Shown: positions 1 through 64,000 of the stretch, in pieces
Layout of the letters: each line of letters opens with the position of its first letter
How positions within the stretch are numbered: position 1 is the first letter of the stretch
Assembly (NCBI GenBank): GCA_022771625.1
Contig: JALFCW010000003.1
Location: forward strand, 23,872 to 87,871
From: Prevotella sp.
GTDB lineage: Bacteria > Bacteroidota > Bacteroidia > Bacteroidales > Bacteroidaceae
Length of the DNA stretch: 64,000 nt
Direction of reading: 5' to 3'
Position numbers and translations under genes: made by a program
Notes under the pieces: model-generated
What the model was told of the DNA's origin: nothing
Databases searched by the model: none
The model's input: only the letters and a program-made list of their open reading frames with translations

Positions 1-1
1 T

Positions 2-169
2 CGCGACTATGTCATCCTCGATGCCAAGGCAATGCTGTTGAGCCGCGAGTATAGCATCCAGCAAATCAGTCAGATTCTCAATTTCCCCAACCCATCCTTT
101 TTCAGCAAGTATTTCCGCGAGGCGGTAGGTTGTTCGCCCAGCAAGTTTCTCAATAAAGAAGGGGAGTGA
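2..169 (+). CDS. C-terminal fragment of an AraC-family transcriptional regulator (cut by window start)
   Basis: Frame 2 reads RDYVILDAKAMLLSREYSIQQISQILNFPNPSFFSKYFREAVGCSPSKFLNKEGE*, a classic AraC second HTH. Confidence 0.85.
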   Translation, partial: RDYVILDAKAMLLSREYSIQQISQILNFPNPSFFSKYFREAVGCSPSKFLNKEGE

Positions 170-195
170 AATCAGTTTTTTGCATTTGGGGGAAT

Positions 196-786
196 TTAGA
201 TAGAACAGAAGAAGGTGACGAGGAACGGGACGGAGAAATCCACGCAGAAACCATGGAAGATGGAGACAATGACGTAGTCTTGTCCTGATGTGCGGGTGAT
301 GATGGGCAGTGTGGTGTCCATCGTTGTTGCTCCACCCATACTTATCGGAGCCAATTTTCCGAAGTACCTTACTAATAACGGGGCACAGAGAAGGGTGATT
401 ATCTCACGCATGATATTCGACAGGAGGGCTATGGTGCCCAATTCCGCACCCTTGTATTCGGTGATGAAAATGCTCGAAAGCGAGTAATAACCAAATCCCG
501 AACCAATGGCGAGACAGTCGAAGAGATGGCGATGGGGCAAAAAAGCAGAGGCTGCAGTCGTTCCTGCCAATGTGCCGACAATAGTCATCATGGGCAACAT
601 CATAAGTCGGGGATTGACACCACGGAAACTCTTGAGGGTCTTGGTGTCACTGCCTATACTTATACCTACGCAAAACATTAGGGCGTAGAGGATGAAGGTT
701 GAAGATTGAAAATTGAAGGTTGAAAATTGAAGGCCTACTACTATTCCTAAGACGAAGAAGGCGATGATGATAAGACTGCCTTTCAT
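196..786 (-). CDS. lysO: LysO-family lysine exporter, C-terminal half
   Basis: MKGSLIIIAFFVLGIVVG...LMFCVGISIGSD...GFGYYSLSSIFITEYKGAELGTIALLSNIMREI is typical of LysO/DUF340; start overlaps the upstream stop as ATGA. Confidence 0.8.
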   Translation of the reverse strand: MKGSLIIIAFFVLGIVVGLQFSTFNFQSSTFILYALMFCVGISIGSDTKTLKSFRGVNPRLMMLPMMTIVGTLAGTTAASAFLPHRHLFDCLAIGSGFGYYSLSSIFITEYKGAELGTIALLSNIMREIITLLCAPLLVRYFGKLAPISMGGATTMDTTLPIITRTSGQDYVIVSIFHGFCVDFSVPFLVTFFCSI

Positions 787-1058
787 TTGCCAGCCTCCTT
801 TCTTGACACGTATTTCCATAGTAGCCATGAGAAGAGTGTGGTGCCTATGGCTCCTCCGACAGTGAGTAACAGAGCCTCAATGCCAAGTGTCTGAATACCG
901 TTGACGATATGCGGATTGCTGCCCACCTCGATACCGAGCAGGAAGAGGAGTAGCCATATCAAGACAGTGATTACATGCGAGATAAACCTCGTATTCCTCT
1001 TTCTTACGAGATAACCTACGGCAATGCCGCATAGCATTATGACAACAACAATAAGCAT
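783..1058 (-). CDS. LysO-family transporter, N-terminal half
   Basis: MLIVVVIMLCGIAVGYLVRKR...LLLFLLGIEVGSN, short membrane protein ATGA-coupled to the C-terminal half. Confidence 0.75.
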   Translation of the reverse strand: MLIVVVIMLCGIAVGYLVRKRNTRFISHVITVLIWLLLFLLGIEVGSNPHIVNGIQTLGIEALLLTVGGAIGTTLFSWLLWKYVSRKEAGK

Positions 1059-1075
1059 AGTCGTGAAACAGGAAA

Positions 1076-1918
1076 CTATTTTGTGGCAGCTGTATTCTCG
1101 GCGAATGATATTATTATTCCCGCCACCATTCCGGCAATAGCTATAAACAATGTGATGGAGAGGACGTGAACAACAATCACCTTGCGTATTGTTGTCCTCC
1201 ATTTATATCCGAAGATATACTTGTAATCCCATACAAAAAGAATAAACAGCAACCACCATGGCAGGGGATAGAAGGTATAGTCTTCCTTGCCGTTGCTGAA
1301 GATGGGCAGATAGATAATCGACAATGCCATCATCTGTCCGCTCATAAACACCTGAGTGAAGAAATGCTCTGCCATCGTGGCTTTGGGTCGGGTGGGCGAC
1401 TTGCGGAACACGCCCCATGCAAACAGCATGAAGAAGGAGTGGAGGCAGATGAGTTCCACGGCTTTATGCTGATCCATCCATACCACAATATTCTTTACTG
1501 TCATCATCATTTCTTCTGTTGAGATTTTCTTGCCATTGAAGTTGACGACAGTATTATTAGTGTTCTCCTTGAGATTCTTCTTGAGTGCCTCGTCATTCAT
1601 ACTGCTTGTAATCTGTTCGGAGATGGTTTTTTCGCCGAGCAGTGACGACTCCACGGCAAAGAAGATGCAAAGCACGAAGAGCATCTTCACAGGCGGGAAG
1701 AACGGCATGCGCTTGCCATCGAGATATTCGCCAATCATCTGTCCTGGTCGGTAGATGAGGTGCAATACTGTGCGTGGCAATGAGCGGTTGCCCATACCCC
1801 ACACCTCTAATGTCGCCATCAGTGCTTTCTTGACGGTGAATCGTTGCGTGCTTGCCGGTTGGCCGCACGAGGGGCAGTAGTTGCCGATGAATTCAGTATG
1901 GCAGTTGAGACATTCCAT
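1076..1918 (-). CDS. DUF3667-type membrane protein with N-terminal zinc ribbon
   Basis: MECLNCHTEFIGNYCPSCGQ zinc ribbon followed by membrane segments. Confidence 0.75.
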   Translation of the reverse strand: MECLNCHTEFIGNYCPSCGQPASTQRFTVKKALMATLEVWGMGNRSLPRTVLHLIYRPGQMIGEYLDGKRMPFFPPVKMLFVLCIFFAVESSLLGEKTISEQITSSMNDEALKKNLKENTNNTVVNFNGKKISTEEMMMTVKNIVVWMDQHKAVELICLHSFFMLFAWGVFRKSPTRPKATMAEHFFTQVFMSGQMMALSIIYLPIFSNGKEDYTFYPLPWWLLFILFVWDYKYIFGYKWRTTIRKVIVVHVLSITLFIAIAGMVAGIIISFAENTAATK

Positions 1919-1925
1919 ATTTATT

Positions 1926-2040
1926 GGGGAGTTAAGGAGTTAAAGGAGTTAAGGAGTTAAGCCAATAGTATTGAGCATACATTGTAAGCGCTATTAACAT
2001 TTGGCTTTAACTCCTTAACTCCTTAACTTCTTAACTCCTA
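1926..2040. repeat. Inverted array of GGAGTTAA-type repeats (family B, copy 1)
   Basis: Left arm ggggagttaaggagttaaaggagttaaggagttaagccaa, right arm ttggctttaactccttaactccttaacttcttaactcct; loop includes AGCGCTattaACATTTGGCT. Confidence 0.9.
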
Positions 2041-2044
2041 AAAA

Positions 2045-3751
2045 TTACGCTTTAAAATTCTCCAAGTCCTCGGGCTTGAACGCCTTGATATAGGCATGAT
2101 GTGCAGCGCACTCAGCCTCGGCATGGCGAACGAAGACGTTGACACTCTTCTTGAAGAGTTCGGGAGCGCGAGTGGCATCCTCAAGCAGCAGGATAGACAT
2201 GATGATGTCGGCAGTCATCTCGTAGAGACGGCGTGCGAGGAAGTCCTGCATATCCTGGTTGCCCTGCTCCTTCACGTAGTTGAGTGCATCTTCATACTGC
2301 TCGATGAGCTTGGCGATACGCTCGCGCATTGGGGCGGCACACTCGCAGATAGGACGCTCCATCATCTCCTTCATGATTGAGAGGTAGGTGCCGTTGGTGA
2401 TATAGCGGATGGCAGCCACTACCTGAAGCTGTGTTGTACCCTCGTAGATAGAGAAGATACGTGCATCGCGATAGAGGCGCTGACTCTTGTATTCCATGAT
2501 GAATCCCGAACCGCCGTGAATCTGAATGGCATCGTAGGCATTCTGGTTTGCATACTCGGAGTTCATACCCTTTGCCAGAGGAGTGAATGCGTCAGCCAGA
2601 CGTGTGTATTTCTTTTGCTCGGCACGCTCCTCGGGAGTGAGTTTGCGCTCGCGGGCAATGTCGTCGAGAGCCTTGTAGATATCCACATAGCGTGCTGTCT
2701 GATAGAGAATGGCGCGACCGGCATCGAGCTTGGCCTTCATGCGTGAGAGCATGTCATATACAGCGGGGAAGTCGATGATGGCAGTGTCAAACTGCTTGCG
2801 CTCCTTGGCATAGGCAAGTCCCTCGTTGTAGGCAGCCTGGCTTACTCCTACCGACTGTGCGGCGATACCGAGGCGTGCACCGTTCATCAGGGCCATCACA
2901 TACTTGATAAGACCCAGGCGGGTGCTACCGCAGAGTTCGCACTTGGCGTTCTTATATACAAGCTCACATGTGGGTGAACCGTGGATACCGAGTTTGTGCT
3001 CGATATGACGTACGGTGACACCTCCGTCGCGCTTGTCGTAGATGAACATCGAGAGTCCGCGTCCGTCGTGTGTACCCTCCTCAGAGCGTGCGAGCACGAG
3101 GTGGATGTCGGAGTCGCCGTTGGTGATGAATCGCTTCACACCATTCAGTCGCCAGCACTTGTTCTCCTCGTCGTAGCTTGCCTTGAGCATCACGCGCTGG
3201 AGGTCGGAACCGGCGTCAGGCTCAGTCAAGTCCATTGACATTGTCTCACCTGCACATACGCGGGGGATGTACTTCTTGCGCTGTTCCTCGTCGCCAAACT
3301 CATAGAGTGTCTCGATACAATCCTGAAGGCTCCAGATGTTCTGGAAACCAGCGTCGGCAGCCGATACAATCTCCGAGGCCATAGAGTAGGGAGTGATAGG
3401 CATGTTAAGACCGCCGTAGCGACGGGGCATCGACACGCCCCAAAGACCAGCCTTGCGGGTGGCGTCGAGGTTTTCGAATGTCTTGGATGCATACACCATG
3501 CGTCCGTCAACGAGGTGTGGACCTTCGAGGTCAACAGACTCAGAGTTGGGTTCTATGATGTTGGCGGCTATGTCGCCTGTAATCTCGAGCATCTGCTTGT
3601 AGTTCTCGATAGCGTCGTCGAAGTCAACGGGAGCGTCGGGATATTCTGCAGCATCCACGAATCCACGTTCCTTGAGTTCAACGATGCGTTTCATTTCCGG
3701 GTGATTCAAATAGAATTCAAATTCCGGATGGTCACTATAATAGTTTGCCAT
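2045..3751 (-). CDS. Acyl-CoA dehydrogenase
   Basis: TEPDAGSDLQ, GVKRFITNGD, IHGGSGFIMEYKSQRLYRDARIFSIYEGTTQLQ motifs; adjacent to EtfAB. Confidence 0.93.
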   Translation of the reverse strand: MANYYSDHPEFEFYLNHPEMKRIVELKERGFVDAAEYPDAPVDFDDAIENYKQMLEITGDIAANIIEPNSESVDLEGPHLVDGRMVYASKTFENLDATRKAGLWGVSMPRRYGGLNMPITPYSMASEIVSAADAGFQNIWSLQDCIETLYEFGDEEQRKKYIPRVCAGETMSMDLTEPDAGSDLQRVMLKASYDEENKCWRLNGVKRFITNGDSDIHLVLARSEEGTHDGRGLSMFIYDKRDGGVTVRHIEHKLGIHGSPTCELVYKNAKCELCGSTRLGLIKYVMALMNGARLGIAAQSVGVSQAAYNEGLAYAKERKQFDTAIIDFPAVYDMLSRMKAKLDAGRAILYQTARYVDIYKALDDIARERKLTPEERAEQKKYTRLADAFTPLAKGMNSEYANQNAYDAIQIHGGSGFIMEYKSQRLYRDARIFSIYEGTTQLQVVAAIRYITNGTYLSIMKEMMERPICECAAPMRERIAKLIEQYEDALNYVKEQGNQDMQDFLARRLYEMTADIIMSILLLEDATRAPELFKKSVNVFVRHAEAECAAHHAYIKAFKPEDLENFKA

Positions 3752-3757
3752 GTTTTT

Positions 3758-4795
3758 TTATTTATTATTCTGCTTATAATACTTTATCAGTTTCGGAACA
3801 ACCTCCTCAACGGTACCTACTATCACATAGTCGGCAATCTTGTTGATGGGTGCTTCGGGGTCGCTGTTCACCGAGATGATGATACCAGAGTCCTGCATAC
3901 CGGCGATGTGCTGAATCTGACCGCTGATACCGCAGGCGATGTACACCTTCGGATGCACGGTGACACCCGTCTGACCAATCTGACGGTCGTGGTCAATCCA
4001 TCCGGCATCTACAGCGGCACGTGAGCCACCTACCTCGCCGTGAAGCACCTTTGCCAACTGGAAGAGTTGGTCGAAACCTTCCTTCGAACCTACACCATAT
4101 CCACCGGCAACAACGATGGGCGAACCCTTGAGGTTGTGCTTGGCAGCCTCTACGTGATGGTCGAGCACCTTAACCACGTATGCCTCGGCAGATACATACT
4201 TAGACACCTCGGGATAAACAACCTCGCCCTTGGCATTGCCCTCGTAGATAGCCTTCTGCATCACGCCTGAGCGCACTGTAGCCATCTGTGGACGATGGTC
4301 GGGATTGACGATTGTTGCCACGATATTACCACCGAAGGCAGGACGAATCTGATAGAGCAGATTGTCGTAGGTCTTCTGGTTCTTCTTGTCCTCATACGGA
4401 CCAATCTCAAGCTCGGTGCAGTCGGCTGTCAATCCGCTGGTGAGCGATGATGACACACGAGGTCCGAGGTCGCGACCGATAACGGTGGCACCCATAAGGC
4501 ATATCTGCGGCTTTTCCTCCTTGAAGAGGTTTACGAGAATATCGGTGTGGGGAGCTGATGTGTAAGGGAACAGACCTTCACCGTCGAAGACAAACAGTTT
4601 GTCAACGCCATAAGGCAAAATCTGCTCTTCCACCTTTCCTTTGATCCCTGTGCCGGCAACTATGGCATTGAGGTCAACGCCCAGTTCATTGGCCAGTTTG
4701 CGGCCCTTTGTCAATAGTTCCTGTGAAACCTCCTGCACCTGGGTGCCTTCGATTTCGCAATATACAAATACGTTGTTCATATTTCTACTAGCCAA
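3758..4795 (-). CDS. etfA: Electron transfer flavoprotein subunit alpha
   Basis: SRAAVDAGWIDHDRQIGQTGVTVHPKVYIACGISGQIQHIAGMQDSGIIISVNSDPEAPI. Confidence 0.95.
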   Translation of the reverse strand: MASRNMNNVFVYCEIEGTQVQEVSQELLTKGRKLANELGVDLNAIVAGTGIKGKVEEQILPYGVDKLFVFDGEGLFPYTSAPHTDILVNLFKEEKPQICLMGATVIGRDLGPRVSSSLTSGLTADCTELEIGPYEDKKNQKTYDNLLYQIRPAFGGNIVATIVNPDHRPQMATVRSGVMQKAIYEGNAKGEVVYPEVSKYVSAEAYVVKVLDHHVEAAKHNLKGSPIVVAGGYGVGSKEGFDQLFQLAKVLHGEVGGSRAAVDAGWIDHDRQIGQTGVTVHPKVYIACGISGQIQHIAGMQDSGIIISVNSDPEAPINKIADYVIVGTVEEVVPKLIKYYKQNNK

Positions 4796-5657
4796 TAATC
4801 TTCTCGTTCAACAATTCCTTTATCAGTCCCTCTACGTCGGCATCGCTGCCAGTGAGAGTCTTGCTCTCCTTGGCCTGGAATACGATGTTCTTAACAGCTT
4901 TCACCTTTGTGGGCGAACCGCTCAAACCACACTGTTGTGGGTCGCCGTCAACATCGGCCACCGACCACTGGTTGAGAGTGAGGTAGGGACGCTCGTCGTA
5001 CAATTCCTTGTATGGCATGTCTTCAGTGCGCTCCATAGGAGCTGTGGCACGCTTGTATTTCATCACGAGCTTCACGTTGCACGGACGGCAGGGAGCTGCG
5101 CTTCCGTTGACAGTTACAACGACAGGCATGGGAGCCTCTACAGTCTCGGCACCACCGTCGATGAGACGGCGTATGGTGAGCTTACCGTCCTCGCACTTTT
5201 CGATGCTCTCGGCATAAGTGACCTGGTTGAGACCTAATTTCTGTGCCACCTGTGGACCCACCTGTGCGGTGTCGCCGTCGATAGCCTGGCGACCTCCGAT
5301 GACAATGTCAACATCACCGATCTTCTTGATGGCAGTGGCGAGTGCATAAGAGGTAGCGAGAGTGTCAGCTCCGGCAAACAGACGGTCGGTGAGCAACCAT
5401 CCAGTGTCGGCACCGCGATAGAGACCCTGGCGGATAATCTCAGCCGCACGGGGAGGACCCATCGTCAGAATGCCAACGGTGGAACCAGGATTCTGCTCCT
5501 TGAGGCGGAGAGCCTGCTCGAGAGCGTTCAAATCTTCAGGATTGAAGATGGCAGGCAGGGCTGCGCGGTTGACCGTTCCTTCGGCGGTCATGGCGTCCTT
5601 GCCCACATTTCTTGTGTCAGGAACTTGCTTTGCAAGTACTACAATTTTCAAACTCAT
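4788..5657 (-). CDS. etfB: Electron transfer flavoprotein subunit beta
   Basis: MSLKIVVLAKQVPDTRNVG...NPEDLNALEQALRLKE...GGRQAIDGDTAQVGPQ. Confidence 0.95.
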   Translation of the reverse strand: MSLKIVVLAKQVPDTRNVGKDAMTAEGTVNRAALPAIFNPEDLNALEQALRLKEQNPGSTVGILTMGPPRAAEIIRQGLYRGADTGWLLTDRLFAGADTLATSYALATAIKKIGDVDIVIGGRQAIDGDTAQVGPQVAQKLGLNQVTYAESIEKCEDGKLTIRRLIDGGAETVEAPMPVVVTVNGSAAPCRPCNVKLVMKYKRATAPMERTEDMPYKELYDERPYLTLNQWSVADVDGDPQQCGLSGSPTKVKAVKNIVFQAKESKTLTGSDADVEGLIKELLNEKIIG

Positions 5658-5774
5658 ATTTAATTATAAATAGTTATTGTTCCGATTATTACGAAAATTG
5701 ATGCAAAATTACGCCTTTTTTTTCATTTGACAAAATAAAAAAGGAATAAAGTGATGATTTTCATATTTTTTTGC

Positions 5775-5782
5775 TAACTTTG
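5775..5782 (+). promoter_or_regulatory. Bacteroidetes -7 box (TAACTTTG) for dnaG
   Basis: TAnnTTTG match 8 nt upstream of the ATG at 5791. Confidence 0.6.
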
Positions 5783-5790
5783 CACCGATT

Positions 5791-7788
5791 ATGATAGATA
5801 GAGATACCATAGACAAGATTTTGGAGGCGACCAACATCGTTGATGTCGTCTCGGAATTTGTGACTCTGCGCAAGGCAGGCATCAACTACAAGGGGCTTTG
5901 TCCGTTTCATGACGACAAGACTCCCTCGTTTATAGTGTCGCCCACAAAGGGTATTTGCCACTGCTTTGCTTGCGGTAAGGGAGGCAATGCCGTAAACTTC
6001 CTTATGGAGCACGAGCAGATATCCTATCCCGATGCATTGAGATGGCTCGCCAAGAAATACAATATAGAGATTCGTGAGCGCGAACTGTCGGCCGAGGAGA
6101 AGCAACAGGCATCCGACCGCGAGAGTATGTTCATCGTCAACGAGTGGGCGAAGAACTACTTTGTTGACATACTTAAGAAGAACCCCGACGGACAGGCCAT
6201 AGGATTGCAGTATTTCCGCAGTCGTGGCATACGCGATGATATCATAGAGAAATTTAAGTTGGGATATGCCCTGTCGAGGCGCGACTCTCTGTCGAAGGCG
6301 GCTGTGGCTGCCGGATATAAGGAGGATTATCTGGTGAAAACTGGATTGTGCTACAGAAAGGACAATGGTGAACTTGTTGACCGATATGCCGGCAGAGTGA
6401 TATTCCCGTGGTTTTCGGTGGCGGGTAAGGTGAATGCATTCGGTGGTCGCCTGCTCGACTCGCGCACCAAGGGTGTGCAGCAGAAATATGTCAATTCGCC
6501 TGAGTCGGATATCTTCCATAAGGAACGCGAACTCTATGGCCTTTATCAGGCAAAGCGAGATATAGCCAAGCAAGATCATGTGTTTATGGTGGAGGGATAT
6601 ACCGACGTGATAGCCATGCACCAGTGTGGTATATGTAATGTTGTGGCCAACTCGGGCACTGCACTCTCTGTTCATCAGATTAAGGCACTGCGGAGGTTTA
6701 CGCCTAACATCACCTTGCTCTACGACGGTGACGAGGCCGGTATTCATGCAGCTATGCGAGGCACCGACATGCTACTTGCCGAGGGAATGAATGTGAAAGT
6801 GCTGTTGTTGCCTGATGGCGACGACCCCGACAGTTTTTCGCGCAAGCACACGGCTGAGGAGTTCAGAAAGTATATCGAGACCAACCAAAGTGACTTCATA
6901 CGGTTTAAGTCGGATGTCATGCTTCGTGGTGTCAACGACCCAATAAAGCGTTCGGAAGCTATCACGAGTATTGTGCGCAGCATATCGGTGATACCTAATC
7001 AAATCACGCGCGATACATATATCCATGAGTGTTCCGACCGGTTGCGAATAAACGAGCAGACATTAATCAACACGATGAACTCATTCATACGTGGAGATAT
7101 TGATGCTGCACAAAAGGAACAGGAGCGCGAAGCACAACGACAAGCTGCTGCAAATACAACTGCCGCAGCTACATCTTCAGCTACATCTTCCTCTGCGTCT
7201 GCATCCTCTGCGTCTGCATCCACTGCTGAACCGCCTGCATCTGACAATCCTATTGAGCCACTTCTGGTGAAATTGATTTTGCAACATGGCGGTGATATTA
7301 TATATAAAGATGTTAAGACCGCCGACGGCAAAAATATCGATCTTACGGTAGCGCAGTTTATCGACTACGACCTGTCGCAGGACAACCTGGTATTCTCCAA
7401 CCCAATCTTCCAGACAATACTCGCCGAAACCGCTGCCCATAGCGGTGAGGATGGTTTTGATCCTGCAGTATTCTTTGCCACCTATCACGATATTAATGTG
7501 AGCAGTGTGGCATCGCGTCTCATATTCAACAAGTATCAGCTATGTCGCAGTCTTGAGATGACTCCCGACGAGGAGTCGGTGCGTCTCAACACCATCCACC
7601 TCTTGTCGGAGTTCAGGGCTCACCATGTCCAGAATAGGCTCAACGCCCTTAAGCAGCGCCTTGCCGAGGCTCAGCGCGAGAAGAATGGCGAAGAGGTGAG
7701 AGGCATACTGAAAGAGATGATGGAAGCCCGCTCGCTCCGCGACACTATTGCCGATAGTGTGGGGCAGAGCTTAATAAGAAATATCTGA
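5791..7788 (+). CDS. dnaG: DNA primase
   Basis: CPFHDDKTPSFIVSPTKGICHCFACGKGGNAVNF zinc finger; VEGYTDVIAMHQCGICNVVANSGTALS; LLYDGDEAGIHAA toprim. Confidence 0.97.
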   Translation: MIDRDTIDKILEATNIVDVVSEFVTLRKAGINYKGLCPFHDDKTPSFIVSPTKGICHCFACGKGGNAVNFLMEHEQISYPDALRWLAKKYNIEIRERELSAEEKQQASDRESMFIVNEWAKNYFVDILKKNPDGQAIGLQYFRSRGIRDDIIEKFKLGYALSRRDSLSKAAVAAGYKEDYLVKTGLCYRKDNGELVDRYAGRVIFPWFSVAGKVNAFGGRLLDSRTKGVQQKYVNSPESDIFHKERELYGLYQAKRDIAKQDHVFMVEGYTDVIAMHQCGICNVVANSGTALSVHQIKALRRFTPNITLLYDGDEAGIHAAMRGTDMLLAEGMNVKVLLLPDGDDPDSFSRKHTAEEFRKYIETNQSDFIRFKSDVMLRGVNDPIKRSEAITSIVRSISVIPNQITRDTYIHECSDRLRINEQTLINTMNSFIRGDIDAAQKEQEREAQRQAAANTTAAATSSATSSSASASSASASTAEPPASDNPIEPLLVKLILQHGGDIIYKDVKTADGKNIDLTVAQFIDYDLSQDNLVFSNPIFQTILAETAAHSGEDGFDPAVFFATYHDINVSSVASRLIFNKYQLCRSLEMTPDEESVRLNTIHLLSEFRAHHVQNRLNALKQRLAEAQREKNGEEVRGILKEMMEARSLRDTIADSVGQSLIRNI

Positions 7789-7797
7789 AAAAAATAA

Positions 7798-9249
7798 GTG
7801 CACGGAGTATATGTAACACTCGTAGTTATCTACGAAATTATAAAGGTGGTGGCGATAGTTCACGTACTGATGGATAATCGCCATCCGGTGAAGACGATGG
7901 CTTGGGCCATGGTCATATATTTCGTGCCAGTTGCCGGTTTGGTGCTCTACCTTTTCTTTGGCCTTAACACCCGTCGCGAGAAGCTGATCAGTCAGCGCAG
8001 TCTCGACCAACTCACCCGACGTTCTATGCTGGGTTTTGTAGATCAGACCGACATGCAAGTGCCGGAGCGCTACAAACAGATGGTGGAATTGTTTGTCAAC
8101 GAAAATTCAGCCCTTCCCTTCAAAAATAATAAGGTGGAACTGTTCACCAATGGTTATTCGTTCTTCCTCTCGCTTATTGCCGATATAGGCAGGGCGCGTC
8201 ATCACATACATGTGGATGTGTATATCTTCGAGAATGATGCCCTTGGGCGTCTTGTGCGTGATGTGCTCATCGATAAGGCACGCCAGGGTGTTGAGGTAAG
8301 GGTTATATATGATGATGTAGGGTCGTGGTCAACCGACAGCGAGTTTTTCGAACAGATGCGCGACGCAGGAGTAGAGGTGAGTCCATTCCTGCCGGTGCGC
8401 TTCCCTCAGTTTGCTGGCAAGGTCAACTATCGCAACCATCGCAAAATCTTCGTTATTGACGGTGAGGTGGGATATGTCGGTGGCTACAACATTGCCACAC
8501 GTTATGTCAAGGGCAGGGACGGTATGTCATGGCGCGACACGATGGTGAGGCTCACCGGCAATGGCGTGTATGGTATTCAGTGCACGTTTCTCATCGACTG
8601 GTATTTTGTCGATCGCACTATGATTTCCAGTCGCGACTATTATCCACCCTTATCGTCAGCGCCAGCAAAGGGTAGCATATCCCAGGTGGTCAATAGTTGC
8701 ATATCTCAGGTGGTCAACAGTAGTCCGTCTTCTCCCTATCCGTCCATCATGCACGGATATATGAGGGCATTGATAGAGGCCAAACGCTATGTGTATATCC
8801 AAACCCCTTATTTCATGCCTACCGAGTCGGTGCTTGTGGCAATGAAGACAGCCGCCATAGGAGGTGTGGATGTGAGATTGATGGTGCCTCGCAAGGGAGA
8901 TGCACACGTGGTGGCATGGGCTTCGCGCACCTATCTGCGTGAAATAATGGAGGCAGGTGTAAAGGTGTATATGTATAGTGGGGGCTTTCTGCATAGCAAG
9001 ATACTTGTTGCCGATGATAGTATGGCCACCTGCGGTTCCACTAATGTTGACTTCCGCAGTTTCGAGAACAATTTCGAGTCGAATGTGTTCTTCTACGACG
9101 CGGACACTGCCGTGAGATTCCGCAAGATGTTTGAGGTTGACATCACTTCGTCGGTGCTGCTCAACTCCCTCCCTCCCGAGCGTCTTCAAGTGTCCTTCTT
9201 CGCCCGTCTATGGGAGAGCATAACACGACTGCTGGCACCGGTGATGTGA
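7798..9249 (+). CDS. cls: Cardiolipin synthase (phospholipase D superfamily), GTG start
   Basis: Two HKD-type motifs (NHRKIFVIDGEVGYVGGYN; LHSKILVADDSMATCGSTNVDFRSFENNFE). Confidence 0.93.
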   Translation: MHGVYVTLVVIYEIIKVVAIVHVLMDNRHPVKTMAWAMVIYFVPVAGLVLYLFFGLNTRREKLISQRSLDQLTRRSMLGFVDQTDMQVPERYKQMVELFVNENSALPFKNNKVELFTNGYSFFLSLIADIGRARHHIHVDVYIFENDALGRLVRDVLIDKARQGVEVRVIYDDVGSWSTDSEFFEQMRDAGVEVSPFLPVRFPQFAGKVNYRNHRKIFVIDGEVGYVGGYNIATRYVKGRDGMSWRDTMVRLTGNGVYGIQCTFLIDWYFVDRTMISSRDYYPPLSSAPAKGSISQVVNSCISQVVNSSPSSPYPSIMHGYMRALIEAKRYVYIQTPYFMPTESVLVAMKTAAIGGVDVRLMVPRKGDAHVVAWASRTYLREIMEAGVKVYMYSGGFLHSKILVADDSMATCGSTNVDFRSFENNFESNVFFYDADTAVRFRKMFEVDITSSVLLNSLPPERLQVSFFARLWESITRLLAPVM

Positions 9250-9266
9250 TATTTTTTAAATGAAGA

Positions 9267-9833
9267 ATGAGGAATTATAAATTATATATCGACGACAATC
9301 CTTTGGCAATCGACCTGGAGTCTGCACTCGCCAAAATGACGGAGCAGAGACGCACCAAGGTACTTGCCTTCAAGCACGAGCAGGGACGCAAACTCTCTGC
9401 TGCTGCCTATATGCTGCTATGCAAGGCCATAAAGGAGGAATACGGTATTGACGAGCCTCCTGTGTTTGAATATTCTGAGCATGGCAAACCGTCGATAGTG
9501 GGGCATCCAGAGATATACTTTAATCTCAGTCATTGCCGTTCGGTGGCGGCGTGTGTGGTGTCGTTGTCGCCAGTGGGAGTGGATGTTGAGGATGTGAGGG
9601 AATTCAAGGAATCCCTTGCCCGCTATGTTCTTAATGACGACGAGTATGCCACAGTGATGTCTTCTCAATCGCCAGCTCAAGAGTTCATCCGTCTATGGAC
9701 AATGAAGGAGTCATATCTCAAACTCACTGGCGAGGGTATTACTCGCGACCTCAAGACCGTTCTCACAGATATGGGCAAATATCATTTTGACACCAGATTC
9801 CTTCATACCTCAATTCTCACAATCTGCTACTAA
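9267..9833 (+). CDS. 4'-phosphopantetheinyl transferase superfamily protein
   Basis: FNLSHCRSVAACVVSLSPVGVDVEDVR ... IRLWTMKESYLKLTGEGI. Confidence 0.9.
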   Translation: MRNYKLYIDDNPLAIDLESALAKMTEQRRTKVLAFKHEQGRKLSAAAYMLLCKAIKEEYGIDEPPVFEYSEHGKPSIVGHPEIYFNLSHCRSVAACVVSLSPVGVDVEDVREFKESLARYVLNDDEYATVMSSQSPAQEFIRLWTMKESYLKLTGEGITRDLKTVLTDMGKYHFDTRFLHTSILTICY

Positions 9834-9837
9834 TTAC

Positions 9838-11385
9838 TCAACCCTCAACTCTCTGTTTCTCCGGCCAATTGACGAGATACAGCTTCTCCGTGGCGCGAGT
9901 GAAAGCAGTGTATAGCCAGTGAATATATTCGGGAGTAAGCATATCATCAGTCATCCATCCCTGATCCACATATACGTGACTCCATTGTCCACCCTGAGCC
10001 TTGTGGCAAGTGACGGCATAGGCATATTTCACCTGCAAGGCATTGAAGTAAATATCTTGTCGTATAGCCTTGAATCGGTCGGCCTTCAGTGGTATATGCT
10101 GGTAGTCCTCCATTACATTATTAAATAATAAGTCATTCTCTTCGCGCGTCAGTGCAGCAGCCTCCGATGTCAGTGTGTTGAGATTCACCGTAGCCGTCAA
10201 CTCAATGTCGTCGTAGTCGGGCAGTGATATAGTGACATCGGCAAACCGGAATCCGTAGAGTTCCCTCACGTTTCTCACTCTCTCCACCTTGGCCCTGTCG
10301 CCATTGGCGATGAATGGCAGGGAGAGTTTTTCTTTCTCCGTCCAGAAATAATTGTTTTTCACTATCATGAGCATGTCGCCCGAGCACAGTTCATCCTCAT
10401 GCCCAAGCACCATGTTCCTGATACCGTTGTTGTATCTTATTGCCAGGCGATTGCTGCGTGTGATGACGATAGTGTCGTCGATGCCAGCACGGCTGTAGCT
10501 CCCGGCGAGCTGCTCGATGAGTTCGCTGCCAGGAGTCATCATGATGTCGTCAAATCCGTGGAAGCACACCTTCGGCAGTTCCGTGAGATATTCCTCGTTG
10601 GCCATCTGCCTCACCTTGGTGGCATTCCATAAAATACCCGAGTCGGCCTCTTGTCGCACCACCTCGTTGAGTGTGGCATAAATCACGCGATGACCGTATG
10701 CCCCCATCACCTGCGGCATGAGAGCTGGACTCTCGTCCTCTCCCACCGGCGGCAGCTGTGCCCTGTCGCCTATAAGCATCACGCGGCAGTTGCGTCCAGC
10801 CTCCACATATCTCATGAGGTCGTCGAGAAGGCATCCGCTTCCAAATCCTCCATCGCCATATCCCTGATTGGCTATCATGGAAGCCTCGTCGATAATGAAA
10901 AGAGTGTCGGTATGAAGATTGTCGTTGAGCGAGAATCCATCCATACCGATAGCCCCCGACCTCTGTCGGTAGATGCGGCGATGGATAGTGTAGGCGGGTT
11001 GCCCGGCATACAGCGAGAACACCTTTGCCGCCCTTCCGGTGGGAGCCATCAATACAATCTTCTGTTTCATCTCCACCATCGCCTTCACTATTGCCGCTGC
11101 AAGGGTGGTCTTGCCAGTTCCAGCCGCACCGTTGAGTATGAACACCGGATGATCGTCATCGCGGCAAGTCATATAGTCGGCAAAGAGCCTTATCGCCGTC
11201 TCCTGTTCCATCGTGGGCGTGAAGCTCATCTGCTTGTATATGTTTTTGATATAATAATCCCTTATCATAGCTGATTTTCTGTTTATAGTCTGCAAACATA
11301 TAAAAAATATCCGATAAAACCAAATTTCTAGGGAAAAAATTTGGAATATTGCAAATGATTTCATAACTTTGCAGCCAAGAAGCAA
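9838..11385 (-). CDS. ATP-dependent RecD-like helicase
   Basis: Walker A LNGAAGTGKTTLAAAI, LFIIDEASMI, GDRAQLPPV, AVTCHKAQGGQWSHVYVDQ, LYTAFTRATEKLYLV. Likely start is the internal MIRDYYIKNIYKQM. Confidence 0.9.
   Translation of the reverse strand: MLLGCKVMKSFAIFQIFSLEIWFYRIFFICLQTINRKSAMIRDYYIKNIYKQMSFTPTMEQETAIRLFADYMTCRDDDHPVFILNGAAGTGKTTLAAAIVKAMVEMKQKIVLMAPTGRAAKVFSLYAGQPAYTIHRRIYRQRSGAIGMDGFSLNDNLHTDTLFIIDEASMIANQGYGDGGFGSGCLLDDLMRYVEAGRNCRVMLIGDRAQLPPVGEDESPALMPQVMGAYGHRVIYATLNEVVRQEADSGILWNATKVRQMANEEYLTELPKVCFHGFDDIMMTPGSELIEQLAGSYSRAGIDDTIVITRSNRLAIRYNNGIRNMVLGHEDELCSGDMLMIVKNNYFWTEKEKLSLPFIANGDRAKVERVRNVRELYGFRFADVTISLPDYDDIELTATVNLNTLTSEAAALTREENDLLFNNVMEDYQHIPLKADRFKAIRQDIYFNALQVKYAYAVTCHKAQGGQWSHVYVDQGWMTDDMLTPEYIHWLYTAFTRATEKLYLVNWPEKQRVEG
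11364..11371 (+). promoter_or_regulatory. -7 box TAACTTTG with -33 TTTG at 11340-11343
   Basis: Matches Bacteroidetes -33/-7 promoter architecture upstream of the 11403 ORF. Confidence 0.6.
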
Positions 11386-11402
11386 ATTAAAAACATATTT
11401 AT

Positions 11403-11897
11403 ATGTATATGAGAGTAAAAAGAAAATATATTAATATTTCGCTTGGCATTATCGTTGTGGCCTTGATAGTGGCAATAGTGTCAAGTGTGATGAAACCTGT
11501 CAACTTCGCAAATGAGGCTAAGGAGCGCGAGGAAAAGGTGATAGAGCGTTTGCAGAAGATTCGCTCGGCACAGGCCCGTTATCACCAAAACCACGACGGC
11601 ATATTCTGTACAACGCTCGATTCTCTCGTTATGGCGGGATACATAGCCGACTCCATTAAATATATACCATTCAGTGACGGCAAGATGTTTGAGATGTCAA
11701 CATCTTATATTACGACAAATAAAAACACAAATGTCCATTTGATGGAGTGCCGGGTCTATTATGAGGACTATCTCAAGGGGCTTGATGAGGATTATATCTC
11801 CGAACTGAAGGAAAATGCCCTGTCGAGGGGAGCATTCCCGGGAGTGAAGTTTGGCGACCTTACGTCGCCGAGTGACAATCGTGGTAATTGGGAGTGA
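11403..11897 (+). CDS. Conserved hypothetical protein with N-terminal TM segment
   Basis: Complete ORF with promoter; ISLGIIVVALIVAIVSSVM membrane anchor. Confidence 0.75.
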   Translation: MYMRVKRKYINISLGIIVVALIVAIVSSVMKPVNFANEAKEREEKVIERLQKIRSAQARYHQNHDGIFCTTLDSLVMAGYIADSIKYIPFSDGKMFEMSTSYITTNKNTNVHLMECRVYYEDYLKGLDEDYISELKENALSRGAFPGVKFGDLTSPSDNRGNWE

Positions 11898-11906
11898 TAT
11901 AGGTTT

Positions 11907-12698
11907 ATGCAAGATACAAATATGCGCCTTGTGATACGTGTGGCCCGCACCACCTTATCCGTGTCAACCATTACCTCAGAAGGTAAAGTTGACTTTATGC
12001 CTTATGTGGTTAAAAGCGGGGTGTCGATGGCTGCGAATATGCGTGAGGCTTTCAAGACTGAGGCCGCGCTGCAGAAATCGTATAACAAAGCCGTGGTTAT
12101 GGTGGAGTCGCCGGTGCTGATGGTGCCTGCCGACCTCTACGAGGATGACGACACCACAATGCTCTATGCCCATTCCTTTCCTGAATTCGGTTCGGATGCT
12201 GTGCTTTCCAACGTGTTGCCCGACCTCAGTGCAGTGGCGCTCTTCTCGGTAAACAAGGACCTGCGTATGGTGATTACCGACCATCTGCCCTCAGCGCGCT
12301 TCATCTGCGCCGTGGCTCCCGTGTGGCGCTATCTCCATCGCCGCAGTTTCACTGGCGCTCGCAGCAAGCTATACGGATATTTCCACGACCGACGTCTCGA
12401 CATATTCAGTTTCAATCAGAACAGATTTAAGTTCTGTAATTCATTTGATACTTCCAATGCCCACGACTCGCTCTATTATCTGTTATATGTGTGGAAGCAG
12501 CTTATGCTCAAACCTGAGCACGACGAGATGCATCTTGTTGGCGATATTCCCGAGCGCGACTGGATGCTCGATGAGCTGAAGCGATATCTGCAGCGGGCAT
12601 ATTGTATCAATCCCATCGGCGACTTCAATCGTTCGCCTATTGCACAGATCAAAGGGATGCCGTATGATTTGATGACGTATTTTATTAAGGGAAGGTGA
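11907..12698 (+). CDS. DUF3822-like conserved protein
   Basis: ORF between the membrane protein and rsmD; general resemblance to a Bacteroidales family adjacent to rsmD. Confidence 0.65.
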   Translation: MQDTNMRLVIRVARTTLSVSTITSEGKVDFMPYVVKSGVSMAANMREAFKTEAALQKSYNKAVVMVESPVLMVPADLYEDDDTTMLYAHSFPEFGSDAVLSNVLPDLSAVALFSVNKDLRMVITDHLPSARFICAVAPVWRYLHRRSFTGARSKLYGYFHDRRLDIFSFNQNRFKFCNSFDTSNAHDSLYYLLYVWKQLMLKPEHDEMHLVGDIPERDWMLDELKRYLQRAYCINPIGDFNRSPIAQIKGMPYDLMTYFIKGR

Positions 12699-12702
12699 TG
12701 CT

Positions 12703-13233
12703 ATGCGAATAATTACAGGACAATACAAGGGTCGCCACTTCGATATACCACGAACTTTCAAGGCCCGACCCACAACAGACTTTGCCAAGGAGAATATCTT
12801 CAATGTGCTCAATGGCTATATCGACTTTGACGGTATAAATGCCCTCGACCTCTTCTCGGGCACAGGCAGCATATCCCTCGAACTCGTGTCGAGAGGCTGT
12901 GCACGCGTAGTGAGTGTAGAGGCCGACCGCGACCACCATGCTTTCATATCCCAATGCCTTAAGAAGCTCGGCACCGATGTATGCACCCCTATCCGTGGTG
13001 ATGTGTTCAGATTCATCAAGTCGTGCCGCCAGCAGTTTGACTTTATCTTTGCCGACCCTCCCTACGCGCTGAAGGAACTGCCACAAATACCCGACCTCAT
13101 ATTCCAGAAGGACATCCTTGCTCCCGAAGGCGTCTTCGTCTTCGAACATGGCAAAGACTACGACTTCTCATCCCATCCACATTTCGTTGAGCACCGCTCA
13201 TACGGAAGTGTTAATTTTAGTATATTCAGATGA
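12703..13233 (+). CDS. rsmD: 16S rRNA (guanine966-N2)-methyltransferase
   Basis: MRIITGQYKGRHFDIP...RPTTDFAKENIFNVL, ALDLFSGTGSISLELVSRG, DFIFADPPY. Confidence 0.95.
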   Translation: MRIITGQYKGRHFDIPRTFKARPTTDFAKENIFNVLNGYIDFDGINALDLFSGTGSISLELVSRGCARVVSVEADRDHHAFISQCLKKLGTDVCTPIRGDVFRFIKSCRQQFDFIFADPPYALKELPQIPDLIFQKDILAPEGVFVFEHGKDYDFSSHPHFVEHRSYGSVNFSIFR

Positions 13234-13269
13234 TTTAGACCATAAATCAACTTGTTGTATAGTTAAATG

Positions 13270-13291
13270 CGTTAATTAATATTAATTAACG
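13270..13291. promoter_or_regulatory. 22-bp perfect palindrome CGTTAATTAATATTAATTAACG upstream of the pilus operon
   Basis: Exact self-reverse-complement, 35 bp upstream of the putative -7 box. Confidence 0.7.
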
Positions 13292-13325
13292 AGGGAGGTA
13301 GTGGTAATTATTCAAAAAATATTTT

Positions 13326-13333
13326 TATCTTTG
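13326..13333 (+). promoter_or_regulatory. -7 box TATCTTTG for the pilus operon
   Basis: TAnnTTTG match between rsmD and the DUF3575 gene. Confidence 0.6.
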
Positions 13334-13367
13334 TCGGCAAATTAAGTGTCATATATAAACAGATGCT

Positions 13368-13958
13368 ATGAGCAAATGCAAGGCGATAGGGATAAAGGTA
13401 ATATTGTTGGTGTTGTTATTGTTGATGGGTAACACTTCAACCATAAAAGCACAAGGCTTGGCATTGAAAAGCAACATCCTTTACGATGCCACCACAACAC
13501 CCAATGCAGCTATAGAGGTAAGGCTATCCAACAAATGGACAGCCGGGATAAATGTCGCCCTTAACCCATGGTCTTTTTCCGACAACAAGAAACTCAAGCA
13601 TCTGCTTGTTGCCCCACAACTTCGCTACTGGTTGTGCGAATCATTCTCAGGACATTACTTCGGAGCAAACATAGCTTATGTGCATTATAACGTAAGCGAC
13701 ATCAAGTTTCCCTTTGGACTTTATGGTGGTGTTGACGGTGAGCGCCGACAGGGCGACCTTGCCGCCATAGGTGCATCCTACGGTTATTCATGGATACTCT
13801 CTCCCCATTGGAGTCTTGAGGCTGAGGCGGGTCTCGACCTCGGCTATACCTGGTCTGACAGGTACGACTCCCCTAAGTGCGGCACCTACCGTGGTTCCGA
13901 CAACAAGTTTCTTGTTCTGCCCAAGTTGGCGTTGAACATAGTGTATATAATAAAATAA
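13368..13958 (+). CDS. DUF3575-type beta-barrel protein, first gene of pilus operon
   Basis: Signal peptide then QGLALKSNILYDATTTPNAAIEVRLSNKWTAGINVALNPWSF. Confidence 0.85.
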   Translation: MSKCKAIGIKVILLVLLLLMGNTSTIKAQGLALKSNILYDATTTPNAAIEVRLSNKWTAGINVALNPWSFSDNKKLKHLLVAPQLRYWLCESFSGHYFGANIAYVHYNVSDIKFPFGLYGGVDGERRQGDLAAIGASYGYSWILSPHWSLEAEAGLDLGYTWSDRYDSPKCGTYRGSDNKFLVLPKLALNIVYIIK

Positions 13959-13978
13959 GGTAAGGAAAGGATATATTT

Positions 13979-15313
13979 ATGAAAAGATTTTTTCTGATTA
14001 TCACTCTCACGGTTATGGCATGTATAGATGCCATATCGCAGACGTCACCGCAGATGTCACTGCGTGTTGACGGTGTGGAGCGCGAGGACAATGGCTACCG
14101 TGTCCGCTATTCCTTCACCCTGCCTCAGCCGGCATCCGACTATTCCTATCAGGTGACTCCGCTCTTCACCTGCGGCACCGACACCATCTTTGAGGAGTCA
14201 GTCACTGTGCGCGGCAAGCTCAATGCCAAGAAGCTGCGCCGCCGCGTGGTGCTTGGCGACCGCAATGCCACTTTACCCTCGTATGTGCCTTCGGGTATCG
14301 ACTCAGTCATCACTCGCACCGCCTATCTGCCCACCGACCGCTATCCCTGGGTAGAAGGCTCCACACTTCAGCTCTGCACATCAGTAGAGGGGGAGGGTTG
14401 CTGCGAGGTAAGTCCTGCCGTAGTCCTTTGCTGCGACAGTTTCCTCTGCGAGCGTCCCTTCCATCCCGTGTTATTCTCGGTTGAGGACAACACCGGCAAG
14501 GCGGGCGAGCTTCAGCGCAGCAATCCCGTGCTTCAGCATATATCCCAGTATCGTCCTTACGACTCTTCGCGCATACTGCGCAAGGAGGAGGGAGCCTTGT
14601 ATGTCTTCTTCCCCTTGGACAAGTGGACACTGCTGCACGATTTCCGCGACAATGCCGCCACTCTCGACACCATCGTGAGCATCACTCGCCAGATTATGGC
14701 TGACTCCACGTCGAGCGTAAAGCTCATACAGATTATCGGTCTTGCCTCGCCCGAGGGAAGCGTGAAGCGCAACAACCTCTTGGGTCAGAACCGTGCTGCC
14801 ACCCTGCGCGACTATATCAAGCAGAGGGTAAAGACAGGCAATGCCATGTTTGAGCTATGCAACGGCGGTGAGGCATGGACAGAGCTGCGCGACCAGATTG
14901 CCGACAGCAATATAGAGGGACGCGACCAGCTACTCAACATCATCGACACCGAGAAGAACCCCGACGAGCGTGAGCGCAAGATGAAGCGACTCAATGGCGG
15001 AAAGACATATAAATACTTGAAGGATAACGTGCTGAGCGACCAGCGCAATTCAGGATACATACGCATATACTATGACTATGTGCCCGATTCCGCCGCCGCG
15101 GTAATCAACCGTGCCTCAGAACTATTGCGTGAGGAGCGTTATACAGAGGCACTCACGATGCTCCGCACCGTAGAGTCAGACGAGCGCGCCCAGAACGCCC
15201 TCGGCGTAGCCCTCTACATGACGGGCGACAAGCAAGAGGCTCTCTGCCGCTTCCGCCGTGCGGCAGCCTCAGGCAACGAGGATGCTCGCCGCAACATAGA
15301 GCAGTTGGAGTAG
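13979..15313 (+). CDS. DUF3868/OmpA-like periplasmic pilus accessory protein
   Basis: Signal peptide; IIGLASPEGSVKRNNLLGQNRAATLRDYIKQRV OmpA-like segment; C-terminal TPR-like ALTMLRTVESDERAQNALGVALY. Confidence 0.8.
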   Translation: MKRFFLIITLTVMACIDAISQTSPQMSLRVDGVEREDNGYRVRYSFTLPQPASDYSYQVTPLFTCGTDTIFEESVTVRGKLNAKKLRRRVVLGDRNATLPSYVPSGIDSVITRTAYLPTDRYPWVEGSTLQLCTSVEGEGCCEVSPAVVLCCDSFLCERPFHPVLFSVEDNTGKAGELQRSNPVLQHISQYRPYDSSRILRKEEGALYVFFPLDKWTLLHDFRDNAATLDTIVSITRQIMADSTSSVKLIQIIGLASPEGSVKRNNLLGQNRAATLRDYIKQRVKTGNAMFELCNGGEAWTELRDQIADSNIEGRDQLLNIIDTEKNPDERERKMKRLNGGKTYKYLKDNVLSDQRNSGYIRIYYDYVPDSAAAVINRASELLREERYTEALTMLRTVESDERAQNALGVALYMTGDKQEALCRFRRAAASGNEDARRNIEQLE

Positions 15314-15396
15314 CTATTTGGGAGACAGGTGTATCTTCCGCAAAAACACCAATATAATAGGTAAATAAATTAGTATAAATATTTTTCTTAGTAGTT

Positions 15397-17256
15397 ATGA
15401 ACAGAATTAACAATTATGTTCTCAACGGTGCGATAGCTCTGTTGTCAACCGCAGGCTTAGTAGCCTGCTCGTCCTCCGACGACGTAACCGATGCTCCCGT
15501 CAACCCCACGTATGACGGCAAGAGCGTGAAGGCCCAGTTTGCGATTAATATCGCAACGCCCTCTAATGGTAAGACAAGAATGAGTGCTGATAATACTCAG
15601 AATAATAACAATTTCCTTGGTATGAATTCGATAAAGCTTTTCCCTTTCTCCTCTGACCCTGGAAAAGATGTGAATTGGACAAGAAATATTTCTTTGACTC
15701 AAATTAATGATGGTATTACATCAGATAATTCAAGCAAGATATATTCAAATGTAGAGATACCTGTAGGAACAAATAACTTCTTGTTCTATGGTTTTGGCCC
15801 GATGGGTGAAACACAAGAGGATAAATTCAAGAAAGGTATGTTGACGACAAACTTTCCGAGTGAAGTTGCAACCGCTCCAAGTTCTATCTCTGCTTCATTG
15901 GTTCCAATTCTTGGAACAGAAAATGAAATGTCAACAATTCAGGGATATTATACTACATATCTGAACGGCATCAAGGATGTCAACGGCTGGAGCACAACTG
16001 ACGATATTTCACTTCGGAATGCTTACGACCTGTTCATTACCATTGGTTCAACTGGAGTAAGATGTGGTTCTGCTAATGCTATATTGAAGACAGTTGAGTT
16101 GCTTTATAATTTGGCTATAGATCGCAAGACTGCGTCAACATCTACAGATGTACAGACTCTTGCAGAAGCAATAAAGACAGCAATTACAACTACATCGGGT
16201 GATATTCAAGTGACTGCCACTGCAAGAACTAATGATGCTACTCACTATGACCTTTCTTATAGCGGAACTGATGATAAATATTCATTTCCAACCAACCTTG
16301 GTCTTCCAGAAGGTGCTGCCCAGTTGGAGTATGGAGAATCAGGATTCTCATATAAGAACACCCCAACCATAGGAGCTTCCGGTTCCATACTAAATGTTTA
16401 TGGTCTTACATATCCGTCTTCTATTGCTTATACTGCAAATACAAGAGCTAAGGCTTCAACTGAAATATTTGAAGCAACAGAGTGGCCAAAAACTGTTAGC
16501 GATTGGGATGATACATCAAAATGGCCTTCTACTTCAAGCTGGACAAATGAAGTAGTAGCTTCTACAAGGTCTGTAGCTCTTGTTAATAACATAAACTATT
16601 CTGTTGCTTCTTTGAAGACTACAGTGAAGTGTAATGAGGCTTCTCTTGAAGATAATCGTGCAAATGTCATAAATGATGGGAACCCTGCGAATCAAACTAT
16701 TTCTGTTCCTTCTGAAGGATTTAAGGTAACAGGTGTTCTTGTTGGTGGTCAGCCAAACAAAGTTGATTGGCAGTTTTTGGACAATGGCTCTGAAAGAAGT
16801 GCTGTGATATATGACAAGGATCTTACTAATATCGTTGCAGAGTCAGGTACGGAATCAGCTGCTAACTATACTCTCGTTTTCGATAACTGGAAGAATAACG
16901 AAACACAAGATGATGTGCTTATGGCAATTGAGTTGGAAAACAATTCCGAATCTGATTTCTATGGTGTTGACGGTATTATCTTAAAGGGACAAAAGTTCTA
17001 TTTGGTGGCAAAGCTGGTAGTTAGTTCAGCAGGTACAAGTTCAATTACTTGGCCTGATGATGATTACCGCTATCCGAAGAAGGATATTACTCGTGTATTT
17101 ATGCAGGACTATACAACTACTGCAAAGCTCAATATCAATAGTCTCAAGAATGCATATTCCACAATCCCTGATTTGAGAAGTGTAGAGCTCCAGCTCGGTC
17201 TTTCAGTTGACCTTGAGTGGAAGACAGGTTTGACATACGATGTTAATATTGATTAA
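15397..17256 (+). CDS. Major fimbrillin (FimA/Mfa1-like lipoprotein)
   Basis: Lipobox STAGLVACSSSDD; position before a FimB/Mfa2 gene; C-terminal LGLSVDLEWKTGLTYDVNID typical of fimbrillins. Confidence 0.8.
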   Translation: MNRINNYVLNGAIALLSTAGLVACSSSDDVTDAPVNPTYDGKSVKAQFAINIATPSNGKTRMSADNTQNNNNFLGMNSIKLFPFSSDPGKDVNWTRNISLTQINDGITSDNSSKIYSNVEIPVGTNNFLFYGFGPMGETQEDKFKKGMLTTNFPSEVATAPSSISASLVPILGTENEMSTIQGYYTTYLNGIKDVNGWSTTDDISLRNAYDLFITIGSTGVRCGSANAILKTVELLYNLAIDRKTASTSTDVQTLAEAIKTAITTTSGDIQVTATARTNDATHYDLSYSGTDDKYSFPTNLGLPEGAAQLEYGESGFSYKNTPTIGASGSILNVYGLTYPSSIAYTANTRAKASTEIFEATEWPKTVSDWDDTSKWPSTSSWTNEVVASTRSVALVNNINYSVASLKTTVKCNEASLEDNRANVINDGNPANQTISVPSEGFKVTGVLVGGQPNKVDWQFLDNGSERSAVIYDKDLTNIVAESGTESAANYTLVFDNWKNNETQDDVLMAIELENNSESDFYGVDGIILKGQKFYLVAKLVVSSAGTSSITWPDDDYRYPKKDITRVFMQDYTTTAKLNINSLKNAYSTIPDLRSVELQLGLSVDLEWKTGLTYDVNID

Positions 17257-17273
17257 TACAATAAATACTCTGT

Positions 17274-17314
17274 TATAATGGCGTCACGACATCTATTGTC
17301 GTGATGCCATTATA
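17274..17314 (+). promoter_or_regulatory. Strong intra-operon hairpin after the major pilin gene
   Basis: tataatggcgtcacgaca-tctat-tgtcgtgatgccattata, 18-bp stem with one wobble; no T-tract follows. Confidence 0.85.
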
Positions 17315-17356
17315 ACGGTATTAACAACAACAATATCATATATATATAATAAGGTA

Positions 17357-18382
17357 ATGAGAAGCAAGTATTGTCTGCTGATGCTGCCCGCTGCGGCGGT
17401 GGTGCTCTCGTCGTGCTCCATCATCGACGAGGACAACTCCGACTGCGGATTGGACAACAAAATCGTATATCGCCTGAAACTCAGAACAAACATCCAAACC
17501 GAACTCGAAACACAGCTCGGCACGGAGGAGGAACGCCCCGTGGCACAAGCACTCAGCTCCTCACTCAGCGGTATATTCACTGACTGGGCACACGACATCT
17601 CTCTCTCATTCTATGACACCGACGACAAACTGTATAAAACGGAAAAGCATACGATGGATGCGTCGCAAGCCGAATACGTGGTGTATCTGCCAGAACGTGA
17701 CTACCGTAATCTCGTTGTGGCAAATATAGCCGACGCTGAAAATATTCGCCCCCTCGATGACACCCATCCCGATGACATGAAGTTGCAGTATGACAACCTC
17801 ACCGACACCCTCAACAGCCACACCACCGGTCTCTTCACCGCAAGACAGGTGATAGAGGTGTGCGGCTGCACCGAGACATATTACGTTGACCTGTATATGG
17901 CTAACAGCTGCGCCGCCCTTGTGGTGGATACCACTGGTGTGGATATACGCGGCATGAAGGTGTTCACCCAGGACTTCGCCACCTCCTTCGCCGTGGCTGA
18001 CAGCACCTACGCCTTTACAGCCAATCCCGTGGTGCGCTCAACTGAGATACCTCTCCCCGGTCAGCACCGCACCTGCCATTATGCCGTGAGCTTCCCGTCG
18101 AGGAACAACACCGTAGCCACCGCTTCCGCCGTCAGTCAAGCCCCGGCAAGGGCAGACTCCCAGGCAGAGACCCTCTTCCGCATAAAGGCATACATAACCC
18201 TCCCCGACGGCTCTGTCACTGAGAACATCATCTCTGTGGAGCAACCCCTCCTCGCCGGTTATCTCAAGATAATAAAGATGAAGATGAAGCAGGACGGCTC
18301 GCTCACTCCTGAGAGTCACGACGTGGGAGTAAGCGTGACGCTGGACTGGAAGCAAGGGGGGACTTATGAGCCGGAGATATAA
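17357..18382 (+). CDS. FimB/Mfa2-family fimbrial anchor subunit
   Basis: Lipobox VVLSSCSIIDED; LSGIFTDWAHDISLSFYDTDDKL and VTLDWKQGGTYEPEI typical of Mfa2. Confidence 0.85.
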   Translation: MRSKYCLLMLPAAAVVLSSCSIIDEDNSDCGLDNKIVYRLKLRTNIQTELETQLGTEEERPVAQALSSSLSGIFTDWAHDISLSFYDTDDKLYKTEKHTMDASQAEYVVYLPERDYRNLVVANIADAENIRPLDDTHPDDMKLQYDNLTDTLNSHTTGLFTARQVIEVCGCTETYYVDLYMANSCAALVVDTTGVDIRGMKVFTQDFATSFAVADSTYAFTANPVVRSTEIPLPGQHRTCHYAVSFPSRNNTVATASAVSQAPARADSQAETLFRIKAYITLPDGSVTENIISVEQPLLAGYLKIIKMKMKQDGSLTPESHDVGVSVTLDWKQGGTYEPEI

Positions 18383-18389
18383 TTATTAA

Positions 18390-18537
18390 ATAAGGAGTTA
18401 TTAAATAAGGAGTTATAATGGGGAGTTAAGATGGGGAGTTAAAATGGGCCATTACTCTCAGCGCTTAGACATTTGGCTCTTCATTACTTCCCCTCATAAC
18501 TTCCCCTCATAACTCCTCCTCATAACTCCTCCATAAA
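18390..18537. repeat. Inverted array of GGAGTTAA/GGGGAGTTAA repeats (family B, copy 2)
   Basis: Left aaataaggagttataatggggagttaagatggggagttaaaatgggcc; right cttcccctcataacttcccctcataactcctcctcataactcc; core AGCGCTtagACATTTGGCT shared with copy 1. Confidence 0.85.
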
Positions 18538-18546
18538 AAAATAACA

Positions 18547-20157
18547 ATGAAAATTGATTTGAAAAACATATTATTGGATGTAATGATGTTTTTGGCGGCT
18601 GCCGTCGTCACCTCTTGTTCGGATGACGACAGTCTTGCCTCCCGCGGTCTGGAGACCGTGGAGATGCCTATCTCCATCTCTATCCCAGCCGAAGGATTCG
18701 TCAATCCCACTGATGTGGGCATAGGCAATGATGAGCCTGCTTCGACGTTAGCCGTCACTCGCGCCCTTGGAGACCCAGGCACATACGAGCAATTCCATCT
18801 CCCCCGATATATCTACCTCTTCCTCTGCAACGAGAGCACCAACGGCACTGAGTCCGTCATATATCAGAAGATAGAAATCCCCGACAACGAACTCACCTCA
18901 TCATGGGAAAAGACCGTCTCGGGCACCGACAGCATATACACCTATAAAGGCACCGTCAGCATCAATCTCCCGCTCAACAGGAGCAAGGGTAAAATTTATG
19001 CCGCCGCCTCATATATCCCGCTGCATACCACAAATGCCTCTTCTTCTATGTCGGAAGACAAGGACAGCAATCATCTCTCCTTTAATTGTAAAAGGCCAAG
19101 CAAATTCGGCGACTCACAATATCCGCGAGAGTATATCAACGAATCAAAGACATATACTGATGGCACTTACGGCACGGAGGATGCCGTGAAGAACATCATC
19201 TTCTCCAATATCACCCTGCGTAACTATATGCAGGATGTATATTCCACACCATATAACAAGACGGATAACAAAGGTGATTATTACGGCACAATAACAGACT
19301 ATGCCTCCAATGTGCCGAACATCAACATAGTGCTCTATCACGTGGCGACAAAAGTGGACGTGCAATGGAGCATTGACGAGGATTTTCAGGGAACGGCAGA
19401 TTGGGCTGTGCCTAAGGTGAAGAGTAAAAGCAATCCCGGCGACCCTTTGGAGTCATATCCTCCCTCCACCTCAGGCAGCACCTATCTCCCTGCCCATAAG
19501 TATTGGACAAAATACGAATGTGATAATATGGTGAACAGTAAGGGCGAGGAGAACAAGCTCTTCTTCTCGCTTGTAGAGCTGCGCGACCTGCCCAAATACG
19601 GTTGTTTCCTCTTCCGTCCGTTGGAGACGGGAAACAGCGATTATCTCAGTTCATACAAAATCCGTCTTATAGGGTCGGAGACCACTCCGCAATATACCTT
19701 GAAAGATGAGAACGGAAATGTTACCAAATCCGGCTCAGTTCCCGCTCATGACAATACGTCTTCAGGTCCTACGGGTGCATACGTGGCATCAGGAGGCTAC
19801 AACACCTATTATTATCATCTTGACGAGAAGGACTACGGTATGAAATACCATGGCAGGGTAGTGGCATACGTCACGCCCAAGGTATATAACATTACGACAG
19901 AAGGCACCGAACCGGATGCAGACAACTTCATCAAGATGCGCCTCCTGTGCAACAACTACACCACATCCACCTCGGACGGTTCGAGCATATACAACGAGGA
20001 CCATGCCACCAAGGGATATAACACATACGTCAAGATATCAAAGCCTGATGAGGGCGACAAGATATTCACCCCATGGATAAGGGTGTTAATAAATGTTAAT
20101 ACATCGCAAAGGGCGCAGAACGTGATGAAAGTCACAGAAGAGCCGGAAATGAATTGA
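18547..20157 (+). CDS. Fimbrial accessory/tip lipoprotein
   Basis: Lipobox VVTSCSDDDS; fimbrial operon context between the Mfa2 homologue and the giant adhesin. Confidence 0.65.
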   Translation: MKIDLKNILLDVMMFLAAAVVTSCSDDDSLASRGLETVEMPISISIPAEGFVNPTDVGIGNDEPASTLAVTRALGDPGTYEQFHLPRYIYLFLCNESTNGTESVIYQKIEIPDNELTSSWEKTVSGTDSIYTYKGTVSINLPLNRSKGKIYAAASYIPLHTTNASSSMSEDKDSNHLSFNCKRPSKFGDSQYPREYINESKTYTDGTYGTEDAVKNIIFSNITLRNYMQDVYSTPYNKTDNKGDYYGTITDYASNVPNINIVLYHVATKVDVQWSIDEDFQGTADWAVPKVKSKSNPGDPLESYPPSTSGSTYLPAHKYWTKYECDNMVNSKGEENKLFFSLVELRDLPKYGCFLFRPLETGNSDYLSSYKIRLIGSETTPQYTLKDENGNVTKSGSVPAHDNTSSGPTGAYVASGGYNTYYYHLDEKDYGMKYHGRVVAYVTPKVYNITTEGTEPDADNFIKMRLLCNNYTTSTSDGSSIYNEDHATKGYNTYVKISKPDEGDKIFTPWIRVLINVNTSQRAQNVMKVTEEPEMN

Positions 20158-20163
20158 TTTGAA

Positions 20164-23100
20164 ATGCAAGAAACTATGTTGAGTATTAGAAGGATATACA
20201 CCATTATAGCAGCTATGCTGACCCTCTGCGCCACAACCATGGCGCAGACAACATTCAGCGGTCCTATACGATATGTCACAACGTCGGGCAACTATGCCAA
20301 CGACGGAACGTCGTGGGCGCAGGCTAAGAACAACCTGCAGGATGCCATAGAGTCGCTTCACGACTATATGACCCGAAACGGCATCACGGAGGGACGCGTG
20401 TATGTGGCGAAGGGAACTTACCGCCCCACCACATCTACCCCCGGTGGCGACGGTGTGCTATATACTTCTTTTCTCATCTATGATGGCATAACGGTGTATG
20501 GAGGATTTAATGCTACAAATCCCGAAGCCACTCCCGAAGACCGTATCGTCCTTGCTGCCGACGGAAAAACAGAAAGGACAATCTCTCAGGCCATAGGATT
20601 GAAGTGGCGAATGAAGAACACCACCACGCTCAGCGGTAATCACAGTAGCTCTACGGAAGATCCGATGAAGTGGAACTCATCAAAGAACGAATACGACGAG
20701 TCATTTACGGGCAACTCATACCATGTGGTATGGTTTGCCACCAACACCTCAACCCATTCCTCCGGTCTCGACGCAAGAAACCGTGCCGTGGGGCTTGCCA
20801 ATAAGGCAGCCATCGACGGATTCACTATCCAGGAAGGCAATGCCTCCAACCGCACTGTGCCCGAGGAGACCGACGGCCGCCATGCCTATCACAACAGCTA
20901 CGGCGGCGGTGTGTATATGGTGGCAAACAGTGAGGTGCGCAACTGTATCATACGTCAGAATGCCTCAGCACTGCGCGGAGGCGGCGTGTATATGGACGGC
21001 GGAGGACTGATGGAGCAGTGCTATGTGGCACAGAACCAGTCGGATGGTGTGGGCGTTACCGACGGCTATGGCGGCGGTGTGGCTTGTGATGACGGTGGCA
21101 TTGTGCGCAACTGTATCATAGAGAACAATGCCGGACGATGCGGCGGCGGACTGTCCATTGCCTTCTCCTCAATACCCGCTACTGACAAGGCGCGCTATGC
21201 CTCGTATGCCTCTGGATGCGTGGTGGCAAACAACACGTCGCAGGCTGAGGCTGGCGGTGTGTTCATGCGCAACGGCGGACTGCTCAACCACCTCACCATC
21301 ACATGCAACAACTGTGTGGGAGCGGGAGTGGTGTATAACAACCGGCGCTACGGACGCAGTGGCGGACTCTATGTGGATGGAGGCGGCATGGTGGCTAACT
21401 CCGTGATTTGGGGCAACATGGTGGCTGCCAATAATGATGTGCAGTATGCCACATACCGCGAAAGCTCAACCACACCGAAGGTGAAATTTGACTTCGTGGC
21501 ATTGTCAAAATACAACTATGTCGATTGGAGCGGTACGGTGAAGCGCACCAACGGTGTGTATTCCTTGAATGAGGAAAACAGAAACACGACAACTAAAGGG
21601 TATTATCCCGACTTCACCACACCGCCCTCAGACAAGGGAGTTAGTCAAGCCCCCGAGGTGCCCTTGAGCTGGATACCCCGCTCGTCGTCATACCTGCGCC
21701 ATCAGGGTATGCAGCTCAACGACTATCCAACGAGCGCCAACTATCCCAATGGCTCTGACTACGAGACGGAAGGCAAGGACGTCGTGGATGCGTTCCTTGT
21801 CAGCGACATGACAGGCAAGCAGTTTGCGCCCCGTTGTGTGCTTGGAGCCTTTGTGGCCAACAGTCCTACGGGAGAGCATGCCAGTGTGGTGAGTGTCGAG
21901 GACAATATAACTTCGATAATAACCGTTTTTATCGACCCATCTACAGATGCAGTTGTGTCTCCGTCAGAATATGACAATACGCCGATAGGCAATTCATGGG
22001 ACAATCCCTTCAATAATATCAACGATGCCTTGGATTATGTCAAGACACTTACTATTTCAGATACCAGTCCCGTGCAGATGCTTGTCAAGGAGGGCACATC
22101 CACAACGGCGGGAAATACCTATCTGCCCTATATCCGCTCGTCTTTCATAGACCTGCCGAGCCACGTGCGACTGTATGGCGGTTTCGCCTCGTCGCTCAAA
22201 GGCACTGACATCTCCAAGCGAAATCCCAAGGCTTATCCCACGCGCATCACTGCCAACATCACTGGCAGCGACTATGCCGAGAACGGATGCCATATCATCA
22301 CAGTGCGCCATGGAGCGACCGACGTCATTGTGGATGGATTCCAGCTCTACTTCGCCAATGCCCAGAAGAGCAGTGTGCTGCCGACCCTCGCTTTGGAGGG
22401 AGGAGCGGGCATCGCCATTATCAACAGCGAAGCCGACCAACCGATGAAGGACATCAAGATACGCAACTGTGTGGTAGCCAACTGCACTGCCTCGCAAGGC
22501 TCCGCCCTTTTCCTGCGCAACACTCCCGGTGCCGTGATGCAGGTGGATGTGGAGAACTGTATCTTCCACAACAATGCCGTCACCCGTGAGCAGGCAGCCA
22601 CCGTTGAGGCTACGGGCAACAACACCACGCTCACCCTCAATCACTGCCTCATTCGTGGCAACGTGGGATATGGCGTTATGGCAACTGATAATGCCAATAT
22701 CAAGGTGAAGAACACAGCCCTTCATGCCAATATTGGCTATAACTCATATAGCGGATCTTCGAATCCAAAGATTACCGACCTTATTGCCACGGAGTCCAAT
22801 CCCGACCCCAATGTCGTAACCTTCTATACGACATCAAATGGAAAAATATCTGTATCCGACGATGCAACGTCTGCCAATAATATGATGGACCTGGGAGTTA
22901 GTGATGCTGTTGCAACCGCAGTAGCCACCTCCAAGTTCTCCTATCACTCCTCATATACCTCCACCTATCCCAAGTTCGTCAACCCCACGAGCAACATCGG
23001 AGTGAACAAGGATGGCGATGTGACGATGTACGGTGGCGACCCCAACTGGATGCCGATGAACATGAACCCGATGGTGAATGCTGCCAACGAGAGTAATCCC

Positions 23101-26100
23101 GATTTCGGATTTGACTTCACGACAGTAACAACGAGAAATTATGGCGGTCTTTCTGATATAGGCGCCATTGAGAACACATCATTGCCGGAGTTTGGCAAGG
23201 TGATTTATGTCACGGAGAAGGGTGCCGGAAAGAAAGACGGTTCTTCTTGGAGCAATGCCATTGCAGGTAATACTGTGTATGACTTAGAAGGAAAGAACAT
23301 TCTTTCTGTATCAACAACTTCTGATGACTATATATCAGGAGTTTATAAAGAAACATCCAATGGTAACCTTGACTTTTGGGATGCAAGTTCGGGAAATACA
23401 ATAACGTCTGGTAAGGTAATAATTAAAAATAACAGATATGAACGTTATATCAGTGGACTTCAGTATGCTGTAGAAATCGCTTCGGCAAATAGTATTAGTG
23501 AAGTGTGGGTTGCAGGTGGAATATATACAGACTATAAAGGATATGTAATTAGGGATAAAGTAAATGTTTATGGTGGATTCCCCAATTATGGGAATCCAGG
23601 AAATTCAGAGCGTCATCCTTTATTGTCAAGTTCAGTTCCAGTAAGTATTTCTAATAGTGGATTGGCAGATCAAATTGACAAGTATGAAACTATTCTTCAA
23701 ATATCCAGTGAGTCACCTGTAACTTGGGATAATTCTGCTGGAAAATATACACTAAAGGATTGGGTGATAAGTAAGGTTAATTCGAAGACTGTTGAGAGAC
23801 GTACTGTGTTGAGACAGCCAGATGTTTGTATGCCAACTTGGTCACCAAGAAACCATACTTCCACCATCCCTGAAACAAAGAATGGTAATTATGCGGCAAA
23901 TACATATAGGTATAAGGGAGCTAAGAACGGTAAAGAAGATACAGAAAATTATATAGAATATAATGATGTGATATGGGATGGTTTTACCATACAAAATGGT
24001 TACATCACAAATTATTTTGCCAATAGAGATGGAGGAGCCGGAGTTCGATTGTTCCGAGGAGTGACCCTTTCTAATTGTATTGTGAAGAATAATGTAAATG
24101 TATCATGTAGAAATAGAGCAGGAGGAATTTATTGCGATGGAGAAAATACCACAGTAAATAACTGTTTTATTTTTAATAATGTAGCAGAACTTCGCGGTAA
24201 CTACAACTCAGATAATGCAGGTAATCCAAATGATGGTGGATTTGGGGGCGGATCATATATGATTGTTGGTACTGGATTTAACCTCCTTATATGTAGAAAC
24301 TACTCTTCAAAAAATGGAGGTGGTCTTTTCTTGGAATGTTCCACCTTTTATAATAATACTGTTGCTTACAATATTAGCGGAGATGGCGTTGGTGGAGTTT
24401 GCCATTGGACAAATCAACAATATTTGGATGCCAAGATAGAGTTATTTAATTGTCTGTTTTATAAAAATAGTGGACGTGCAGTGCATTCTTCTTCTCCTAA
24501 TTTTTTTACATCTCCTACAAATTGTTATGTGCATACAGTAAAAGACTTGGATGGAAGTGTAAGTAAAAAATTCACAACGACAGGTGAAAATAAATCGTAT
24601 GTTGGCACAACCTTGGCGAATCCTTTCTATGATGGAGATAATGCGATGATTAGTAATAATTATAGCTTGAAACCAAGTAATGAAACTTTAACTAATGATT
24701 GTATAAATACGGGAAATAATACTCCTAACGGAGCTACTTTGCCTTCTACGGATATTGACTTCACCGACCGTATCCAGGACTGTACAGTGGATATCGGTGC
24801 ATACGAGTTCAATGGTGCGTATAGCATCACGCCAGATGTAACGACAAGCGCAGACCAGGCGGTGTTCTATGTCACGCAGAACGGACGCGGCACTGGCTCG
24901 GCGGCTAATCCTGAGAATGCTGCTTGCTGGACCAAGCTGCAAAAAGTGTTGGATGCTGCGGGAAGATATTTGGAGGTGCATAAAGGCGATGAAGTCAAGA
25001 AACAAGTGATTGTGAAATTGGCGGGAGATGTACCAACGGAAAGTGTGGACGAGAGCGGAAATAAAACCTACAAGTATTCGGGCTTCGTCTATCGCCCCCG
25101 CCGCTCAAACAAGGTGACGGCTTCGGGACAGGAGGTGAACACACGCGACTATACCATCATCGTGCCCCACGGTGTGGAGGTATGGGGCGGATATAGCGAC
25201 GCCTTCACAAGTTCTGACAACAACGGATTCTATACCAAGGTCTCTGAGGGCAACTATACTGACAACCGTGATGTACTGAAAAACCGCACAACTCTCAGCG
25301 GTGTGTATCAGGCTGACGACCAGGATGTAAACGTGTATAATGTGGTGACGTTCACCAATGATACATATACCGAAGAGGGAACACTCAAGACACCAGATGC
25401 TCTTGAAAACATATCAGCCCGCGCCGTGCTCGACGGACTATTCATAGAAGACGGTAATGCCGACGGCGAGAAGCAATCTTCCGGAAAGAGAACAGACACT
25501 CGTGTGGGTGGCGCTGCCATCGTCACGGGATATGCACATATACGCAACTGCGTGGTGCAGAACAACAAGGCTACGGATGCCGGAGGTGGACTGTATCTCG
25601 AAGAGGGCGCATTGGTGAGCGGAAGTATCGTGCAATATAACGAGGTAACCAAGGGTGACGGAGGAGGACTATACGTGGAAGAACCTGCATCGGCATACTC
25701 TGAGAATGTCAACGCCGCAACCAACCCTGCCCGCATCTTCACGTCCGACATCATATATAACACGGCAAGCGGAGCGGGAGGAGGTATCTCGTTCACCACC
25801 GACGGCACGCCGAATGTCAGGGCAAACAGTGTGCTGTTCTGGCAGAACACGGGTAGCGAGCAGTCGAACGTCAACGGCATGACAACACCGACGGATGCAG
25901 GGAACACCAACCTTACCATCAAAGACTATCCCATATCCTTCTGCGCCACTGAGACAACACGTGAGCCGGGTATCAACAACATTTCCGTGAACACCGATGT
26001 GGACAAGGGTGTGCGCTTCGCCACAGAAACGTACAACCATGACTATACCGACAGCAAGGGAACGCCTGTCAAGAGGAAGCACAATGAATATGAGTTCTAT

Positions 26101-29100
26101 AAGATAAAGAAATACAGTCTGCTGGCACGTGGAGGCATGGAGTACAAGGACTATAAAGCCCTTGTCGAGAGTGATGCCCTTACCGCCGAAGACATGGCGA
26201 ATGTGACCCGCACATTTCAGGGCAACGACTTCATTGACATCGGAGCGAGAGCCATCGGCGAACTGGTGCTGCCTGTGGCAAATGAAGATAACCTCATGAC
26301 CCGAATCTTCGTGGTGAAGAACGAGGAAGACGTAGCCACAACATCCGTAGAGGTGATGCAGAACCAGACTACGAGTAAATACTATCAGCAGGAAGGCTCG
26401 TCGTTCGCCTATCCAATGCGCTATCTCGACGATGCACTTGAATACGTGAGGGATGCACGTAAGCTGAAGAAACTTAATGATGAACAAACCGACTCTGTGT
26501 ATGCATATAATGACACGAAGTTTGAGATTATCCTCAGCGGCGGAACATATTATCCTATGCGAAACATCAAGGGAGAATATGTGAACAGCCGCGGACGTAC
26601 ATATCTCGTGCCTGAAGGCGTGACCATCGTTGGAGGTGTCGAGACAAAACAGAGCGACGCAAGCAGTGGTGAGTCTTATTATGGAAATATCGCTTCTGTT
26701 GGAAAATTGCCAGAAAGTAATGTTGCATCGACAACATTTACTTATGGCACTTCAAATGTCGTTATCTCCCATCCCGAGATTAAGGACATCATAAAGAACC
26801 GCAAGCTCTCCGACATCAACCACAACAACATTGCCGAGCCGTGGGAGATGGCAGTGCAGACCATTCTGTCAGGACAGGTGGTGAACGGTAATTCCAACGA
26901 AAACGTATATCACGTCATAGCTTGTATTGCCGACGAGAAGCATGTGGGAGGACTGCCCGACGCTACGATTAAATATCACGACAGCAAAAGTGAGAAATAT
27001 GACTCAAATGCCGGCAATGGCACTGTTCCATACGAGCGTGGTGTGCCTGTAATCATTGATGGTGTGGAGATAGAGGACGGCACGGCTATGGGATATGACG
27101 CAAAAGCCGTGAACAGTGTATATACATATTATAAAGGTGGAGCTATTTGCGTCGAAGGCAACTGGGTTACTAATACTACTACCAATTCAGGAGACTATTT
27201 CAAAACATATACTGGCATAGACCGTCCTGTTGGCCACCGCAGCATCCCCCTTGAGGTGCGCAACTGCAACTTCCGCAATAATGGCGGATGCCTTGGAGGT
27301 GCCATCTTCACCGACAGCGAACTGAAGGTTTTTGCCTGCAACTTTGTGCAAAACTATGCCAAGGTGGAGACTGACCAAATAGGTAATAATAGTGTGACAT
27401 ACGCCGGACGTGGCGGCGCCATCAATGCCAGCTATAACACCGTAATAGTTAACTCGCTATTTGCAAACAATGAGGCTGACACGTCGCCATCGCCCGGCGG
27501 AGCTGAACTTAGGGGAGTGGGCGGAGCCGTGCTGCTCGGAGAGCATGCCTCGCTACACATGATAAACTGTGACGTGGTTCGCAATCTTGCCTATGCCTAT
27601 CCCGCTATCTATTGCTATGAGCCAAATAAAGGAGGCAAGTACTCTGATGGCGAACAAACATTGAAAACAAACAATCCACATAAGATAGTCAATACCATAT
27701 TTTGGGGCAATGAGGTGACTGGTGGCAGCGGGATGGACAAGGTTGCCAACTTTGACAAGGACTCACATGACAATACCAAGAACGCCGAGATGCTTTGGTT
27801 CTGCGCCTACGAGGAGGGTAAGGGCAACGCCCCTGTAAACTCCAAAAACAATATTGACTACCGACTCCAGGATTATGAGGGATTCGGAACTTTCATACCT
27901 TCGCTGTGGACAGGAAACTATAACAAGTTGGGCAGCGACAACAAGTCAATAGAAAATGTAGATGGTACTAATCCCGACAAGGATCCCAATACAGGTCTTA
28001 ACCCCGTTACCTGCAATATCATCATAGACTCTGACAACGATGCCATCAACGGACCGAACTTCATCAACCCGTCGTCAAAGGCAGGAAAGGCAGGATATTA
28101 TACCTCTGCTGACTGGATGATAGGTCGTATCAACAACCTCGTGGATAATGGATGGACATTCCTCCAGCAAGACCTGAAGGATGGTGACCCTAAGTTTGTC
28201 TATATTGACGATGAGGGAAATATCGTTAGTCAGAGCACCTCAGGGGCAGAGGCGGCGGGTGCAGGTATCTACCGCCGCACTGCTTACGACTATGACAATG
28301 TCAACACGGGTGAAACTGCTGTGCCAATCGGTAATGACAAGTATATGACATACGCCGATGGTACGGGCAAGGCGATGCTGCGTATTTCCACTGACCCTAA
28401 CCCTACTCACCACCAGACTTACATTGATCTCGGCGTGTATGAATACCAGCACGTGAAACTCGATCCGTCGGTGGAGAACGGACATGTAGATGTGCTGTGG
28501 GTGACGCAACAGGAGAGAACCAGTGCCTCGGTGGCTGACGGTAAGACTTGGGAGACGGCTACGAGTGACGTGCAGCGAGCTATAGAGACCTTGCTCGCAT
28601 CGCGCAACGGACACGACAAGGAAATCCGTATGCTCGAAGGACGATACCAACCCGTATATACCATCAACGGCAATCTCGGTTTCACTATCACTACCGATGT
28701 GACAACCGGCATAGTGCCGCCAGACTGGAAAGGCTCTACCACTAAAGGCGTGAACTCGCTCACCATACGCGGTGGCTACAGTAAGGATGTGCAGGGACTG
28801 GAGAACATCCACGACTATCCAGTATATCTTTTTGCTTCAGAACGCTCAGGTGTGGATGGCAATCTGCTCGGACATGTGTTCGTGATAGGTGATGTAAGGC
28901 AGAGGGAATCGACAGGTTATTCTACAGATAAGACGGTTACTACCGATGTGAAAGACTATGTCGTTCCTGTATATCTCGACGGATTGACCTTCTGTAATAT
29001 TAAGTCTATGCCGCATACAGATATTGCCGGAGGTAGTTGCTCAGGCGGTGCCGCTGTGTTCTATAAAGACCAGAAGAAGAATCAGGACGGTGAAAATGGT

Positions 29101-32100
29101 TCTCTTGTAGGTAAGTCATACGTCACGGAGAATGGAACAACAGTTGATTCATATACACAATATCCAATCAGCGGCACAGAATCTAAATATCCTCTCTATA
29201 AGCTGACGATGAACCGCTGCGACTTCCGTGTCAATGGAGCTACCTCAGAAGTGCCGGCAGTAACGATAGGCGCGGGTGGAGGTGAGGCTCTGATATATAA
29301 CTCCGTATTCCATAGCAATATGGGTAGTCCGCTCATCGCCACAGATACCAAGGTGGTAAACTGCACTTTTGCCCTCAATGGCGGTAGTATTCAATTCAGG
29401 AACACTGCACAGGGCAAGTCGGAGATGCACAACTCTGTGCTTTGGTGCAATAATGGATATAAGACTACACCTGAATGCACAGGACTATCGTCTGGAAGTA
29501 TGACATATAATGCCATATCGTCTCTCAGTTCAGACGATGATGACAATCATAATGTAACCTTGTCATCCGACAACAACGACGTGCTCCAAGGCCCGAACTT
29601 CTTTGCCCCGGCGGCATTAACAGCTGCTGACAGTTGGGCTAAGGCATCGCGTGACTTCCGTGTCAATCCGAGTGCAAAGATTATCGGTAAGGCATCGCCT
29701 AAGATATATGTGGATCTCGTGAGGGACCTCACGGGAAGGTATCCTTATACAACAACTGAGACTAAAAAAGATGACGACAACGACCCGTATTATGTGGACT
29801 TGGTGAAGAAGGATTTCGACCTTGCCAATAACACCCGCTATTACGGCTCTGCCGGTATGGAGCGAGGTGCATACGAATGTATCGCCACTCTGAGCCGTGT
29901 GTTGTATGTCAATCCCGAACGTGTGTCGTCAAGTGCCGACTATAACGGATTCTCATGGGAGAAGGCATATACCAAGGGCAATCTGCAGAAGGCCATCGAT
30001 GCCGCAGCCGTTTATTCTAACGTACATAATGAGAAATCGTATGTCTTTGTCAAGGGTATGGCCACATCCACCGGTGAGACCATCACCATGCGCGACAACG
30101 TAACGCTTTATGGAAGTCTGCCGTCAACCACAGCCATCAATACGGGAGTTGAGGAGACGACAGATAAGAATGGAAACAAGTATTACGATAACGACAAGAT
30201 AGAAAAATATATCAAGGCTATGGACGCCGACCGCGACGGTATGGCTTCTTCTTATTCCAAGCATACTATCGTGAATGGTGTAAAATCGGTGGAGCCTTTA
30301 ACCTACTGTCTTTTTGACGGACTTGAGATAGGCAGCGGAGATAACAACTCTGCCAATGTCGCTACATCGCCCGTGGTGGATATACAGCAAGGCAATGTGG
30401 CCCTGCGCAACTCCATCATTGCCAACAATGAGATTACTGCCACCGGTCAACCCCTCGTCAACCTCCAGTCGGGACTGCTCTACAACACGCTTATACGTGA
30501 CAACAAGGTGGCTGAAACTTCAGATGCTCTCGTCTCGCTTGGAGCTAACGGCTATATGCTCAACTGCACCGTAGTAGGAGGTGGCTTGACTCAAGGCTCC
30601 ACCGTCTCACACGCCATTAATAATATAATGTATAAGGAGACAGACGCAGCCATGCCTTTCGCTCCGTATTTCCGTCATTCCACCACAGCTTATCATGGAG
30701 AGATACCTGCGGAGGATGTTAGCAACCGCAACCTCTGGTATCAGTTGCATGAGAGAACTACTAATATTGAGGGAGGTGAGAATGGTGATGCTAACGACGA
30801 AAGTAAATACGATGGCAAGAGCCATGTGTCAGACAAACTCAAGCAGTATGTTGACTATACCTCAGACCGCGACCTTCTCGGCAATCCTCGCTTCCTTGGC
30901 TTGAAGGTGGATAACGGATGCTTCGAGACATGGTCAACGGGTGCAATGACTAAGTCAGGCTCTGTAGCCCCCAATGTCCTCTATGCCGATGGCTCCGCTG
31001 ATAACTATAACGGTCAGTATTATCCGCACGAGGGTTCGGTGGTTTATCTGCAGCCATCAGGTAAATTAGTATGTAAGAATATAACCGACGGAGCGGGTAA
31101 TGTGACATCGCATTACTTTACCGATTCCAATCCTCTGCGCCCGGGCTACGTTCTGGCATTGGAGGGCGGCTCGCTCTACGGACAGGGCAATACTATCGAC
31201 CTCCGATATGTGGCAGCCGAGCGAACCATCAGACAGCAAACCATCGGACAGCAAACCATCGCACAATACTCCCTCGTCTCACTGCCATTTGACATGAACT
31301 ATGGGACGGACGATAAAGGCAAAATGCCTTTCGTTACTACCACCACCTACGATTCCAACAATAATGTTACAGAGACAGCCGTTGCCCCATTCTCTCGATA
31401 TGAGTATGACGGTGAGGCACGAAGCCACTATAAGTACAGCTTTGCAGAGAGCAATTCTACATGCTGGAAACCGCTCACCACAAACATCCGCACTGCCAAC
31501 GAGGGTATGCTCATCGACCGTGGCTCTACAGCTACAGAGCAAAAACTTCGCTTCACGGCATACGGAGCGACTGCCGCTGACTATCCTTATCGTGAGTCTG
31601 CCGATAAGGATTATGTCACCCTCACTCAATATGACGACCGCACATCAATCGAAGGCGGCTCTGACTTCACCTCTGTATATAATATGGGATGGAATCTCAA
31701 GGGCATGCCTTATCTCATCAGTAGTTATCCGATATTCCAACAGATGGATGATGACTCGTATGTCATGAATGTGCCGCACGTCATATATACAATGAACCCC
31801 AATGGAAGCTATGTGACGAAGCAATCGTGGGCATCTTCTGCTGATAACACACTCTCGCCCGGAGAAGCCTTCTTCACACAGACTGCAACCATCAACACAG
31901 AGGAGCATCTCCACTTTGCCCAGCTCTTCTATACCTCTTCTGCTTCTACTAACACGGCCAGCACCCGTTCCGCCCTCAACATCTCCTTGTCTTCCGCAGA
32001 TGCAACAGGTGAGGATGCCTATAGGAGCTTGGGCGTCTCGCCCGCGGCTGGTGCTGTCTGTCTGCAGCCAGTGGATAACACCTCTGATGATAACACCTCT

Positions 32101-32715
32101 GATGATAACACCTCTATGGTATATACCATCAATCGCGACGGAGCGAAGTTTATGTCGATGAATCCCGCTATCCCCGACATAGCCGTATGCGGAGCAGGAG
32201 GCGAGATGATGTCGTTGGCTGGAGCCGCACCTGTAGAGACAGAGATTTCAGTGGCAACGAGGGTCGGCACGACAGGTCGTTACACCTTCTCGCTCGATAA
32301 GAGTGCAGGCGTTTCACCCGCCACCACCGAGGTATGGTTAAAGGACTATCAAACGGGTATTGTAACGAATCTTATGGAAGATGATTATACTGCTGAGATT
32401 ACTGTGGGCGAGAATCCTGCATCCCCGGTGCTTACCACCGGTAGATTCTCATTGACAATAGGCGGTATGCGTCCTGACATCGGTGGATGGGATGAAAGCG
32501 GTGCCGGATGGACCATATCCATTAACCGTTGTCACGTAACAGTCTCTGATCTCTCCACAGATTCCGATGTCCTCTTCTACACCACCGATGGCATACTCCG
32601 CCATCGTGCCACTCCATTCCTTGGCAAATGCGAGGCAGAGCTTTCTCCTGGCGTATATGTAGTCAGGGCAGAGGGAAATAGCAAGGTTATAGGGCTTGTA
32701 AGGAGAGATAAATAG
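20164..32715 (+). CDS. Giant (4183 aa) secreted parallel beta-helix adhesin with about 7 repeated modules and a T9SS-like C-terminal domain
   Basis: Signal peptide IYTIIAAMLTLCATTMAQ; repeated module starts (RYVTTSGNYANDGTSWAQA, IYVTEKGAGKKDGSSWSNA, FYVTQNGRGTGS, LWVTQQERTSASVADGKTWETA, LYVNPERVSSSADYNGFSWEKA) and module ends (DIGAIE, DIGAYE, DLGVYE, ERGAYE); C-term SPGVYVVRAEGNSKVIGLVRRDK. Confidence 0.85.
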   Translation: MQETMLSIRRIYTIIAAMLTLCATTMAQTTFSGPIRYVTTSGNYANDGTSWAQAKNNLQDAIESLHDYMTRNGITEGRVYVAKGTYRPTTSTPGGDGVLYTSFLIYDGITVYGGFNATNPEATPEDRIVLAADGKTERTISQAIGLKWRMKNTTTLSGNHSSSTEDPMKWNSSKNEYDESFTGNSYHVVWFATNTSTHSSGLDARNRAVGLANKAAIDGFTIQEGNASNRTVPEETDGRHAYHNSYGGGVYMVANSEVRNCIIRQNASALRGGGVYMDGGGLMEQCYVAQNQSDGVGVTDGYGGGVACDDGGIVRNCIIENNAGRCGGGLSIAFSSIPATDKARYASYASGCVVANNTSQAEAGGVFMRNGGLLNHLTITCNNCVGAGVVYNNRRYGRSGGLYVDGGGMVANSVIWGNMVAANNDVQYATYRESSTTPKVKFDFVALSKYNYVDWSGTVKRTNGVYSLNEENRNTTTKGYYPDFTTPPSDKGVSQAPEVPLSWIPRSSSYLRHQGMQLNDYPTSANYPNGSDYETEGKDVVDAFLVSDMTGKQFAPRCVLGAFVANSPTGEHASVVSVEDNITSIITVFIDPSTDAVVSPSEYDNTPIGNSWDNPFNNINDALDYVKTLTISDTSPVQMLVKEGTSTTAGNTYLPYIRSSFIDLPSHVRLYGGFASSLKGTDISKRNPKAYPTRITANITGSDYAENGCHIITVRHGATDVIVDGFQLYFANAQKSSVLPTLALEGGAGIAIINSEADQPMKDIKIRNCVVANCTASQGSALFLRNTPGAVMQVDVENCIFHNNAVTREQAATVEATGNNTTLTLNHCLIRGNVGYGVMATDNANIKVKNTALHANIGYNSYSGSSNPKITDLIATESNPDPNVVTFYTTSNGKISVSDDATSANNMMDLGVSDAVATAVATSKFSYHSSYTSTYPKFVNPTSNIGVNKDGDVTMYGGDPNWMPMNMNPMVNAANESNPDFGFDFTTVTTRNYGGLSDIGAIENTSLPEFGKVIYVTEKGAGKKDGSSWSNAIAGNTVYDLEGKNILSVSTTSDDYISGVYKETSNGNLDFWDASSGNTITSGKVIIKNNRYERYISGLQYAVEIASANSISEVWVAGGIYTDYKGYVIRDKVNVYGGFPNYGNPGNSERHPLLSSSVPVSISNSGLADQIDKYETILQISSESPVTWDNSAGKYTLKDWVISKVNSKTVERRTVLRQPDVCMPTWSPRNHTSTIPETKNGNYAANTYRYKGAKNGKEDTENYIEYNDVIWDGFTIQNGYITNYFANRDGGAGVRLFRGVTLSNCIVKNNVNVSCRNRAGGIYCDGENTTVNNCFIFNNVAELRGNYNSDNAGNPNDGGFGGGSYMIVGTGFNLLICRNYSSKNGGGLFLECSTFYNNTVAYNISGDGVGGVCHWTNQQYLDAKIELFNCLFYKNSGRAVHSSSPNFFTSPTNCYVHTVKDLDGSVSKKFTTTGENKSYVGTTLANPFYDGDNAMISNNYSLKPSNETLTNDCINTGNNTPNGATLPSTDIDFTDRIQDCTVDIGAYEFNGAYSITPDVTTSADQAVFYVTQNGRGTGSAANPENAACWTKLQKVLDAAGRYLEVHKGDEVKKQVIVKLAGDVPTESVDESGNKTYKYSGFVYRPRRSNKVTASGQEVNTRDYTIIVPHGVEVWGGYSDAFTSSDNNGFYTKVSEGNYTDNRDVLKNRTTLSGVYQADDQDVNVYNVVTFTNDTYTEEGTLKTPDALENISARAVLDGLFIEDGNADGEKQSSGKRTDTRVGGAAIVTGYAHIRNCVVQNNKATDAGGGLYLEEGALVSGSIVQYNEVTKGDGGGLYVEEPASAYSENVNAATNPARIFTSDIIYNTASGAGGGISFTTDGTPNVRANSVLFWQNTGSEQSNVNGMTTPTDAGNTNLTIKDYPISFCATETTREPGINNISVNTDVDKGVRFATETYNHDYTDSKGTPVKRKHNEYEFYKIKKYSLLARGGMEYKDYKALVESDALTAEDMANVTRTFQGNDFIDIGARAIGELVLPVANEDNLMTRIFVVKNEEDVATTSVEVMQNQTTSKYYQQEGSSFAYPMRYLDDALEYVRDARKLKKLNDEQTDSVYAYNDTKFEIILSGGTYYPMRNIKGEYVNSRGRTYLVPEGVTIVGGVETKQSDASSGESYYGNIASVGKLPESNVASTTFTYGTSNVVISHPEIKDIIKNRKLSDINHNNIAEPWEMAVQTILSGQVVNGNSNENVYHVIACIADEKHVGGLPDATIKYHDSKSEKYDSNAGNGTVPYERGVPVIIDGVEIEDGTAMGYDAKAVNSVYTYYKGGAICVEGNWVTNTTTNSGDYFKTYTGIDRPVGHRSIPLEVRNCNFRNNGGCLGGAIFTDSELKVFACNFVQNYAKVETDQIGNNSVTYAGRGGAINASYNTVIVNSLFANNEADTSPSPGGAELRGVGGAVLLGEHASLHMINCDVVRNLAYAYPAIYCYEPNKGGKYSDGEQTLKTNNPHKIVNTIFWGNEVTGGSGMDKVANFDKDSHDNTKNAEMLWFCAYEEGKGNAPVNSKNNIDYRLQDYEGFGTFIPSLWTGNYNKLGSDNKSIENVDGTNPDKDPNTGLNPVTCNIIIDSDNDAINGPNFINPSSKAGKAGYYTSADWMIGRINNLVDNGWTFLQQDLKDGDPKFVYIDDEGNIVSQSTSGAEAAGAGIYRRTAYDYDNVNTGETAVPIGNDKYMTYADGTGKAMLRISTDPNPTHHQTYIDLGVYEYQHVKLDPSVENGHVDVLWVTQQERTSASVADGKTWETATSDVQRAIETLLASRNGHDKEIRMLEGRYQPVYTINGNLGFTITTDVTTGIVPPDWKGSTTKGVNSLTIRGGYSKDVQGLENIHDYPVYLFASERSGVDGNLLGHVFVIGDVRQRESTGYSTDKTVTTDVKDYVVPVYLDGLTFCNIKSMPHTDIAGGSCSGGAAVFYKDQKKNQDGENGSLVGKSYVTENGTTVDSYTQYPISGTESKYPLYKLTMNRCDFRVNGATSEVPAVTIGAGGGEALIYNSVFHSNMGSPLIATDTKVVNCTFALNGGSIQFRNTAQGKSEMHNSVLWCNNGYKTTPECTGLSSGSMTYNAISSLSSDDDDNHNVTLSSDNNDVLQGPNFFAPAALTAADSWAKASRDFRVNPSAKIIGKASPKIYVDLVRDLTGRYPYTTTETKKDDDNDPYYVDLVKKDFDLANNTRYYGSAGMERGAYECIATLSRVLYVNPERVSSSADYNGFSWEKAYTKGNLQKAIDAAAVYSNVHNEKSYVFVKGMATSTGETITMRDNVTLYGSLPSTTAINTGVEETTDKNGNKYYDNDKIEKYIKAMDADRDGMASSYSKHTIVNGVKSVEPLTYCLFDGLEIGSGDNNSANVATSPVVDIQQGNVALRNSIIANNEITATGQPLVNLQSGLLYNTLIRDNKVAETSDALVSLGANGYMLNCTVVGGGLTQGSTVSHAINNIMYKETDAAMPFAPYFRHSTTAYHGEIPAEDVSNRNLWYQLHERTTNIEGGENGDANDESKYDGKSHVSDKLKQYVDYTSDRDLLGNPRFLGLKVDNGCFETWSTGAMTKSGSVAPNVLYADGSADNYNGQYYPHEGSVVYLQPSGKLVCKNITDGAGNVTSHYFTDSNPLRPGYVLALEGGSLYGQGNTIDLRYVAAERTIRQQTIGQQTIAQYSLVSLPFDMNYGTDDKGKMPFVTTTTYDSNNNVTETAVAPFSRYEYDGEARSHYKYSFAESNSTCWKPLTTNIRTANEGMLIDRGSTATEQKLRFTAYGATAADYPYRESADKDYVTLTQYDDRTSIEGGSDFTSVYNMGWNLKGMPYLISSYPIFQQMDDDSYVMNVPHVIYTMNPNGSYVTKQSWASSADNTLSPGEAFFTQTATINTEEHLHFAQLFYTSSASTNTASTRSALNISLSSADATGEDAYRSLGVSPAAGAVCLQPVDNTSDDNTSDDNTSMVYTINRDGAKFMSMNPAIPDIAVCGAGGEMMSLAGAAPVETEISVATRVGTTGRYTFSLDKSAGVSPATTEVWLKDYQTGIVTNLMEDDYTAEITVGENPASPVLTTGRFSLTIGGMRPDIGGWDESGAGWTISINRCHVTVSDLSTDSDVLFYTTDGILRHRATPFLGKCEAELSPGVYVVRAEGNSKVIGLVRRDK

Positions 32716-32842
32716 GGAATTTTGTAATAAAAGACGAAAATATTTGGGTATAATATAAAAAAGTTGGGAAAAAATTTGGAGATTACAGAATTTCGTCGTA
32801 CCTTTGCACTCGCAATCAGCAATAACACGGTTGCAAGGATAT

Positions 32843-32913
32843 TGGGATATGGTGTAATGGTAACACTGCAGATTCTGGTCCTGCCTTTCCTGGTTCGAGT
32901 CCGGGTATCCCAA
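32843..32913 (+). tRNA. tRNA-Gln (anticodon CTG), CCA not encoded
   Basis: TGGGATA acceptor pairing with TATCCCA; anticodon loop TTCTGGT; GGTTCGAGTCC T-arm. Confidence 0.92.
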
Positions 32914-32924
32914 CAAAGAAGAGC

Positions 32925-32951
32925 GCAATCTTTCGAGGTTGCGCTTTTTTG
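32925..32951 (+). terminator. Rho-independent terminator after tRNA-Gln
   Basis: agcgcaatctttcgaggttgcgctttttt hairpin plus T-tract. Confidence 0.8.
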
Positions 32952-32967
32952 TGCTTAATAAAGTAAT

Positions 32968-33762
32968 ATGAATATGAAACTTGTTCGCCCGAAGAAAAAT
33001 CTTGGTCAGCACTTTTTGATTGACCTCTCTATAGCCAAGCGCATCGCCGACACGGTGGATGCATGTCCTGAATTGCCAGTGCTCGAAGTGGGACCTGGCA
33101 TGGGGGTGCTCACGCAGTATCTTATGGAGAAGCCGCGACCGGTGAAGGTGGTGGAGATTGACACCGAGTCGGTGGAATATCTCAACGAGCATTTCCCACG
33201 CCTGCGCGAGAATATATTAGGTGAGGACTTCCTGATGATGGATCTTGGCAAGGTGTTCGATGGCAGGCAGTTTGTGCTCACGGGCAATTATCCCTACGAC
33301 ATATCCTCGCAGATTTTCTTTAAGATGCTCGACAACAAGGACCTCATTCCCTGCTGCACGGGCATGATACAGCGTGAGGTGGCATTGCGAATAGCATCGG
33401 CTCCGGGCAACAAGGCCTATGGCATATTGAGCGTACTGATACAGGCATGGTATGACGTGGAGTATCTCTTCACCGTTGACGAGAATGTGTTCAATCCGCC
33501 GCCAAAGGTGAAGAGTGCTGTCATCAGGATGACGCGCAATAGTGTCACCGATCTCGGTTGCGACGAACAGCTCTTCAAGCGCGTAGTGAAGACCGTGTTC
33601 AACCAGCGCCGAAAGATGCTGCGCGTGTCTCTTCGACAGATATTCTCAGGTCGCGAGGTGTCTCCCGACTTTTATCAGCACGACGTGATGACCCGCCGTC
33701 CCGAGCAACTCAGCGTCGCCGAGTTTGTCGATCTGACAAACCTTGTCGCTTCGCAACTATAG
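32968..33762 (+). CDS. rsmA: 16S rRNA (adenine1518/1519-N6)-dimethyltransferase
   Basis: VRPKKNLGQHFLIDLSIAKRIADTV, LEVGPGMGVLTQYL, GNYPYDISSQIFFKML. Confidence 0.96.
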   Translation: MNMKLVRPKKNLGQHFLIDLSIAKRIADTVDACPELPVLEVGPGMGVLTQYLMEKPRPVKVVEIDTESVEYLNEHFPRLRENILGEDFLMMDLGKVFDGRQFVLTGNYPYDISSQIFFKMLDNKDLIPCCTGMIQREVALRIASAPGNKAYGILSVLIQAWYDVEYLFTVDENVFNPPPKVKSAVIRMTRNSVTDLGCDEQLFKRVVKTVFNQRRKMLRVSLRQIFSGREVSPDFYQHDVMTRRPEQLSVAEFVDLTNLVASQL

Positions 33763-34441
33763 GTGCTATGACGTAAGCCTTCAGGATTCGTTGGTCCTCC
33801 AGTGGGCGGTCGTTCTTGTCGGTGGCGGTTTGCTGTATCTTATCCACCACATCCAAACCTTCCACTATCTCCCCGAATACGGTGTATCCACCATCAAGAT
33901 GAGGTATTCCTCCCACGGTCTTGTATGTCTCGCGCATCTCGGGGGTAAGTTTCACCCTATAGCCGTATATGGTGTCGAGACGCTGCTGCATCTTGTCGAG
34001 CTCTTCGTCGGTGAACTTCTTTCCCCAAGCAAGATAGAAATGGCATGCACTCGACTCGCGATATGGGTTGGCATCATCAGGTTCGCGTGCCGCTGCCAAT
34101 ACTCCGCGGCGATGGTATATCTGGGGCAGGCGCAGCTCTTGTTCCACTGTCCAGTCGAGGTCGCCCTCTCCGAGAAACTGCCCCGGCTCTGCATTCTTAC
34201 TCTTGGGGTCGCCGCATTGTATCATGAAATCCTTGATGACACGATGGAACAGCAGCGAGTCATACACGTGCAGGTTTACCAACTTTACGAAGTTGTCGCG
34301 GTGGAGTGGGGTGGAGTCGTAGAGACGCAACCGGATATTGCCGGCAGTTGTCTCGAGCATCACCTCGGTGGGGTTCTTTTTGTCTTGTGCGTTGGCAACA
34401 ATAGTCATTGCCATACACAGAATGAAAATCAATCTTCTCAT
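33710..34441 (-). CDS. Cyclophilin-type peptidyl-prolyl cis-trans isomerase
   Basis: SLLFHRVIKDFMIQCGDP...HLDGGYTVFGEIVEGLDVVDKI; signal peptide. Confidence 0.93.
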   Translation of the reverse strand: MRRLIFILCMAMTIVANAQDKKNPTEVMLETTAGNIRLRLYDSTPLHRDNFVKLVNLHVYDSLLFHRVIKDFMIQCGDPKSKNAEPGQFLGEGDLDWTVEQELRLPQIYHRRGVLAAAREPDDANPYRESSACHFYLAWGKKFTDEELDKMQQRLDTIYGYRVKLTPEMRETYKTVGGIPHLDGGYTVFGEIVEGLDVVDKIQQTATDKNDRPLEDQRILKAYVIAPIVAKRQGLSDRQTRRR

Positions 34442-34606
34442 GCTTTTTTTTGTTTGTATTGATTAAAAAATGTAATATTTTGCCTTTATTTGCCTTGCAA
34501 AGATAATAAAAGATGTTGAAATCCCAAAATAAACGGCGAAAATTTTCATATTCGCAATATTTTTTGTACTTTTGCAAACAAAAGAACAGAATAAAAGGTA
34601 TAAGAA

Positions 34607-35074
34607 ATGAGCAAGTTAGTAATCAACAATTATGAGGATTTTGCCGCAATGCTCGGCAAGAATCTTGGTATTTCCGACTATGTGGAGCTCTCTCAGGAGC
34701 GTATTAATCTGTTTGCCGACGCTACTCTCGACCATCAGTGGATTCATGTCAATCCCGAGAAAGCTGCCGTAGAGAGTCCTTTCAAGACCACCATTGCCCA
34801 TGGTTATCTCACGCTTTCAATGCTTCCATATCTGTGGAATCAGATTATCGAGGTGAATAATCTCAAGATGATGGTCAACTATGGTATGGACAAGATGAAA
34901 TTTGGTCAGGCTGTCAAGTCGGGCGAGTCAATACGCCTCGTTGCCGACCTTGCTTCTATTGCCAATCTGCGCGGCACTGTAAAGGCCGAAATCAAATTCC
35001 GCATTGAGATTAAGGACCAGCGCAAACCGGCGCTCGAGGGCAACGCCTTGTTCCTTTACTACTTTGAAAATTGA
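34607..35074 (+). CDS. MaoC-like (R)-hydratase
   Basis: FADATLDHQWIHVNPEKAAVESPFKTTIAHGYLTLSMLP. Confidence 0.93.
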   Translation: MSKLVINNYEDFAAMLGKNLGISDYVELSQERINLFADATLDHQWIHVNPEKAAVESPFKTTIAHGYLTLSMLPYLWNQIIEVNNLKMMVNYGMDKMKFGQAVKSGESIRLVADLASIANLRGTVKAEIKFRIEIKDQRKPALEGNALFLYYFEN

Positions 35075-35135
35075 AGATTGAAAATTGAAGATTGAAGATT
35101 GAAGATTGAAGATTGAAGATTGAAGATTGAATTGA
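35066..35135. repeat. Tandem TTGAAGA heptamer array (family A, copy 2)
   Basis: ttgaaaattgaagattgaaaattgaagattgaagattgaagattgaagattgaagattgaagattgaattg. Confidence 0.95.
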
Positions 35136-36136
35136 GGCTGTCAAACATCATAGTGAAGATAATATTGCCACTGGTGTTGGGAGGTGCAATATTGTATTGG
35201 ATGTACCGGGATTTTGATTTCGGTAGCATAAGCCATGTGCTTCTCGACGAGATGAACTGGGGATGGATGCTGTTGTCATTCCCCTTTGGAATATTGGCAC
35301 AGGCATTCCGCGGATGGCGATGGCGTCAGACTCTGGAACCTATTGGTGAGAAACCACGCAGTTCGGTGAGCATATATTCGGTGTTCCTGTCTTATGCCGC
35401 CAGCCTTGTCATCCCGCGTGTGGGAGAGTTTACCCGTTGCGGCGTACTCAAGCGCTATGATGGAGTGTCGTTCTCCAAGGCCCTTGGCACGGTTGTCACT
35501 GAGCGTGCCATCGACTCACTTGTCGTGGCGTGCTTCTCTGGGCTCACCCTCCTGCTGCAGTTGAACATCTTCAGTGTATTCTTCTCTCGCACGGGCACGA
35601 GCATGGAGTCTATCCTCAGCCGCTTCTCACTTATGGGATATTTAGTCACCGCCGTATGCGGTGTGTCGGCACTTGTGCTGCTTCATTTTCTCCTCAAGAA
35701 GCTATCTATATATAATAAGGTGAAGGCCACCTTGGGCGGTATATGGCAAGGTGTTGTATCGCTGAAGAACGTAAGGAACATCCCTCTCTTCATCTTCTTC
35801 ACCTTTGGCATTTGGGCAAGTTATTTCTTGCATTACTATCTCACATTCTTCTGCTTTGATTTCACATCGCAGTTGGGTATAGGTTGCGCAATGGTGACAT
35901 TTGTGGTGGGTAGTATTGCTGTATTGGTGCCCACACCCAATGGTGCCGGTCCATGGCATTTCGCCGTCAAGACGATGCTCATCCTATATGGCGTAGCCGA
36001 CCAGAATGCCCTTTACTTCGTGCTGATAGTTCACACTGTGCAGACGATGCTAGTCATCCTTCTGGGTATATATGCATGGGTGGCGCTGTCATTCCATTCT
36101 GTGAATAATAAAATATATAATAATCAAATTAATTAA
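35120..36136 (+). CDS. Lysylphosphatidylglycerol synthase TM region / flippase-like membrane protein
   Basis: GWMLLSFPFGILAQAFRGWRWRQTLEPIGEKPR...VGEFTRCGVLKRYDGVSFSKALGTVVTERAID; TTG start lies in the repeat. Confidence 0.85.
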   Translation: MKIELRLSNIIVKIILPLVLGGAILYWMYRDFDFGSISHVLLDEMNWGWMLLSFPFGILAQAFRGWRWRQTLEPIGEKPRSSVSIYSVFLSYAASLVIPRVGEFTRCGVLKRYDGVSFSKALGTVVTERAIDSLVVACFSGLTLLLQLNIFSVFFSRTGTSMESILSRFSLMGYLVTAVCGVSALVLLHFLLKKLSIYNKVKATLGGIWQGVVSLKNVRNIPLFIFFTFGIWASYFLHYYLTFFCFDFTSQLGIGCAMVTFVVGSIAVLVPTPNGAGPWHFAVKTMLILYGVADQNALYFVLIVHTVQTMLVILLGIYAWVALSFHSVNNKIYNNQIN

Positions 36137-36141
36137 AGCCT

Positions 36142-37593
36142 ATGGAAATCAAGAATCTACAGCCGGAATGTATCTGGCGCAACTTCGATGCACTGACACA
36201 AGTGCCTCGCCCCTCGGGACATCTCGATAAAGTGCAGCAGTTCCTGCTCGACTTCGCCAAGCGCGTGGGAGTTGAGGCTTTCAAGGATGAAGCTAATAAT
36301 ATCGTGATGCGCAAACCAGCATCGGAGGGTATGGAAAACAAACCGGGAATCATACTCCAGGCACACATGGACATGGTGCCGCAGAAGGCTCCCGACAGTA
36401 CGCATAACTTCGAGACCGACCCTATCCAAACCTATATCGACGAGGAAGGATGGGTGAGAGCAAAGGGCACTACACTCGGTGCCGACAACGGTCTGGGAGT
36501 GGCTGCCATCATGGCAGTGATGGAGGATAAGACTCTAAAGCATGGTCCTGTTGAGGGTCTCATCACGGCTGATGAGGAAACAGGAATGTATGGTGCTAAC
36601 GACCTGCCTGCTGACGAACTTCACGGCGATATCCTGCTCAATCTCGACTCAGAGCACTGGGGAAAGTTTGTCATCGGTAGCGCAGGAGGTATTAACGTCA
36701 CAGCCACACTTGATTATAAAGAGGTCGATACCGACCCCGAGGATGTGGCAGTGAAGGTGACACTAAAGGGATTGCGTGGCGGACACTCAGGATTGGAGAT
36801 CAATGCTGGACGCGCTAATGCCAACAAACTTATGGTGCGTTTCGTGCGCGAGGCAATTGCCGAGTGTGAAGCCCGACTTGCAACATGGCACGGCGGCAAT
36901 ATGCGCAATGCCATCCCCTACAAGGCTGAGGTGGTGCTCACACTGCCCACGGAGAATGTAGAGGCATTGAAGGATATGGTGGATGAATGGCGCGACACAT
37001 TCATCGACGAATACAAGGGTATAGAGAATGGTATTGAGTTCTTTGCAGAGGATGTGGAATGTCCAAAGACACAGGTGCCTGTTGAGATTCAGGACAATCT
37101 GGTGGATGCCATCTATGCAGTTCACGACGGTGTGATACGCATGATTCCTGCTTATCCCGACGTTGTTGAGACATCCAGCAACCTCGCCATCATCGACATC
37201 GAGGGAGGCAAGACACTCATCAAACTTCTCCCCCGCAGTGCGCGCGAAGACATGAAGGATTATGTCACCACAATGATATCCAGTTGCTTCTCTATGGCAG
37301 GTATGAAGGTGGAGACGTCTGGCAGCTATGGTGGTTGGGATCCTAATCCCGACAGTCCACTTCTCGCCAAACTCATGCGCATCTACAAGGAGCAGAACGG
37401 TGAGGACGCTCTCGTGCAGATCGATCATGCCGGACTCGAGTGCTCTATCATCCTGGGCAAGTATCCTCATCTCGATGTAGTCTCTTTGGGTCCTGACATC
37501 CGTTCACCTCACTCCACAAGCGAGCGTGCCCTTGCAAGTTCTGTTGAGCCCTTCTGGCGATTGCTCACTGCAGCGCTGGAGGAGCACCCGTAA
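36142..37593 (+). CDS. pepD: Aminoacyl-histidine dipeptidase (M20 family)
   Basis: GIILQAHMDMVPQK, GTTLGADNGLGVAAIMA, DEETGMYGA, GGHSGLEI. Confidence 0.95.
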   Translation: MEIKNLQPECIWRNFDALTQVPRPSGHLDKVQQFLLDFAKRVGVEAFKDEANNIVMRKPASEGMENKPGIILQAHMDMVPQKAPDSTHNFETDPIQTYIDEEGWVRAKGTTLGADNGLGVAAIMAVMEDKTLKHGPVEGLITADEETGMYGANDLPADELHGDILLNLDSEHWGKFVIGSAGGINVTATLDYKEVDTDPEDVAVKVTLKGLRGGHSGLEINAGRANANKLMVRFVREAIAECEARLATWHGGNMRNAIPYKAEVVLTLPTENVEALKDMVDEWRDTFIDEYKGIENGIEFFAEDVECPKTQVPVEIQDNLVDAIYAVHDGVIRMIPAYPDVVETSSNLAIIDIEGGKTLIKLLPRSAREDMKDYVTTMISSCFSMAGMKVETSGSYGGWDPNPDSPLLAKLMRIYKEQNGEDALVQIDHAGLECSIILGKYPHLDVVSLGPDIRSPHSTSERALASSVEPFWRLLTAALEEHP

Positions 37594-37726
37594 ACAAAAA
37601 AATAAAGTAAAAATGGACGATTATCACGCGGAAAACTTCAACAATTAAGGCGTGAGGATAGGGCAAGACGCCAATCCTCTTGCCCTTAAACATTTTGTCG
37701 AAAAAAGTAAAAATCGGATTGGAACA

Positions 37727-38653
37727 ATGAAAACATTCTGGAACTACACCGGTGGCCTCACAACCATCAACGAATGGCAGCCCAACTGTTGGATACAGGT
37801 GACATGCCCGACAGAGGAAGACCAACTCTATCTCGAAAACGAGTTTAAGATACCCGACTATTTCATGCCCGACATCAGCGATACCGACGAGCGTGCACGC
37901 TACGAGTATGACGATGGTTGGATGCTTATCATTTTGCGTATCCCATACGTCAAGGAGATACGCTCGCGCACACCATATACCACCGTGCCGTTGGGTATTA
38001 TCCACAAGCGCGATGTCACCATCACTGTGTGCTACTACGAGACCAACATGATGATCGACTTTGTAAGTTTCCAGCAGAAACGGGGTGAAGGATTCTCCGA
38101 CTATGTCGATATGACATTCCGACTCTTCCTCTCCTCGGCAGTGTGGTATCTGAAACGACTGAAGCAGATAAACGGACTTATTGAAAAGGCCAAACGTAAT
38201 CTCGACCGCGAGGTGAACAACGAGTCGCTCATCGGACTTAGCCGACTGCAGGATTCGCTCACGTATTTCATCACCTCTATCCGTGGCAACGAGACTCTTC
38301 TGTCGAAACTGAAGTTTAAACTGCAGATCGACGAACTCGATGCCGACCTCATCGAGGATGTCAATATCGAGATGTCGCAGGCACGCGAAACCACCAATAT
38401 TTACTCTAATATCCTTGAATCGACAATGGATACCTATTCGAGCATCATCAACAACAATATGAACACCGTGATGCGTACACTCACCTCGGTGTCAATTCTG
38501 ATGATGTTCCCCACACTCATTGCCAGTCTCTTTGGCATGAACCTCATCAACGGGATGGAAGCCAGCCCCTACGGATTTGTTACAGCATTGGTCATCTCAG
38601 TGGCTGTTTCTGGCCTGTTTTGGTGGATTTTTCGTCATAAAAGGCTTATTTAG
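37727..38653 (+). CDS. corA: CorA-family magnesium transporter
   Basis: C-terminal VSILMMFPTLIASLFGMNLINGMEASPYGF (GMN motif) and two TM helices. Confidence 0.93.
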   Translation: MKTFWNYTGGLTTINEWQPNCWIQVTCPTEEDQLYLENEFKIPDYFMPDISDTDERARYEYDDGWMLIILRIPYVKEIRSRTPYTTVPLGIIHKRDVTITVCYYETNMMIDFVSFQQKRGEGFSDYVDMTFRLFLSSAVWYLKRLKQINGLIEKAKRNLDREVNNESLIGLSRLQDSLTYFITSIRGNETLLSKLKFKLQIDELDADLIEDVNIEMSQARETTNIYSNILESTMDTYSSIINNNMNTVMRTLTSVSILMMFPTLIASLFGMNLINGMEASPYGFVTALVISVAVSGLFWWIFRHKRLI

Positions 38654-38763
38654 AGGAAAAAATACAAAAAAAACTTAATATTATTGCACAGTTTCGATTT
38701 TTTTTACTAATTTTGTGGCAAATTCAATGATATAACTGAATCATTAACTAAAAGAAAGTTTTA

Positions 38764-40503
38764 ATGGTGGACTCTGAAAACAACGCCCTCGAAATGGGCA
38801 AAACCGTATTTCCTTCCTACACGTCCAAGCGTGAGGTGCTCGACCGTGTGCGCGAATTGGCACATGCAGAGGATGCTCCCGACAAGGATGAGGTGGACTA
38901 TCTAAAGACTGCGTTCTACAAATTACACATCGCAGAGCGCGAGGCTAATTACAAGGAGTTTATTGAGAGTGGAGGCAATCCCGACAACTTCCAGATTCTT
39001 CCCGACGACCTCGAGGAGGCATTCAAGGCCGAAATGGGCGTGGTGAAGGAAAGGCGAGCCAAACTATTGCGCGAGCAGGAAGAGGAGAAGGAACGCAATA
39101 TGCAGCGCAAGCTCGAGATAATCGACAAAATCAAGCTGATGGTCACATCGCCTGAGGATGCCGGAAAGTCATATCCCGAATTCAAGGCATTGCAGCAGGA
39201 ATGGAAGGAGATAGGCTCTGTGCCGGCTTCTAAGGCCAACGAGCTGTGGCGTAACTACCAGTTGTATGTCGAGCAGTTCTACGATATGTTCAAACTCAAT
39301 ATCGAGGCTCGTGAATATGATTTCAAGAAAAACCTGGAGTTAAAGACCCACTTGTGCGAGGCTGCCGAAAAATTGGCTGATGAGCAAGATGTGATTAGTG
39401 CGTTCCATCAATTGCAGAAACTACATCAGGAATATCGCGAAATAGGTCCTGTGGCAAAGGATTTGCGCGAGCAGATTTGGACAAGGTTTAAGGCTGCCAG
39501 CACTGTCATCAACAAGCGCCATCAGCAGCATTTCGACGATTTGAGAGCCAAAGAGGAAGACAACCTCGCCCGCAAAACCGTCCTATGTGAAAAGGTGGAG
39601 GCAATCGCCGCCGAGGAAAACAAGGGGGCTGGTGATTGGGAAAAGCATACACAGCAGATAATGGACGTTCAGGCGGAATGGAAAACTATCGGTTTTGCTC
39701 CGCAGAAAATGAATGTTAAGATATTTGAGCGCTTTAGGGCTGCTTGTGATGATTTCTTTGGAAGAAAGGCACTGTATTTCCGCGAACTGAAGGAAATATT
39801 CAAGACTAATGCCGACAAAAAACGTGCATTGGTGGAGAAAGCCCAGGCATTGCAGGACAGCACTGATTGGAAATCCACTTCTGATAAGTTTATCGCACTC
39901 CAAAAGGAGTGGAAAACCATCGGTATTGTGCCCAAGAAACAGGGCGACGTGTTGTGGTCGGATTTCCTTGCTGCATGCAACCATTTCTTCGAGGCACGCA
40001 ATGCAGCCACCGAAGGACAGCGCAATGAGGAGCATGTCAACCTCACGCATAAGCGCGAGATAATTGAGAAACTCAAGGCTCTCTTGGATACCGACGACGC
40101 TGATGCGGCCAATACCGCTCTTCAGGAGTTGGCCGAGGAATACAAGGCTGTTGGTCATGTGCCGTTCAAAGAGAAAGACAAGTTATATGATGAATATCAT
40201 ACCGTCATCAATAGCCTGCGCGACAAGTTTGGAATACTCCCAGGTAAGTCACGTCGTCAGGGCGGTAAGTCACGCCGTGGTGATAGTTCTCTCGATGAGC
40301 GCACACGCCTGATGCGTCAGTATGATTCTCTTAAGAGTGAGATTCAAACCTATGAAAATAATATCGGCTTCCTCAGTGTGAGCAGCAAGAAAGGAAATAA
40401 ACTCATCGACGACATGAATCGTAAGGTAGAGAAGCTTAAGGCGGAATTCGCCAATGTCAAGGCGCGCATCATTGCCATCGACAAGGAGAACGCAGCTGAG
40501 TAA
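38764..40503 (+). CDS. DUF349 repeat protein
   Basis: Repeated W+xIG.(A/V)P motifs (EWKEIGSVP, EYREIGPV, EWKTIGFAP, EWKTIGIVP, EYKAVGHVP). Confidence 0.9.
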   Translation: MVDSENNALEMGKTVFPSYTSKREVLDRVRELAHAEDAPDKDEVDYLKTAFYKLHIAEREANYKEFIESGGNPDNFQILPDDLEEAFKAEMGVVKERRAKLLREQEEEKERNMQRKLEIIDKIKLMVTSPEDAGKSYPEFKALQQEWKEIGSVPASKANELWRNYQLYVEQFYDMFKLNIEAREYDFKKNLELKTHLCEAAEKLADEQDVISAFHQLQKLHQEYREIGPVAKDLREQIWTRFKAASTVINKRHQQHFDDLRAKEEDNLARKTVLCEKVEAIAAEENKGAGDWEKHTQQIMDVQAEWKTIGFAPQKMNVKIFERFRAACDDFFGRKALYFRELKEIFKTNADKKRALVEKAQALQDSTDWKSTSDKFIALQKEWKTIGIVPKKQGDVLWSDFLAACNHFFEARNAATEGQRNEEHVNLTHKREIIEKLKALLDTDDADAANTALQELAEEYKAVGHVPFKEKDKLYDEYHTVINSLRDKFGILPGKSRRQGGKSRRGDSSLDERTRLMRQYDSLKSEIQTYENNIGFLSVSSKKGNKLIDDMNRKVEKLKAEFANVKARIIAIDKENAAE

Positions 40504-40511
40504 TTACATAT

Positions 40512-40580
40512 TAAACACATAGACACGGAGGTACAGAGTTTAGATATTGACTCTGTGTCTCCGTGTCTCTGTGTTTTTAT
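40512..40580. repeat. Inverted CACGGAG/CACAGAG repeat (family C), candidate bidirectional terminator
   Basis: aacacatagacacggaggtacagag ... ctctgtgtctccgtgtctctgtgttttta between convergent genes. Confidence 0.85.
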
Positions 40581-40585
40581 TTCTT

Positions 40586-41857
40586 TTATTCCTTCACCAA
40601 CGCCTCGCATAGCCTCCTCTGAAGCACTCTCGCGTCGAGTACCGACATCTCACTGTCCATGATAGCAAAGGCAAGCGTATGCCCATTACTGCCCTCGCAG
40701 AATCCGGCCAGCGAACTGATGCCATAGGGGTGGGAGAGGGTGCCCGTCTTGGCGCGTATCTTTCCGCGGAGCTTAGGTCCTGCCATCTCGCGCACCAGCG
40801 TACCGTCATTGCCCGATATCGAAAGGTTGCGGTTGAGTGAGGCGCGGATGGCATCGTCTTTATAACCATAGCGCAGGATGGTGGTGAGAGCTATTGGCGA
40901 CAGACGGTTATGGGTGCACAATCCACAACCGTCGTGGATACACAGTGATGGAGAGGTGAGCGATAGACTGTCGGTGAGAAAACGTCGCAGATAGTCAACT
41001 CCTTCCGTCACGGGGTTACCCTTGGGATTCACCCTGCTGCCGATGGTGTATAGCATGGCTGTTGCCTGTGTGTTCGAACTGTTCTTCCACATCCTCTTCA
41101 CCACATCATCAATCTGCCGACGACTCACATGCAGGCATGTAAATCCCTTTGGCACGCTCGACATTACAATCTGACTGTCAGCCACGCTCACCCCGCAGCC
41201 CCTCAACGAGGCCTTGAGAGCCTTCACCACACGGTCGCCGCCCTTGTAGAAGATTCCGTACTTAGAGAAGGTGAGGTCCCATGGATACCAGTGTTCCTCG
41301 CTCTTCACAGGTTCGGTGATATGCAGGTCCACGATAAGTTTTCCTCCAATCTTTCTCACTCCCTTTTGCCTTATCGCCTTTGCAAAGACGTTCAGGTCAG
41401 GAACCATCAGTTGTGGGTCGAGCCCTGCACGAAACGCCACGTCACCATTAAGCGTTCCCTCATTTCCCACTGTGCCCCGCATAAAAATACCGGTCCAGTA
41501 GTGATAGTCCGCACCCAGCAATTTCAGTCCAGCCACTCCCGATAGTAGTTTCATGCACGATGCCGATGGCAGTGCGAGAGTGTCATTACATCCATAAACA
41601 TCCTTGTCGGCAGTGATGTCATATACGTGGAAAGCAAATTTCCCCTCTGGGCGTTGCTTAGATGCAAAATCCGCAAGTCGGCTTACGAGAGCAGTATCTA
41701 CAGTAGTCGCTTCTTTCTCCATCGTCTCCTTTCCCTTTTCCAGTCCCTCCTCGTTATTATCCGAGCATGCCTTCACGCTCATTATAGAGCCTACGATAGC
41801 AATAGAGAGTAAAACTATTCCCTTTGCCAAACAACCTTTCTTTATTTTTCTTTTCAT
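40586..41857 (-). CDS. dacB: D-alanyl-D-alanine carboxypeptidase/endopeptidase (PBP4 family)
   Basis: LALPSASCMKLLSG (SxxK), KNSSNTQAT (SxN), RAKTGTLSH (KTG). Confidence 0.93.
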   Translation of the reverse strand: MKRKIKKGCLAKGIVLLSIAIVGSIMSVKACSDNNEEGLEKGKETMEKEATTVDTALVSRLADFASKQRPEGKFAFHVYDITADKDVYGCNDTLALPSASCMKLLSGVAGLKLLGADYHYWTGIFMRGTVGNEGTLNGDVAFRAGLDPQLMVPDLNVFAKAIRQKGVRKIGGKLIVDLHITEPVKSEEHWYPWDLTFSKYGIFYKGGDRVVKALKASLRGCGVSVADSQIVMSSVPKGFTCLHVSRRQIDDVVKRMWKNSSNTQATAMLYTIGSRVNPKGNPVTEGVDYLRRFLTDSLSLTSPSLCIHDGCGLCTHNRLSPIALTTILRYGYKDDAIRASLNRNLSISGNDGTLVREMAGPKLRGKIRAKTGTLSHPYGISSLAGFCEGSNGHTLAFAIMDSEMSVLDARVLQRRLCEALVKE

Positions 41858-42066
41858 ATATTCTTAACTTCTTGATTTTTTGCAAAGGTAATAATTAATT
41901 TTCATATATCAAAACTTATATCCGTTTTTCTCGTTCTCCTTGCCGAATTTCTGCGAATCATCAATCGGCCTCCTCAGTCATCAATCATCATCCCCTGCCT
42001 CCCCGTCCAAATGTCCCCTATCCATTTTAATGTAAAATGGAGTATCTTGGAGATCCATAGACCTCG

Positions 42067-42247
42067 GTTCTTATGACATTACTATACTCAGTTCTTATGT
42101 CATTAGAATACTCAGTTCTTATGTCATTAGAATACTCAGTTTTTATGTCATTAGAATACCCAGTTCTTATGATACAAGAATAGGGTGTTCTTTTGACCTT
42201 AGGATGCCCTGTTCTTATGTCATTATAATCGGGTGTTCTAAAACAAG
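42067..42247. repeat. 24-bp tandem repeat array, about 7.5 units (family D)
   Basis: Units GTTCTTATGTCATTAGAATACTCA with exact 24-nt period; units 2 and 3 identical, outer units degenerate. Confidence 0.95.
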
Positions 42248-42282
42248 AAAAGCGTGTGACTCAGAAGAGACACACGCTTTTC
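42247..42282. terminator. Bidirectional hairpin terminator
   Basis: gaaaagcgtgtg actcagaagaga cacacgcttttc. Confidence 0.8.
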
Positions 42283-42980
42283 ATTTGATTAATGTATTAC
42301 CTATAATGTATTCTTTCTACAGGGGCTTACTTCACCTCCTCGAAAACGACTTTAACTGACTATCAATGCGTTAGCACCGGGGGTTGCACACATGTCACAA
42401 AAACGGAAATAACCATTGATAATCAACATGTTACAAAATCACTGCAAAGGTATATATTTCTCCCCAAACAACCAAAAGAAAACACATAAAAAATCACATA
42501 CTTGCTACATTTTTTTGATTTGGATTGATTATGGAATGCAGAAACGCCCCCTGTCATTACTAAAATATGCCAATACTGGCAACTTTTAGTCGTGAGGTTT
42601 GTCTTGGTCGCATTAAATATCTGCCATTATTGGCACTTTCTTATTCAGGAATACCTGTAAAATAGCTCTATTATCTCTTTCTTTGGCAAATTACCAGCAA
42701 ATTAAACTTGATCTTAATTATCGCTGATTATCAGTATATTAGACATATTTATATCCGCATTTTGATTGTTTCAGCAAGTTGCCAGCAAATTACCAGCAAA
42801 TTAAAATATGCTCGAAGAGGAATGCGATTACGTTGCCAAAATGACTTGTTTGTGCCAATGATAACGACAAATACTTGATAAAATCATCAAATTTTCACTG
42901 TAAACAATAAAAATTATGTGTATTCTGCTGAATTATGAATTATTTTTTGTATCTTTGCCCTCAAATAAGAGAAATCTATC

Positions 42981-43196
42981 ATGGCTAAATTAAATCGGAT
43001 AAGAATCGTTCTAGCAGAACACGACCTAAACAACAAGTGGTTGGCGGATAAGTTGGGAAAGGATCAGGCAACTATATCCAAATGGGTAACAAACACTACC
43101 CAACCCAGCCTTGAAACACTCATAGCTATTGCCAATGCACTTGAAGTGCCTGTGCAGGAGTTGGTGAGACAGGAAGAATTCAATCAAGAGAAATAA
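42981..43196 (+). CDS. XRE-family HTH regulator
   Basis: LNNKWLADKLGKDQATISKWVTNTTQPSLETLIAIANALEV. Confidence 0.92.
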   Translation: MAKLNRIRIVLAEHDLNNKWLADKLGKDQATISKWVTNTTQPSLETLIAIANALEVPVQELVRQEEFNQEK

Positions 43197-43201
43197 GTCG
43201 A

Positions 43202-44356
43202 ATGATAACAAAAGACGAAATACAAGAATCGCTGCATAGCACGGAAACCTATCGTGTGGAGCGAAACACTTCAACAGGTGACATGGATTCTCGTCCCATC
43301 GAGGAACAGATGGCCGCTGTGGGCATGTATGACACAGAGCATCAATGCCCAACATACGCAGCGGTCGTCCTGTTTGGCAACAAACCACGCCGTTTTATGC
43401 CAGGTCTTTACGTGCAGTATGTGTGCTTCAAGGGTGAAGACGTGACCAGTGAGGCAGAGAATGAAATGCAGTTGGAAGGCAACTATTGTGAATTGTTGCC
43501 GCGCCTGGAATCGCTTTTGGAGTTGTCTGTCATCAAGAAGAAACCCGTTTTTGTTTCTATCCTTCGCGAGGAGATGGTCAGCAACTACCCCTATCAGGCT
43601 ATCCGAGAGCTTCTTCTCAACGCCTGTATGCACCGCGATATGCAGAGTAAAACGCCACTTCGCTTTTATGAGTTTGCCAGCCATCTGGAGATTCTGAATG
43701 CTGGTGGCTTGTATGGCAATGCCCGTCCTGAGAATTTTCCAAGTGTGAACGATTATCGCAATCCACTTGTTGCCAGTGCCATGAAGACGCTGGGCTATGT
43801 CAATATGTTCAATCGAGGTGTAGGACAAGTTCAGACTGACTTGAAGGAAAATGGCAACCAACCCGCAGAGTTCAACGTCAATCTTATCACGGCATTCAAG
43901 GTTGATGTGAAAGTGTCACAGAGCTATACCAACGAAAATGGCAGTAAAAATGGCGGTAAAGTTGGCGGTGATGTCCCCAGCTTGTCCCCAGCTTTGTCAC
44001 AAGTCTTGTCCCCAGACGAAGAAAAGGATGCAAGTACTGATGCAAAAAATGCAATCTCCAGTTCAAAGGTTGCAACCTTGGATGAAAAGGTTGCAAGTTC
44101 GGAACCAAAGGTTGTAACCTCCGAAGAAAAAGTTGCAAGCCCGAAGAAGAAAATCTCGTCCGAAGAAATGGCCATCTACATTTTGGAATACTGTTCCACG
44201 TTGCGATCGATGTACGAAATAGCGCAATTCGCAAACAGAGACAAGAACTACATAAGGAATAAAGTCTTGCCGCGACTGGCTGAGAAACTGGAAAAGGAGT
44301 ATCCCGATGTACCCAACCATCCCCGGCAGAGATGCCGAACCATAGGAAGATCGTAG
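43202..44356 (+). CDS. AlbA_2/RecG-like ATP-binding regulator, apparently lacking the AlbA_2 core
   Basis: LHSTETYRVERNTSTGDMD joined to RPIEEQMAAVGMYD; later REEMVSNYPYQAIRELLLNACMHRDMQ; KVATLDEKVASSEPKVVTSEEKVAS linker repeats. Confidence 0.75.
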   Translation: MITKDEIQESLHSTETYRVERNTSTGDMDSRPIEEQMAAVGMYDTEHQCPTYAAVVLFGNKPRRFMPGLYVQYVCFKGEDVTSEAENEMQLEGNYCELLPRLESLLELSVIKKKPVFVSILREEMVSNYPYQAIRELLLNACMHRDMQSKTPLRFYEFASHLEILNAGGLYGNARPENFPSVNDYRNPLVASAMKTLGYVNMFNRGVGQVQTDLKENGNQPAEFNVNLITAFKVDVKVSQSYTNENGSKNGGKVGGDVPSLSPALSQVLSPDEEKDASTDAKNAISSSKVATLDEKVASSEPKVVTSEEKVASPKKKISSEEMAIYILEYCSTLRSMYEIAQFANRDKNYIRNKVLPRLAEKLEKEYPDVPNHPRQRCRTIGRS

Positions 44357-44408
44357 CAACAGAGAAGGAAGAAGAATATAAGAAGTAAGCAAGAAAAAAC
44401 AGCATATA

Positions 44409-45050
44409 ATGGAGAAGAAGGAACCAAACATAACTCCACGTTTCAAGAAAGGCAATGCTTTTGTTGGAATGGCTCCGCACCCTCTCGTTTTCATGGAGAT
44501 AAACGAAGTGAAAGGGGATGCTGGGAATAAAGATTTCTGTATTGTAACATTGTATTCGCTTGACGAAAAGGGAATCAATGCTCAGCGTCGATTCCCTATG
44601 GTTGCTGTTGAAGGTGAGTTCTGTAACTTCAAGCCCATCTCTCGAAACCTTCTCAAAGAGGCTAAAAGCTTGATGCGCCAATACGATGCAGAAGTCAGAC
44701 AACTGACGGATAAGAAAAAAGCGAAAGCACTATGCAAGGAATATAATCGCAAGTTGACAGAGATGCTCCCCGATGCCGAAGAAAGACTAGCACTTGCACA
44801 GCAAATTGAAAAGGAGATTATCACAAACAAATGGCTCGACTGTGAAGAAGACAATTACTGGGTAGAAGATTCTGAGCAAGGTGACAAGTACATTACTCTT
44901 GTCTGTGTAACCTCAGAGTCATACGATGACAAGAATGATAAAACCATTACCGAGCAATCCATCTACCTGTGTGATAACTGTCCGTATGGATGGGGTACAC
45001 TTGTTAAAAGTGGTGCTAAGTATATGGTGATAGATAAACCGCAGAAGTAA
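44409..45050 (+). CDS. Hypothetical protein
   Basis: Complete ORF, no recognised family. Confidence 0.6.
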   Translation: MEKKEPNITPRFKKGNAFVGMAPHPLVFMEINEVKGDAGNKDFCIVTLYSLDEKGINAQRRFPMVAVEGEFCNFKPISRNLLKEAKSLMRQYDAEVRQLTDKKKAKALCKEYNRKLTEMLPDAEERLALAQQIEKEIITNKWLDCEEDNYWVEDSEQGDKYITLVCVTSESYDDKNDKTITEQSIYLCDNCPYGWGTLVKSGAKYMVIDKPQK

Positions 45051-45095
45051 ATCACATTGATAGTTAACAGAAAACATTATTAAATCAAGATAGTT

Positions 45096-46184
45096 ATGGC
45101 ATACAAAGATATTATAAACAACATTTGCAGTAACATCCATACAGGTCTTATTGACTTTGATGAACCTCGTAGCGAAGCTTCAATGCCTACACAGGCATCT
45201 TCTGAGTTCATTACCAACAAGCAGCAAGGCGATTGGGCGGAGGATGTTTTATTCAGAGCAATTAATGACAATTCTGAGAATATTGTTGCTGTGAGGTATG
45301 GTAAATCTGATGACCTTGTAGCAGGAGATGAAGGATTTGAAAAGTTTTTCAATGACTATCAGGCTGAACTCGATGCCATTGGTAAACGTCCAGACATTCT
45401 GCTGTTCAAGAAGGAGGATTTTAATGAATCTCTTGGTTATGACATCAGTTCAAAATCAAGTAGTGAGATTGGCGACTATGTTGCTAAAGCTATTGCAGGC
45501 ATTGAGGTTCGTTCGAGCGCTTTCCTCATCAATAAATACACAGAAGAGGCCAACAGAGTTATTCGTAAAAATACGGAAAGAGCTATTGAGTTAAAGAATA
45601 TTGTATTAGACGAATATGTTGATCTGTTGGAACAGAAACGTCCTGAGCTGATAGCGATTCTTCAGCAGCTTGACGAAACTTCTGTACGATCTATCGACTA
45701 CCGAAAACCGACGTGGAAGACCTCGCAAAGGCTTCAAGAATTAACAGACAATCTGTCTGAACTAAAAGACTGTCTGAAGGTAATACAAAAGCGCAATTCA
45801 TTATCCATCACCCCCAAGGTGGAAGATTTGAAGGTCGTTCACAAATGGATAATGACTTACAATGTGCCACATTTTTACGTACAGGTATTTTTTGACAAAG
45901 TGTATGGTGTATCGTTTCAGCACATTTTGGAACTTGTGTCAAGTCCCGATTTGGAGGATGACAAATACTTCATTGAACAAGATACAAAGAATCAAAACAA
46001 GACAACCATTAAGATACCTTCTCAAGATGGTACTTGCCTTGCAGAAGCCGTTACCGAACCTAATCATCAAAGTGTGAGAAAGGAGTTAAACAAAGGGAGA
46101 TTATTGTTTTATGTGAAATTTGATGGCGGTGAGGCATGCTTGGATGCCAACAATTTTGAATCTCTATTTGGAATAAAACTCTAA
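45096..46184 (+). CDS. AccI-like type II restriction endonuclease
   Basis: KRPDILLFKKED...LGYDISSKSSSEIGDYVAKAIAGIEVRSSAFLINKY resembles the AccI restriction enzyme family; followed 4 bp later by a methyltransferase. Confidence 0.6.
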   Translation: MAYKDIINNICSNIHTGLIDFDEPRSEASMPTQASSEFITNKQQGDWAEDVLFRAINDNSENIVAVRYGKSDDLVAGDEGFEKFFNDYQAELDAIGKRPDILLFKKEDFNESLGYDISSKSSSEIGDYVAKAIAGIEVRSSAFLINKYTEEANRVIRKNTERAIELKNIVLDEYVDLLEQKRPELIAILQQLDETSVRSIDYRKPTWKTSQRLQELTDNLSELKDCLKVIQKRNSLSITPKVEDLKVVHKWIMTYNVPHFYVQVFFDKVYGVSFQHILELVSSPDLEDDKYFIEQDTKNQNKTTIKIPSQDGTCLAEAVTEPNHQSVRKELNKGRLLFYVKFDGGEACLDANNFESLFGIKL

Positions 46185-46188
46185 TAGG

Positions 46189-48288
46189 ATGACTCTCGAA
46201 CAGAAATACATTGCGTCAACATCTCTTGACCACCGCAAAAGATATGCTCAGTTCTTCACACCAGAAAAGATTGCTGAGTTTATGTGCCAATGGGTGTTAC
46301 ATGGAAAGCAGAAGACTCGTGTTCTCGAACCAGCATACGGCTTGGGAATTTTTTCGCGTATCCTTGCTCAGAATGCAACTCTACCTATAGATGCGTACGA
46401 AATTGATGAACAAATCTTTGCAAGTGCAGTTACAGCTCGCCCAAATGGAGTGAATCTTAGGAATGAAGATTATTTTGCGAGTGATTGGAATGCAAAATAT
46501 GACGCCATTGTTTGTAATCCTCCATATTTAAAATTTCACGATTACGACAATGCTACTTATATACCAGATGTAAACAATCATTTAGGAACAAAACTTAATG
46601 GTTTCACTAACCTATATACTTTGTTCCTTCTAAAATCAATTGCTCAGTTGCAAGAAGGCGGACGTCTGGCATACATTATTCCCTCGGAGTTCCTCAATTC
46701 CGATTATGGTGTAGAGGTAAAACACGCTTTGATAGAGAGTAACACTCTGCACCACATAATAGTCATCGATTTTACAGAATGTGCTTTTGACGATGCTTTA
46801 ACAACCGCTTGTATTCTCCTTTGTGAAAGAACGACTGGTTCTGTAAGTGTACGTTTCTCATTAGTCAACAATATAGAAGGGTTAAACACTTGTCTAAGTG
46901 AATATACGGAATACAATACCTCGGAGCTTGATGCAAACATAAAGTGGAAATCATACTATGAAGAAGGTAATAGTTGTAAATACAATCATCTTGTGCCGTT
47001 CTCTAAGTTTGCCAAGGTTTCGCGTGGTATCGCTACAGGCGCAAACGATTTTTTTACGTTTAAGCCTTCAAAAGCAGATGACTATGATATTCCCGAAGAG
47101 TGCTTGATGCCATGTATCTGCAAAGCTGTAGATGCTCCACAGACTTTTTTTACTCAGAATGAATACACAAAATTAATAAACGCCGATAAGGCCGTCTATC
47201 TATTCAACGGTAGTACTGCACCAAACAACAAAAATGTGCAAAGGTACATACATCTTGGTGAAGAATCAGAAATCAACAAACGTTATCTTACAGCAAGTCG
47301 TTCTCCGTGGTATGCTATTGAGAATCGGCCTCCTGCGCCAATATGGGTTTCTGTTTTCAATAGAAGTGGTTTGCGTTTCATTCGCAACGAAGCAAATATT
47401 TATAACCTCACAACATTCCATTGCGTTTATCCTAAAAATACTGGGCTTGATGTAGAGGTGTTGTTTGCATACCTTATTACGGATGTGGCAAAGGAGATTT
47501 TTCTCGACAATTCGCGTCAATACGGGAATGGTCTTATTAAATTCGAACCAAACGATCTAAACAAAGGCATGGTTGTGGACTTGACCTTGCTGAGTCCAGA
47601 TGAGAGCTCGTTTATAAAGAATGTGTACGCATTGATTAAAGATACTCAGAAAGAGAAAAATGGGATACTGTTACTGAATGAATTCTTTTCATTGAGATAT
47701 ACTGACGGCATAAGTAAGATAGACGTATTTAATGAAAGACTTCAAGCTCTAAAAGAGACTCTTTTATCAACTACAGAAGAATCTGTCAAAATTATAAGCA
47801 AATCACGTGTAAAACAGCTGAATTTTCTCGACCTTTTCGACCAATATGAATTTGAGCCTATTACACAGAATGATATGGTTTGTGAGGATATTGAGCTAGA
47901 ATATGATTCGAAGAGCATTCATCGTAACCTGCCTATCGACCTCGCAAAGAACCTCCTTGTCTGCAACGTCAAGAAGGATAATTGGGAGCGGTATCTCGAT
48001 GGTTCGGCCAAGATTTACTATACAGGCAAGAAATTCCCGTCAACAGTTGCGCTCAACAAACTCTACTACTTCATGCCGTACCTCTCTGGAAAAGGCATTC
48101 GCGATCTTTACTATATCAAGATTGCTCGACTTGGCTATCGCAAGGAAGGCCAAGAAAATGAGGACAAAAATGATCTACGGCTTGTGTTTGAGATTGAGCA
48201 TGTCGGTCAGTTATTCAGTGATTACAAGAAAGTGAAACTCGAAATTTGGCGTACGTTTACGGATACGACGATTGAGAAAATACTCTGA
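46189..48288 (+). CDS. N6-adenine DNA methyltransferase (class I, NPPY)
   Basis: RKRYAQFFTPEKIAEFMCQWVL, VLEPAYGLGIFSRIL, DAIVCNPPYLKF. Confidence 0.9.
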   Translation: MTLEQKYIASTSLDHRKRYAQFFTPEKIAEFMCQWVLHGKQKTRVLEPAYGLGIFSRILAQNATLPIDAYEIDEQIFASAVTARPNGVNLRNEDYFASDWNAKYDAIVCNPPYLKFHDYDNATYIPDVNNHLGTKLNGFTNLYTLFLLKSIAQLQEGGRLAYIIPSEFLNSDYGVEVKHALIESNTLHHIIVIDFTECAFDDALTTACILLCERTTGSVSVRFSLVNNIEGLNTCLSEYTEYNTSELDANIKWKSYYEEGNSCKYNHLVPFSKFAKVSRGIATGANDFFTFKPSKADDYDIPEECLMPCICKAVDAPQTFFTQNEYTKLINADKAVYLFNGSTAPNNKNVQRYIHLGEESEINKRYLTASRSPWYAIENRPPAPIWVSVFNRSGLRFIRNEANIYNLTTFHCVYPKNTGLDVEVLFAYLITDVAKEIFLDNSRQYGNGLIKFEPNDLNKGMVVDLTLLSPDESSFIKNVYALIKDTQKEKNGILLLNEFFSLRYTDGISKIDVFNERLQALKETLLSTTEESVKIISKSRVKQLNFLDLFDQYEFEPITQNDMVCEDIELEYDSKSIHRNLPIDLAKNLLVCNVKKDNWERYLDGSAKIYYTGKKFPSTVALNKLYYFMPYLSGKGIRDLYYIKIARLGYRKEGQENEDKNDLRLVFEIEHVGQLFSDYKKVKLEIWRTFTDTTIEKIL

Positions 48289-48300
48289 TGGATGATAGTC

Positions 48301-48347
48301 AGTGGCATTCTGCACAAGTCTGAAATGATTAAATACAGAATGCCACT
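48301..48347. terminator. Bidirectional terminator between convergent restriction genes
   Basis: agtggcattctg ... cagaatgccact perfect 12-bp inverted repeat. Confidence 0.75.
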
Positions 48348-48351
48348 CACT

Positions 48352-49011
48352 TTATTTCTTTGTTGACTTCTTCATTGTGACTTTTGCTTTCTTTTTTGCC
48401 TTCTTTTTATCTGCAATAGCTTTGGCTTTTAAGAGTTCTTTTATAAAGGCGTCATTTGTTCTTTTTTGTGCTAATAACAAATCTTTGTATTTTGATGACT
48501 GTAAGTTGCCATTGTTGCTGGGATTAATATAGATGTCTGGAATCCATGCAACAGGGAAAACAACACATTTCTCAATTTCAATAGTCATGTTAGAATTAAA
48601 CTTTATGTAAAAGGTGGCTACAAAGAACTGTTTCTCTTTGTCTTGATTGTAGAAATCAATTAAACCATTAGCTTTTGAAATATCATCTTTACTATTTCTT
48701 GTATTTGCTAATGCAGACTTAATATTCACATAGGCATCCTGCTTGTTAGATGTGCATTTAATATCATACACAGACACCTCGGAGGGTGAAGGCTCAGCTT
48801 TGTCGAGATTAAAATCCGAATGGTATTTCTGTAAATTTTGTGTTACTATCTCTTCTACAATTCTCCAAACAGTTCTTCCTTTAGCTGACTTTCTCCAACC
48901 GTATGGAAATTGCGAAGGTAAACCGATTTGGATTGTACCTATTTTCTTTATTAGCAATTCAAAACTATTTTGAATATTGGCTCTTAAAGTTTCTGTTTCT
49001 TTTATTGTCAT
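48352..49011 (-). CDS. Putative type II restriction endonuclease-like protein
   Basis: SPSEVSVYDIKCTSNKQDAYVNIKSA (DxK-like nuclease core), translationally coupled to an XRE control-like protein. Confidence 0.5.
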   Translation of the reverse strand: MTIKETETLRANIQNSFELLIKKIGTIQIGLPSQFPYGWRKSAKGRTVWRIVEEIVTQNLQKYHSDFNLDKAEPSPSEVSVYDIKCTSNKQDAYVNIKSALANTRNSKDDISKANGLIDFYNQDKEKQFFVATFYIKFNSNMTIEIEKCVVFPVAWIPDIYINPSNNGNLQSSKYKDLLLAQKRTNDAFIKELLKAKAIADKKKAKKKAKVTMKKSTKK

Positions 49012-49220
49012 ACAAATAACTCTTTTATGTTAATACCTAATCCATTTGCAATCTTATGAATACAAACAAGTGATGGATTACGTTCAAGTCTTTCCACCAT
49101 GCCAATATATGTACGATGAAGATCTGAACGTTCTGCAAGTTTCTCTTGTGAGATACCTTGCTCTTCTCTTAATGTTCTAACTCTCTGAGCAAATTGCTTC
49201 AAATATTCCTTATCTTCCAT
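49008..49220 (-). CDS. XRE-family controller (C-protein-like)
   Basis: VRTLREEQGISQEKLAERSDLHRTYIGMVERLERNPSLVCIHKIANGLGINIKELF; ATGA overlap with downstream gene. Confidence 0.85.
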   Translation of the reverse strand: MEDKEYLKQFAQRVRTLREEQGISQEKLAERSDLHRTYIGMVERLERNPSLVCIHKIANGLGINIKELFV

Positions 49221-49232
49221 TTTTGTTGTACA

Positions 49233-49255
49233 CAAATGTATTGTAGTCTATTGTA
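49233..49255 (-). promoter_or_regulatory. -7 box TACATTTG overlapped by two direct TACAATA repeats (candidate C-box)
   Basis: Minus strand TACAATAgacTACAATACATTTG, repeats 10 bp apart. Confidence 0.55.
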
Positions 49256-49504
49256 TATAATATAAGAGGTTGTCAACATACAACTGTATGCAAATGAGCT
49301 GTAAAGCCAAATATGACTGTAGATATTTTATATTTATTAACAGAAATTTAAACAAGATATTCGTCCTTCCTGGCGCGTGCGTGTACACTGATTGATGAAT
49401 TTAGTTATTCAATACACCAAATAGCAATAAATCTATTACAGCGGATGTATATAGCTCTAACAACTCAAAGCCAATTGATAATAACGACGCAAACCATTGC
49501 TCTT

Positions 49505-49717
49505 TTGATGAATAAAAGGCTACGACGCGACATTATTAGAATCTGCAAAAAAAATGAAGATGGAGAAACTCAGATTCTCAAAGTGAATCAATCCAAAATC
49601 CACAATAATAATAATTTGTTCAGAGTTTATATGGATAACGAATTGGATGGTCTTCCTTTCATAGAGGATGACTTTGATTTTGAGACCTTTATCAATGAGG
49701 TAAAGACTGCTCTTTGA
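49505..49717 (+). CDS. Small hypothetical protein
   Basis: MNKRLRRDIIRICKKNEDGETQILKVNQ... followed by terminator; no family recognised. Confidence 0.4.
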   Translation: MMNKRLRRDIIRICKKNEDGETQILKVNQSKIHNNNNLFRVYMDNELDGLPFIEDDFDFETFINEVKTAL

Positions 49718-49741
49718 CAAAATAATAGTTTGATATGATGT

Positions 49742-49767
49742 AAAAAAGCGTAGTAATGCTACGCTTT
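49742..49767. terminator. Rho-independent terminator
   Basis: aaaaaagcgtagtaatgctacgctttt. Confidence 0.85.
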
Positions 49768-49917
49768 TGTTGTTTATATTATGTAGTCTTTCCGTCAAAA
49801 TGTATTCGAGCGTAAAAAAAATACGCAAAAACACCATAAAATATTTTGCAGATTTGAATTTTCTATTTACCTTTGCCGACGAATTATTAATATATTAAAG
49901 AAAGGAGATTATAATCT

Positions 49918-51033
49918 ATGTCAAAAAGAACATTAAGTCCACAAGATCAGAGAATACTACTTGCTGAAGCAGGAGGTCAATGTGAACTTGAAGGATGTCC
50001 CGAGTTTATCTATGAGGATATGTTGACGAAACAGAAATTCAATTTCGGAGAATATGCTCACATCATTGGAGACTCTCCGGATGGTCCACGTGGTGATATT
50101 GATTTGTCGGAAAAGTATTGTAAGGATAGAAATAATATTATGTTACTTTGCCCCAAACATCACAAAATGATTGATACGATACTTGAAAAGTATACCGATG
50201 ATCAACTCTTTGCGATGAAGAAACGTCATGAAGAACGAGTGCGTCGCATTTTGAGTATTGGTAAGGATAGATATTCCACTGTGATTACTTATGCTGCCAA
50301 TGTAGGGTGCCAGAATTGTGTCATCAATTCAGACGAAGTTAATGAGACATTGCTCCTTGATGGATGGTATCCCTCCGAGTCGAGACCGATTGAACTGGGC
50401 CTCATAAATTCTTCAGTTCAAGATAAATCTCTGGAATATTGGGTAACAGAACGGCAAAATCTTGAACGACAGTTCCAATTGAAAGTCGAACAATATTTGC
50501 AAGCTAACAGAATGAGCCGTTTCTCCTTGTTTGCTATAGCACCTATGCCATTGTTAGTGCTACTTGGGGCTCTGATGTCAGATAAGTTTGATGTCCAGGT
50601 CTATCAACTACACAAGGAACCTCGTTCTTGGATGTGGCAAACAGACAAAGTTCAGCCGTTTATTGTAAAGGAACCGGATAAAAAGATGGGTAAGCCCGTT
50701 ATGGTGTTCTCCCTTAGCTCCGCTGCTGTTCGTGACAGAGTAGACAGATTGTATGATGGACAGGATGTGAGCATATGGGAACTGACAATTCCTGAACCTA
50801 ACAATGATTATCTCCGTTCCAAAGATCAATTGGCAGATTTTCGTGTTAAGGTTAGGGCCATTTTGGAGGATATAAATCTACATGCGCCAGCGGATGAAGC
50901 TATAGATGTTCATATGGCCATGTCCGTATCTTGTGCTGTAACCTTAGGCATGGTTCGTAACTCAAAGGCTGATCGGGCTTATAATTTATTCGATCATAAT
51001 AATGATCAAGATTTAAAAGTAATGACTATATAA
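49918..51033 (+). CDS. HNH endonuclease-SAVED domain protein (Cap5-like)
   Basis: N-terminal CELEGCPEFI...FGEYAHIIG...NNIMLLCPKHHKMID HNH; C-terminal FSLFAIAPMPLLVLLGALMSDKFDVQVYQLHKEPRSW SAVED-like. Confidence 0.82.
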   Translation: MSKRTLSPQDQRILLAEAGGQCELEGCPEFIYEDMLTKQKFNFGEYAHIIGDSPDGPRGDIDLSEKYCKDRNNIMLLCPKHHKMIDTILEKYTDDQLFAMKKRHEERVRRILSIGKDRYSTVITYAANVGCQNCVINSDEVNETLLLDGWYPSESRPIELGLINSSVQDKSLEYWVTERQNLERQFQLKVEQYLQANRMSRFSLFAIAPMPLLVLLGALMSDKFDVQVYQLHKEPRSWMWQTDKVQPFIVKEPDKKMGKPVMVFSLSSAAVRDRVDRLYDGQDVSIWELTIPEPNNDYLRSKDQLADFRVKVRAILEDINLHAPADEAIDVHMAMSVSCAVTLGMVRNSKADRAYNLFDHNNDQDLKVMTI

Positions 51034-51045
51034 AAATGAATACTA

Positions 51046-52369
51046 TTGGTGCGATAAATTTCGCAAAATCACATCTATTAGTTTAATATTTAATCACTTA
51101 CAAGCGTTCTGTGATTTTTTGATTTGAATTTGATTGAGTAATTTTGCAGCCAAAACTGCAGAATTATGAATACAGGCAAATATATCTTCGCTCAAGTCAT
51201 AGACTTTATACCTCGATATCAATTTGACAAATTGGTAAAGAAGTATAAAGGTGACTGGCACGCAAAGGAATTATCATGCTACAATCAGTTACTCCAACTA
51301 TTGTTCGGACAGATAACATGTTGTGACTCCTTAAGAGATATCTGCATGTGCCTTGAAGCACATAGTGGAATCCTATATCATTTGGGGATTCGAAAACATG
51401 TAACGCATTCCTCTTTGTCTCGTGCAAATGAGAATCGTGATTATCGCATCTACGAAGAACTCGGAATGTATCTCATCGGCATCGTCCGACCAATGTATTC
51501 AAATACAAAGGTGGCGGAGATAACGATAGATAATGTCCTCTATGCCTTAGACTCTACGACTATCTCAACGAGTATTGTTCTGGCAGCATGGGCTTTGGGT
51601 AAGTACAGCAAAGGTGCAGTCAAGATGCATACACTTCTGGATCTACGTGGAAGCATCCCTGCCAACATCCATATTACAGATGGAAAATGGCACGACAGCA
51701 ACGAGCTGGATAACATTGTGCCAGAGCCACTTGCATTCTACATGATGGATAAAGCGTATGTCGATCTCCTTGCCCTATATCGTTTTCATAAGGCTGGTGC
51801 TTACTGGATAAGCCGCCCCAAGGATAACATGAGATACGAGGTTACAGACCATCGGCATGACTTTGATCCTAGTACGGGAATCTGCGGTGACTTTAACATA
51901 AGGCTTACTACTTTTAGGTCGAAGAAGCTCTATCCAGAAACTATCCGAATGGTGACTTACCATGACTCAGAAATGGACAATGACGTCGTGTTTATCACCA
52001 ACAACTTTGAGATTAGTGCCCTTGAGGTTGCCAACCTTTACCGCCACAGGTGGGACATAGAGGTTTTCTTCAAGTGGGTAAAGCAGAACATCGTTGTGAA
52101 GACCTTGTGGGGGTATTCAGAGAATGCAGTACGTACTCACTTGTGGGTTGCCATCATTGCATACCTGTTAATAGCTAAGATAAAGGCAGACTATAAAAGT
52201 CCGTATTCAATCACCGAGGTAGCTACGTTGATAAGAATCTCAGCACTCGAAAAAGTGGATTTGAGAGACCTCATCACAAAGCCAAAAAACTCAATCATTC
52301 AAAAACAAAATGTCAAAGAACTCACTTTATTTGATGATTTTTATTAACCGTGCAAATTTATTGCACCAG
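51046..52369 (+). mobile_element. IS4-family insertion sequence
   Basis: Terminal inverted repeats TTGGTGCGATAAATTT / CTGGTGCAATAAATTT flanked by TACTA on both sides. Confidence 0.85.
51166..52347 (+). CDS. IS4-family transposase
   Basis: DSTTIS, HDSNELDNIV, YRHRWDIEVFFKWVKQNIVVKTLWGYSENAVRTHLWVAIIAYLL (Y-(2)R-(3)E-(6)K). Confidence 0.93.
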   Translation: MNTGKYIFAQVIDFIPRYQFDKLVKKYKGDWHAKELSCYNQLLQLLFGQITCCDSLRDICMCLEAHSGILYHLGIRKHVTHSSLSRANENRDYRIYEELGMYLIGIVRPMYSNTKVAEITIDNVLYALDSTTISTSIVLAAWALGKYSKGAVKMHTLLDLRGSIPANIHITDGKWHDSNELDNIVPEPLAFYMMDKAYVDLLALYRFHKAGAYWISRPKDNMRYEVTDHRHDFDPSTGICGDFNIRLTTFRSKKLYPETIRMVTYHDSEMDNDVVFITNNFEISALEVANLYRHRWDIEVFFKWVKQNIVVKTLWGYSENAVRTHLWVAIIAYLLIAKIKADYKSPYSITEVATLIRISALEKVDLRDLITKPKNSIIQKQNVKELTLFDDFY

Positions 52370-52374
52370 TACTA

Positions 52375-52790
52375 TTCTGGTATATAGATTTTATATCATG
52401 AAATTGATAGTGAACGATGAAATTACAAAGGATGTGGTAGTTCCAACGGGTACACCGGAAAACGAGAGTCCATTCCTTGAGCGTTTCCGTTCCATACTGC
52501 AGCAAAACCTGCATGATGCCGACTTTAATGTGGAGCGCATAGGCGAGGAGATGGGCATGAGCCGTGTGCAGCTATATCGCAAGATTAAGGCTCTCACTGG
52601 TACGACTCCTGTAGAATTGTTGCGTAAATCGCGTGTAGCACGTGGTCGCCAACTGCTCGAAACAACAGATCGTTCAATTTCAGAAATAGCATACGATACA
52701 GGCTTCAGTGCCCCCTCATATTTCGCTAAATGTTTCAAAGATGAGTATGGTATAAGCCCTGGAGAACTGCGTGGTAACCGCACTAATTAA
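52375..52790 (+). pseudogene. AraC-type output domain remnant of a hybrid two-component/PUL regulator, 5' part missing
   Basis: NLHDADFNVERIGEEMGMSRVQLYRKIKALTGTTPVELLRKSRVARGRQLLETTDRSISEIAYDTGFSAPSYFAKCFKDEYGISPGELRG. Confidence 0.8.
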
Positions 52791-53020
52791 TCACGGTGCA
52801 TAGCGTACAAACACGTTCTTCAAAAGACTCACGGTCTATGGCTTTGTTCTTGAAAGCAGAGCGATAGTTGTATATGGTGCGCGGGGTGTAGTAGAGTAGG
52901 GCTGCAATTTCCGAACTTTCCTTGATGCCGAGGCGTATGAGTGCGAAGATGCGTAATTCGGTGGTAAGGGAGTGTGGATTTTGGGTGATTACCTGCTCGT
53001 CATCTTTCAGTGTATCTTGT
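52783..53020 (-). pseudogene. C-terminal remnant of a SusR/DUF6377-type regulator
   Basis: Minus-strand translation QDTLKDDEQVITQNPHSLTTELRIFALIRLGIKESSEIAALLYYTPRTIYNYRSAFKNKAIDRESFEERVCTLCTVIN*; in-frame stop just upstream, no start. Confidence 0.8.
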
Positions 53021-53164
53021 ATTTTTTACACTAATAGGTGAATGTACTTTACGGTATTTTTACTTGTTTAATATTGTGCTGATAATCAATATGGTAATAG
53101 AAGAAGCAAAAAAATATAATGTACTTTATGGGTACTTGTCGGAACAATTGAATAAAAAAGTCCA

Positions 53165-53172
53165 TATCTTTG
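53165..53172 (+). promoter_or_regulatory. -7 box TATCTTTG for the PUL
   Basis: TAnnTTTG 38 bp upstream of the SusC ATG. Confidence 0.6.
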
Positions 53173-53209
53173 CACAAAAATTCGAAACAACTAAAATTTT
53201 AAAAACATT

Positions 53210-56203
53210 ATGAAACAATTAAGGACAAAGAATGTGATATATCGGTTTCTTATGATGTTATTCATGGTGTGTGTCACGATGACAGCATCAGCCCAAAAGG
53301 CAAAGATAACCGGTACGGTGAGAGACCCGGGCGGGGAACCACTGATTGGTGTCAGTGTGAGAGTTGACAAGACCGGCCAGGGAGTAGTGACAGACGTGGA
53401 TGGTAATTATTCCATCGAGGTGTCTTCTTCGGGCACGTTGATTTTTTCGTATGTGGGATTTGAGACCGCAAGCGAGAAGGTTAACGGACGCAAGGTCATC
53501 GACGTGACGCTGAAGGAGAAGAGTGATATCCTTAATGAGGTGGTGGTCATAGGTTATGGCACCATGGACAAGAAAGAGCTTACTTCAGCCATCTCACATG
53601 TGAGCGAGAAGGACTTCCTCACAGTCAGTTCGCTCGACCCCTCTATGATGATTCAGGGCAAGGTGCCTGGTGTGTCAATCACAAACACTGGTGCGGGCGA
53701 CCCCAACAATCAGGCAAGCATCCAGATACGTGGTGTCTCCTCGCGTTCTGCCGGTCTTGGTCCATTGATTGTCATCGACGGTGTGCCTGGCGGCAACCTT
53801 ACTAATATCAATCCCAACGACATTGCCTCGTTTGACATTCTCAAGGACGGTGCAGCCTCTGCAATATACGGAACACGCGGTTCGAATGGTGTAATCGTGG
53901 TGACGACAAAGAAGGGAAGCAAGGACGGTTCGGTTCATACGTCATATTCAGGTATGATGTCGTTTGATGTTATCAAGAAAGAACTCGACATGATGAGCGC
54001 GCAGGATTATCGTGACGTCCGTCTCGGATGGGGCGACACAGGTGTTGACCTTGGCGGCAATGTCGATTGGCTTGACGCGGTGAGCCGCACAGGTGTTACA
54101 ATGCAGCACACCCTCACCATGAGTGGCGGCAACGACAAGAACAACTATCGCATCAGTGCCGACTATCGTGATGCAAAAGGTATCGACCTGCGTTCGGAGC
54201 GCGAGGAATATGGTGCACGTGCATCGGTGATGCACACAAGCAAGGGAGGACTGTTCACCTTCACAGCCAATGTGGCTCCGCGTATCATATATCGTGACAA
54301 TGCCGACTGGAGTGTATTTAAGGATGCCATCGAGGCCAATCCTACCACTCCCATGATGGACCCGGAGAATCCCGCTCGTTATTATAACTTCATGGGACAG
54401 GTAGTGGGCTCGAATCCTGTGGAACGTCAGAAGCTCGAACAAGATCATGCCGACACGAAACTTCTCGACTGGGATGCCACAGTCAAGCTTAATCTGTTGC
54501 CATTGCTTGCTAAGGAAGGAAAGAGCAACCATCGCCTTACGACGCAATTGATGTTTGCCGACCATCAATACAGCAACAACAACACATGGTTCCGTCCGTC
54601 AACCAGCACCATTGCCATCAATAACGGTCGAGAGGGCGAGGCAAGTCGTTCGTACAGCAAGGAGCGCCAGCAGATTATGGAGTGGCTCACCAACTACAGC
54701 GGCAGTTTTGGTCAGCATAACGTTAAGGCTATGGCAGGTTATTCCTACCAGTATTCGCGCTATTCGGGCTTTAATGCCTATAACAAGGATTTCCCCAATG
54801 ACGGACTTGGAGCCGACAATCTTGGTTCGGGAGAGTATGCCAAGGAAGAGGGAGAGATATGTATGGGCAGCTATCAGAACGACTCTAAACTGATTGCCTT
54901 CTTCGGTCGCGTCAGCTACGACTTCGCAGGCAAGTATATGTTTACAGCCTCGTTGCGCCATGAGGGTTCGTCGAAGTTCGGAGCTAACCACAAATGGGGT
55001 AATTTCCCTGCCGTATCAGCCGGATGGCGCATATCCGACGAGAAGTTCATGAAGGGAGTGAAATGGGTGAACGACCTCAAGTTGCGAGCAGACTTCGGTA
55101 TTACCGGCAACCAGGACTTCGGAAGCTATCTCTCTCTGAACACCATGACAGGATTCGGATATTACTTCTATAACGGCAAGTACTTCCAGGTATGGGGACC
55201 GTCGAAGAACGTCAATCCCGACCTGCGCTGGGAGAAAGGCAAGAACTGGAACGTGGGTATCGACTTCTCACTCTTTGACAATCGCCTGTATGGTTCGGTC
55301 AACTACTTCAACCGCCGTCAGCAAGACTTGCTTGGAAACTACAAGGTGTCGGTGCCACCATATCTCTTCGACGAAACATTTGTCAATGTAGGAACGATGA
55401 AGAACACAGGTATAGAGATTGACCTGAACTTCCGTGCGGTGAATACCAAAGATTTCTCTTATGACATCAACTTTGTGGGAACCACCCAAAGCAACAAGTT
55501 TGTCGATTTCAGCAATTCGCAGTATGTGGGCCAGGACTACTATGACGTTTGCGGTACAGAAGATCCGTATCCCTTCTACAATCTGCAGCGCATACAGAAA
55601 GGCGAGTCGCTTGGAAACTTCTATATGTGGAGATATGCAGGTCACACCGCTGATGGCGAATGGCTCGTATATGACAAGGATGGCGACATCATCAGGGCTT
55701 CACAGGCAAGCGATGCCGACCGCACGGTGGTGGGCAATGGTATGCCCAAGTTCACCATGTCAACGTCACACAACTTCCGCTACAAGGATTTCGACCTCTC
55801 GCTGTTCTTCCGTGGGGCATTCGGATTCGACCTCTTTAATATCCATGACTTCTATTATGGCACACGCAACTTCACGGGTAACCGTCTGAAGAAGGCATAC
55901 GCCAAGAATTTCGTGGTTTCATCGACTGCCAATCCCGTGGTGTGCGACTATTTCCTTGAGCGTGGTGACTATCTCAAGCTCGACATGATAACATTGGGAT
56001 ATACATTAAAGGCGGAGAACTGCCGTTTCATCGACCGTATCAGGCTCTATGGCACAGTAAAGAATGTGTTCACACTGACAAAATTCAGTGGCGTTGACCC
56101 CTCGACATATCAAGTCAACGGACTCACTCCGGGTGGACAAGGCTCACGAACCTATTTCCCCTCAACCCGCCAGTTTATCGTAGGCATGCAAATTGATTTC
56201 TAA
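53210..56203 (+). CDS. SusC-like TonB-dependent outer-membrane transporter
   Basis: ITGTVRDPGGEPLIGVSVRVDKTGQGVVTDVDGNYSI, NEVVVIGYGTMDKKELTSAI plug, C-terminal aromatic IVGMQIDF. Confidence 0.96.
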   Translation: MKQLRTKNVIYRFLMMLFMVCVTMTASAQKAKITGTVRDPGGEPLIGVSVRVDKTGQGVVTDVDGNYSIEVSSSGTLIFSYVGFETASEKVNGRKVIDVTLKEKSDILNEVVVIGYGTMDKKELTSAISHVSEKDFLTVSSLDPSMMIQGKVPGVSITNTGAGDPNNQASIQIRGVSSRSAGLGPLIVIDGVPGGNLTNINPNDIASFDILKDGAASAIYGTRGSNGVIVVTTKKGSKDGSVHTSYSGMMSFDVIKKELDMMSAQDYRDVRLGWGDTGVDLGGNVDWLDAVSRTGVTMQHTLTMSGGNDKNNYRISADYRDAKGIDLRSEREEYGARASVMHTSKGGLFTFTANVAPRIIYRDNADWSVFKDAIEANPTTPMMDPENPARYYNFMGQVVGSNPVERQKLEQDHADTKLLDWDATVKLNLLPLLAKEGKSNHRLTTQLMFADHQYSNNNTWFRPSTSTIAINNGREGEASRSYSKERQQIMEWLTNYSGSFGQHNVKAMAGYSYQYSRYSGFNAYNKDFPNDGLGADNLGSGEYAKEEGEICMGSYQNDSKLIAFFGRVSYDFAGKYMFTASLRHEGSSKFGANHKWGNFPAVSAGWRISDEKFMKGVKWVNDLKLRADFGITGNQDFGSYLSLNTMTGFGYYFYNGKYFQVWGPSKNVNPDLRWEKGKNWNVGIDFSLFDNRLYGSVNYFNRRQQDLLGNYKVSVPPYLFDETFVNVGTMKNTGIEIDLNFRAVNTKDFSYDINFVGTTQSNKFVDFSNSQYVGQDYYDVCGTEDPYPFYNLQRIQKGESLGNFYMWRYAGHTADGEWLVYDKDGDIIRASQASDADRTVVGNGMPKFTMSTSHNFRYKDFDLSLFFRGAFGFDLFNIHDFYYGTRNFTGNRLKKAYAKNFVVSSTANPVVCDYFLERGDYLKLDMITLGYTLKAENCRFIDRIRLYGTVKNVFTLTKFSGVDPSTYQVNGLTPGGQGSRTYFPSTRQFIVGMQIDF

Positions 56204-56226
56204 TAACGATTAATTTAGATAAAGAT

Positions 56227-57963
56227 ATGAAGATATTCAAATATTTAGTTTCTGCGGCTCTATGTGCAGCCACACTTACGGGTTGTACAGACCTCGACGA
56301 GACTCTTTACGACCAGGTGGGCACACAAAACTACTATAATACGAAGATGGATGTCGTGCGTGCCACCTTCCGCCCATTTGAACATGCTTTCTGGAGCATA
56401 CAGAGCCGGCACGTGCTCAACGAACTGTCGGCCGACCAGCTCATCACTCCCACCCGTGACGGATGGTGGGACGACGGAGGCAAATGGCGCCGCTTGCACT
56501 ATCATGAGTGGAACGTGGAGGATGGAGGCGATGCCCAGACAGAATGGAACGGATGCTTCCAGGGTATCATGCAGGCCAATTATGTCATTGAAGACCTTAA
56601 TACGCTCTCGCCGGATAAGTTTGGCTTCTCGCAGGCTGAGTTTGACAATCTCAAGGCACAGTGCAGGGTGCTGCGCGCATGGTTTTACATCCGACTGCTT
56701 GATGCCTTCCGCAATGTACCACTTGCTGTGAGCTACAATGACGTGTCGATGAATACTGAGACTCAGGTGGAGCCTAAGAGAATATTCGATTTCATCGAGA
56801 CAGAATTGCAGGAGACAATACCCATGCTCATCGAGAAAACGAACCTTGGAACCAATTCTACCATACAAGGCCAATGGACAAAGGCGAGTGCCGCAGCCCT
56901 TCTCGTGCGCCTCTACCTAAATGCCAAGGTGTATATTGGTGAGGAGAAATATGACGAGTGTGCCGCAATAGCGCAGAAGATTGTCGATGGCGATTACGGC
57001 AAGTATGCCGTGGCTGACCGTTGGGATGCCGCCTTTGACTGGGACAACGACAACTGCGATGAGGTGATATTCGGTTTCCCCGCTGATGCCGGTTATACCT
57101 ATTGGCAGTATCAGGGCGACACATATTGGTGGACTGTTCCTGCCCGTGCACGTTACTACTTCAACGACTCAAAGTGCAAGGCTGGTGACCACAACACAAA
57201 GTATGCCGCTTCGCCAAGTTATGCTCCCAATGGCGAGCCTTTGGATTATCAGTTGGGTATGACAGTGCAGAAGTTCCGCAAGTATCCAGGCGATGTGCGT
57301 CTGAAACTATACCGTAATCTTGGCGACAGCCGCCGCGAGGGAATGTTCCTTTATGGTTATCTCGAATACAAGGACGAGAATGGTGCTACGAAGAGAGTCA
57401 AGGCTCCGGAAGTTGACTACGAGCTGTATATCCGTGACGCTGTGGGTAAGTTCCAGGGACTGGATCCCAACAAATGGCTTGCCGCCACAACAAGTACGCT
57501 ACGCGATGGCGACCACAACTCAGGATGGCATTTCGCAAAGTATCCATTCTATACCGATGATGACCTTCACCAGATGGAAAGTGACTACACGGAGATTCGC
57601 CTTCCAGAAGTAATCTATTCACTTGCGGAATGCAAATTGCGTCAGGGAAAGAAAGCCGAGGCAGCACGACTGCTCAACTCAGTGCGCCGCCGCAACTATC
57701 CCGAGGAGAATCTACAGGAAGTGCTCTATGCTCCTGAGGGTAATGCCCAGCTCGACATGGATGAGATGCTCGACGAGTGGGGACGTGAGTTCTTTGCTGA
57801 AAGCCGCCGCCGCATCGACCTTATCCGTTTCGGAAAGTTCACCTCCAGTTCTTGGTGGGACAAGACACCGGATGCCGACTCTCATACAGAAATATTCCCG
57901 ATTATGCGTCCTATCCTCAATGCCAACAGGGCTTTGAAACAGAATCCGGGATATAATGACTAA
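56227..57963 (+). CDS. SusD-like (RagB/SusD) glycan-binding lipoprotein
   Basis: Lipobox ATLTGCTDLDE; RVLRAWFYIRLLDAFRNVPL; LPEVIYSLAECKLRQGKKAEAARLLNSVRRR. Confidence 0.95.
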   Translation: MKIFKYLVSAALCAATLTGCTDLDETLYDQVGTQNYYNTKMDVVRATFRPFEHAFWSIQSRHVLNELSADQLITPTRDGWWDDGGKWRRLHYHEWNVEDGGDAQTEWNGCFQGIMQANYVIEDLNTLSPDKFGFSQAEFDNLKAQCRVLRAWFYIRLLDAFRNVPLAVSYNDVSMNTETQVEPKRIFDFIETELQETIPMLIEKTNLGTNSTIQGQWTKASAAALLVRLYLNAKVYIGEEKYDECAAIAQKIVDGDYGKYAVADRWDAAFDWDNDNCDEVIFGFPADAGYTYWQYQGDTYWWTVPARARYYFNDSKCKAGDHNTKYAASPSYAPNGEPLDYQLGMTVQKFRKYPGDVRLKLYRNLGDSRREGMFLYGYLEYKDENGATKRVKAPEVDYELYIRDAVGKFQGLDPNKWLAATTSTLRDGDHNSGWHFAKYPFYTDDDLHQMESDYTEIRLPEVIYSLAECKLRQGKKAEAARLLNSVRRRNYPEENLQEVLYAPEGNAQLDMDEMLDEWGREFFAESRRRIDLIRFGKFTSSSWWDKTPDADSHTEIFPIMRPILNANRALKQNPGYND

Positions 57964-57984
57964 GGAGTAAGTATAACATTATTA

Positions 57985-59184
57985 ATGACAACGATTATGA
58001 AATTGAAGAATATATTTTCCGGTCTTGCCGCAACTCTCATGGCTTTATGTCTTGTCGGCTGCGACGAAGAAAAAGACCCTGTAATCATAGAAGGAGATCT
58101 GCCTATCAAGACTTCTTCCCTCTTTATGGTGGGCGATGCCACTCCCAACGGATGGGACATAGGCAATCCTACACCCCTGCAGGCCTCAGCCGACGATGCC
58201 TTGGTCTTCTCATGGGAAGGCTCGCTATATGCAGGTGAGATAAAACTCTGTCTGACTACCGGCAGTTGGGACGCTCCTTTTATCCGTCCAGAGAACAATG
58301 GTGCGGAAATTAACAAGTCCAATATAACGGCACAGAAGTTTATCATGCATGCCGGCGATCCCGACAACAAATGGCGAGTGACATACGCTGGCAAGTATCG
58401 TCTCACCTTCGACTTGCGCAACTGGACGATGTCAACAGAGTTCCTTGGAGAGAATGACGCTCCCGTAATCGAGCCTCTTGAGGCAGAAGCAGTATATATG
58501 CTCGGCGATGCCACTCCTAACGGTTGGGACAACAATAACCCGACAGAACTGGTGAAGAAGTCGAAGTACATCTTCGAGTATGAAGGCGAACTAAAGGCTG
58601 GCGAGATGAAGGCTTGCCTTGAGAAGGGCAGTTGGGATGTGCCATTCATTCGTCCTGCCTCTGCCGACTGCAAGATCAACAAGAATGGAGTGGAGAGCGG
58701 CGACTTTGTCTTCACCACAGGACCCGACAACAAGTGGCGCGTGGAAGAGGCTGGTGTATATCACCTTACCCTTGACCTTGAGCATTGGACTGTAAAGGCA
58801 GAGTTCATAAGTAAAATTGAGGTGAAACAAGACCCCATAGAGACCGAGACACTCTTTATGATAGGAGATGCGACACCAGGCGGTTGGGGAATGGATTCAG
58901 CCTCGCCGTTTACCCGTGATGCCAACGACAAGTATGTCTTCACTTGGGAGGGCGAACTTGTTCCGGGAGAGATGAAGGCTTGCCTTGTCAAGGATGGCAC
59001 ATATTCATGCCTGTTCCTTCGTCCGTCGGTGGCAAATACCGAGATTTCATCGGCTGGTGTAGCTGCACCCGACTTCGTGTTCTATGCAGGCGATCCAGAC
59101 AATAAATGGAAGGTCACCGAGGCTGGTACATACCGCATCACCTTCAATCTCAAGGACTACACAATAGCCGTAGAGAAAAAATAA
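57985..59184 (+). CDS. SusE/SusF-like surface glycan-binding lipoprotein with three tandem domains
   Basis: Three LFMVGDATPNGWD / VYMLGDATPNGWD / LFMIGDATPGGWG repeats each ending DNKWRVTYAGKYRLTF-like. Confidence 0.88.
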   Translation: MTTIMKLKNIFSGLAATLMALCLVGCDEEKDPVIIEGDLPIKTSSLFMVGDATPNGWDIGNPTPLQASADDALVFSWEGSLYAGEIKLCLTTGSWDAPFIRPENNGAEINKSNITAQKFIMHAGDPDNKWRVTYAGKYRLTFDLRNWTMSTEFLGENDAPVIEPLEAEAVYMLGDATPNGWDNNNPTELVKKSKYIFEYEGELKAGEMKACLEKGSWDVPFIRPASADCKINKNGVESGDFVFTTGPDNKWRVEEAGVYHLTLDLEHWTVKAEFISKIEVKQDPIETETLFMIGDATPGGWGMDSASPFTRDANDKYVFTWEGELVPGEMKACLVKDGTYSCLFLRPSVANTEISSAGVAAPDFVFYAGDPDNKWKVTEAGTYRITFNLKDYTIAVEKK

Positions 59185-59215
59185 TGTATCTGAAACTATA
59201 GAATAATAAACAGCA

Positions 59216-60631
59216 ATGAAAAATATGACATTAATGACAATAGCCCTTGCGGCTGCATCATTGTTTGCCTCATGCAAGGATGACGTGGAGATGAAATATC
59301 CTCCAAAGTATGAATTGCCCGACTTGCCGGTCATTGAAGGCATACACGAGAATGTGAAGGCTCCTCTATACTGGAGCGTATATGAATATTGCTACGACAA
59401 GGAGCGCCAGGGCGAAAGCACCATAGACATCACTCCCGACGAATGGGACAAAATCATCGACTTCGTGGCTTCGGAGCTAAAGCCCCATGGATATGACATG
59501 ATATGCACCGACGGATTTATCGCCATGCTTTCCACAGATGCTTCGGGATATATGACCCAGTATGGCTCCATTTCGTTGAAAGACCTCATTGCCAAGTGCA
59601 AGGCAAAGGGACTGAAACTCGGAGTATATGACAATCCGCTGTGGATACACGGACCGAGAGAGACAAAAATCGAGGGTACTGACTATACTTTCGCTGACCT
59701 ATATTATAATGGTAAGACTGCAGTGCAGAATCCCGGTTCTGAAGACAAGTGGTTTCATTGGGCTGTAGCTGAGAATCCAGGATGCAGGGAATATATCGAC
59801 GGTTTCTTCAAGCATTATAAGAATCTCGGGGTGGATTTCATCCGTATGGACTTCCTCTCGTGGTATGAGGACGGCAAAGACCGCGGCATAGGTGTCGTAG
59901 GACGTGGATATGGTCGTGAGAGTTATGCTCGTGCCTTAGCTTATATCGCTGAGTCGGCTAAGAAATACGGTATCTTTACCTCTCTTGTAATGCCACACAT
60001 GTATAACGACGCTGAACTTGAGGCTCGTTATGGCAATATGGTGCGCATCGTATGTGACACTGGTGGCGGTGGCTGGTGGCATTGCTCTGCACAGGACAAA
60101 GGTAAGTCGTATGCCAACTGGCCCAACTGCAACAATCAGTTTGACGGCTTTACTTACTGGTCGCATATCGCCGGACGTAACAAGGTTATTCTCGATGGTG
60201 ACTTCATCCGTCTGAACAAGTTTGACACCGAGGCAGAAAAGCAGACTGAAATATCCCTTCAGCTCATTGCAGGTGGACCAGTTGCCGCTGCCGACCAGTA
60301 TAGTACAATAGGCGATAATGCCAAGTACTACACCAACGACGAACTCCTTGCGCTGAATCGTGACGGCTTTGTAGGCAAACCGCTCAGCGACAAGCTCGGC
60401 GACAAGAAGAACGAGATATGGTATGGCCAGATGTCAAATGGAGACTATGTCCTCGCCCTCTTTAACCGCAGCGACAATACCTCTACCGTTTCGGTCAAAT
60501 TCTCTGAAATAGGCATAAGCGGCGAAATGAACGTACGCGACTTGTGGACGCATGCCGACGAGGGAAAGGCTTCTGCTGTCACTGCCAACATACCTGCGCA
60601 TGGATGCAAGGTGGTGAAGTTGACAAAATAA
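59216..60631 (+). CDS. Glycoside hydrolase, clan GH-D-like (GH27/GH36-type fold) lipoprotein
   Basis: Lipobox SLFASCKDD; CKAKGLKLGVYDNPLW, GVDFIRMDFLSWYEDG, VRIVCDTGGGGWWH, ISLQLIAGGPVAAADQYSTIG. Confidence 0.65.
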   Translation: MKNMTLMTIALAAASLFASCKDDVEMKYPPKYELPDLPVIEGIHENVKAPLYWSVYEYCYDKERQGESTIDITPDEWDKIIDFVASELKPHGYDMICTDGFIAMLSTDASGYMTQYGSISLKDLIAKCKAKGLKLGVYDNPLWIHGPRETKIEGTDYTFADLYYNGKTAVQNPGSEDKWFHWAVAENPGCREYIDGFFKHYKNLGVDFIRMDFLSWYEDGKDRGIGVVGRGYGRESYARALAYIAESAKKYGIFTSLVMPHMYNDAELEARYGNMVRIVCDTGGGGWWHCSAQDKGKSYANWPNCNNQFDGFTYWSHIAGRNKVILDGDFIRLNKFDTEAEKQTEISLQLIAGGPVAAADQYSTIGDNAKYYTNDELLALNRDGFVGKPLSDKLGDKKNEIWYGQMSNGDYVLALFNRSDNTSTVSVKFSEIGISGEMNVRDLWTHADEGKASAVTANIPAHGCKVVKLTK

Positions 60632-60659
60632 CCAATGTATAATATATTTGAATATATAA

Positions 60660-62804
<2,145 letters not shown>

Positions 62805-62811
62805 TAAAGTT

Positions 62812-63699
62812 ATGAAAAGAAATTGTCTTAGAAAAATGTTTTGCGCTATGGCTCTTGCAGCCACAGTGTTTACAGCGAATGCCGCCGACCGATTGCTTAT
62901 CGTCGGTGAGGCTGTATGGGGTGTTTGGTCTATCGATAACAGTATCGTGATGCTTAACAGTAGCGACAATAATGATGTGTTTAAGGCCACTGTTAACCTA
63001 AGCACGAATGGAACGTTCAAGTTTCTTACTACTACTGATTGGGGAAACCTCGAATATCGTGCCGGTGACAATGACGTTACTCTAACTGAAGGTGTAGCCT
63101 CTGCTCTTGTTTCAACAGAAGAGAACTCTAACGACAAGCAGTTTAGGGTGAGCGAAACAGCCAACTATGACATTGTTTGCGACCTCGTTTCCAAGACTAT
63201 TGTTGTAAAAAAGGCAGCCTATCAGTCAACCCCTCTGAAACATACCGCACTTTGGTTGGTAGGTTCTGCCACTCCCGGAGGATGGAACATAGCTGATGGC
63301 ACCATGCTTTCTCCTGAGGCAGAAAACCCAACAGTGTTCAAGACTACCGTAGATTTTGTTGAGGGAGAGGTGAAGGTTGCTGTAAACAAATATACTGGAT
63401 GGGGACAGACATTCTATCTTCGTGACACTACAGATGACACAAAAATGGTGTTTGGAGGTGATGACAACAAGTGGTATATCACCAAGGCAGGAAAGTATGA
63501 TGTTACAGTGGATGTAGTCAACATGACGATATCAATCACAGAAACAAGCTCTACCGGTATCCTTTCAGCTGAGTGTGCTTCCGGTGTTTCAACAGCATTG
63601 TATGACCTTGGCGGAAACCGTCTTTCTTCCCGTACTCTTCGCCCCGGTTGTTATATACAAAAGAAAGGTTCATATACACGAAAAGTTATGGTAAAGTAA
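62812..63699 (+). CDS. SusE/F-like secreted glycan-binding protein with T9SS-like C-terminal tail
   Basis: LWLVGSATPGGWNIADGTML; C-term ALYDLGGNRLSSRTLRPGCYIQKKGSYTRKVMVK. Confidence 0.75.
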   Translation: MKRNCLRKMFCAMALAATVFTANAADRLLIVGEAVWGVWSIDNSIVMLNSSDNNDVFKATVNLSTNGTFKFLTTTDWGNLEYRAGDNDVTLTEGVASALVSTEENSNDKQFRVSETANYDIVCDLVSKTIVVKKAAYQSTPLKHTALWLVGSATPGGWNIADGTMLSPEAENPTVFKTTVDFVEGEVKVAVNKYTGWGQTFYLRDTTDDTKMVFGGDDNKWYITKAGKYDVTVDVVNMTISITETSSTGILSAECASGVSTALYDLGGNRLSSRTLRPGCYIQKKGSYTRKVMVK

Positions 63700-63723
63700 G
63701 TAATTGGAGCAACAATAATATTA

Positions 63724-63767
63724 CAATTTGGTGGAGTAAGCACTTGCTTATTCCGCCAAATTATTTC
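63724..63767. terminator. PUL terminator
   Basis: aatttggtggagtaagcacttgcttattccgccaaattattt long stem with wobble pairs. Confidence 0.8.
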
Positions 63768-64000
63768 TTTATGTATCCAAAATAGCAAAAATTGTGCATT
63801 TCCTGTCAAATTTGTTACATTGTATCATATTTACAAGGGAATGCACGATTTTTTAATGTTTCCTAAAATCCGCAAGCAATCTCAATGGCAATCTCAATTG
63901 CAGTAAAGAGCTTGAACACTATGCATCATGATAGTATGAGCGTGAATTTTGTCCGATTTGTGCATACCTTCCCCTTACCCCACAATGCGACTTGAGGCAA

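Follow-up and report, generated by a model that had tools for sequence, protein, structure and literature searches.

The closest described relative in kind of the repeats considered here is the BrickBuilt MITE of P. gingivalis. Like them, BrickBuilt and the other MITEs of that organism belong to the Bacteroidales, combine short terminal repeats with an internal tandem repeat and are always intergenic, and the parent transposase of BrickBuilt is likewise located elsewhere (PMC4596501). However, BrickBuilt carries 23-bp direct repeats in a single block and ends in AAGACCTTTGCA / CCGAAAGGTCTC (PMC4596501), whereas the units described below occupy both complementary arms of a palindrome and the ends are CTNAASTTTCGCA. 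Another resemblance is to the REP/REPIN sequences, which likewise lie between genes as imperfect hairpins, reach a high copy number in some genomes and have G(K)AG feet, possibly comparable to those found here (PMC3733652, PMC6006769); but an entire REP measures 20-40 bp against a stem of 35-55 bp in the well-matched copies here, and the present copies have no RAYT beside them and in many cases possess terminal inverted repeats and an 8-bp target duplication. Template switching, in turn, homogenizes the arms of inverted repeats and inverts their spacers (PMC8794818, PMC8604942). Arm homogenization, multibase compensated changes and spacer inversion all recur here, but the described cases concern RNA genes, yeast coding genes and E. 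coli test sites (PMC8794818, PMC8604942, PMC7202029) rather than a dispersed mobile repeat family. In the literature searched, the unit sequence appears in no paper and this hairpin family is not described. What we observe is mostly explained by known processes, namely MITE mobility and template switching, the combination of which is undescribed in that literature.

The window, a stretch of 64,000 nucleotides from a Prevotella sp. genome, holds two copies of the hairpin (Table 1). The sequence-only reading had placed a long inverted repeat at 1926-2040; the hairpin is real, but direct reading of the sequence confines the palindrome proper to 1928-2038. Its 47-nt core is common to host copies on C103 and C145 (22.2k) and to copies in the genomes G111, G104 and G154, and its arm unit GGAGTTAA is present 11 times in the window, where shuffling predicts 1.15. 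Folded as single-stranded DNA, it attains a z-score of -10.1 relative to dinucleotide shuffles, while the second copy (18390-18537), whose core has the identical direction on the plus strand, attains -4.9. The arms of the second copy had been called similar to those of the first: the core is indeed shared, but the units are 13-15-bp derivatives and not GGAGTTAA.

Table 1. Parts of the two hairpin copies in the window and the genes next to copy 1
Feature	Position	Strand	Description	Basis
Copy 1, left arm	1928..1959	.	plus strand: (GGAGTTAA)4 and one additional A	sequence, TRF; paired with 2007-2038 in the fold
Copy 1, core	1960..2006	-	inner stem, a small internal loop and a terminal loop; minus strand: AGCC-AAATGT...GCGCT...CAATACTATTGGCT	sequence; common to C103, C145:22.2k, G111, G104 and G154
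Copy 1, right arm	2007..2038	.	plus strand: four TTAACTCC-type units, one of them TTAACTTC	sequence, TRF, fold
Acyl-CoA dehydrogenase gene	2045..3751	-	neighbours copy 1 on the upstream side, codirectional with its core	
DUF3667 protein gene	1076..1918	-	downstream neighbour of copy 1	
Copy 2, left arm	18390..18446	.	15-bp and 13-bp units (TTATTAAATAAGGAG, GGAGTTAAAATGG)	sequence, TRF, fold
Copy 2, core	18447..18478	-	shortened; minus strand: AGCCAAATGTCTAAGCGCTGAGAGTAATGGCC	sequence, core scan
Copy 2, right arm	18479..18537	.	13-bp units (TCATAACTTCCCC / TCATAACTCCTCC)	sequence, TRF, fold

The family is real: its members are non-coding, multi-copy, mobile DNA hairpins lying between the genes of Prevotella/Bacteroides relatives. 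In the 3.16-Mb host genome the pattern AGCGCT-N(0-8)-ACATTTGGCT is matched only at copies 1 and 2, and nowhere when read backwards. A search with the arms yielded two more host copies (C103:34862-34969 and C145:22150-22271), while 834 kb of that genome, among them C103 and the beginning of C145, returned no copies besides the known ones in a loose scan. Scanning 150 genomes of the same genus for the core recovered matches with arms in G111 (30), G104 (3) and G147 (1); a match in G052 has no arms and was dismissed as chance. The pattern GGAGTTAAG-N25-55-CTTAACTCC is found in 47 of 299 same-genus genomes, with up to 43 matches in one of them, and its reversed control in none of the 299. Named carriers include Segatella copri, Segatella buccae, Hallella seregens, Prevotella jejuni and Prevotella communis and, further, Phocaeicola intestinalis and Bacteroides MAGs. 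Copies share the layout (GNAGTTAA)n-GGAGTTAAG-MC / small internal loop / second stem / variable loop / G-K-CTTAACTCC-(TTAACTNC)n: 8-bp G(G/A/T)AGTTAA units make up both arms, the feet (GGAG, GTAG or GAAG) are situated inside the stem, and the loop changes fast. The proposal of a true dispersed repeat family thus stands, with four copies in the host and up to 43 pattern matches in one relative, and the further copies that had been asked for exist in both. As a dispersed repeat of gut and rumen bacteria, it coincides with many assembly contig ends.

The hairpins are intergenic, close to stop codons, and border core genes such as ftsH at their ends. Where both neighbours were called (125 copies), 39 of the gaps are convergent, 74 codirectional and 12 divergent, as against 53, 169 and 67, respectively, among neighbouring element-free gaps (p=0.0006; approximate, from a simple ORF caller). 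The codirectional copies divide 37/37 by orientation, indicating no strand preference. The hairpin, then, avoids promoter-side gaps and is indifferent to its own orientation. Individual sites are variably occupied. For instance, the etfB-etfA junction carries the hairpin in three species and is without it in the window genome, while the ftsH-cdsA gap carries it in G000 and in one G111 contig and is without it in other species; in the host, the ftsH frame now terminates at a TAA within the hairpin arm. The ftsH-cdsA gap looks like a hot spot for repeats. In a close relative, G154 (L311), an unrelated C/G-rich palindrome stands there in place of the hairpin.

In many relatives the hairpin lies within a unit of about 165 bp bounded by the inverted terminal repeats CTNAASTTTCGCA; such units occur in G111, G104, G009, G069, P5-108 and others. 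Across 30 end-bearing elements the mean direct repeat at the borders is 5.4 nt, compared with 1.16 (maximum 2.5) for shuffled partners; where present it is mostly 7-9 bp, usually 8, and 8 of the 30 have none. A clean empty site is also available: the unit L036 of G111 has AAAATAA on both sides, and the orthologous site of the window genome (L409) is empty with a single AAAATAA. The check for empty sites and target duplications suggested by the sequence-only reading came out positive for such units. A pattern search for the ends detected a 1.6-kb IS in G104 (C14:269.1-270.7k) with inverted CTGAACTTTCGCAAGTGAA and the 8-bp target duplication TTAGGTAA. It encodes an intact 479-aa transposase of the IS4 family (IS4_4, NF049925; 374 bits against a cut-off of 250). 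This element shares with the MITE forms the terminal inverted repeat CTGAACTTTCGCAAGT and the 8-bp duplication, but differs in carrying the transposase and in having no GGAGTTAA hairpin. Since its ends and duplication length match those of the units, an IS of this type is the likely transposase source, and from these common features it is inferred that an IS4-family transposase moves the CTNAASTTTCGCA units in trans. An intact IS4_4-type transposase was found in G104 alone, G147 has a decayed remnant of one, and most hosts lack the gene or keep it in decayed form; G009 and G069, with 29 hairpin pattern matches each, gave no match to it, and related transposases elsewhere are associated with the ends CTNAAGTTTCCCACC.

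Ends of the CTNAASTTTCGCA type also enclose units with different palindromes. One such, L264:2054-2302, has like terminal repeats (CTCAACTTTCGGAAGT ... ACATGCGAAACTTAAG) around another inner palindrome (AAACCACAGAG ... CTCTGTGGTTT). In G069 (C1, 3304.9-3308.9 kb; L086, L097), ends of the MITE type bound a composite of about 4 kb that combines REP-like GCCCTGAAAGGGC units with a pair each of Y1 transposase and Rpn-type nuclease genes, and MITEs of 240-300 bp with GCCCTGAAAGGGC-type REP-like content are scattered in G069 and G111.

Conversely, neither CTNAASTTTCGCA ends nor a target duplication were found beside 1928-2038 or 18390-18537. Terminal repeats are likewise missing from the C145:22.2k copy, from most copies in G077, G089, G297 and Bacteroides and from many others, and most of those in G077, G089, G297 and Bacteroides also have no clear target duplication. 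Hence, we file the window copies as hairpin-only members of the family rather than intact MITEs, and IS4 mobilization is suggested for a subset only. The label MITE-like accordingly fits the family, with its terminal repeats, 8-bp duplications, empty site and IS4-type element with matching ends, and does not fit the window copies. These may be either old MITE copies whose ends have been lost or copies spread by another route. At the site orthologous to that of copy 2 (L209; flank identities 97.8% and 94.5%), Prevotella sp. P5-108 holds a canonical complete unit with GTTATTAA duplicated, one on each side, and with the core oppositely directed; relative to this unit, the window hairpin is shorter and rearranged.

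The two arms remain matched even though their 8-bp units change. Arm statistics were taken from 55 distinct ungapped arm pairs, chosen beforehand for a minimum of 17 pairs out of 24 and, being related sequences, not independent of one another. Of their positions, 93% are paired versus 61% when the right arms are re-dealt; changes affecting both arms amount to 174 transversions as well as 140 transitions, and the mismatches are G-T in 17 and A-C in 18 cases. In alignment A1, 63 cells show a change on both sides against 18 +/- 4.6, a signal lost when the partner is slid, and one-sided cells of the G-U type are almost absent in the arms. When oriented by transcription direction, the few mismatches concerned comprise 6 G-U and 3 A-C. 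In the orthologous trio L157/L211/L250 the loops differ, and the changes at two arm positions are fully compensated. L239 has a GC-rich insert of 18 bp in each arm, the two being complementary, an arrangement that is hard to obtain by independent mutation. This covariation with almost no G-U, the many transversions and the L239 insert point to arm-to-arm copying in DNA by template switching, as opposed to selection on RNA. GC-rich mini-hairpin inserts in a single arm (AGCGACCNNNGGGAGCGA or CGCTTCGCT) were observed in 40 of 140 elements (e.g. L036, L161, L267). Cores may also be lost: G111:C175 retains only GGAGTTAAGGAGTTAACTCCTTAACTACC where G000 and G111:C195 hold the full element, possibly through assembly error given that this is a MAG, in which palindromes can be misassembled, and a hairpin that is complete in G028 is without its core in G068.

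Among other explanations, chance, in the form of slippage arising locally and independently in GGAGTTAA-like sequence together with a coincidental core match, would account for tandem units that differ between loci. It is vanishingly improbable: the core is matched twice genome-wide at precisely the two hairpin sites, identical core and layout recur at dozens of loci in other species, and the additional copies already refute it. The earlier exclusion of independent slippage is upheld in this respect for the origin of the copies, but slippage and template switching within the arms probably shape each of them. That the hairpin is a selected structured RNA or attenuator, acting in transcripts as a 3'-end stabilizer, riboswitch-like element or bidirectional terminator, is consistent with its very stable fold (RNA z -11), its placement directly after stop codons with an excess in convergent gaps, and its retention at one site across three species despite a changing loop. 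We nevertheless regard this as quite improbable, because gene-relative orientation is unbiased, covarying pairs are almost devoid of G-U intermediates with G-T and A-C mismatches equally frequent, and an Rfam scan of the window matched one tRNA only and left the hairpin without a family; the suggestion of a structured RNA is accordingly not borne out. Moreover, the flanks after the stem are A-tracts in 32 and T-tracts in 9 of 126 cases, and a scan for terminators found none. A typical intrinsic terminator was itself rejected, there being no T-tract after the stem. Integron attC sites have the box order 5' RYYYAAC ... GTTRRRY 3', and this identity too was discarded as the boxes of the hairpin are reversed (GTTAAGC...GCTTAAC). 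Dozens of orthologous and paralogous hairpins whose arms change together, one of them with an insert in both arms, constitute a natural repeated experiment on arm homogenization. As a genome-wide record from bacteria, they allow template switching to be tested against structure selection, which bears on the long-standing problem of covariation being taken as proof of functional RNA.

The GNAG feet of the hairpin raise the alternative of a REP/REPIN type, wherein a RAYT (Y1 HUH) would process the single-stranded hairpin via the GGAG/GTAG foot and the MITE ends would be secondary. RAYT-type proteins of about 320-345 aa are indeed present in the hairpin-rich G111, G009, G147 and G154, and presence of the hairpin is associated with a close RAYT clade (9/21 vs 38/278, p=0.002), but the association drops to p=0.08 once the four genomes in which the RAYTs were discovered are removed. 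Further, the RAYT genes have no flanking hairpin copies, a RAYT of that type is nearby in only 1 of 116 named loci, and G000, G104 and G082 have hairpins with no PF01797 match. With adjacency negative and the association weak outside the discovery genomes, we rejected a RAYT as the obvious partner and hold the REP/REPIN account unlikely. A subclass-2.6-like RAYT, moreover, has a different palindrome of its own, TTCCTGCGGATTTGCAATCCGCAGG: at L099:480-2187 (G297:C81) a RAYT of the Bacteroidetes subclass-2.6 type (NHLH, WQ, YIHNNP) is situated between TTCCTGCGGATTTGCAATCCGCAGG palindromes, likely its cognate REP; upstream, TAACTCCYG units form an array of their own. It is conceivable, if rather unlikely, that the end-less hairpin is a self-propagating long palindrome, a single-strand or template-switch product that rewrites its own arms into mutual match and was only secondarily captured by IS4-type MITEs, which carry other palindromes too. 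On balance, we consider it probable that these are a non-autonomous MITE/REP-like hairpin family of the Bacteroidaceae, with IS4 mobility of CTNAASTTTCGCA units in trans combined with arm copying by template switching. Under this reading, units bounded by CTNAASTTTCGCA would be mobilized in trans by an IS4-family transposase and the hairpins would settle between genes near stop codons; template switching in replication would copy one arm onto the other, adding or removing units, and could invert the core, while slippage across the hairpin may lead to core loss. A gene-regulatory role is unnecessary for explaining the data.

Other features of the window may be recorded. Downstream of copy 2, at 20164-32715, is an ORF of 4183 aa with a match to the right-handed beta-helix. 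Seven tandem 24-bp units (CTCAGTTCTTATGTCATTAGAATA) occupy 42063-42229 in a stretch without long ORFs. At 35064-35131, a nearly perfect TTGAAGA repeat of 9.7 copies lies at the junction of two ORFs; as its unit is 7 nucleotides long, changes in length would shift the frame, making it a possible phase-variable site.

What the first reader, a model, noticed from the sequence alone, without database searches (positions are those of the whole stretch)
13368..32715. Type V pilus operon ending in a 4183-aa multi-module beta-helix protein
Six co-directional genes (DUF3575, DUF3868/OmpA-like, fimbrillin, FimB/Mfa2, tip lipoprotein, giant gene) look like one assembly locus. The terminal 12.5-kb ORF replaces the usual modest tip adhesin (such as Mfa5-type proteins) with a signal-peptide-bearing protein of about seven beta-helix modules. 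Each module begins like YVT..G..DG.SW..A...LQ.AI and ends D(I/L)GAYE-like, and the protein has a T9SS-like tail. A pilus-tip or co-secreted adhesin this large may be an undescribed surface system.
Basis: partly seen in the sequence, partly recalled or inferred. Interest (0 to 1): 0.8.

Follow-up and report, generated by a model that had tools for sequence, protein, structure and literature searches.

The report
Pilus operon with giant T9SS-type adhesin
A Prevotella pilus gene cluster ends in one huge (4,183 amino acid) repeat protein that is always found next to the pilus-tip gene in dozens of gut and rumen relatives, so it is probably a giant grappling arm carried or co-displayed by the pilus, a variant that does not seem to have been described.

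Summary
Six co-directional genes (13368-32715) form one locus, and a 6-nt gap separates the tip gene from an intact 4183-aa ORF. That ORF has a Sec signal peptide, seven homologous beta-helix modules, a beta-rich C-terminal region and a T9SS-like tail. The label 'DUF3868' is wrong. Linkage is conserved. Of 79 loci carrying module 1 in named genomes (Prevotella, Hallella, Segatella, Paludibacteraceae and Bacteroidaceae MAGs), 73 have readable upstream sequence, and all 73 have the tip-lipoprotein gene within 2.1 kb (66 within 300 nt). Intact giant ORFs are 3.5-5.2 kaa. AlphaFold models module 1 as a right-handed parallel beta-helix (pLDDT 87). Closest analogue: P. gingivalis Mfa5, the last, largest, T9SS-exported tip protein of the mfa cluster; the giant shares position, export logic and variability with Mfa5, but no detectable homology and no vWA domain. 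Physical attachment to the pilus is inferred, not shown. New variant of a known kind.

The parts
13326..13333 (+). Bacteroidales-type -7 element (TAnnTTTG: TATCTTTG), the only one on this strand in 13200-20300; candidate promoter of the whole operon
   Evidence: a perfect -33 TTTG is not present at the usual spacing
13368..13958 (+). DUF3575 outer-membrane-type protein, 196 aa
   Evidence: PF12099 E=2.9e-58
13979..15313 (+). periplasmic/outer-membrane protein with TPR-like C-terminus (OmpA-like by eye), 444 aa; not DUF3868
   Evidence: weak TPR hits; PF12984 absent
15397..17256 (+). fimbrillin-like lipoprotein (presumed shaft), 619 aa, lipobox Cys24 invariant in 12 relatives
   Evidence: no Pfam hit
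17272..17316 (+). 20-bp hairpin between fimbrillin and Mfa2, candidate for setting subunit ratio
   Evidence: dG -36.5, z -7.9
17357..18382 (+). FimB/Mfa2-type anchor lipoprotein, 341 aa
   Evidence: 4 of 11 relatives hit PF08842, best 4.6e-5
18393..18530 (+). long imperfect hairpin between Mfa2 and tip genes
   Evidence: dG -58.9, z -9.2
18547..20157 (+). tip/adaptor lipoprotein, 536 aa; invariant GDPG preceded by Arg (Lys in one) in a predicted beta1-beta2 loop
   Evidence: top PDB fold hits are Bacteroides type V pilins 4gpv and 3pay and a putative adhesin 5cag, low-confidence model
20164..32715 (+). giant protein, 4183 aa
20164..20244 (+). Sec signal peptide, no lipobox (residues 1-27)
   Evidence: sequence
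20257..21918 (+). module M1 (res 32-585), most conserved module, beta-helix
21961..23178 (+). module M2 (res 600-1005)
23191..24819 (+). module M3 (res 1010-1552), exchanged cassette; the break in DNA identity runs 23092-24764
24856..26271 (+). module M4 (res 1565-2036)
26287..28461 (+). module M5 (res 2042-2766)
28471..29889 (+). module M6 (res 2770-3242)
29890..30939 (+). module M7 (res 3243-3592)
30940..32463 (+). beta-rich C-terminal region conserved in the giant family, no Pfam family (res 3593-4100)
32464..32712 (+). T9SS type A-like C-terminal domain (res 4101-4183)
   Evidence: the window's own tail alone is below threshold
32698..32718 (.). right breakpoint of synteny between the exchanged operon and the tRNA-Gln/ksgA flank; the left one lies in 13229-13412

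Best explanation
This is a type V-like pilus operon whose terminal gene encodes a giant, Mfa5-like (by position and export, not by homology) surface adhesin. Proposed working: (1) one promoter at about 13326 drives six genes, and strong hairpins after fimbrillin and after Mfa2 tune subunit ratios; (2) fimbrillin, Mfa2 and the tip protein are lipoproteins that assemble by protease-triggered strand exchange, the tip protein being clipped at the Arg in its beta1-beta2 loop just before GDPG; (3) the giant is not a pilin: it crosses the inner membrane by Sec and the outer membrane by T9SS through its C-terminal domain; (4) its N-terminal module M1 docks on the tip lipoprotein, as Mfa5 binds the adaptor Mfa3, and M2-M7 project outward as a stiff chain of right-handed beta-helices that bind a glycan- or protein-rich surface; (5) species exchange the operon and swap shaft, tip and single modules, changing ligand or antigen. 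Shown here: gene order, conserved linkage, beta-helix fold of M1, module homology, cassette swaps, Sov/SprA in the genome. Supported: T9SS tail, Mfa2 identity, pilin-like tip. Inferred: docking, tip location, adhesion.
For: Linkage: 17 of 17 same-genus giants with upstream sequence have pilus genes directly upstream; 73 of 73 M1 loci in named genomes have the tip gene within 2.1 kb, median gap about 25 nt. Fold: AlphaFold M1 pLDDT 87, pTM 0.89, PDB matches AlgE4, Pel9A, BT_1002 and rhombotarget A. T9SS: tails of 10 of 16 giants hit TIGR04183 (best 8.6e-8) and 4 hit PF18962; the tail profile's top PDB hits include the T9SS tails of RemA (E=0.0022), endonuclease I and gingipains; Sov/SprA is present in the genome (2612 bits) and in 17 of 17 giant genomes. 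Coevolution: M1-tip distances correlate 0.85 against 0.56 for M1-Mfa2. Analogy: Mfa5 is the only T9SS-exported fimbrial protein and is much the largest (PMC7835359); Mfa3 binds Mfa5 (PMC5954841). A second, unrelated giant class with T9SS-like tails occupies the same position in 16 of 20 sister loci.
Against: The window's own tail does not reach TIGR04183 even at E=1. SprA is nearly universal in the genus (18 of 19 controls), so co-occurrence says little. The tip model has low confidence (pLDDT 60.6). Sequence profiles of fimbrillin, tip and Mfa2 are only weakly alike. M1-tip correlation is not corrected for species phylogeny, and fimbrillin-M1 is nearly as high (0.84). No experiment shows the giant on a pilus.
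Confidence: 0.6

Rival explanations
1. The giant is a T9SS-exported cell-surface fibre encoded and regulated with the pilus but anchored on its own in the outer membrane; the two adhesive devices only share an operon.
For: T9SS cargo with a type A tail are normally cleaved and anchored to lipopolysaccharide (general knowledge). The tail is the only attachment signal visible, and about 1,000-1,800-aa proteins sharing the same C-terminal half occur widely in the genus (90 of 398 genomes with any match; most weaker matches cover only model positions ~439-680).
Against: The tip gene is the most constant neighbour even where fimbrillin or Mfa2 are not recognised, and M1 is the most conserved module and tracks the tip, which a mere shared promoter does not predict.
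Confidence: 0.27
2. The modules are carbohydrate-active beta-helix enzymes (lyase/epimerase-like) and the locus is a substrate-degrading, pilus-displayed system.
For: Foldseek neighbours of M1 are polysaccharide lyases, epimerases and glycosidases; many carriers are rumen or gut polysaccharide degraders.
Against: These matches are to the fold in general (TM-scores at most 0.60, 7-13% identity); no catalytic family hit in Pfam or NCBIfam.
Confidence: 0.08
3. Chance neighbourhood: a big beta-helix gene happened to land beside a pilus operon.
For: Beta-helix proteins of the choice-of-anchor Q kind are common in Bacteroidota (general knowledge); the operon is mobile between species.
Against: 73 of 73 loci linked across several genera and families at about 40% protein identity.
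Confidence: 0.02

Closest known systems
Mfa5 of the Porphyromonas gingivalis mfa1 fimbria (type V)
   Same: Last gene of the cluster, far larger than the pilins, signal peptide plus T9SS C-terminal domain, next to adaptor/tip lipoprotein genes, variable N-terminal architecture between strains (PMC7835359, PMC8313007, PMC5954841)
   Different: 1,228 aa (up to about 2,200 in genotype E, 6,615 bp) against 4,183; Mfa5 has a vWA domain and Ig-like domains, here beta-helix modules; no detectable sequence homology; mfa5 is reported as transcribed independently, here one promoter-like element serves all six genes
Choice-of-anchor Q / right-handed beta-helix surface proteins (NF041518, PF13229)
   Same: Beta-helix modules ending in DIGAYE-like motifs
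   Different: Seven modules in one chain, strictly tied to a pilus locus, specific M1 N-terminus
SprB and RemA, T9SS adhesins of gliding Flavobacterium
   Same: Very large T9SS-exported surface adhesins; the tail profile matches the RemA tail best
   Different: No gliding genes examined; coupled to a pilus operon instead
Class II giants of sister type V loci (found here, e.g. L157, L163, L175)
   Same: Terminal about 4,000-aa gene of a locus with the same Mfa2 clade, signal peptide, T9SS-like tail
   Different: GGNVYGGGNAG/VFGGAR repeats, no BLAST similarity to class I, usually followed by a second long repeat ORF

Membership tests
Type V pilus locus | FimB/Mfa2-type anchor gene | tested here: met
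   Family level: 4 of 11 relatives hit PF08842, best 4.6e-5; the window copy itself is below cut-off
Type V pilus locus | Pilins are lipoproteins with an N-terminal lipobox | tested here: met
   Cys24 invariant in fimbrillin (12 sequences), Cys24 in tip (17), Cys20 in Mfa2 (11)
Type V pilus locus | Two-domain transthyretin-like pilin fold | tested here: inconclusive
   Tip model pLDDT 60.6; best PDB hits include 4gpv (BegFim1A shaft) and 3pay (BovFim2B anchor) (identities from PMC5789003)
Type V pilus locus | Arg/Lys protease site in the beta1-beta2 loop | tested here: met
   Arg (16) or Lys (1) shortly before GDPG in 17 of 17 tips, in a predicted loop; cleavage itself not testable
Type V pilus locus | Protease-mediated strand-exchange polymerisation | not testable with these tools
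   -
Mfa5 family | Terminal position in the pilus cluster | tested here: met
Mfa5 family | T9SS C-terminal domain | tested here: met
   Met at family level (10 of 16 tails hit TIGR04183); the window's own tail is below threshold
Mfa5 family | vWA domain / sequence homology to Mfa5 | tested here: not met
   No vWA in Pfam; no Mfa5 among PDB sequence hits of the M1 or C-terminal profiles
Mfa5 family | Incorporation into the pilus tip complex | not testable with these tools
   -
T9SS type A cargo | TIGR04183/PF18962-type tail | tested here: met
   10 of 16 and 4 of 16 relatives; window alone inconclusive
T9SS type A cargo | Genome encodes the translocon | tested here: met
   Sov/SprA 2612 bits
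Right-handed beta-helix / choice-of-anchor Q | Pfam/NCBIfam hit and beta-helix fold | tested here: met
   No match in the genome

The most novel reading that the evidence does not exclude
A whole branch of type V pili in Prevotella and its relatives serves as a display scaffold for about 0.4-MDa T9SS-exported repeat fibres. At least two unrelated giant classes have converged on the same gene position and the same size (about 4,000 aa), and the fibre is diversified by swapping entire beta-helix modules together with shaft and tip genes.
Probability: 0.45. Interest if true: 0.82.

Novelty: new variant of a known kind. Interest (0 to 1): 0.68.

Why it matters
If right, it shows that Mfa5, known from one oral species, is one example of a general design in which a lipoprotein pilus carries a protein exported by a different machine (T9SS). 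It gives gut and rumen Prevotella a surface fibre of a size class not yet connected to pili, with a modular, exchangeable architecture that could decide what each species binds. It also makes a question testable in culturable non-model commensals (Segatella baroniae B14, Prevotella lacticifex): how does a T9SS product get onto a type V pilus?

Tried and rejected
DUF3868 for the second gene: no PF12984 match in the genome. Recent tandem duplication of modules: no BLASTP self-hits. A single-family T9SS call from the window alone: not reached, so relatives were used. PDB sequence searches with fimbrillin, tip, Mfa2, M1 and C-terminal profiles found no relatives. Profile-profile comparison of the three pilins was weak. 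SprA co-occurrence as evidence is uninformative because nearly all the genus has it. 'Giant replaces a common adhesin at one fixed locus': the Mfa2 subfamily was absent from 19 giant-free control genomes; it recurs in relatives with a different giant. Some third-position figures for ksgA/rsmD come from wrongly picked ORFs and are not used; the blastn rows are. Literature searches for a beta-helix giant at type V loci found nothing in the open-licence library; subscription papers were not searchable.
Full report
WHAT IS THERE. The window lies in a Prevotella-like genome (G000, 3.16 Mb, 150 contigs; its nearest named relatives are Prevotella sp. P5-92, P5-108 and P2-180). Six genes run in one direction from 13368 to 32715 between rsmD (12703-13233) and tRNA-Gln/ksgA (32843-33762). 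The last ORF is 4183 aa, intact, and starts 6 nt after the tip gene. It begins with a signal peptide without a lipobox and is followed 60 nt downstream by a separate promoter-like site (32775) for the tRNA. Only one TAnnTTTG element lies on the + strand in 13200-20300, at 13326.

GENE IDENTITIES. DUF3575 is firm. The 444-aa protein is not DUF3868. Mfa2 is supported through relatives. Fimbrillin and tip are lipoproteins with invariant lipobox cysteines. All 17 tips compared share GDPG preceded by Arg or Lys, in a low-confidence loop between the first two strands of the model, which is where type V pilins are cut (PMC4789730). The tip model is poor (pLDDT 60.6), but its best PDB neighbours include known type V pilins 4gpv and 3pay.

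THE GIANT. Seven modules, residues 32-585, 600-1005, 1010-1552, 1565-2036, 2042-2766, 2770-3242 and 3243-3592, are homologous by profile-profile comparison, while the C-terminal 590 residues are not related to them. Module 1 models as a right-handed parallel beta-helix with pLDDT 87 and pTM 0.89, with PDB neighbours such as AlgE4, Pel9A and BT_1002. The tail of the window copy is too diverged to be called alone. Across 16 giants, 10 tails hit TIGR04183, and the tail profile's PDB hits include four T9SS tails among the first eight. Sov/SprA is on the same contig.

CONSERVATION. The C-terminal region found full-length matches in about 23 of 398 same-genus species, with open frames of 3.8-5.0 kaa where contigs are intact; a separate set of shorter proteins shares only part of it. 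All 17 with upstream sequence sit behind pilus genes. In named genomes module 1 occurs in at least 79 loci in Prevotella, Hallella, Segatella, Paludibacteraceae and Bacteroidaceae; of 73 with at least 1.5 kb upstream, all have the tip gene within 2.1 kb, 56 an Mfa2, 55 a fimbrillin and 52 DUF3575/OmpA-like genes. The tip and other gene models were built from same-genus loci, so hits in the same genomes are not independent, but those in Paludibacteraceae are. In the family, 21 of 399 genomes and 8 of 30 genera carry module 1.

MOSAIC EVOLUTION. The operon sits at other places in those genomes: similarity stops at 13220-13472 on the left and 32697-32720 on the right. Inside this recently shared block fimbrillin is only 49-54% identical in protein, tip is 52% in one and 87% in the other, and within the giant, DNA similarity disappears exactly over 23092-24764, module M3. 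The window's M3 is closest (43% over the module) to giants of a different lineage (G328, G089, G058, G133), not to its otherwise nearest relatives. This is whole-module cassette exchange.

A SECOND GIANT CLASS. The same Mfa2 clade occurs in 49 of 399 family genomes. Of 20 loci chosen because module 1 is not adjacent, 16 end in another giant of about 4,000 aa (two cut by the fetched stretch) with GGNVYGGGNAG/VFGGAR repeats, a T9SS-like tail and no similarity to class I, usually followed by another long repeat ORF. The gene position, the size and the export tail are therefore conserved while the fibre itself is not.

MECHANISM. P. [quoted passage not shown] By analogy M1 docks on the tip lipoprotein. 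M1 is the most conserved module and its distances follow the tip (0.85) more than Mfa2 (0.56), though fimbrillin is nearly as close to M1 (0.84) and species phylogeny was not removed. A chain of seven beta-helices would reach tens of nanometres (inference). Ligand and physical attachment are unknown.

VERDICT. Real, conserved and, as far as the open literature searched shows, undescribed. It is a type V-like pilus locus with a giant, Mfa5-like but non-homologous terminal protein: a new variant of a known kind.

Noticed in passing
L156-L158, L160-L169, L171-L173, L174, L175: Sister type V loci with the same Mfa2 clade end in an unrelated giant class (3.4-4.3 kaa, GGNVYGGGNAG repeats, T9SS-like tail), followed by a second long repeat ORF (at least 2,785 and 2,426 aa in L174 and L175).
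   Followed up: partly
window 17272-17316 and 18393-18530: Very strong hairpins in the gaps after fimbrillin and after Mfa2; many relatives with a gap of 45 nt or more also have strong hairpins there. Possible ratio control or cassette boundary.
   Followed up: partly
window 15625-17092: Central part of fimbrillin is replaced relative to P5-92 and P2-180 although flanking DNA is 94-96% identical.
   Followed up: partly
window 13229-13412 and 32698-32718: Sharp synteny breakpoints of the operon between rsmD and tRNA-Gln/ksgA; in G087 a 14-kb block with a peptidase, SusC/SusD-like and lipoprotein genes lies between giant and ksgA instead.
   Followed up: partly
L065 1936-3657, L069 2495-4216: A 573-aa gene of unknown kind sits between tip and giant in two pig-gut-type Prevotella MAGs.
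   Followed up: no
G058, G053, G133, G328, G089, G227 giants: A second lineage of class I giants carries an extra N-terminal beta-helix module in front of the M1-like module.
   Followed up: no
G010: A near-complete same-genus genome (99%, 3 contigs) without a detectable Sov/SprA, the only one of 36 tested.
   Followed up: no
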